27,315 nucleotides of DNA from IMG/VR virus record IMGVR_UViG_3300032298_000906, positions 1 to 27,315 of that record; one strand, given 5' to 3'. Position numbers and translations under genes: made by a program. The DNA comes from a virus. How positions within the stretch are numbered: position 1 is the stretch's first letter; each line of letters begins with the position of its first letter. Shown piece by piece: positions 1 to 27,315 of the stretch. The notes beneath the pieces were generated by a model. It did not search any database and had not been told where the DNA came from. It was given only the letters and a program-made list of their open reading frames with translations.

Positions 1-2493
1 ATGCATTGTATTCAAACGCCAATCTGCTTGATGCTTCATTATTTCAACAAGTTTAGATACTGTAGTTGCTTCTGTTGCTGTAGCATATGGTTCGTTGATA
101 TCTTGTGATTCTGTATTTCCTGATGTAGGAGTTACTATAGTCCCTTGAATAATATCCTGAACTATAGAGTCAACATGTTCAAATGTTGTTACAGTATAAT
201 ACGAATCAGAAATATTAACTAGGCTTTCTGCTGGTCCTATATTAGTTGAGCGAAGTTCATCGCCTACAATTGCACATTCTGCAGGAACAATAATAGGTAA
301 TGTTTCTCTAAATATACCAGTTTTTACATTGATTGTATCATTTGGTACAACTCTATCAGGAATAGTTGATGAGTCACCGGCTGTAAGAGCAGATGTAACT
401 ATACCAATTAATGCATTAACAGTAGTAATAATTCCTGATTCAGCAGTTAATGTAGCATCAACAAATTGTCCAACAGGACTTGGTACGCTGTTTAAAGTTT
501 GATAGCTTTGTGCAGGAGTATCTTGATTAAGAATATCCTCAATTAATGATGCCATAAAATTAAAAGCGGCAACATCGTTGTCAGCTTCTGTAGCAAGATT
601 TAGATAAGTTCCTGTTCCGTTATTTTCAGCAATAGTTGAATATGGACCTTCGTCGAGTGCATTTACATAAGTTTGAGCAGCAGCTCTCATCTTTAAGTTA
701 CCGCCGTGACCAATATCATAGATAATACGATCTATTAAAAATCCTACGTCACGTTCACACTTTGCTGAATTGTAAGTAAAGCCATTCCAAATTCCAGACC
801 CGCCGGCATTTGCTATTTGATAAGTTATCCATTCTATAACTTCTTTTTGTATGAACGGACGATTTAATTCAAGTATCTTTTGAGCTTGTGGGTTTCTAGG
901 ACCTTTTAATACTTGCTCTGTAGCATAACGAACGGTTTTCCAAGGTTTATCAAGTGTTATTCCCCATCCTTCTACAGGATCACCGTCTGTACCAGTTTCA
1001 GCAACATAATAAACGGCTGTTATAACTCCCCAATACTTCCATGAAGGAATACTATTACTAACAGTTAATACTTGTCCTTCGGTTCCCCTTGCTAACCTTG
1101 TAGGTCCTGCACCGTCATAATAAACGATATCACCTACAGTAGTCATTACTTCGTTTTCGTTACCCGAAGCTAAAAGATTCCAATAAGTTCCATTTACATC
1201 AACATCAGGTACATTAGTTGCAATTGTAGAACCGTCGTCACCTTCACTGACATGACCTTGAACGCATATATAAGAATTAGAACCTCTCTTAACAGCATCA
1301 CCTAATTCATATTCTGTATCGTCGGTCCAAGTACCTCTCCATTTGATACCATAGTTTAATCTTGACCAATAAGTTGGATTGGGTGGCTGTTGATTAACAT
1401 TATCTGCTATAGCAACATAGGTGTAACCATTAAGTCTAACAATATCACCGATTTTATAATCCATATTTGAGGAATCTTCTCCCCAATCTCCTAAAAATCT
1501 AAATCCTGTTGTAAAAATATCCCAATCGTCGGAATTTGATGTTGGCTTTTGAGCAAGATTATTAGTAGTTTTACTAACATAAACATATCCGCCATAGGTA
1601 ACAATATCACCGTGTTGGTAACTTGTAAAGGGACTCCAAGAATTTTCAAATTCTAATGCTTCAACAAATTGATCAAATTTTGCTTCATCAAATGTAGCAG
1701 TCGATGTATGATTATTTGTACAAATCCATATGCCTGAACCATATTTTACAACATCGTTAACTTTATATCTTGTTCCTGCATTCCATGTTTGCTTATATTC
1801 TATGCCTTTATTAAAATAATCCCATTTACTTTGATCATTTTCTAAACCAAGTGCAACTGTTGCGGCAGATGTATGTCCTGTATTACACACATATGTTTGA
1901 CCGCCATGTCTAACAATATCATTTCTTTTATATCTTGTATCAGGAAGCCAATCAGATTTCCATTCGAATGTTTCTGCATATAAATCCCATTTACTTTGAT
2001 CATTTTCTAAACCAAATGCTGCGGTTGAGGCAGATGTATGATGTGTATTACAAATATAAGTTATTCCGCCATATCTTACAACATCACTAACTTTATATCT
2101 AGTATCAGTTCCCCAGACACCTTTCCAATCAGTTCCTTCAGCATATAGATCCCATTTAGTTTGATTGGATTCTAGACCTAAAGTTTCTGTAGCACCGGAT
2201 GTATGTCCTTCATTACAAATATACAAGTATCCGCCGTATCTTACAATATCATTTACTTTGTAATATGTAGCAGTTAGCCAAGGACCTTTCCACTCGTGTC
2301 CTTCGTTCATTTGATTCCAGCGAGCAGGAACATTATCTAAATCAGTGTAAAAATCACTATCAGCAGTATGTCCAATTACACAAACAAAAATTGACCCACC
2401 ATAACGGACAATATCGTCCTTATAGTAAGTTGTAGAAGCAACCCATGCTCCCTTCCATATAAATCTAATTCTACCTAATTTAAACTCAGCCAT
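1..2493 (-). CDS. Giant fibre-like virion protein, N-terminal 831 residues (runs off the window)
   Basis: The frame is open without a stop from the ATG at 2493 to base 1, so the 3' end lies outside the window. A Shine-Dalgarno (CGGAG) precedes the ATG and a late-promoter-like AATAAATA lies 20 bases upstream. Residues 1 to about 444 hold eight modules of about 50 residues with the pattern W..x5-Y.x2-DIVRYGG..Y.C..xHTS, reminiscent of small carbohydrate-binding modules of the CBM5/12 type, but that is only a resemblance. From about residue 493 a pectin-lyase-like beta-helix begins (VYYVAETGTD, later NVKTGIFRETLPIIVP). It is interrupted at about 540 to 720 by a helical insertion containing CERDVGFLIDRIIYDIGHGG. 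A second similar insertion seems to start near the window edge (IVQDIIQGTIVTPTSGN). It is a collinear paralogue of the gene starting at 7240. The likely role is a tail fibre or other adhesin on the virion surface; this is inferred from architecture and context. Confidence 0.85.
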   Translation of the reverse strand, partial: MAEFKLGRIRFIWKGAWVASTTYYKDDIVRYGGSIFVCVIGHTADSDFYTDLDNVPARWNQMNEGHEWKGPWLTATYYKVNDIVRYGGYLYICNEGHTSGATETLGLESNQTKWDLYAEGTDWKGVWGTDTRYKVSDVVRYGGITYICNTHHTSASTAAFGLENDQSKWDLYAETFEWKSDWLPDTRYKRNDIVRHGGQTYVCNTGHTSAATVALGLENDQSKWDYFNKGIEYKQTWNAGTRYKVNDVVKYGSGIWICTNNHTSTATFDEAKFDQFVEALEFENSWSPFTSYQHGDIVTYGGYVYVSKTTNNLAQKPTSNSDDWDIFTTGFRFLGDWGEDSSNMDYKIGDIVRLNGYTYVAIADNVNQQPPNPTYWSRLNYGIKWRGTWTDDTEYELGDAVKRGSNSYICVQGHVSEGDDGSTIATNVPDVDVNGTYWNLLASGNENEVMTTVGDIVYYDGAGPTRLARGTEGQVLTVSNSIPSWKYWGVITAVYYVAETGTDGDPVEGWGITLDKPWKTVRYATEQVLKGPRNPQAQKILELNRPFIQKEVIEWITYQIANAGGSGIWNGFTYNSAKCERDVGFLIDRIIYDIGHGGNLKMRAAAQTYVNALDEGPYSTIAENNGTGTYLNLATEADNDVAAFNFMASLIEDILNQDTPAQSYQTLNSVPSPVGQFVDATLTAESGIITTVNALIGIVTSALTAGDSSTIPDRVVPNDTINVKTGIFRETLPIIVPAECAIVGDELRSTNIGPAESLVNISDSYYTVTTFEHVDSIVQDIIQGTIVTPTSGNTESQDINEPYATATEATTVSKLVEIMKHQADWRLNTMH
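1160..2490 (-). repeat. Eight tandem W/Y-DIV-YGG protein modules
   Basis: Within the partial giant gene, eight units of about 50 codons follow each other. Each starts with an aromatic residue-K/R-G-x-W, followed by Y-x-x-x-D-I/V-V, an YGG turn and Y-I/V-C. Units 2 to 5 end in HTS-type loops; units 6 and 7 lack the Cys and the HTS. Units 2, 3 and 4 are close to each other at the protein level, including a shared GLExxQxKWD segment. Confidence 0.85.
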
Positions 2494-2513
2494 TTTCTGC
2501 TCCGACGATAATG

Positions 2514-2521
2514 TATTTATT
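2514..2521 (-). promoter_or_regulatory. T4-type late promoter candidate (AATAAATA)
   Basis: On the minus strand the sequence reads AATAAATA, seven of eight matches to the T4 late consensus TATAAATA. It lies in the 40-base gap between two giant genes. With the usual T4 spacing, RNA would start near 2508 and give a leader of about 15 bases carrying the CGGAG ribosome site. Confidence 0.6.
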
Positions 2522-2533
2522 TTAATTTAAATG

Positions 2534-5500
2534 TTAAAATTCCGTATCATTACTAAAAGAGTCTATAAAATAGGTCATTGCTAGTAAAGATCCTGTAAAT
2601 CCTTTTGTCATATTAACTTTTCTGTTAATAATTACTTCATCACCTGTTGTAGTTCCTATAACTTGTGGTCCCACACGAACTACACCTGCTGTTAATAGGC
2701 TACAAAGTGCATTTGCACCACCTCCAGAAATACTTGCTTCTAAGTATCCTTTAATAGCCCTTTGTGTAGGAATAATATTATTAGAATCAGCAGTAAATGT
2801 ACTATCTTTTGAAAATTCTCTAATAATTACGCCTGTACCACCTACGCTAACGGCACCTAGAGAAATTTCACTTAATCCAGTTAATTCAAATAAATCAGCA
2901 CTAATTGTAACAGTACCAGTTGACTGTTCAACTTTAAATAGTTCTCCAACACGGAAATTACCATTTTGATCGGTTGCTGTATAGAATACACGCCCGCCGC
3001 CTCTTTCAAAAACTTCATTTTCTGGTGATAATAGTGCAGGAGGAGTACCTGGATAATTTGAACTTTCAAAATTACCTGTACCTATTTCGAGAAAATCATG
3101 ACCTGTTAGACGTACTTGACTGTATTGCTGTCTAATAGTAATATCAGCACCGTGCTCCGGCGATTCCTCAATACCTATTTCAGGTGCTATTCTTAATTTT
3201 GCTTGATAATTTCCTGATGACCCACCTAGCTGTTCTATGGTAATAATCTTATAAGTAAGATCATTAATTTCTTCAATATTTAAGTTATCACCAGGTCCTG
3301 GTAATACTGTTAAATTATTAATAATTATATATCTTCCAGTTTGATAATTATCAGAATACCCATCACCTGATATTTCTACTGTTGTGGATGGTGATAGATA
3401 TCCAGTTCCTGGATTAAGTATTACAGGATTTGCTAGGACACCTGATCCCTTTCTAACACGAAGATATACGTCATTTACATTATTAGGATCAATAACTGTT
3501 ACTGTTGGAGTTAAACTATATCCGCTACCTGGCTCGATAATATTAACTTTGGAAATTCTTCCTGATGTAACATAAGCGCGACCGATAGTTCTTGCTCCTG
3601 TTAAAATAGAAGCAGCATTAGATGTACCTGATGCAATAGCTACCCAAATTCCACTATTAGAAGGATTTCCAAAAGCTAACCCTGTCCATGTTTGTGAAGA
3701 TGGTAATGTAAATGCTGTACTATCATCACCTGTATTTCTCCAAAGATAACCATCATTAGAATAAGCTACAGTGTTTGATGATGCGACAGCTAAAAATACA
3801 CCCTGTCCGTAAGCAACTTTACTCCAATTTGCTGAAGTAGTCATTTGACTTATTATCCATGTTACTCCTGTAAATGAATATGCACAAATAATACTTCCAG
3901 AAGCTACAGCAACAAATCTGCCGTTTCCGTAAGTAACCGATGACCATGATATCGAAGACGGTAAAGTAGCTGATGACCATGTTACTCCGTCATCTATTGA
4001 GTATGCAGCATTAGTTCCTCCACTTGCAATTGCAACCCAGACGCCGCTGCCGTATGCTATTGACGACCATGTAGTTGATGTTGGTAAAGCGCCACCATTT
4101 GACCACGATAATCCTGTAATAGATGTTGCCGTAGATGTTCCTCCAGTAGCAATAGCTATAAAAGTATTATTTCCGTAAGCAACGTCGATCCAATTAGCAG
4201 TTGAACTTATTATTCCACTAGTCCAAGTTTGCCCACCATTTGACGATATTGCTGCTTGGTTGCTTCCTTGTTTAACAGCAAGATGTTTACTGTTTCCATA
4301 TGTTATTGCAGTCCAAGTTCCTGAACTTGGTAAAGTTCCCCCAATATTCCATGTTGTTCCGTTAGAAGAAATAGATGTCTCGTCTGTTCCTGTAGCAATA
4401 GCAACAAAATTTCCATCACCATAAGCTACGTCAGTCCACGACGATGATGCTGACAACGATCTACTATTTGAAGCAAATCCAGGAAAATCAAAAATTACTC
4501 TAGGTTCTATTTTATATACTGTAGTTGTGTTTAAAGCATTTTCAATAGCATAGCCAGGATAAAAATTTTCCCAGCCTCCTTGACCGTCTAATTCTCTAAA
4601 TACGGTAGCAACTTTAGAAGAATCATCATATGAACTAATATAACCATATTGTCCTGCCCCGGTGCCGCCTGTTAAAACAATACGCATTCCTTCGTATTCT
4701 TCGGGGGTCCCGTCGTCTGATGCTGCTAATATAACTGATAATTGATCTCCACCTTGAGCATTATTTGTAATAGTAAAATATTCTGTACCACCTGCTGCTG
4801 ACGAATCTCCCGGAGTATAAACTCTTACTTGATATACGGCATTATCTCTAATTTCTTCGTGTGATAACGATGCATTTAATCCTGCTCCGTTAACTGAATA
4901 CGTAGTAAATGTTGCTGTGCTATAATTCTGCCCAGCATTATTATATTCAAGTCTCATTAGTTCGCCGACTTTAGTAATTACACTATCAACTAATGCTTCT
5001 TGACTTCTATTGTTTACTGTAGCAGTTATAGCAGTTTCAGCTAAATCGTATCCTTCTGCAACACAGCCATATGTTCCGTATGATGAGTTTCCGTTTGTTG
5101 CACGAATTTTACCTCCATTATCTGACAGATATCCAATATGTCCGTAATAAGAGAATACAGAAACAAGTTCTGAAAGTCCTGAATTAGTAACCCAAGCACC
5201 AATACCGTCACTTAAAACTTGAGTAAAGTCGTTAGCTACAATAGAAGTATTACCTCCGTCGTGCAATGCACCGTCAACTTTTAATCCAATACAAGCCGTT
5301 CCAAATGTTGTAACATTTTGTATATAAGGTGATCTTGTTGAAATCCAAACTGATGAGTCTGATGTTCCGGATCCTGGGTCAAGACTTACATAAGCACCTG
5401 CTGTGGGTCTTCTTGTTCCGTATATGTTTGGTGTTCCTAATGTTCCGCTTAATCCTTTTAAGGTCATGTTACGAATACCTGTAGCATTTCTCACATAGAA

Positions 5501-7240
5501 CATGTTTTCAGTTTCGTACCCAGGTGCAGCAACAATAGTAGTTCCTCTTAATTCGTCTCCTACTAATGCAACTCCTTCAGGAATACTAATAGGAAGTTCC
5601 TCATAATATGTTCCAGTTTTTATGAAAATTGTTGCTGGACCAGAAATACTTTCACAGGCATGTTTAACAGTAGCCCACGGAGAATCTAAAGATTCTCCGT
5701 GATTATTATCGTCGCCTTCGACAGCAACATAGTAAACTTTATTAATTTTATTAAAATCATCCCAATTAACTTCACCGCTGAATATTTTTAAGGCTTGTGA
5801 TTGATCACCAATTGATCTTCTAATCGATCTATTATCTAGTGTTATAGAATTAAGACCGAATGTTTTAATATCACCGGGTTCAGCAAGAACATTTGTTTGA
5901 TTACCTTGAACAAATTCTTCCCAATATGTATTTGATAAATCTACATCTGGTCTATTAGTGCCGCTTGATGCATTATGATTTAATATACATTTGTATGCTG
6001 TACTAATATAGGTAATTACGTCACCATATAAATATTCCGTTCCATTAATCCATCTACCTCTATATCTCTCTCCAGGAATAAGTAATTCCCAATAAGATAT
6101 ATCGTTAGGATTAACTCCGTTTGAGTCTTGAATAGCAACATATACCATGCCGCCTCTACGAATAACATCACCTACTTTATAATCTTGAGCTGTAGAGTCA
6201 TCTCCCCAATCACCTCTTATTCTAAAGTTTGTAGTTAACAATTCCCAATCGTCTGTTTGTACTGACGGTATTTGTCCTACATTATTTGTTAGGGCAAAAT
6301 AATTGTATCCACCATAATTTACTACATCACCTTTTTGATAGATAGTATGTACATCCCAGGTATTATCGAATTCAAATCCAGGAAGATATACTTCCCATTT
6401 AGATTCGTCAAAAATATCTGTTTGAGTAGTATGAAATTCTCTGCATATCCATAATGATGCTCCATACTTAACAATATCATTTAATTTATATCTATAAAAA
6501 TTAGAATCAAAAGTTCCTTTATATTCTATACCTTCATAGAGAGTTGTCCATTTAGACTGGTCGTCTTCTAATCCTGCCCCTTCAAACGCATGTGATACGT
6601 GTGCTGTATTACAAATATAAACAATTCCACCGTATTTAATGATATCATTTAATCTGTATCTTGTTCCTAATTGCCAATTACTTCGCCATAATTCTGTATT
6701 AGTGATTTGTTGCCATTTAGAAAAATCATCTTCCAATCCTAAAAGAGTAGTATCAGCAGAAACGTGATTAAACAAACATTTATAAATTACACCACCATAT
6801 TTTACAATATCATTAGTAACATAAGATGTACTAGTAGACCAATTATATCTCCAATTATTAGTTGATGTATAAGTTATCCAATTTGATGAATCATCATCAA
6901 AATCTATCTCACTACTTACTGATGTATGACTTTCTATACAGATATAAACAGTACCATTCTTTTTAATTAAATTACCTATTTGATAAAAGGTATCAACAGT
7001 CCAATCGCCCGTCCATTCGTACCCATCAAACATTAATTCCCAATATGGATCCGGTTGCGGTGGAATTTGAGTATCAACAGCTTCAAAGTCAGTATAAAAA
7101 TTAGCACTCGATGTATGTGTTTTTAAAGCAACATAAGTCTTACCACCATAACGAACTACATCGTCTTTAATGTAATTATAGCCATTTGCCCAATTTCCAA
7201 TCCATCTAAATCTAATTCTAGCTATTTTAAATTCAGCCAT
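2534..7240 (-). CDS. Giant fibre-like virion protein with beta-helix and Asp-box beta-propeller (1568 aa)
   Basis: Domain order: residues 1 to 445, eight W/Y-DIV-YGG modules, collinear with those of the neighbouring partial gene; about 502 to 913, a pectin-lyase-like beta-helix (VYYVAVEGDD, TIFIKTGTYYEELPISIP, GDELRGTTIV); about 932 to 1225, seven repeats of W..VAYGxGxFVAIASG followed by SxDxGxTW Asp-box motifs, which fits a seven-bladed propeller; then Gly-rich PGSGY motifs. Near the C-terminus is a FRVGELF module and the ending IIPTQRAIKGYL..SISGGG, a motif I recall from long structural proteins of marine T4-like phages. The start is set by ATG after a weak GGGGT site and a perfect late promoter 27 bases upstream. 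The likely role is a tail-fibre or baseplate-attached adhesin; glycan binding by the propeller is inference. No enzymatic residues can be claimed. Confidence 0.88.
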   Translation of the reverse strand: MAEFKIARIRFRWIGNWANGYNYIKDDVVRYGGKTYVALKTHTSSANFYTDFEAVDTQIPPQPDPYWELMFDGYEWTGDWTVDTFYQIGNLIKKNGTVYICIESHTSVSSEIDFDDDSSNWITYTSTNNWRYNWSTSTSYVTNDIVKYGGVIYKCLFNHVSADTTLLGLEDDFSKWQQITNTELWRSNWQLGTRYRLNDIIKYGGIVYICNTAHVSHAFEGAGLEDDQSKWTTLYEGIEYKGTFDSNFYRYKLNDIVKYGASLWICREFHTTQTDIFDESKWEVYLPGFEFDNTWDVHTIYQKGDVVNYGGYNYFALTNNVGQIPSVQTDDWELLTTNFRIRGDWGDDSTAQDYKVGDVIRRGGMVYVAIQDSNGVNPNDISYWELLIPGERYRGRWINGTEYLYGDVITYISTAYKCILNHNASSGTNRPDVDLSNTYWEEFVQGNQTNVLAEPGDIKTFGLNSITLDNRSIRRSIGDQSQALKIFSGEVNWDDFNKINKVYYVAVEGDDNNHGESLDSPWATVKHACESISGPATIFIKTGTYYEELPISIPEGVALVGDELRGTTIVAAPGYETENMFYVRNATGIRNMTLKGLSGTLGTPNIYGTRRPTAGAYVSLDPGSGTSDSSVWISTRSPYIQNVTTFGTACIGLKVDGALHDGGNTSIVANDFTQVLSDGIGAWVTNSGLSELVSVFSYYGHIGYLSDNGGKIRATNGNSSYGTYGCVAEGYDLAETAITATVNNRSQEALVDSVITKVGELMRLEYNNAGQNYSTATFTTYSVNGAGLNASLSHEEIRDNAVYQVRVYTPGDSSAAGGTEYFTITNNAQGGDQLSVILAASDDGTPEEYEGMRIVLTGGTGAGQYGYISSYDDSSKVATVFRELDGQGGWENFYPGYAIENALNTTTVYKIEPRVIFDFPGFASNSRSLSASSSWTDVAYGDGNFVAIATGTDETSISSNGTTWNIGGTLPSSGTWTAITYGNSKHLAVKQGSNQAAISSNGGQTWTSGIISSTANWIDVAYGNNTFIAIATGGTSTATSITGLSWSNGGALPTSTTWSSIAYGSGVWVAIASGGTNAAYSIDDGVTWSSATLPSSISWSSVTYGNGRFVAVASGSIICAYSFTGVTWIISQMTTSANWSKVAYGQGVFLAVASSNTVAYSNDGYLWRNTGDDSTAFTLPSSQTWTGLAFGNPSNSGIWVAIASGTSNAASILTGARTIGRAYVTSGRISKVNIIEPGSGYSLTPTVTVIDPNNVNDVYLRVRKGSGVLANPVILNPGTGYLSPSTTVEISGDGYSDNYQTGRYIIINNLTVLPGPGDNLNIEEINDLTYKIITIEQLGGSSGNYQAKLRIAPEIGIEESPEHGADITIRQQYSQVRLTGHDFLEIGTGNFESSNYPGTPPALLSPENEVFERGGGRVFYTATDQNGNFRVGELFKVEQSTGTVTISADLFELTGLSEISLGAVSVGGTGVIIREFSKDSTFTADSNNIIPTQRAIKGYLEASISGGGANALCSLLTAGVVRVGPQVIGTTTGDEVIINRKVNMTKGFTGSLLAMTYFIDSFSNDTEF
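3570..4440 (-). repeat. Seven Asp-box (BNR-like) repeats, predicted seven-bladed beta-propeller
   Basis: Residues about 932 to 1225 of the 1568-residue protein contain seven units of about 41 to 46 residues. Each opens with W-x-x-V/I-A-Y-G and F/W-V/I-A-I/V-A-S-G. Most contain a variant of the Asp-box S-x-D/N-x-G-x-T-W, for example SIDDGVTW, SSNGGQTW and SNDGYLW. The last unit is degenerate. Asp-boxes are typical turns in sialidase-type and related propellers. Confidence 0.75.
5903..7237 (-). repeat. Eight tandem W/Y-DIV-YGG protein modules
   Basis: This is the second set of eight modules, at residues 1 to 445 of the 1568-residue protein. Unit by unit it matches the set in the gene starting at 2493: unit 5 begins YKxT, unit 6 begins F-[DE]-N-x-W, unit 7 begins RGDW or LGDW with an extra DDSxxxDYK segment, and unit 8 ends in an extended PDVD..YW loop. 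The two sets end at almost the same residue number. Confidence 0.85.
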
Positions 7241-7266
7241 TTTTTACCCCAATTCTTTATTCTCAA

Positions 7267-7274
7267 TATTTATA
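7267..7274 (-). promoter_or_regulatory. T4-type late promoter (perfect TATAAATA)
   Basis: The minus strand reads TATAAATA, an exact match to the T4 late -10 octamer, followed by TTGAG. It overlaps the stop codon of the upstream 117-residue gene and lies 27 bases before the ATG at 7240. With T4 spacing, RNA would start near 7261. Confidence 0.75.
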
Positions 7275-7623
7275 TACCAGTAGGATATGTATATCCAGAG
7301 TTAACTCTTGCAACTAATTGTCCATCATCGTCAATATAGTAATAGATAGCTCTATCATCCCAGCGATATTGTTCATATTTTAAATTATCAAAAACAACAC
7401 CGTGATAAACATCTCGTCCTTCGTAAAAATCGACTCCAACTACAAAGTCATCGTAGTTTTCTTCAGTAGGTCCTAGATTATTAATGTTAATACTATCATT
7501 ACCTTTAAGTTGATCAACTCTACCTAGATATAATTCACCGTCATCTGTTCTACGTAATCCGTAGAAATATCTAGGATTGTCTCCTAACAAGCCATCTGGT
7601 TGTGTACCTATGTAATAAGTCAT
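7270..7623 (-). CDS. Small structural protein of the marine T4-like type (117 aa)
   Basis: A complete ORF with an AAGGA ribosome site before the ATG, spaced ten bases after the stop of the preceding 109-residue gene. It begins MTYYIGTQPDGLLGDNPRYF and is rich in Tyr and Asp, with no transmembrane segment or signal peptide. I recall proteins with this start (GTQPDGLLGDNPRYFYGLRR) from marine myoviruses, where they are uncharacterised. Its position between two pairs of giant fibre genes suggests a virion component or a fibre assembly partner, but no fold or activity can be read from the sequence. The stop codon overlaps the late promoter of the next gene. Confidence 0.8.
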   Translation of the reverse strand: MTYYIGTQPDGLLGDNPRYFYGLRRTDDGELYLGRVDQLKGNDSININNLGPTEENYDDFVVGVDFYEGRDVYHGVVFDNLKYEQYRWDDRAIYYYIDDDGQLVARVNSGYTYPTGI

Positions 7624-7633
7624 TTATTTTTCC

Positions 7634-7963
7634 TTATAATATTTCAACGTATGATACAATTGCATCAATAGAATCACTAACGCTAGACGACACATACAAT
7701 TCATTTGACGGGGCTAAAATTAGCTTTTCACCTCCGTTTACAACTCTTAAACTGCTTTGTGGACCTAACAATACATCTTTAATATAATACCCTGTAACAC
7801 TAGTATCGTCTTTAACTGTTACACTAACTGTTAGTGGGTCTTCTGTTAAGTTTGCTAGGCTTAATCCTATAACAGTAATTCTAGATGCAACAGTAGTTTG
7901 TGCTACTCTTACAGGAACTGTTCCTATTTCTTTTATTACTGAATTTTTAAAAAATGACGCCAT
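7634..7963 (-). CDS. Small beta-rich virion protein (109 aa)
   Basis: Complete ORF with AGGATAAG before the ATG, starting four bases after the stop of the 1922-codon giant gene, so probably co-translated with it. The protein alternates hydrophobic beta strands (TVPVRVAQTTV, LTVSVTVKDD) and ends in a SSSVSDSIDAIVSYVEIL-type strand pair. The layout resembles the 115-residue protein at 18724 to 19071: both have a short N-terminal strand, a middle polar loop, a P/G-x-G/S-x-x-L/F step near residue 70 and a final I-x-T/Y-V-x-I/L ending. They may be distant paralogues with a beta-sandwich fold. Function unknown; a fibre-associated structural protein is the most natural guess. Confidence 0.78.
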   Translation of the reverse strand: MASFFKNSVIKEIGTVPVRVAQTTVASRITVIGLSLANLTEDPLTVSVTVKDDTSVTGYYIKDVLLGPQSSLRVVNGGEKLILAPSNELYVSSSVSDSIDAIVSYVEIL

Positions 7964-7967
7964 TTTC

Positions 7968-10900
7968 TTATCCTAAAGTTAATACTGTTGTAATTGCTAT
8001 ATCTTCTGCTTGTGCTACTGTTACACCAGATGATGTACCAGCAGCCGATTGCCAAGTAATTCCATCAAATATTTCAAGTCTATTATCATCTGTGTTATAT
8101 CTTGTAAATCCTATAAATGATGCAGGACTTACTGTAACATCTGGTCTTTGAGCAGCATCGCCAACCGGTACTCTAAATCCAGTAGTACCTGCAATCTTAA
8201 AATAACCTGTACCTGTATGAGTTAATTCTGTAACACCATCTGTAACGGTATTTGTGATAACATTATTTTTGAAGGAAAAATCTTCAAAAATAACTTTGCC
8301 TGTTCCTGCTGCTGTAATATCTATTGACTGATTATTAATAGATCCAATAGTATTTCCGTCGATGAATAAATCATCAACTTCTACTCTAACAGCGTTAAGT
8401 CTTGTTGCTGTCATATCAGCAATTTGAACACCGTTAGCATAGAAATAGAAAGTATTATCATTTGCACCAGGAGTTGATTCTGCTACAAGATATGTGTTTT
8501 GATCAACATCATAGAGACCGTTTATTACTCTCCAATAAGTTCCGTCATAACCTTCATAATTATTATTAGAAGTATTATAACGAATCATACCTGCTAAAGG
8601 AGTACCTGGTCTCTCACCGGTAGTTCCTCTTGGTATTCTTATTGCTTGTGTTGTATTAATATCAACAATACCAGTTCCACTTGGTTGCATAGTAATATTA
8701 GTACCACTAGCAACTGATATAATATTTTGATTTACAGTAATATCTTCAAGTTTGATTCCACCAGTACCATTTGCACGAAGTTCTAAATCTGCATTAGAAA
8801 CAGTTGTTCTAATAACATTTGTATTAATTTCAATGTCACTTATAAATGTATTTTCAGCATAAAGAGTTTTCCATCTTTTAGCAGCAGAACCCAAATTATA
8901 AGTTACTGGTAAATTAGGAATAATATCACTGTTGATTTCAGCAGCAAAACTTATATTGTCTGTATTTTCGTTACCTACTGTAATATTACCACCGATAGTT
9001 ACATTACCTGTAACATTCAAATCACCAGTAATATTAGTATCACCTAAAATGTCAAGAGTAGTTGCAGGATCTAATATAAGATTAGTTGTTCCGTTAGTTG
9101 AAATAATATTTTCATTTATATCAACTTGCTCAACTCTAATTGCACCAGTACCATTTGCTTTTAATTCGAGATTAGCATTTGACTCTGTAGTTGTTATTAT
9201 ATTAGTATCAATATAAATGTTGTCAATAAAAGCACTTGATAAGTGTGCTATTTTCCAATTCTTTGTTGGAGAACCTAAATTATAAGTTGCTGTAAAATTA
9301 GGCTCAATGTTAGAATTAACTCTAGCATTGAATACTATATTATCTGTATTATCCGTACCTAAATCTAAATTACCATCGAAACTTGAATTACCAGTAACAT
9401 GTAAATCACCATTTATATTTGTAGTAGATGCAGTAATATCGAGTGTAGTAGCTGGTTGAATTAATAAATTATCTGTGCCGTTTGTTTTTATAAGATTTTC
9501 ATTGATATCAATCTTTTCAATTCTAATAGCACCAGTACCGTTAGCTCTTAATTCAAGATTAGCATTTGATGCAACAGTTGTTATTATATTTGTATCAATA
9601 TAGATATCGTCAATATAAGCACTTGCTAACCAAGCATTTCTCCATGCTTTAGTGCTTGATCCTAAATCATATGTAGCAGCGTATGTTGGAACAATATTTG
9701 AACTTGCTCTAGCATTGAATACAACATTGTCTGAACTATCTGATCCTAATACTACATTAGAATCAAGTGAAACATTTCCAGTTACGTGTAAATCACCATT
9801 TACATTAGTAGTTGAAGCAGTAATATCTAATGTAGTTGCTGGTTGAATTAGTAGATTATTACCAACAGTGTAAATTAAATTTTCATTTATATAAGTTTGT
9901 TCAAGTTGAATTGATCCTGTACCGTTAGCACGAAGTTCTAAATTACTATTTGAAACAACAGTTTGTATAATATTAGTGTCAATTAAGATGTCATCAATGT
10001 ATGCGCTAGATAGATAAGCAGTTTTCCATGCCTTTGAAGATGACCCTAAATCATATGCACTTGTTATAGAAGGAATAATATCTGTATTAACTCTAGCATT
10101 GAATATAACATTGTCTGTTGCATCTGTACCTAATGTAGTATTTGTATCTATTGAAACATTGCCTGTAACATGCATTGTTCCATTTACATTAGTAGTTGAT
10201 GCTGTTATATCTAAAGTAGTAGCTGGAGTTATTTGAATATTACCAGAATCCGTAGAAATTACATTTTGATTTACTCTGATATCTTCAACTAAAATTGATC
10301 CAGTACCATTTGCTCTTAATTCTAAATCTGCATTAGAAATAGTTGTTCTAATATAGTTTGTGCTAATTTCAATGTCGCTGATATGAGCAGTTCTTACCCA
10401 AAGGTCTTTCCATTGTAAACTATCAGATCCAATATTATATGTTGCTGGAAGATTAGGTATAATATCACTATCAATACCTGCAACAAATTGAACACTATCA
10501 GTAGTTTGATCACCTAATGTAATATTACCACCAATAGTTACATTTCCTACAACATCTAAACTTCCTGATATGTTTACATCACTTAAAAGGTTTATATTAT
10601 TATCAGCAGCGGTAATATTGATTTCGTTTGTAAGACTTTGAATAGTATTACCGCTAATTCTTATATCACCTGTTTCTACTTTTGTAGGTGTTATGATAGT
10701 GACATTTGATCCATCAGTTAAAGTTAGTCCAGTAGATCCAATAATGTTAATAATACTATTAGTAAATTGTACAGCACCTGTTTGTTGATTTACATAAAAT
10801 AAATCACCTACTCTAAAATCACCCTTGTGATCAACAGATGAATAATAGATATTAGCACCGTTTAATTCAACAATTTCGTTTGCTTGTATAACTTGTAAAG

Positions 10901-13736
10901 GATCGTTTTCTTGGCTTCCACCTAGTCCAATATATGCAAGGTTCTGTCCGATGAGGTACATAATAACACCTTCACCGTCTCCATATATTCCGTAATCACC
11001 GTATACCGCAGCAGACCCAATTGATCTAACTTCTGCACCAAAGTCTGCATAATCTACTAAAGTAAATTGTGTAGCAGTAGCACCGCTTGGAGTAAAACGA
11101 ATATCTTGAACTAATGTGCTATCATCTTCATATGTTGTTGATCCATTTGGACCATCAAAGTGTAAAAGTAAAACAGTATAAGTATCACTACCATATGCAG
11201 AAGTTGGAACAACAAATGAACTAGTATATCTACCAATACCTTTAGACACACGGAAGTCATCAATATAGGCATTTAAATGTGCAGTACTGTTCCAATAAGC
11301 ACCGATGTTTAAAGGTTTTGCAATATAATTATTAGAGTCTGTATAAGTTGTAGTTTCAACTGTTCCGTTGATAAACATTCTTGTAACACCACTTACTCTT
11401 GAAATAGCAATGTTATGCCAAGCATTATCTGATAAAGGTGCTGCCGCTGTTATTTGGAAAGCACCCTGTACATATAATTTTACAAATCCAGCGCTCGATA
11501 CTTCTACTAATAATGCTGCTTGAGCCACAGCAGAAGTTCTCATATCGAATATACTTTGAGTTAGTGCTGAAGCAACAAAGTAAACCCAAAACTCAACAGT
11601 AAAGTCACCTGTACCAAATGCAAAATCATCGTTAGCAGCAATAGTTATTTCGTCACTTGTTGCTGTCACAAACTGACCACTTGATCCACCAAACTTTGAT
11701 TGAGCTGTAGAAATCTGTGCACCACCACTAGGTGTAACAGATTTTCCTACACGACTACTATATTCAACAAATCCACTTTCTTTACCGTTTATATAAATTT
11801 TAGATCCGCTTGTAGATGCAATAGTTCCGGAACCTAATAATGTAACTCCGTCTTCTGCATAATATTCAATAGTATCACCTACATTATAGACACCTGTAAC
11901 ACCATCTACAGCAAGAATAGTTTGTCCTGCACCACCTTTACCAGTTGTACCACTATAAGCATAAAGTCCTTTTGTTGCCCAGTATGTAAAGCAATTAAGC
12001 CATTCAACACGAACACCTTCCGTCATTACAATATTATCAACACCTGGACAAAGGAAAGTAACAGAATGGAAAAGCATTGATGCTTCATTAGTAGTAGGAT
12101 CTGCTACGCTACCATCAATAAATGCCCCTCGACCAGCATCATGCTGATCAAAACCTCTAGGATCTGTTGGATAATATTGCCAGAACCCTATACCTGCTTT
12201 AATAGTTTCTTCATTACCGTCATGTTGTATATCATATATTAAAGCATCAAGAATAATTCCTAAATCTCTTTCAGCTTTTGTTTGATCATATGTTCCCCAG
12301 AAACCTGGATAGTTAATATTAACCCAAGCAACCATTTCCGCTTTTAAGAAATCTATATTACTTGTTATAAGAGCAGCAGCATTTAATTTAACAGTATCAG
12401 TTGTTAATGCGCTGTTAGGTGTTATAGTAGGTAGACTTGTTCCACTTGCTCCATTGCCTATAATATAGATTACATCATCAATTAATGCTTGTAGAGAAGA
12501 AGCAGTTGTTCCGTCACTTGGATTTGTTAAATCAGTTATTCGTGTCTCGGAGTTTCCTAAAGATGGAGTTATAACACCGTTAGTTACAATCTCATCTATA
12601 ATATCTTTAATTCTTAAAATACTTCCATCATTTGCTGCTTGATAAGTTGCAACTGCTAAACTAGTAGGAGTACCAAACGATATAACAGAACAGTTTCTAA
12701 TATATGGTGATCTTAATGTAACTTTGATATTATTATCAAATCGGAAAGCATGACCTGTATTAGCTATAGAATTGTAAAAATGTCCTTTAACGGTTATATC
12801 TTCTATAGTGGATTCACCGTTTAATAAAAATACATCTTGATCTCTTGTACTAGGTCTAGGAGTTATTATAGTGTTTCTTAAACTTGAGCCTTTTACTGTA
12901 ACACCTGCTGGTACAGTTAAAGGACATATTTCTTCATATGTTCCTGGATAGATATAAACAGTATCACCGTCTACTGCTACAGATAGAGCATGTTCAATAC
13001 TAGCAAAGCAATCATTTTGATGATAACCACCATTTGTGTCATCACCGTTTGAAGAAACATATATTATATTACCTTGAATTTGAGAAACATCTACACCGTC
13101 AACAATAACATTAGTTGCTAAAACATTTGTAGCAATAAAGTTATTTGTCCAAATACTGTTCCAACGATTAGTTGCACTACCTAAATTGTAATAATCTGTA
13201 ATATTTGGAATAATGTCACTATTAACATCAGCATTAAAAACAATATTATCAGTATTTTGATCACCGAGAACAATACTGCCATCAGCAGTAATATTTCCAG
13301 TAGCATGAATGCTACCGTCAACAAACATATCTGAATAAACTTTAAGAGTTCCAGTTCCGCTAACTCTAATTTCCATATCAGCATTTGTAGTGTTTGTAGT
13401 AATGAAATTATCTTGAATGTCTATTTGATCGATAGTTAATCTATTTTGATAGATAATACCATCACTTGCTGCAATTAGGTTAAGTGTAGGAACATTACTA
13501 GAAATAGTATTACCTGTGATGGTAATATTATCAATGTCTAATTGATTATCTACTTGTAAGTATGTTGTTCTTGTTGTACCGTCTACATGTAAATCGTGGG
13601 TTGGAGCATTTGTGTTTATTCCGACACGTAAATTATTAACATCTAGATATAAAAGATCGTTCTCAAAAGCCAGATCAACCCCGTCGCGGAGAAGGTTTGC
13701 TTTTAAGAGCGGTCCTGAAATACGACCTACGGACAT
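7968..13736 (-). CDS. Giant tail-fibre-like protein with beta-helix, LamG-like insertion and tandem repeats (1922 aa)
   Basis: The N-terminus (MSVGRISGPLLKANLLRDG, then DLLYLDVNN) matches the gene starting at 18228. The order is: N-terminal repeat-type module (about residues 100 to 210); pectin-lyase-like beta-helix from about 225 (YVSSNGDDTNGGYHQND, VYIYPGTYEEICPLTVPAG); a helical insertion at about 359 to 523 (KAERDLGIILDALIYDIQHD); an insertion at about 595 to 897 containing a concanavalin/LamG-like domain (FTVEFWVYF, WHNIAISRV, YIDDFRVSKG, LLLHFDG); a FRVGDLF module; modules of about 128 residues centred on PATTLDIT; and two C-terminal IRYNT/TRYNT tip modules. A GGGGAG ribosome site and a 90-base leader behind a late promoter set the start. 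The likely role is a virion adhesin or long tail-fibre subunit. Oligomer state and receptor are unknown. Confidence 0.88.
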   Translation of the reverse strand: MSVGRISGPLLKANLLRDGVDLAFENDLLYLDVNNLRVGINTNAPTHDLHVDGTTRTTYLQVDNQLDIDNITITGNTISSNVPTLNLIAASDGIIYQNRLTIDQIDIQDNFITTNTTNADMEIRVSGTGTLKVYSDMFVDGSIHATGNITADGSIVLGDQNTDNIVFNADVNSDIIPNITDYYNLGSATNRWNSIWTNNFIATNVLATNVIVDGVDVSQIQGNIIYVSSNGDDTNGGYHQNDCFASIEHALSVAVDGDTVYIYPGTYEEICPLTVPAGVTVKGSSLRNTIITPRPSTRDQDVFLLNGESTIEDITVKGHFYNSIANTGHAFRFDNNIKVTLRSPYIRNCSVISFGTPTSLAVATYQAANDGSILRIKDIIDEIVTNGVITPSLGNSETRITDLTNPSDGTTASSLQALIDDVIYIIGNGASGTSLPTITPNSALTTDTVKLNAAALITSNIDFLKAEMVAWVNINYPGFWGTYDQTKAERDLGIILDALIYDIQHDGNEETIKAGIGFWQYYPTDPRGFDQHDAGRGAFIDGSVADPTTNEASMLFHSVTFLCPGVDNIVMTEGVRVEWLNCFTYWATKGLYAYSGTTGKGGAGQTILAVDGVTGVYNVGDTIEYYAEDGVTLLGSGTIASTSGSKIYINGKESGFVEYSSRVGKSVTPSGGAQISTAQSKFGGSSGQFVTATSDEITIAANDDFAFGTGDFTVEFWVYFVASALTQSIFDMRTSAVAQAALLVEVSSAGFVKLYVQGAFQITAAAPLSDNAWHNIAISRVSGVTRMFINGTVETTTYTDSNNYIAKPLNIGAYWNSTAHLNAYIDDFRVSKGIGRYTSSFVVPTSAYGSDTYTVLLLHFDGPNGSTTYEDDSTLVQDIRFTPSGATATQFTLVDYADFGAEVRSIGSAAVYGDYGIYGDGEGVIMYLIGQNLAYIGLGGSQENDPLQVIQANEIVELNGANIYYSSVDHKGDFRVGDLFYVNQQTGAVQFTNSIINIIGSTGLTLTDGSNVTIITPTKVETGDIRISGNTIQSLTNEINITAADNNINLLSDVNISGSLDVVGNVTIGGNITLGDQTTDSVQFVAGIDSDIIPNLPATYNIGSDSLQWKDLWVRTAHISDIEISTNYIRTTISNADLELRANGTGSILVEDIRVNQNVISTDSGNIQITPATTLDITASTTNVNGTMHVTGNVSIDTNTTLGTDATDNVIFNARVNTDIIPSITSAYDLGSSSKAWKTAYLSSAYIDDILIDTNIIQTVVSNSNLELRANGTGSIQLEQTYINENLIYTVGNNLLIQPATTLDITASTTNVNGDLHVTGNVSLDSNVVLGSDSSDNVVFNARASSNIVPTYAATYDLGSSTKAWRNAWLASAYIDDIYIDTNIITTVASNANLELRANGTGAIRIEKIDINENLIKTNGTDNLLIQPATTLDITASTTNINGDLHVTGNSSFDGNLDLGTDNTDNIVFNARVNSNIEPNFTATYNLGSPTKNWKIAHLSSAFIDNIYIDTNIITTTESNANLELKANGTGAIRVEQVDINENIISTNGTTNLILDPATTLDILGDTNITGDLNVTGNVTIGGNITVGNENTDNISFAAEINSDIIPNLPVTYNLGSAAKRWKTLYAENTFISDIEINTNVIRTTVSNADLELRANGTGGIKLEDITVNQNIISVASGTNITMQPSGTGIVDINTTQAIRIPRGTTGERPGTPLAGMIRYNTSNNNYEGYDGTYWRVINGLYDVDQNTYLVAESTPGANDNTFYFYANGVQIADMTATRLNAVRVEVDDLFIDGNTIGSINNQSIDITAAGTGKVIFEDFSFKNNVITNTVTDGVTELTHTGTGYFKIAGTTGFRVPVGDAAQRPDVTVSPASFIGFTRYNTDDNRLEIFDGITWQSAAGTSSGVTVAQAEDIAITTVLTLG
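8640..10690 (-). repeat. Tandem fibre repeats of about 384 to 387 bp
   Basis: Within the 1922-codon gene the PATTLDIT core recurs near 9058, 9445, 9832 and 10216, giving spacings of 387, 387 and 384 bases. Each unit carries SNxNLELRANGTG, then ENxI, PATTLDIT, NGDLHVTGN, TDN-x-x-FNA, SNIxP, YNLGS-x-x-xWK and a DTNII-type end. Less similar modules flank the array on both sides. Confidence 0.88.
11160..11710 (-). other. LamG/concanavalin A-like domain inside the 1922-aa protein
   Basis: Residues about 680 to 858 show the usual strand markers of a LamG-like jelly roll: F-T-V-E-F-W-V-Y early, D-N-A-W-H-N-I-A-I-S-R in the middle, M-F-I-N-G-T-V, then A-Y-I-D-D-F-R-V-S-K and a final L-L-H-F-D-G. The domain is absent from the paralogue at 13852 to 18228. 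The fold is recognised by pattern only; ligand binding is not shown. Confidence 0.75.
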
Positions 13737-13826
13737 CTACTCTCCCCACCGAGTTACACGGCTAACCACCTTACATTGCGGGTTTACCACAGTTTTGCCA
13801 TCCAGATTATGGTCTTAATCCGGCGT
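13737..13826 (-). promoter_or_regulatory. Structured 5' leader of the 1922-codon gene
   Basis: The RNA expected from the late promoter at 13833 to 13840 has a leader of about 90 bases, visibly more GC-rich than the surrounding coding DNA. Near its 5' end, bases 13823 to 13802 form an 8-bp stem with a 6-base loop; one pair is G-U in the minus-strand RNA and would be an A-C mismatch on the other strand, so the fold favours the fibre transcript. The leader ends in a strong GGGGAG ribosome site. No run of T follows the hairpin, so it is not a terminator. Confidence 0.4.
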
Positions 13827-13832
13827 TAGTAA

Positions 13833-13840
13833 TATTTATC
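13833..13840 (-). promoter_or_regulatory. T4-type late promoter candidate (GATAAATA)
   Basis: The minus strand reads GATAAATATTA, one base off the T4 octamer. It lies in the 115-base gap between the 1458- and 1922-codon genes. The same eleven bases recur upstream of the starts at 18228 and 20963, which supports a shared regulatory element. Confidence 0.65.
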
Positions 13841-13851
13841 CAATGGTGAAT

Positions 13852-16800
13852 TTATCCAAGGATTAGGGTATAGATTGTATTAATCTCATCAATCTGTGAT
13901 AAGCTCGCAAAGCCTCCTGCACTTGCTGTTGCAAGGCCCCATGCTCCATTAATATACATTTCTAAATAATCTTGATCAGTACTCCAACGAGTTGTACCTT
14001 CTTCTGGAGTTCCAGGTCTTTCAGCATCAGTACCTACTGGCATAATAAAACCGAGCGAGCCTTTTATTTCTAAATAACCTTTAGAAGTATGAGCAATAGT
14101 GAGACTTTGATTAACAACATTGTTTGTAATAACATTATCATCGATTTCAAATCCTTCAATATTCATAACATTATTTGCATCAGGATCAAACACAAAATTA
14201 ATATTATTAGTAGACCATATATTGTTTTGAATATTAAAACTATCAAGTTGTAAACCGTTAAGCCACAATTTAGATGTATCCACATATGCTGACGTTGTTC
14301 CTTGCGAACTAAAAGTAATAATATTTGAAGTAGGCTCAACTCTTGCATAAGTTAATCTATCTGAAGAGTAAACACCCCCAAATGTAACTCTTGCAGTTGT
14401 AAAACCTCCAAATAAACTATCTGATGTATTAAAACGCATATCACCAAAAGTCATATTAGCAATTAGTCTATCACTTGTAGTACCTCTTGCTAATCTTAAA
14501 GAAGTGTTTGTATTAATATCTAAAATACTTGTTCCTGTTAAATCTACTTGGATATTTTGATTGTTAATAGCACCTTCAATAGTATTATTACGGAATCTTA
14601 AATCTTCTGTTCTAACACCACCTCCGGAATTTCCTTGTAAAATAAGATCTAAATTGCCACTAGTTGTTCTAATATAATTTGTATTAATTTCTATATTGCT
14701 TACGAATTCATTTTCTAGCCAAATAGTTTTCCATCGTTTTGCTGCTGATCCTATATTGTAAGTTATATCAGCATCTGGAATTAAATCACTATTAATATCA
14801 GCAAGAAATACAACATCGTCTGTAGTAGCATTACCAAAAGTTATAGTTCCTTGCCAATCAAAATCACCACTAATTGCAACACTACCGGTTACATTTGTTG
14901 TTCCTAAAATATCCAATGTAGTAGCAGGATCTAATATAAGATTAGTTGTTCCGTTAGTTAGAATTGTATTTTCATTTATATCAACTCTTTCTAACCTAAC
15001 GGCTCCTGTACCGTTTGCTTTAAGTTCGAGATTAAGATTACTTACTGTAGTTCTAATATAGTTGTCATTGATTTCTATATCATCAAGTAAAATATTACCT
15101 ACATATAAGTTCCATCCTTGTTGACTACTACCTAATGCATATGTGTCATTATATTGAGGAATAATATCTGTATTTGTATCTGCAAAGAATCTTACAGTAC
15201 TTGAACTTGATGCTCCGATAGTAATATCAGAATCTAAATACAAGTTCTGTGTTATACGCAAATTACCGTTAAGTGTTGTATTTCCGGTTATGTCGAGTGT
15301 TGTAGCAGGTTCTATTTTTAAATTAGTACCTACGGTATAGATTAAGTTTTCATTAAAATATGTCTTTTCAAACTGTACAGAACCTGTACCAGAAGCTTTT
15401 AATTCTAAATTTAGATTACTAGTGGTTGTTTGAATATAGTTGTCATTAATCTCTATTTCATCTAGTAAAATCTTACCAGTATATAAATTCCAACTTCTAA
15501 CACTATCACCTAAATCATAAACAGAACTTAATTGTGGCTCGATATTTGAATTTACTGTAGTCCATATTACAATATTATCAGTAAAAGCATTTCCAAAAGT
15601 AGTATCAGAATCTAAAGTTACATTGTTAGTTACATGTAACATGCCGTTAACATTTGTAGTTGATGCTGTAATATCTAATGTAGTAGCAGGTTCTATTTTT
15701 AAATTTTCACCAACTGTATAAATTAGATTTTCGTTGAAATAAGTTCTTTCTGTTTTTATAGATCCAACACCACTTGCACGAAGTTCTAAATTTAGATTAG
15801 TTGTTATAGTCTTAATATAATTGTCGTTTATTTCAATATCGTCTAATAAGATATTTCCAGTATGTAAATTATAACTTCTAACATTATCACCTAACGAATA
15901 TGTTTCATTATATTGAGGAATAATATCTGAATTTACACTTGCTACAAAGGACACTGTATCTAAAACACTATCTCCTATTGTAGTATCAGAATCTAAAACA
16001 AAGTTTTGAGTAACATGTAAATCGCCATTAAAAGTTGTATTACCTGTTATGTCAAGTGTAGTAGCAGGCTCAATTCTAATATTACCGTTATCAACTGTTA
16101 TAGTTCTTTGTTGTATACGAATGTCTTCAACTAAAACAGTTCCATTACCGTTAGTTCTTAATTCTAAATCAGCATTTGAAATTGTAGTTTTAATATAGTT
16201 TGTAAAGATTTCAATATCAGATAGTTCGGCTCGTCTAGTATAAAGATCTTTCCAATTTCTAGTAGGAGATCCGATATTATAAGTTACATTTACTTTAGGA
16301 TCTAAATTATCATCAACATCTGCATTAAAAGATACTGTGTCTGCAATTTGATTTCCTAATGTTAATGTTCCATTAATAGTGAGATTATTATCAATAAAAA
16401 GATCTTGCTGAAGAGAAAGATTTGTGTTAAGATTAATAATATTGTTAGCAGCAGAAAAATTTATTTCTCCAGATAATGATTGAATAATATCTCCACTAAT
16501 TCTTATATTACCAGTTTCTACTCTTGTTGGTTCAATATAAGTAACATCGTCACCATCTGTAAAAGTAAATCCAACTATAGATGTGGATGATAACGAAGTA
16601 ATATCTAAACTAGTTGTACCATTTTCTAAATCAACAAAGAAAGTATCACCTACTCTAAATGTTCCTCGCTGATCAAAACTAGTGTAATAAATTTTGCCAC
16701 TATTAAGTTCTACAGTTTCATTGGCTTGAATAACTTGAGTAACATCATTTTCTTGATCTTTGCCTGTACCTATATAAGCAAAGTTATGATTGATAAGATA

Positions 16801-18228
16801 CATGAGAGTATCTGCACCATCTGCTACAGCACCATAATTACCATAAATGTCTGCTGAGTTGATACTTCTAACTTCTGCTCCGTAACGGATAGTACTACCA
16901 TCTTGAGTTGTTCTACCTGTTCCTTGTAGTGCATAAAGCCCGCGATTTGCAAAGTAAGTAAATGAATCTAACCATTCAACTCTTACACCATTTATCATTG
17001 TGATAGTATCTACACCTGGAGTAATAAATGTTGCAGAATGAAAAAGCATTGCTGCTTCATTAGTCTGTGTATCTGCTACACTACCATCAATATAAGCACC
17101 TTTACCTGCATCACCTGTTAAGAATCCCCTTGGATCTGAAGGACTTGTTACCGAACCTTGTGTAATAATACTGACATTTTGAATGTACGGTGATCTAATA
17201 CTAACCTTAATACCTGGAGCAAATCTAAAAGCATAACCTTTATTATTGATACTATCAAAATTAAAGTTTTTAATTGTTAAGTCTTGTATCGTAGTTGCAT
17301 CGTTTAATAAGAAAACATCTTCACCACCTGACGCTGTGTCTGGTTGAATTATTGTATTTCTTATGTCAGCACCTTGGATTGTAACACCTGCAGGAACAAT
17401 CAAAGGCAGTAATTCATAATAAGTTCCTGGATATACAAAAATTGTATCTCCATATTGAGCATTAGCTATTGCTCTTTCAATACTTTCAAAAGGACCGTTT
17501 TGATGATCACCTACATTTCCGCTACTACCATAAACAGCAACATACCATGTCTTTCCCTGGCGTTGAGCAACATCAACTCCTGATCCTATAACTAATGCTT
17601 CGTCAATTGTAAGTATTGCACCATTTAATAATCCAGCATATGTATTATTCCAACGAAGTGTTCTAGAAAAATTTCCTAATACATAGATATTATCTAATGC
17701 AGGTATAATATCACTATTAACATCCGCTAATAGTGAAACATCGTCATTATAGTCTGTACCAAATATAATACTTCCATCTGCTGTAATATTACCTGTAGAA
17801 TGTAAATTACCGTCAATCCATACATTATTATCAACTTTAAGTTTTCCTAGTCCGTCTGGTCTTAATTCTAAATCTGCATTAGAATCCATTGTATAGATAA
17901 TATTATCGTCTATTTGAATTGTTCCAACACCTAATCGAGTAACATTAACATTATCTGCATTAAAATGAAGTGGTCCTATTAAAGAAGTTATAGTATTATT
18001 TTGAATCTCTACATCATATGCATTTACTCGATTGTCTACAATTATATCAGTTGTTCTTCCAAAATTATCTATGAATAAGTCTGTAAGAGGAGCACTAGAC
18101 TTAATACCTATTTTGTTATTATTAACATCGAGATATATAAGATCTGTTTCAAAAGCTAAATCTACTCCATCTCGCAAGAGATTATCTTTTAATAAGGCAC
18201 CAGAAATACGACCAATTTGTGTGGACAT
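13852..18228 (-). CDS. Giant tail-fibre-like protein with beta-helix and tandem repeats (1458 aa)
   Basis: The N-terminus reads GRISGALLKDNLLRDG and then DLIYLDVNN, a module shared with the 1922-residue paralogue. It continues with an N-terminal repeat-type module, a pectin-lyase-like beta-helix (WYVAVYGSSGNVGDHQNG, FVYPGTYYELLPLIVPAG, DVFLLNDATTIQDLTIKN), a FRVGDTF module at about residues 510 to 540, modules of about 127 residues with PATTLDIT cores, and two C-terminal tip modules (ARGTTSDR..., PVGTDAERPGTPEEG). It lacks the LamG-like and helical insertions of its paralogue and may represent the simpler architecture. The ATG has a CGGAGAAG ribosome site, which lies in the 3' arm of a hairpin containing the late promoter. 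The likely role is a structural fibre or adhesin; the receptor is unknown. Confidence 0.88.
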   Translation of the reverse strand: MSTQIGRISGALLKDNLLRDGVDLAFETDLIYLDVNNNKIGIKSSAPLTDLFIDNFGRTTDIIVDNRVNAYDVEIQNNTITSLIGPLHFNADNVNVTRLGVGTIQIDDNIIYTMDSNADLELRPDGLGKLKVDNNVWIDGNLHSTGNITADGSIIFGTDYNDDVSLLADVNSDIIPALDNIYVLGNFSRTLRWNNTYAGLLNGAILTIDEALVIGSGVDVAQRQGKTWYVAVYGSSGNVGDHQNGPFESIERAIANAQYGDTIFVYPGTYYELLPLIVPAGVTIQGADIRNTIIQPDTASGGEDVFLLNDATTIQDLTIKNFNFDSINNKGYAFRFAPGIKVSIRSPYIQNVSIITQGSVTSPSDPRGFLTGDAGKGAYIDGSVADTQTNEAAMLFHSATFITPGVDTITMINGVRVEWLDSFTYFANRGLYALQGTGRTTQDGSTIRYGAEVRSINSADIYGNYGAVADGADTLMYLINHNFAYIGTGKDQENDVTQVIQANETVELNSGKIYYTSFDQRGTFRVGDTFFVDLENGTTSLDITSLSSTSIVGFTFTDGDDVTYIEPTRVETGNIRISGDIIQSLSGEINFSAANNIINLNTNLSLQQDLFIDNNLTINGTLTLGNQIADTVSFNADVDDNLDPKVNVTYNIGSPTRNWKDLYTRRAELSDIEIFTNYIKTTISNADLELRTNGNGTVLVEDIRIQQRTITVDNGNIRIEPATTLDITGNTTFNGDLHVTQNFVLDSDTTIGDSVLDTVSFVASVNSDIIPQYNETYSLGDNVRSYNLHTGNILLDDIEINDNYIKTITTNLNLELRASGVGSIKTERTYFNENLIYTVGENLKIEPATTLDITASTTNVNGMLHVTNNVTLDSDTTFGNAFTDNIVIWTTVNSNIEPQLSSVYDLGDSVRSWNLYTGKILLDEIEINDNYIQTTTSNLNLELKASGTGSVQFEKTYFNENLIYTVGTNLKIEPATTLDITGNTTLNGNLRITQNLYLDSDITIGASSSSTVRFFADTNTDIIPQYNDTYALGSSQQGWNLYVGNILLDDIEINDNYIRTTVSNLNLELKANGTGAVRLERVDINENTILTNGTTNLILDPATTLDILGTTNVTGSVAISGDFDWQGTITFGNATTDDVVFLADINSDLIPDADITYNIGSAAKRWKTIWLENEFVSNIEINTNYIRTTSGNLDLILQGNSGGGVRTEDLRFRNNTIEGAINNQNIQVDLTGTSILDINTNTSLRLARGTTSDRLIANMTFGDMRFNTSDSLFGGFTTARVTFGGVYSSDRLTYARVEPTSNIITFSSQGTTSAYVDTSKLWLNGLQLDSFNIQNNIWSTNNINFVFDPDANNVMNIEGFEIDDNVITNNVVNQSLTIAHTSKGYLEIKGSLGFIMPVGTDAERPGTPEEGTTRWSTDQDYLEMYINGAWGLATASAGGFASLSQIDEINTIYTLILG
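14500..16520 (-). repeat. Tandem fibre repeats of about 378 to 381 bp
   Basis: PATTLDI cores recur near 14918, 15299, 15680 and 16058, giving spacings of 381, 381 and 378 bases. Units match those of the 1922-codon gene in order. Part of one unit (14924 to 14959) is identical at DNA level over 36 bases to 9064 to 9099 of the paralogue, followed by further close similarity. Confidence 0.87.
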
Positions 18229-18233
18229 TTACT

Positions 18234-18256
18234 TCTCCGTTAATATTTATCGGAGA
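18234..18256 (-). promoter_or_regulatory. Hairpin that would hide the ribosome binding site of the 1458-codon gene
   Basis: In minus-strand RNA a perfect 6-bp stem forms between UCUCCG (18256 to 18251) and CGGAGA (18239 to 18234) with an 11-base loop. The 3' arm contains the GGAG ribosome site. The late promoter occupies the 5' arm edge and the loop, so RNA starting at about 18238 would lack the 5' arm and leave the site free. T4 genes such as e and soc use this arrangement. Confidence 0.6.
18244..18251 (-). promoter_or_regulatory. T4-type late promoter candidate (GATAAATA)
   Basis: The minus strand reads GATAAATATTAACGGAG. It matches seven of eight bases of the T4 octamer, sits immediately after the stop of the 155-residue gene, and would yield a leader of about ten bases before the ATG at 18228. 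Confidence 0.7.
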
Positions 18257-18724
18257 TTATCTATCAAAATTGTGGAGTACAGTAATAGGTTTTGTAGGCG
18301 GCGGTTGATCAAAATATATATACCATTCGCCGGCTACTTGCTGTATTGTATAATTCATATTATGAATTTGAACAACATTTTCAATTAGTACTAGAATGTT
18401 TTGACCCGCAGCTGGAACAGGATTAAGTGGTCCAAATTCTTGTCTTACATAATCGCCATAACCTAAATTTTGTTGAATAATTTCAACTGGCTCTTTATAT
18501 CTAATACGACGCCATTCACTATTAACATAAACTTCAATATCATTTATATCAGTATTATATCTTATCTGACCATTTTCGGGAGTACTATCTCGATTAAAAC
18601 TATCACCTTTTGGCAGACGTAAGTTTTTAGGAGTGTTCATAACAACATTTCCAAACTGATCATAAAAGATAGTTTTATCTGTTCTACGAAATTTACTTAA
18701 ATTTTGTCTTTTAAGATATCTCAT
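18257..18724 (-). CDS. Virion protein with fibre-tip-like module (155 aa)
   Basis: I place the start at the ATG at 18724, where it overlaps the stop of the upstream gene as TAATG, indicating translational coupling. A longer frame reaches 18751 only through a TTG codon with no good ribosome site. The protein begins MRYLKRQNLSKFRRTD and carries, at about residues 36 to 74, the pattern RLPKG...ENGQIRYNT...VYVNSEWRRI, the same tip-type module found near the C-termini of both large paralogues. The remainder (GPLNPVPAAGQNILVLIENV, WYIYFDQPP) resembles a small beta-rich structural domain. It is probably a virion protein linked to the fibres. Its own function is unknown. Confidence 0.78.
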   Translation of the reverse strand: MRYLKRQNLSKFRRTDKTIFYDQFGNVVMNTPKNLRLPKGDSFNRDSTPENGQIRYNTDINDIEVYVNSEWRRIRYKEPVEIIQQNLGYGDYVRQEFGPLNPVPAAGQNILVLIENVVQIHNMNYTIQQVAGEWYIYFDQPPPTKPITVLHNFDR

Positions 18725-19071
18725 TAAATGTCTACCGTGCTTATTGTACAAGTTACAAATTCAGCTGAACCGCTTTGAACAAAAGCAATAACTTCGTCAG
18801 TATCTTGTAATACAATTCTTTCAGTATCAAAGAATACAGTTTCTCCTGCTGGAACTGCTAATGCTTTTATAATCTGATTTGATTTTGAAGCACTCATAAC
18901 ACCACCGCCGCCTTTGACTAGGTGTAAATCTAGATATACCATATTATTATCTTCGTTGAATGGGTCTGGATTTTCTGTGTTACAAAAAATCATAGTAGCA
19001 ATCATCTTGTCTCCGACGGCTGTAAATACTACGGTTCCTGCACTATCAACTACTGCGCTATCTATTGCCAT
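18724..19071 (-). CDS. Small beta-rich virion protein (115 aa)
   Basis: Complete ORF with AGGTAAG upstream of the ATG, ten bases after the stop of the 496-residue gene. It reads as alternating beta strands (GTVVFTAVGDKMIATMIFC, LDLHLVKGG) and ends with AVPAGETVFFDTERIVLQ, DEVIAFVQSGSAEF and a short TVDI tail. The ending resembles that of the 109-residue protein at 7634 to 7963, suggesting a shared fold. Its stop codon overlaps the next ATG by one base. Position in the late structural cluster supports a virion role; no enzymatic motif is seen. Confidence 0.8.
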   Translation of the reverse strand: MAIDSAVVDSAGTVVFTAVGDKMIATMIFCNTENPDPFNEDNNMVYLDLHLVKGGGGVMSASKSNQIIKALAVPAGETVFFDTERIVLQDTDEVIAFVQSGSAEFVTCTISTVDI

Positions 19072-19081
19072 TTTTCTTACC

Positions 19082-20572
19082 TTACATTAAAATGCTGAAA
19101 GCTATTGCTTTCTTTTTACTTATTAATTCGTCTCTTCTATAATCGCCAGTATTTACAGCAAGAGTTGGATTCACAAAATAAATTCCAGTATTTCCTGGCC
19201 CCTCTGGATCAGTATAAATTTTAACACAATCTGACTCCATTGCAGGGGTTGCAGATGATGCATATCCTGTATACATAATCTTCATACTATCTTGTATTCT
19301 AACACTACCAGTTCCTGCTGATGCAAGTATTAAATCAGTATTAGATAATGTAGTATGAATTGTTGTATCTTGAATTCTTACATTAAAAATATCTGCATGA
19401 GATGTAAAAAATTCACTAACTGTAATATTATCAATAGTAATTTTTGCATTACTTTTTACATTATTAATGTAAACTCCTGTAGCAACATTAGGTTGTTCAC
19501 TTAAAGATACATTTGTTGATAATAATATAGTAAATGTATAAGATGAAGGATCAGCAGTTTGTACTTGCCATATTCCGTCTAAATTAGAGATTCCAGAATT
19601 TACAATAGTAATGTAAGCTCCAACTGTTACATTTAATTCTCTATTTGTTACTAAAAAGTGAAAAACTGATACAGTAGTGGTAAGAATTCCACTAGTATTA
19701 TAATAAGTAATTTTGCCGGTGATATTGTTATCATAAACAATTACTTGTGTATCATCTCTTCTAATTTTGTCGCTCGGATCATTTAATATACTCCAAGAAA
19801 TTTTATCATTAACTGCTTTAATATTTGGAATCAAATCGTCATCTATTGCTTCAAATAATCCACTATAATTTATTATTTGTTCTTCATAATCAACAGTTCC
19901 ACTAACTGTTAGTGTTCCTGTACCTTTACTAATTAAAGCAAGATCATTACCATCGGTGTCAATTGAATTTGTTCTTATTCCATTAACTTGTCCGGTTGAC
20001 TTTGTTTGAAAAACCCATAATCCGTATCTAGATGTTTGAGTCCAAGGATCACTCCATAAAATAGATTCATTCCAAAGTAACTGTGCATTTCCTGTAGAAG
20101 CTGTACCCCTATCGATTTCAATTCCGGAAGTAACTTCTGTTACACTACTTCCTAGTTCGCCTTTGTTTAAGAGGATAATATTATCCTCTATTTCCATATT
20201 TGTAGTATTAACTGTTGTAGTATTACCTTGAACATTTAAGTCACCAGTAATAAAAACTAATCCTGTATTAGTTCCTGTATCTAAAGTTATTATTCCTCCA
20301 GAAGGAACTTTTACTTTATAATCGCTACTGTATTTAGAAACTGCACCTGAACTAATTGTTATAGTTATTAGTTCCCCAGTGTACATTGCAGAAATAATAG
20401 AACTAATAGTGACAGATGTTTCAGTAAATGCCGTAACATATGACCCTGATGGAATGTTTCTTCCCGAAATACTAGCACCTGTTTGTATTTCAAGGACAGG
20501 AACGCTATCAAAATATATTATATTACTATTTGTAGCGAATGTTGATGCTGTCAGAATAATTGTTTGCGGCAT
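19082..20572 (-). CDS. Fibre-like virion structural protein (496 aa)
   Basis: The ATG follows AGAGAAAAG, a weak ribosome site, 14 bases after the preceding stop. The N-terminal 90 residues are Ser/Thr/Ile-rich beta strands. At about 105 to 140 there is a module with LNVQGNTTTVNTTNMEIED and IILLNKGE, which I know from many phage tail-fibre-type proteins. Residues about 390 to 430 have the NTDLILASAGTGSVRIQDS pattern, echoing the LELRANGTGSI units of the giant fibres. The C-terminus (TGIYFVN, then DELISKKKAIAFSILM) resembles endings I recall from marine T4-like structural proteins. The likely role is a virion surface or tail structural protein related to the giant fibre family. The precise location is unknown. 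Confidence 0.82.
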   Translation of the reverse strand: MPQTIILTASTFATNSNIIYFDSVPVLEIQTGASISGRNIPSGSYVTAFTETSVTISSIISAMYTGELITITISSGAVSKYSSDYKVKVPSGGIITLDTGTNTGLVFITGDLNVQGNTTTVNTTNMEIEDNIILLNKGELGSSVTEVTSGIEIDRGTASTGNAQLLWNESILWSDPWTQTSRYGLWVFQTKSTGQVNGIRTNSIDTDGNDLALISKGTGTLTVSGTVDYEEQIINYSGLFEAIDDDLIPNIKAVNDKISWSILNDPSDKIRRDDTQVIVYDNNITGKITYYNTSGILTTTVSVFHFLVTNRELNVTVGAYITIVNSGISNLDGIWQVQTADPSSYTFTILLSTNVSLSEQPNVATGVYINNVKSNAKITIDNITVSEFFTSHADIFNVRIQDTTIHTTLSNTDLILASAGTGSVRIQDSMKIMYTGYASSATPAMESDCVKIYTDPEGPGNTGIYFVNPTLAVNTGDYRRDELISKKKAIAFSILM

Positions 20573-20585
20573 TTACTTTTCTCTA

Positions 20586-20963
20586 TTAGATAGCTGTTAG
20601 AACAATATAATCGTTTGTAGAATCGTTCTCAATACGCCATTTATAACGATTGCCACTCCAGTCAATTGCAGTTCTTTTCTGCAATTTATTAAGTGTTATA
20701 GCTGTTCCTGAATTGCTGTTTAAGCGACCAACAAGTTTCATTTCACCGTTAGCTGCTGGTGTAGCATTTACTAACTTGCAGAATCCTGTAGCTCCATCAG
20801 ATTGATCCTGAACTTTATACTTACGAGCACCTTTTTGATTTATAATCCATACATCTGTACGAAGTGAACCACTAAAATATGCATCTACTCTAATACCAAC
20901 TGCACTTGCAAAAGTACCTCTAACATCATTACCTAATACATCTTTATATAACGGGCGTCCCAT
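20586..20963 (-). CDS. Small virion-type protein, marine T4-like conserved (125 aa)
   Basis: A strong AAGGAG ribosome site precedes the ATG, and a late promoter lies about 67 bases upstream. The protein starts MGRPLYKDVLGNDVRG and has IINQKGARKYKVQDQSDG followed by CKLV, then WSGNRYKWRI. Small proteins starting MGRPL with a QKG-x-x-KYKV strand are familiar from marine T4-like phages, where they are usually annotated as virion or hypothetical proteins. It heads the transcription unit with the 496-, 115- and 155-residue genes. No enzymatic or membrane signature is present. Confidence 0.8.
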   Translation of the reverse strand: MGRPLYKDVLGNDVRGTFASAVGIRVDAYFSGSLRTDVWIINQKGARKYKVQDQSDGATGFCKLVNATPAANGEMKLVGRLNSNSGTAITLNKLQKRTAIDWSGNRYKWRIENDSTNDYIVLTAI

Positions 20964-21024
20964 TTTTTTCTCCTTAAAGGCCGTTCTAGGGCTACGGGGT
21001 GGGTTTCCCCATAAACCATTCGGT
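20964..21024 (-). promoter_or_regulatory. Long leader of the 125-residue gene
   Basis: The expected late transcript has a leader of about 61 bases that is clearly richer in G and C than its surroundings. It contains short self-complementary tracts (GGTTT with AAACC; GGGG with CCCC) that compete with each other, and ends in AAGGAG before the ATG. A role in translation or RNA stability is possible but not shown. Confidence 0.3.
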
Positions 21025-21029
21025 AATAA

Positions 21030-21037
21030 TATTTATC
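21030..21037 (-). promoter_or_regulatory. T4-type late promoter candidate (GATAAATA)
   Basis: The minus strand reads GATAAATATTATTA, one mismatch to the T4 late octamer, and it overlaps the stop codon of the 93-residue ORF. The first eleven bases are identical to the candidates at 13833 and 18244. It would drive the small structural genes from 20963 downwards. Confidence 0.65.
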
Positions 21038-21314
21038 TTTTAGATAAAGATGCAATTAACAGTATTTTTGAAAAGGTTTTTAATGTTTCATTTATTTCTT
21101 GCACTTTGTTTTTCCTTAATTGTTGATAGTATATTGAATCATTATGACGTTTAATATCAATATCTATTAAACAAAGATTTTTTATTTTAAGTTCAATACT
21201 CATACACATCCTATCATAATCTTTAAGAAACATAGGAAATTGAAAGCATCTTAATCTTAATAGGGATTTAACTCTATGCCAATCTTCTGGATCTTGTATT
21301 TTTAATTCATCCAT
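21033..21314 (-). CDS. Small hypothetical protein after the major capsid gene (93 aa)
   Basis: The ORF begins only 14 bases after the stem of the gp23 terminator and has no clear ribosome site, so the start is uncertain. The predicted protein is mostly helical, with WHRVKSLLRLRCFQFPMF near the N-terminus, EIxRR-like DIDIKRH in the middle and a hydrophobic end (ILLIASLSKR). The overall layout resembles small uncharacterised proteins I recall next to structural genes in marine T4-like phages. It does not look like a shadow of another frame, since no other gene occupies this stretch. Function unknown. Expression would depend on terminator read-through or an unseen promoter. Confidence 0.55.
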   Translation of the reverse strand: MDELKIQDPEDWHRVKSLLRLRCFQFPMFLKDYDRMCMSIELKIKNLCLIDIDIKRHNDSIYYQQLRKNKVQEINETLKTFSKILLIASLSKR

Positions 21315-21328
21315 CTGGTATTTAAGTC

Positions 21329-21355
21329 AAAAGAAAAGCGGGCTTTGTGCCCGCT
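21329..21355 (-). terminator. Intrinsic terminator after gp23
   Basis: In minus-strand RNA the stem AGCGGGC/GCCCGCT (7 bp, 5-base loop) is followed at once by a U-rich run (UUUUCUUUU, one interruption). It lies 25 bases after the gp23 stop codon. It is the clearest terminator in the window and closes the head operon. Confidence 0.9.
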
Positions 21356-21379
21356 AGTCTAATATTATATCTTAAAGGA

Positions 21380-22555
21380 TTAAGAGAACTTGACGTTACC
21401 GTTTGTGATACCAACAAGTCCAAGGTAGTCAGCAGCGTTACCGAGTGAAGAAGCTGCATTGCTGAGCTCTACATATCCGTAACGTGTCATGAAGCTAACA
21501 ACTGGCTCGAAAGTAGTTGGATCAAGAACAACACCTGAACTCATTAGTGGGATATATGGGCAGTAGAACGCAGCAGCGTCTGACTCACTTGAACCCTTAT
21601 AACCAATAAGAACAGATGTACTGTCTGATGCGTAAGCATTAACATATACTCTCATTGCACTATTAAGTGTACCAACGAACTTAGTGTTTGTTGGAGCCTC
21701 AAAAGTTCCTTCAGTTGTACGAGCAAATGCTGATGTAGTTGCTGACTGAAGGATTGTTAGTGCGAATGGTGATACAACTGCCCAGTTACCTGCACCACGA
21801 CGTGTACGCTGTGCAATTAGGTTTGAAACGCGGTTGATCTGTACTGCAAGAGCAGCATGTTCGTCACCAACGAAAGTTGCAACACCACTTACAGTTGACT
21901 GGTCATATGTTTCAACAGCTGAACCAGCAAGTGTAGTTAGTGATGTTAGGATTTCCTGATCAATTTCAGCAGTAATTTCTTGAGCAAGTGCTGCCATGAT
22001 TTCTGCTTCGATATCGATACCTTGCTGAGCCTGTGCATCCTGTGCAGCCTCAAAAGTCCAACGAGCTGATAGCTTGCGTGACTTAGCTTCTACAACCTGC
22101 TTGAGGATCTGAATGCTCATTCTCTTACCAGCAGCACCTTCTAGTGATGCAGTTGAGTTAGCACGTGGTGTAGCAGCAACTTCATTACCAGAATAAGCAG
22201 CAGCAATCTTGAATGGGCTTAGTGCCTCTTCGCCTGCAACTGTTCCAGCACCACTTGATGTGTCAGCATAGCGAACACGAAGTGTGTGGATTTGTCCTAC
22301 TGGACCAGTCATTGGCTGAACGCCAACTAGTTCGTTAGCAATAACTGTCGGCATAACACGACGAATTACTGGAAGAATTACTCTGTTAAGAGTAGCAACA
22401 TTGCCGGCAGATGTAGCACCAGCAGTAGCTGATTCTGCGAGATACTTACGAGTATTCTCGAGTGTAACTGCCATTACTGACTTACGATTCCCTTGAAGGC
22501 CTTCAAGAAGTGCCTCTTTAGTGTCGTGCCAGCGGCTTTCTAATAGTTCTGACAT
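21380..22555 (-). CDS. gp23: Major capsid protein, T4 gp23 family (391 aa)
   Basis: Forms the hexamers of the phage head. The family signature is visible at residues 61 to 97: PVIRRVMPTVIANELVGVQP, MTGPVGQIHTLRVRYA. T4 gp23 has the equivalent VGVQPM-x-x-P-x-GQ-x-x-x-LR run. The protein is shorter than the 521-residue T4 protein, consistent with a reduced or missing insertion domain, as seen in many marine relatives. Candidate gp21 cleavage sites of the form L-x-E before a small residue occur at E6-S7, E18-G19 and L39-A40-E41/S42; the last would remove a 41-residue propeptide. The ATG has an AAGGAG site 9 to 14 bases upstream, within the gp22 stop region. The gene follows gp22 and ends just before a strong terminator, as expected for the most highly expressed head gene. 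Confidence 0.96.
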   Translation of the reverse strand: MSELLESRWHDTKEALLEGLQGNRKSVMAVTLENTRKYLAESATAGATSAGNVATLNRVILPVIRRVMPTVIANELVGVQPMTGPVGQIHTLRVRYADTSSGAGTVAGEEALSPFKIAAAYSGNEVAATPRANSTASLEGAAGKRMSIQILKQVVEAKSRKLSARWTFEAAQDAQAQQGIDIEAEIMAALAQEITAEIDQEILTSLTTLAGSAVETYDQSTVSGVATFVGDEHAALAVQINRVSNLIAQRTRRGAGNWAVVSPFALTILQSATTSAFARTTEGTFEAPTNTKFVGTLNSAMRVYVNAYASDSTSVLIGYKGSSESDAAAFYCPYIPLMSSGVVLDPTTFEPVVSFMTRYGYVELSNAASSLGNAADYLGLVGITNGNVKFS

Positions 22556-22568
22556 AGCTTAAAACTCC

Positions 22569-23654
22569 TTATTTTAATCCCGCTAGTCTACGGATATCAA
22601 CAATATTGCTTTCTGAAGCAACATTACTTGATGTATTTGGTTTATTACCTGTTATTTCTTTTGCCTCTACTAATGCCTTCTTGGTTGCCGAACTGTCCGA
22701 CATAACTGCCGGTAAGTATTTGTCAAATGCAGTATGAAGCTTTGATGTCTGTACACTCTCTAGGAGGTTTGACATTACTTCACGCTTATCTTTGTTAAGT
22801 GGTGAAAGAAGTTCACTTATAACTTCCTTACGAGCAGTTAAATCACGCATACGTGCAATTTCCTGTTCTTTACTCTCAACTAATTTTGACTTTTTAACAG
22901 CGATAGTCTTTGCTTCAACTAATTCTTGATCTTTCTTTTTTAGATCATTCATTAATTTTGCAACTTCGGTTTTTTCGCTGAGATAACTGTGGGTATATTC
23001 CGAAGCAAAGGCTTCGAAGATTCTACGACCAAAGTCATTTGATCTAGCTGAAGAAATATCTTCTTTAAGCTGATGAATTTCTGACTTTAATGTCTTTGCA
23101 ACTGTAGCTTCAACAACGGTTGCTGCTTTCTTAATGAAGTTATCTTTAACTGCGTCAAGTTGGCTTTTTGCTTCTTTAACTAGTTTAACTTTTGTTTCGA
23201 TAACTTCTTTACGATCAGTTGCAAATTCTGCAATTTCTTTAGCAAGTTGTTTTACAACGAACTCTTCTAACTTTGCAAAATTCTTTGACATAATTTTTTG
23301 GTCTTCGTGAAGTTCTGAAAGTTCAGACTTTAACTGACGGAGAACAAATTCTTCCATCTTGTTGCAATCTTTTTTCATCTTCTTTGCGTACTTTGCTTTT
23401 GCTTCAACAAGTTGCTTCTTGTCCTCAACGAACTCAGCAATCTCTGCTGAAAGACGATCTTCCATCATCTTCTCTACGGACTCAACAAGTTGTGCCTTGT
23501 CGTGCTCGTACTTTGCAGCAAATTCTTCACGCAATTCAGTTGCTACTGATTCACGATTCTCTTGGATCTTATTGTTCCAAGCATCTTCAATACTTGCCTT
23601 GATCTCCTCGGAAACCACATTGCTCTCAAATAACTGTTTTAGTACATCCAACAT
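22569..23654 (-). CDS. gp22: Prohead core scaffolding protein, T4 gp22 family (361 aa)
   Basis: Forms the internal core on which the prohead assembles and is later digested by gp21. The sequence is almost entirely Lys/Glu-rich with long predicted coiled-coil helices, including repeated FVxKQL/FVLRQL-x-x-E-x-x-E units around residues 100 to 145. It ends with NIVDIRRLAGLK, an ending typical of marine gp22 homologues as I recall them. It is longer than T4 gp22 (269 residues). Start: ATG with AGGAG upstream. The gene sits between gp21 and gp23, the invariant T4 order. The predicted coiled coil would mediate core assembly. Confidence 0.92.
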   Translation of the reverse strand: MLDVLKQLFESNVVSEEIKASIEDAWNNKIQENRESVATELREEFAAKYEHDKAQLVESVEKMMEDRLSAEIAEFVEDKKQLVEAKAKYAKKMKKDCNKMEEFVLRQLKSELSELHEDQKIMSKNFAKLEEFVVKQLAKEIAEFATDRKEVIETKVKLVKEAKSQLDAVKDNFIKKAATVVEATVAKTLKSEIHQLKEDISSARSNDFGRRIFEAFASEYTHSYLSEKTEVAKLMNDLKKKDQELVEAKTIAVKKSKLVESKEQEIARMRDLTARKEVISELLSPLNKDKREVMSNLLESVQTSKLHTAFDKYLPAVMSDSSATKKALVEAKEITGNKPNTSSNVASESNIVDIRRLAGLK

Positions 23655-23670
23655 ATGTGTATCTCCTAAC

Positions 23671-24297
23671 TTATTGGAGGCCTCGTATAATATTTACGAG
23701 TTGTTCCTTTAGGAACTTTTGTGCCTTTGGATCGCCTTGTAATTCTCTTGCCATATTTAAAGCCTGGTATCCACCTCTATTATTCATAAGGTGTTCATAA
23801 ACAACTGTAGGATAAGCACCAGGAGCAGATGGTTGAGCAACAATATCAACAGTAACGATTTCAAAGTCACTAACTTGACCTGAACCGTTGTCTTCAACAT
23901 TACCGCTTCCTCTGCTACTAACGCCTAGCTTTACACCTGATTCTAACATTGTCTTGATCAACTGCCCCATTGGAGTTGGCAAAATTTTAAGTTTGCCATA
24001 TCCATTAGGTCCATCCATCCACATCTCGGTAATCATGTGTGAAACACGATCTAAGTTGATTCTTAAGTCTTGTGGATGGTCTACTTCTCCAAGGACACTG
24101 TATCCGCCACTTATTTGGTCATTAAGTGTTTTGACAGCCTTAGCGATTTCAGGAACAGGATAAACCCTTTGATTAGCATTTCTTACACCACCTTGGATGC
24201 AGATACCTTTCATATAAAGGTCTTTTCCTTCATGACCTTCGCTCTCAACGACCATCTTTGCTTGGTCGAATGATAGATGTTCTTGAAGATAGAGCAC
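23671..24297 (-). CDS. gp21: Prohead core protease, T4 gp21 family (208 aa, GTG start)
   Basis: Serine protease of the S77 family that matures the prohead by cutting gp22, gp23 and other core proteins. Visible motifs: ICIQGGVRNANQRVYP (residues 32 to 47), GEVDHP with H74 as the candidate catalytic histidine, LGVSSRGSG with S127 or S128 as the candidate nucleophile, and VDIVAQPSAPGA with D151. This H...SS-RG...D-x-V-x-x-PS pattern is typical of the family. Start: GTG at 24297 behind AAGGGG, four bases after the upstream stop codon, with no suitable upstream ATG. The C-terminal end overlaps a possible weak promoter and hairpin before gp22. Confidence 0.93.
   Translation of the reverse strand: MLYLQEHLSFDQAKMVVESEGHEGKDLYMKGICIQGGVRNANQRVYPVPEIAKAVKTLNDQISGGYSVLGEVDHPQDLRINLDRVSHMITEMWMDGPNGYGKLKILPTPMGQLIKTMLESGVKLGVSSRGSGNVEDNGSGQVSDFEIVTVDIVAQPSAPGAYPTVVYEHLMNNRGGYQALNMARELQGDPKAQKFLKEQLVNIIRGLQ
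23682..23700 (-). promoter_or_regulatory. Hairpin with a degenerate late-promoter-like core before gp22
   Basis: A perfect 6-bp inverted repeat CTCGTA/TACGAG with a 7-base loop spans the 3' end of the gp21 gene. On the minus strand it contains CGTAAATATTA, which differs by two bases from the GATAAATATTA element seen elsewhere. A weak late promoter inside a hairpin is possible. Confidence 0.3.
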
Positions 24298-24303
24298 TAT
24301 AAA

Positions 24304-25251
24304 TTACCCCTTGCTTCCGATGATGCTCTTCTTATTAGGAGCACTATCCTTGGAACCTGACTTTTCAGCACCGTGTCCAGCTGGAACATTCTTAAGATGC
24401 TTAATACCAGCCTTACCACCTGGAACATTTACATTTTTAGCATTGTCTTCTTTAGTTGTTGGATTAAGAAGTCCACCAGTTGATCCTTTTGTAGAACCTT
24501 GATCCTGACGCATCATGTTCTCTGTAGTTCCGCCCATGTCATTCTTACTAGCAACTATACTTTTTTTGTTTACACCAGCTTCTTCGCTTGACCCTAGTAC
24601 ACCTTTTGTAACCTTCTCAACATATTCTCTCATCTGCTCTGTTGGTGAAAGATCGATATCTTCAATGTCTTCAAAGTTAAAGGACTCATCTGCTTCCTCT
24701 TCCTCTTCTTCACCCTCTTCTTCACCCTCTTCCTCTTCATCACCAAAGTCTGGATCGTTCTCACCATCATGATGCTCTGGCTCACCTTCTTCGTCAGCCA
24801 TTAGCTTTTCAAACTCTGCCTTAAGGTCGTCAAGTGCATCTTCAAGATCCATTACACGATCTTCAATCTCACCTTCACTACCCATTTCGTCTTCGTCGCC
24901 TGCATCTATATCCATGTCCATGCTGTCGTCGTCGCCGGCATTTGCGCTAATATCACTAACGAACTCATCGCCTACGTCACCACCCATTGGCTCTTCAGAA
25001 AAAGCAATAAAAGCTTCTTCTACAGATTCTTCTTCCATGTCGTCATCGTCGCACTTTGCGGCTTCTTCCATTTCTTCATCGTCGTCTTTTTTAGCTTCGT
25101 CGATGTCAACGTCCTTCATCTCTTCTTCAAAGAGACCTTCGTAAATCTCACGTGACTTTCCAACAACTAGTGTGTGAAATAGTTCTTCTGCTTTTTCCTG
25201 CTCGCCATTGACAATGTACTCAAGCAACTTTTCAAAATTCTGATTGGCCAT
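24304..25251 (-). CDS. Highly acidic prohead core protein, gp67-like (315 aa)
   Basis: The first 45 residues form an amphipathic helix (FEKLLEYIVNGEQEKAEELF, then VGKSREIYEGLFEEE), resembling the N-terminal helix of T4 gp67 (KLFxExMxxR-type). The rest is dominated by Asp and Glu, with runs such as EEEEGEEEGEEEEEE near residue 180. A short helical stretch (MREYVEKVTKGVLGSSE) follows at about 207 to 223. The C-terminus is Lys/Gly/Asn-rich (NKKSIIGSKG). T4 gp67 is only about 80 residues, so this is an enlarged version or a functional analogue; gp68 is an alternative. Position directly upstream of gp21 and gp22 supports a prohead core role. The ATG has a strong AGGAGA site, and a perfect late promoter lies about 140 bases upstream inside the previous gene. 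Confidence 0.72.
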   Translation of the reverse strand: MANQNFEKLLEYIVNGEQEKAEELFHTLVVGKSREIYEGLFEEEMKDVDIDEAKKDDDEEMEEAAKCDDDDMEEESVEEAFIAFSEEPMGGDVGDEFVSDISANAGDDDSMDMDIDAGDEDEMGSEGEIEDRVMDLEDALDDLKAEFEKLMADEEGEPEHHDGENDPDFGDEEEEGEEEGEEEEEEADESFNFEDIEDIDLSPTEQMREYVEKVTKGVLGSSEEAGVNKKSIVASKNDMGGTTENMMRQDQGSTKGSTGGLLNPTTKEDNAKNVNVPGGKAGIKHLKNVPAGHGAEKSGSKDSAPNKKSIIGSKG

Positions 25252-25343
25252 GATTATCTCCTATAGTTAAGGCTGTCGTATTATTTAAGAGTTATTTAAT
25301 CAAAAGCAGAGAAATAGGTGAAAAATTGAAGATTTGGCAAGAT

Positions 25344-25919
25344 TTAAACGATCATTTCATACATCTGATCGTAAGTTATATGTTTCAAGTTATTTATATT
25401 TTGCCACTCATTTATGATCTTTGTATCATTACTTAATACTCTATAAAAATATCGATCAGGAAATTCTTTAAATGTAGTTTCGGTTTGTCTCATCCAATTT
25501 CCATAATATGTAGCAGATTCATTTGATCTTTTATAATTCGGAGTGTCTGAATATACATTATTGAAATAATTATCAATTCCGTAATAATCAAAACCTAAAA
25601 TAAAAATTTCTTTATGACCATCACTTCCTGCTTTTTGCAACGCTGTTGGTCCGCTCGACCACCCTCTCGGACTTTTAAAAAATCTTAACCCTTTATATTT
25701 GTCATATCTAGTATTAGGATTTGTCCATACTTCATTTTCAAGTTGATAACCTGTGCCACATATTTCTACAACCATTTTTGGATCAACTGCTATAAGATAA
25801 TTAGGTTTGAATTCTCTATACAGAGCATTACATCCATATATAAATCCTCTTTTTCCTAATTTTTTTAAGTTGACACCTATACGACTACGACCGTTGCCTA
25901 AAACAAATGCTCTAGACAT
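25344..25919 (-). CDS. DUF115/sialyltransferase-like protein (191 aa)
   Basis: The N-terminus reads MSRAFVLGNGRSR (GNGRSR at residues 8 to 13), followed by IYGCNALYREF (27 to 37) and AVDPKM (44 to 49), then EIFILGFDYYG later. This is the pattern of the DUF115 and GT42 sialyltransferase-like Rossmann fold, in which GNG-x-S binds a nucleotide and a GCN or RCN strand follows. I infer a nucleotide-sugar or pterin-type binding fold; the actual reaction is not known. The ATG overlaps the stop of the preceding gene by one base (TAATG), so it is co-translated. It lies among head genes, which is unusual. Its 3' end contains the late promoter for the following gene. Alternative: a structural protein that has lost activity. 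Confidence 0.7.
   Translation of the reverse strand: MSRAFVLGNGRSRIGVNLKKLGKRGFIYGCNALYREFKPNYLIAVDPKMVVEICGTGYQLENEVWTNPNTRYDKYKGLRFFKSPRGWSSGPTALQKAGSDGHKEIFILGFDYYGIDNYFNNVYSDTPNYKRSNESATYYGNWMRQTETTFKEFPDRYFYRVLSNDTKIINEWQNINNLKHITYDQMYEMIV
25391..25398 (-). promoter_or_regulatory. T4-type late promoter (perfect TATAAATA) for the core-protease-capsid genes
   Basis: The minus strand reads TATAAATA exactly, within the last 55 bases of the DUF115-like gene. RNA would start near 25385, giving a leader of about 134 bases to the ATG at 25251. It is well placed to drive the acidic core protein, gp21, gp22 and gp23, ending at the terminator at 21329 to 21355. Confidence 0.6.
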
Positions 25920-26164
25920 TAGGCAACCGATTCTGCTGGCGGTTGTGCATACATTGTACTAATTGATTCGCTATCTCTTTCCATATCGAGATAGTGTTGA
26001 TCACTTGCACGACGAAGTTGATTAATCTGTTTTAATGTTAAGCGAATTTTACGTGTATCATCTTTTTTTATAACATTATGATCTTTTTCAGAATCATAAC
26101 GATTATCATCTTGGTTAAGGTCTTGGCCTTCTTTGTTAAAATAAAAAAGTTCTCGTAAAATCAT
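25919..26164 (-). CDS. Conserved small protein between PAAR and DUF115-like genes (81 aa)
   Basis: Complete ORF with a weak AGGT site before the ATG, 17 bases after the PAAR stop codon. It begins MILRELFYFNKEGQDLNQDD and has a basic central helix (TRKIRLTLKQINQLRRASDQ), then a charged tail ending AQPPAESVA. I recall short proteins with a RK-x-RLTL-x-QINxLR segment lying downstream of gp20 in marine T4-like phages, but their role is unknown. A prohead core or portal-associated function is suggested only by position. Its stop overlaps the next ATG. Confidence 0.75.
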   Translation of the reverse strand: MILRELFYFNKEGQDLNQDDNRYDSEKDHNVIKKDDTRKIRLTLKQINQLRRASDQHYLDMERDSESISTMYAQPPAESVA

Positions 26165-26181
26165 ATTGTATTTACCTATTT

Positions 26182-26457
26182 TTATCCTACATATACTGTA
26201 GTATTACCATCCTTAACTGTCTTTGCTCCACAATTTCTAGTGTCATTAACTCTATGAACTTTAACATTATATGCAAAAACTGTTGCACTTGTACCTTCAG
26301 CTTCTGGATTTGTATGTCCTTGATTATCACCATTAGCATCATCACCTTTAACTATTATAGGTTTATTCATTACTTTAACAGTTGTTTTTCCCGGAGTTTT
26401 AAATCTTCCTTCACCGTGGTCATCAGGATCATTTTCTACTGCTGCTAATTCAGGCAT
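26182..26457 (-). CDS. PAAR-motif spike-tip protein (91 aa)
   Basis: PAAR proteins cap the membrane-piercing spike of contractile tails (gp5.4 in T4) and usually bind one metal ion. The length fits the single-domain family. Visible features: GEGRFKTPGKTTVKVMNKPI leading to VKGDDANGD (residues 36 to 44), QGHTNPEAEGTSATVF (46 to 61), KVHRVNDTRNCG (66 to 77) and a final NTTVYVG. H14, H48, H68 and C76 are candidate zinc ligands, matching the usual three His plus one Cys set. The ATG is preceded by AAGGAAA. It lies twelve bases after the portal gene, in the head module rather than with baseplate genes. Confidence 0.85.
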   Translation of the reverse strand: MPELAAVENDPDDHGEGRFKTPGKTTVKVMNKPIIVKGDDANGDNQGHTNPEAEGTSATVFAYNVKVHRVNDTRNCGAKTVKDGNTTVYVG

Positions 26458-26468
26458 TTTATTTTCCT

Positions 26469-27315
26469 TTAAGCTGGAGGAGTACTAGTTGGTGGTGCTG
26501 GTTCAGAAGTTGTAGGCATTGCTTGAGCACCCATATCTGGTTCTAATCCTAATTCATCACCTTCCGGTGGAGCTTCTAATCCTTGCTCAAGTCCACCAGC
26601 AGTAATTCCCATACCACGAAGTTCTGCTTGTGCTCCTGCACCGTCTCTACCGATTTCTCTATTTTCCTCACGCCATAATCGTTCATTTTCAACAATTTCT
26701 TCTTGGCTTAATCCGAGATAACGCTTCATAGCAAATCTTTTACTCATATAAGGAACTTCTTGCATAGTTGTAAATGTTTGAACACGAGCTGTATCAAGTT
26801 CACTTAATCTATAAGCAGCAAAGTTTTGTGGAGGATTAAATTGAATGTCAAACAACGAATCATCAATAAGAATACCGTTCTCTTTCATATAAAGTTTAAA
26901 TTCTAAATTAAACTCGTCTGATATCAGACTCTGAAGTCTTTCACAGTATTTGTTAAATCTTAATTCTTGAATATATGCTGTACCTACGCGACCATCACTA
27001 AAAACCGCAGCAGAATCATCTGGTCCTGTTGGTAGATAGCTACTTGGAATACGTAAAGCACGGAATAGCTTATTAGTAAAATAACGTAAGTCGTCAATTT
27101 CACCTAAATTAGTTCCGCCCGGTAATGTATCAACTTTAGATCCACGTCCTTCTGCTGTTTGTGGAAAGAAGTAATCTTCATTAATTGAAAGTGGATTATA
27201 ACTTGCATCAACTACACTAGTTCCTCCACCTGTTGCACTTGGAATTCTGCGTTGATGAATCTCATTCTTAACTCTTTCAACAAAACTCATTGCCATATGT
27301 GATGGCATGTTACCA
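26469..27315 (-). CDS. gp20: Portal vertex protein, T4 gp20 family (C-terminal part, 5' truncated)
   Basis: The reading frame continues upstream of 27308 (G-N-M) to the window end, so the true start lies outside and the methionine at 27308 is internal. The visible 282 residues contain DTLPGGTNLGEIDDLRYF, then KLFRALRIPSSYL, and RVGTAYIQELRFNKYCERLQ. These match the T4 gp20 segments TLPGGQNLGEIDDI and ELKFSKFI as I remember them. The portal dodecamer initiates head assembly, gates DNA packaging and joins the neck. The C-terminal tail is rich in Gly, Glu and Pro (PPEGDELGLEPDMGAQAMP) and ends in a Thr/Pro-rich stretch, a variable region in this family. Confidence 0.95.
   Translation of the reverse strand, partial: GNMPSHMAMSFVERVKNEIHQRRIPSATGGGTSVVDASYNPLSINEDYFFPQTAEGRGSKVDTLPGGTNLGEIDDLRYFTNKLFRALRIPSSYLPTGPDDSAAVFSDGRVGTAYIQELRFNKYCERLQSLISDEFNLEFKLYMKENGILIDDSLFDIQFNPPQNFAAYRLSELDTARVQTFTTMQEVPYMSKRFAMKRYLGLSQEEIVENERLWREENREIGRDGAGAQAELRGMGITAGGLEQGLEAPPEGDELGLEPDMGAQAMPTTSEPAPPTSTPPA

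Follow-up and report, generated by a model that had tools for sequence, protein, structure and literature searches.

Background

Fibres that bind receptors are commonly portrayed as homotrimers, each evolving on its own. The stretch of viral DNA analysed here (IMG/VR record IMGVR_UViG_3300032298_000906, positions 1 to 27,315; the whole stretch is called the window below) raises the question of whether this description suits a phage with four giant fibre genes that form two pairs of paralogues. The original prediction for this locus was that the pairs may provide several adhesins for different receptors on one virion, which is plausible. The comparison with related phages, all of it computational, goes beyond that prediction. 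The shafts of two of the four proteins keep matching lengths from phage to phage, which argues for parts of one matched structure and not for independent adhesins.

Gene content of the window

On this 27.3-kb virus contig, T4-like head genes occupy the right end of the window and the fibre genes follow, all on the minus strand. The head genes encode a portal protein, a PAAR-like protein, a protease, a coiled-coil protein at the usual place of the scaffold, and the major capsid protein. The PAAR-motif protein (26182-26457; PF05488, E=1.5e-6, above its cut-off) adjoins the portal gene, and a 191-aa protein of no assigned function (25344-25919; phrog_30607, E=3.5e-35) is also found among the head genes. 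The major capsid protein is closest to those of jumbo phages (Phosso, 73%; Vibrio phage 2.275.O, 71%; GAP32, 70%), and a megablast search with the head region found no near isolate. The GAP32/RaK2-like jumbo phages, with these closest capsid proteins (70-73%), also have a similar head gene order, but they lack the fibre cassette beside gp23. About ten mostly podovirus-like fibre or spike proteins have been reported for RaK2 (PMC3622015). Several contigs with the fibre cassette measure 198-364 kb, and some members of the group therefore probably have jumbo-size genomes.

The four giant genes are A (13852..18228, 1458 aa), B (7968..13736, 1922 aa), C (2534..7240, 1568 aa), and D (1..2493), all on the minus strand, as are the features within them given below. 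D runs off the end of the window, which holds the first 831 of its 2376 aa. The complete gene is present in contig L064 (L064:10001-17131), which is 100% identical to window bases 1-12493. The genes lie where they had been predicted, and at 17.3 kb, or 63.5% of the window, they take up close to the two thirds that had been estimated. Between B and C are two small genes of 109 and 117 aa (7270..7963, minus strand), and this gap of about 730 bp is conserved. A small gene upstream of A (18257..18751, minus strand) is conserved in position; its middle matches the tip motif of A and B (BLASTP to B, E=9e-10). Part of a 496-aa protein (19082-20572) resembles the A/B repeat units (BLASTP against B, E=5e-4), so the repeat is present beyond the four fibre genes. 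Downstream of D, in L064:17818-20762, three related Cys/Gly-rich proteins of about 250 aa are encoded close together, with a tail-assembly-chaperone-like gene interleaved among them. Two of the three contain Gly_rich_2 (PF21722), and these proteins could be tip adhesins.

Architecture of the fibre proteins

A and B were predicted to be collinear paralogues, and BLASTP aligns them from end to end, at 48.5% identity over 1028 aa (E=0), 49.9% over 363 aa, and 64.7% over 85 aa. They have in common a GRISG...LLK.NLLRDGVDLAFE start, a beta-helix, an FRVGD module, and repeat units in an identical series. A begins with the GRISG N-terminal domain (residues 1-100, 17929..18228; placed in the tree of N-termini) and repeat unit n (residues 102-214, 17587..17925; unit comparison). 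These are followed by the beta-helix (residues 215-475, 16804..17586; AlphaFold and Foldseek), the FRVGD module (residues 476-556, 16561..16803; sequence comparison), shaft units p and 1-5 (residues 574-1265, 14434..16509), and the tip (residues 1266-1458, 13855..14433; tip tree). In B the GRISG domain (residues 1-103, 13428..13736; tree of N-termini) precedes a beta-helix in two parts (residues 219-359, 12660..13082, and residues 523-607, 11916..12170; both by BLASTP). Between the two parts is an inserted module that A lacks, called YDI here (residues 360-522, 12171..12659), whose predicted alpha-helical nature comes from its sequence only. A second insert missing from A carries a Laminin_G_3 lectin-like domain (residues 608-898, 11043..11915; Pfam E=3.6e-15). 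The FRVGD module (residues 926-1006, 10719..10961), shaft units p and 1-5 (residues 1024-1723, 8568..10667), and tip (residues 1724-1922, 7971..8567; tip tree) then follow as in A.

The AlphaFold model of A has a confident beta-helix at residues ~223-530 (pLDDT mostly >90), with pectin methylesterases, rhamnogalacturonan lyases, and phage fibres as Foldseek neighbours. The N-terminus and the start of the shaft were modelled at low confidence, as would be expected if these regions needed oligomerisation to fold. A search of 50,697 phage records found no GRISG N-terminus, only matches to unit-like and beta-helix parts, and a PDB sequence search gave CBM-type and chance matches only. PHROG profiles named baseplate wedge subunit match A and B mainly in the beta-helix, lectin, and FRVGD parts and not over the full length. 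The genes follow gp23 and do not lie among wedge genes, and annotation of A and B as the T4 gp7-type baseplate wedge initiator was set aside.

C and D had likewise been described as collinear paralogues with eight modules and then a beta-helix, and this description holds. The eight CBM-like modules are 41% identical over 548 aa (BLASTP, E=3e-135), and the full-length D from L064 is collinear with C to the C-terminus at 49-51% identity. Pfam assigns the modules to CBM_5_12 (D part in the window, E=1e-45 and 153.7 bits; C, E=3e-36 and 123.9 bits; Pfam cut-off, 26.2), which makes them CBM_5_12-like and putatively carbohydrate-binding. In C the modules (residues 9-445, 5906..7216; Pfam) are followed by the beta-helix (residues 498-735, 5036..5749; BLASTP and structure model), a seven-bladed propeller (residues 930-1212, 3605..4453), and the FRVGD module (residues 1370-1465, 2846..3133). 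The propeller is confident in the model of C, its nearest Foldseek neighbours are YCF48 and virginiamycin B lyase, and D carries one too. The part of D in the window holds its eight modules (residues 9-443, 1165..2469; Pfam) and the first alpha-helical (YDI) insert in its beta-helix (residues 530-715, 349..906). Compared with C, about 750 aa are inserted in the D beta-helix and about 90 aa in the first propeller blade. The beta-helix insert consists of several copies of a module, RDVGxxxDAxxYDxxxGGN, of which B has one copy; it looks alpha-helical, and a Pfam search found no family that covers it. The insertion point of the YDI module within the beta-helix varies between B and D (12171-12659 in B; 349-906 in D; residues 530-1305 of D in L064), and the module recurs in many related loci, with up to about eleven copies in one protein of contig L063. 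The lectin and alpha-helical inserts of B, the large inserts of D, and the propellers of C and D had been overlooked originally.

Ancestry of the four genes

A matches C in the beta-helix (BLASTP, E=6e-19) and in the FRVGD module (E=3e-8). Since these two parts are common to A/B and C/D, the four genes form a single family with two kinds of N-terminal arm. The predicted family is an ancient one, with the GRISG domain as the arm of A and B and the CBM-like modules as the arm of C and D.

In a tree of 71 N-termini, all A sequences fall on one side of a branch and all B sequences on the other (88/61), and the tips of A and B also separate (95, starred). C and D are largely separate from each other and from a single cyanophage gene. 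The proposal of two tandem duplications followed by divergence is supported by these trees, and they add a date. The two members of each pair separate across the whole group, which rules out recent duplication and indicates that both duplications predate the radiation of this large uncultured T4-like group. Dozens of contigs keep the genes in the order A, B, two small genes, C, D. One exception was seen in the C/D tree, where the C gene of L073 and L075 falls among the D genes (100/100, starred), as if it had been replaced by a D copy.

Shaft lengths of A and B

The lengths of A and B co-vary among 32 loci (Spearman 0.89). For a closer comparison, length was taken from FRVGD to the C-terminus in a first set of 28 non-redundant phages. 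It ranges from 297 to 1701 aa among these phages, nearly six-fold, and A and B follow each other closely (Pearson 0.92, Spearman 0.82, median difference 13.5 aa), with 18 of the 28 pairs within 25 aa compared to 2.5 expected by permutation. Independent contrasts gave r=0.88 (p=5e-10) for this length and r=-0.06 for the N-terminal part, which served as a control, and thinning of relatives left the match unchanged. Agreement through shared ancestry alone is ruled out by the contrasts together with the uncorrelated N-terminal part.

The length hypothesis arose on these first loci, and new loci were fetched for repeat analysis. The new set was obtained by searches with A and B queries, and contigs overlapping the first set were filtered out solely on resemblance in the initial 100 aa of B; its 18 non-redundant long pairs gave Pearson 0.988 and Spearman 0.987. 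Twelve of them were within 25 aa (1.8 expected), and the N-terminal control gave r=0.41 (p=0.09). Among 80 complete adjacent A/B pairs, both genes have the beta-helix and FRVGD in 33, both lack them in 47, and none is mixed, although the short forms cluster in related phages, so the 47 short pairs do not represent 47 independent events (26 at 90% identity).

The absence of mixed pairs is difficult to reconcile with four independent adhesins for different receptors whose lengths agree incidentally, the reading first given to this locus. Nor does ancestry alone account for the length correlation, given the contrasts (r=0.88) and the lack of any correlation there for the N-terminal part of the same genes. 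The different decorations, namely the lectin insert in B and the CBM-like arms and propellers in C and D, would suit independent adhesins, as would the finding that extra length is mostly in A. Overall this reading is very unlikely. Separate A and B fibres could instead both be fitted to a third dimension, such as the length of the tail or the distance to the cell surface. The match does concern reach, from FRVGD to the C-terminus, and not total length, and fibres can fold back along the sheath, as in Anabaena phage A-1(L) (PMC10966104). However, A often exceeds B by 150-549 aa, and the length of C does not correlate with that of A or B, making such an external ruler quite unlikely. The CBM counts of C and D are often 7/7 or 8/8, with exceptions (9/7 in L075), in a narrow range and with patchy detection.

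About a third of the A/B pairs differ by more than 25 aa, and nearly always A is the longer. This was so in all ten such cases of the first set (51-549 aa) and in five of six in the second, B being longer by 88 aa in the other. Unit counts are nevertheless equal (3/3) in five phages with a longer A, so the surplus length falls outside the units that were counted. Among the short forms, B hardly varies, at 349-356 aa (497-503 in one class), and A spans 353 to 758 aa.

Descent of the repeat units

Collinear duplication had been expected to leave units that group by position across each pair. In module trees of both pairs this is true of the edge modules but not of the interior modules, which group within their own gene. 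Units n, p, and 5 of A and B pair by position (96/96, 99/100, and 100/99), and unit 4 finds its closest match in the other protein (65%). In contrast, units 1-3 group within their own protein, with units 1-3 of B 62-71% alike mutually and A and B units 45-57% alike. In C and D, positional pairing has starred support for modules 5 and 6 and 80-83% support for modules 7 and 8; module 1 pairs by identity only (45%), and modules 2-4 form a group inside D (58-64%). The pattern recurred when other phages were compared in sliding windows, most clearly in B. Edge units that pair by position and interior units that are closer within the gene are the mark of concerted evolution of tandem repeats, and they suggest that the ends retain positional descent while the interiors have been homogenised. 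Such a pattern would be expected if a collinear duplication were followed, within each gene, by homogenisation or re-amplification. In L021 the units, cut by HMM because cutting by regular expression gave poor units, are 69-79% alike within A, 90-94% within B, and 46-67% between A and B, and counts (7/7) and lengths (736/739) agree between the two. It appears that in at least this phage the interior repeats were amplified separately in A and in B.

These results bear on whether repeat number could be transferred between A and B by gene conversion or unequal crossing-over, in which case the lengths would be coupled with no physical pairing. A and B lie next to each other as tandem paralogues, and their units are related. 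In L018, L041, and L061 the interior windows of A often have B units as their nearest matches, and units could be exchanged in the shaft interiors. In the two phages with the shortest shafts, L024 and L045, the sequence beyond FRVGD places A with B (99, starred), which may reflect exchange or a shared deletion. However, the gene ends hold their identity across the group, which rules out wholesale copying of one gene over the other. The interior units in L021 and in the window are closest within their own gene, and the lengths match within ~14 aa over 900 aa without matched sequence, unlike what the copying of whole blocks would predict. Recombination is thus an unlikely cause of the match.

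Proposed assembly of A and B

Since A and B are matched in length, and are long or short together, we infer that they lie side by side in register. The explanation that we prefer, at a probability of about 0.55 for the whole, is that the virion incorporates A and B as a matched set. If the repeat number of one partner changed, selection would then favour the same change in the other. Of the two, B would be more conserved and carry lectin decorations near its base, and A would evolve faster, gaining extra domains towards its tip. C and D would be a second pair of surface-binding fibres. Lengths that match, as a hetero-oligomeric or side-by-side fibre should have them, were found across the phages, and the association of A with B is itself a prediction.

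The matched set might take the form of two homotrimeric fibres packed together or of one mixed-chain fibre. If A and B chains co-folded in one fibre, for example as a trimer of A and B, their shafts would need equal repeat numbers; B-specific lectin inserts would sit near the base and A-specific domains towards the tip. To our knowledge, phage fibre shafts of known structure are homotrimers, and co-folding is a doubtful possibility.

Comparison with known systems

A precedent for a side-by-side arrangement of A and B is found in phage A-1(L), where the long and short tail fibres, gp34 and gp33, lie pairwise on one baseplate and measure 274 and 258 angstrom (PMC10966104). As proposed for A and B, these are two different fibres of similar length, but they are homotrimers of different folds and much shorter. 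Within the available parts of the open-access literature on heterotrimeric fibres and concerted fibre evolution, no length-matched paralogous fibres are reported, which is weak evidence.

The pair gp268 and gp269 of Synechococcus phage ACG-2014f, annotated as baseplate wedge subunits, are tandem paralogues that have a beta-helix, Laminin_G, and FRVGD, like B. They are ~40% identical to B over 550 aa and 45.5% identical to each other over 1496 aa. They differ from A and B in having no GRISG N-terminus and in their unequal lengths of 2518 and 1586 aa, and the final stretch of gp268 also occurs in a fibre of Synechococcus phage DSL-LC03. The same core with unequal lengths shows that the core alone does not enforce matching and that matching is not general. 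Three giant genes (2297, 2241, and ~3160 aa) follow one another in DSL-LC03 (L086), a freshwater cyanophage isolate. They contain beta-helix/FRVGD and YDI-type parts, and the phage is a possible experimental proxy.

C and D are predicted to be cyanophage tail fibres of the PHROG 9851 type. Both match the profile (C, E=2e-187; full D, E=9e-199), and their order of CBM-like modules, beta-helix, FRVGD, and C-terminus is that of the Kyanoviridae tail fiber protein (PSSM2_301 of P-SSM2, S-CAM1, Mosig EXVC030M). In contrast, the Kyanoviridae protein is encoded by one gene per phage in the four fetched, is ~35-38% identical over half of C, and falls outside the C and D group in the tree, and the propeller was not detected in it by C/D segments.

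Conclusions

A paralogous pair whose shafts have stayed equal through many length changes, in many metagenomes, is an evolutionary sign of matched assembly, and the matched lengths turn fibre architecture into a directly testable question. The fibres appear to be modular, acquiring lectin, helical, and propeller domains while their repeat arrays homogenise from within. Telling a conserved partner, B, from a variable one, A, may be useful for understanding the host range of uncultured aquatic phages.

Follow-up and report, generated by a model that had tools for sequence, protein, structure and literature searches.

A predicted seven-bladed Asp-box-type beta-propeller as an optional insert in a long tail fibre of an uncultured, putatively T4-like phage

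The window analysed here is the whole 27,315-base virus record IMGVR_UViG_3300032298_000906 of IMG/VR, in which most genes are encoded on the minus strand. Two tandem paralogous genes for long fibre proteins occupy one end, and the first of them runs off the window edge. The features of this region are as follows.

1..2493, minus strand: tandem paralogue, N-terminal 831 aa, gene cut by the window edge and completed in contig L008
2534..7240, minus strand: whole tail-fibre gene P0001, 1568 aa (open reading frame and translation; PHROG tail fiber protein phrog_9851, E=2e-187)
5906..7204, minus strand: N-terminal CBM5/12-like repeat array, about residues 13-445 (Pfam PF02839, E=2.5e-36, 6 stretches)
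5036..5743, minus strand: central region, about residues 500-735 (PHROG matches, tblastn to cyanophage fibres)
4496..5041, minus strand: beta-rich domain on the N-terminal side of the propeller, about residues 734-915 (confident in the larger model)
3575..4447, minus strand: seven-bladed Asp-box-type beta-propeller, residues 932-1222 (repeats, blade HMM, AlphaFold2, structural matches)
4325..4447, minus strand: blade 1, residues 932-972, shortened Asp-box SSNGTTW
4202..4324, minus strand: blade 2, residues 973-1013, canonical Asp-box SSNGGQTW at 999
4079..4201, minus strand: blade 3, residues 1014-1054, degenerate box SITGLSW
3956..4078, minus strand: blade 4, residues 1055-1095, canonical Asp-box SIDDGVTW at 1081
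3836..3955, minus strand: blade 5, residues 1096-1135, degenerate box SFTGVTW
3698..3835, minus strand: blade 6, residues 1136-1181, shortened box SNDGYLW
3575..3697, minus strand: blade 7, residues 1182-1222, no Asp-box
3122..3574, minus strand: beta-rich domain on the C-terminal side of the propeller, about residues 1223-1373 (confident in the larger model)
2534..3121, minus strand: conserved C-terminal part with RLTGHDFL, TDQDGNFRVG, and PTQRAI motifs (homologue alignments)

The major head protein (window 21383-22555) shares 70-73% identity with those of jumbo T4-like phages (e.g., Sinorhizobium phage Phosso, Serratia phage BF, and Cronobacter phage GAP32) and 79-88% identity with environmental contigs of up to 364 kb that carry the same fibre family. 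These identities, together with the large fibre-bearing contigs, suggest that the window virus is a T4-like phage of the jumbo type.

The phrog_9851 profile matches over the fibre and places P0001 among the T4-like cyanophage-type tail fibres; tblastn matched 129 phage records, and the cyanophage homologues are annotated as tail fibre. The central region also occurs in tail fibre and baseplate wedge proteins of cyanophages (PHROG matches and tblastn), and we suspect a tailspike beta-helix in this low-confidence part of the monomer model. Of the two beta-rich domains, the one at 734-915 ends in the anchor YKIEPRV and is kept in homologues whether or not they have the propeller, and the one at 1223-1373 holds the anchor EPGSGY and is kept in propeller-less paralogues. 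The C-terminal motifs also occur in cyanophage fibre reference proteins. In the larger model, computed as a monomer, both beta-rich domains flanking the propeller are confident, while the central region and the C terminus are poorly modelled, as would be expected when a presumed trimer is folded on its own. No match of full-length P0001 in Pfam or NCBIfam names the propeller.

Both fibre N termini (window:5906-7204:- and window:1-2493:-) carry arrays of 6 to 8 CBM5/12-like repeats; chitin binding has no obvious role there, and the arrays may perhaps form a shaft instead. Fibre proteins also contain up to four insertions of a probably helical module whose end is marked by a KxxRDxGxIxDAxxYDxxxGGN-like motif; these lie at about residues 580, 886, 1052, and 1269 of the completed paralogue (P0005), residue 489 of P0003 (window:7968-13736:-), and residue 573 of P0007 in L009. 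Within the 1922-aa baseplate-wedge-like protein, direct DNA repeats of about 384-387 bases are present in about two copies (window:9103-10226, 74-77% matching). Residues about 666-875 of window:7968-13736:- form a segment common to other phage virion proteins (phrog_18802 and phrog_701) that resembles a LamG/concanavalin-type lectin domain.

The propeller itself was recognised from seven W-x-x-[VIL]-[AT]-[YF]-G repeats that start at residues 935, 976, 1017, 1058, 1099, 1139, and 1185 of P0001 and define blades of ~41 aa each. These seven blades, and no others, were recovered at 20-56 bits apiece (sum 246 bits) by a blade HMM that was derived from 217 blades in other phages and excluded P0001 and its paralogue; 1,000 shuffles of the same domain scored at most -13.8 bits. 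The seven consecutive repeats reported in the first-pass annotation are thus borne out, although the limits it gave, 3570-4440, shift to 3575-4447 on the minus strand. Its description of the repeats as carrying SxDxGxTW-type Asp-boxes, a motif placed at the C-D turn in blades of Asp-box propellers, is accurate for two of the seven blades (2 and 4, with D or N at the acidic position) and does not extend to the other five; blades 3 and 5 retain S..G..W with the acidic residue gone.

An AlphaFold2 model of the propeller domain, computed from 36 aligned sequences of the window and of retrieved contigs, reached a pLDDT of 94.8 and a pTM of 0.92. The domain is predicted to be a closed ring of four-stranded blades, as in the Asp-box beta-propeller superfamily, whose members are mostly six- and seven-bladed (PMC3797127). 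The best matches of the model are solved seven-bladed propellers, in agreement with the closed seven-bladed ring first proposed from the repeats: virginiamycin B lyase leads the VIA-align comparison (Z 32, 276 aligned residues, rmsd 2.3) and Ycf48 leads in Foldseek (E 1.4e-11), with WD40 also among the top folds. A sequence-profile search against solved structures returned Ycf48 (E=2.6e-7), sortilin (E=2.9e-4), and, weakly, an exo-alpha-sialidase (E=0.0034). This search was used in place of a single-domain phmmer search of the PDB, which matched mostly designed Pizza propellers, probably an effect of repeat composition. Pfam BNR matches 1 of the 36 aligned members, and direct tblastn of the propeller domain against reference phages gave four weak records only.

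The truncated paralogue could be completed in contig L008, whose sequence matches window bases 1-13240 without a difference. The complete protein (P0005, L008:10748-17878) is 2,376 aa long; beyond the window edge it, too, has a seven-bladed propeller, in the position occupied by that of P0001. Over the part compared, identity between the two propellers is about 53%, and blade 1 of P0005 contains an insert of roughly 66 aa. The earlier observation that the visible part of the paralogue has no such repeats is correct for window 1-2493, but the contrast it drew between the two fibre genes falls because the rest of the gene encodes the same domain.

Comparison across homologues points to a discrete socket between the two beta-rich domains. 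The distance from the YxIEPR anchor to the PGSGY anchor is either 34-37 residues (empty) or about 323-461 residues (filled), and in the empty socket of L009 the flanking sequence is the same and reads straight through, YRVEPRISIGDPVSGTTARARVKVASGKIFQITLFDPGSGY. On this sequence evidence, the propeller is an optional insert in a fixed fibre socket. Most loci with two tandem paralogues combine a filled with an empty socket; the phage of the window has a propeller in each. Congruence between the propeller and scaffold trees was rejected, and so was congruence between the trees of the two scaffold flanks in a control. The propeller is the more discordant (differences of 429-708 versus 159-278 log units), but cassette exchange of propellers between phages is not demonstrated by this discordance because the scaffold flanks disagree with each other as well.

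The number of blades was counted in 69 non-redundant relatives having both scaffold anchors. Seven is the commonest count (36/69). The initial counts included many sixes and eights; most of the eights inspected have a first blade split by an insertion, most sixes have a gap where one blade was missed (with some eights and sixes not settled by hand), and counts of six and lower are mostly such gaps or weakly scoring divergent proteins. Insertions of ~200-300 residues in an early propeller blade are found in L117 (about residues 1402-1598), L109, L111, L112, L114, L118, L119, L122, and L137. Several relatives have 13 or 14 blades. Fourteen can be read off directly in L144 (residues about 1115-1815); L129 (residues about 1300-2050) has thirteen clear blades and a probable fourteenth interrupted by an insert, all within the same fibre socket, and fourteen-blade proteins also occur in L128, L131, L135, and L138. 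These proteins probably represent two tandem seven-bladed rings. Repeat number therefore does not vary widely among homologues, with a mode of seven and some fourteens.

Propellers on phage fibres are already known, including the seven-bladed phiKZ gp131C, the five-bladed receptor-binding protein (RBP) phi11 Gp45, and the K1F endosialidase (PMC4901313). The closest parallel in setting is the C-terminal domain of phiKZ gp131 (PDB 4GBF), likewise seven-bladed, at the baseplate periphery of a jumbo myophage and suspected of receptor binding (PMC4901313); the gp131 propeller is C-terminal, whereas that of P0001 is inserted between two fibre domains, and 4GBF was not among the matches listed in the PDB phmmer search of the domain or in the profile search. 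The propeller of phi11 Gp45 also lies mid-protein, in a trimeric receptor-binding protein with a proposed GlcNAc site (PMC4901313), but it has five blades and belongs to a Staphylococcus siphophage protein with a helical stem. Ycf48, a photosystem II assembly factor (PDB 2XBG and 5OJR), is likewise a seven-bladed Asp-box-type propeller and gave the best profile match and the top Foldseek matches, but it is a stand-alone cellular lipoprotein that binds the D1 peptide and has 13-15% identity to the P0001 propeller. Two uncultured Caudovirales proteins in BFVD, A0A6J7WDX3 and A0A6J7WHK8, share both the propeller and the fibre domains around it: searches with the larger model gave E 1.3e-49 and 1.1e-48, and TMq was 0.87 and 0.85 for the propeller model; they come from other phages at 23-27% identity, and their database names are silent on the propeller. 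The same architecture has thus already been deposited under other names. Cyanophage tail fibres of the P-SSM2, S-CAM1, and S-SSM7 type share the scaffold, notably the conserved C-terminal motifs, and no propeller precedes these motifs in four cyanophage reference fibre proteins. A narrow literature search found nothing specific on propellers on jumbo phage fibres and no description of the fixed socket, of paralogues with and without a propeller in it, or of the whole-ring counts, which we regard as a modest addition.

The fold, the number of blades and its constancy, the fixed socket, and the lack of conserved sialidase-type catalytic residues emerge from the computations themselves. Our favoured reading, to which we assign a probability of roughly 0.65, is that residues 932-1222 form a closed seven-bladed Asp-box-type propeller that serves as an optional plug-in of a long fibre of a T4-like, jumbo-type phage and acts as a non-enzymatic platform for binding the host surface. 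The fibre would be a trimer, anchored or extended by its N-terminal part, with the propeller displayed on its surface as the binding platform. The variable top-face loops may contact some molecule on the host surface, perhaps a glycan, and thereby adjust host recognition. Binding to a surface is a plausible role because the protein belongs to a tail-fibre family and because the propeller, an optional domain, has diverged more quickly than its flanks and has presumed top loops that are more variable than the bottom ones. At 70-80% C-terminal identity, the propeller is about 50% identical versus 72% for the N-terminal flank, and the presumed top loops exceed the bottom loops in variability (2.36 versus 1.92 bits; permutation p=0.0004), with the faces assigned from strand order and the usual propeller convention rather than from coordinates. 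Faster evolution is also compatible with a weakly constrained domain.

The main rival is a structural propeller, serving as a spacer, a trimer platform, or a contact for another virion protein with no binding of a host receptor. Propellers are often protein-protein platforms, with WD40 and Ycf48 among the top folds here, those of phi11 form a platform within the trimer (PMC4901313), and conserved fibre domains lie on both sides of the P0001 propeller. We nevertheless consider this role unlikely: the many paralogues with an empty 35-residue socket indicate that the fibre can do without the propeller, and propeller sequences diverge more quickly than the scaffold does. A decayed or passenger domain without selected function is the least probable reading of all. 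Five of the seven Asp-boxes are not canonical, as decay would predict, but the blade number and blade core are retained in relatives down to about 30% identity, and the reading frame is intact in both paralogues.

Sialidases, which have six blades, are among the Asp-box propellers, and the first-pass annotation had raised the possibility that the domain processes surface glycans. An enzyme cutting host surface glycans (a sialidase, endosialidase, or lyase) would fit the weak exo-alpha-sialidase profile match, the lyase that is the best structural match, and the existence of phage spikes that are K1F-type endosialidases. The search for catalytic residues spoke against this idea. The propeller has four Arg (1108, 1168, 1217, and 1221), kept in 23, 1, 7, and 33 of the 36 relatives, one Glu (954) that is not conserved among them, and one His (986) that is F/Y/W in most; no conserved sialidase or lyase catalytic residues were found among the 36 aligned relatives. 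The seven blades also differ from the six of sialidases. The endosialidase of phi K1F is likewise a phage spike with a propeller, but a six-bladed (PMC3797127) and catalytic one. Virginiamycin B lyase (PDB 2Z2N and 2Z2P) is the best VIA-align match, yet it is an enzyme whose H270A mutant is catalytically inactive (2Z2P title); the catalytic His270 of the S. aureus lyase has no conserved equivalent in P0001. Non-enzymatic host binding is favoured over glycan processing because no such catalytic residues are conserved, and we regard an enzymatic role as very improbable.

A broader picture is offered tentatively, as possible rather than probable. Across a widespread clade of uncultured T4-like phages of the jumbo type, a fixed socket in tandem paralogous fibres may dock receptor-binding propellers that can be exchanged. 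The socket would hold only complete rings (none, one of seven blades, or two in tandem with 14), and small extra domains would be added in particular blades. Empty and filled sockets in one genome provide a natural comparison, and whole-ring counts of 7 or 14 would exemplify propeller growth by duplication of the whole ring, not blade by blade. Should the propeller prove to be the part that contacts the host, host recognition in uncultured jumbo phages could be predicted from a module that can be recognised and counted.
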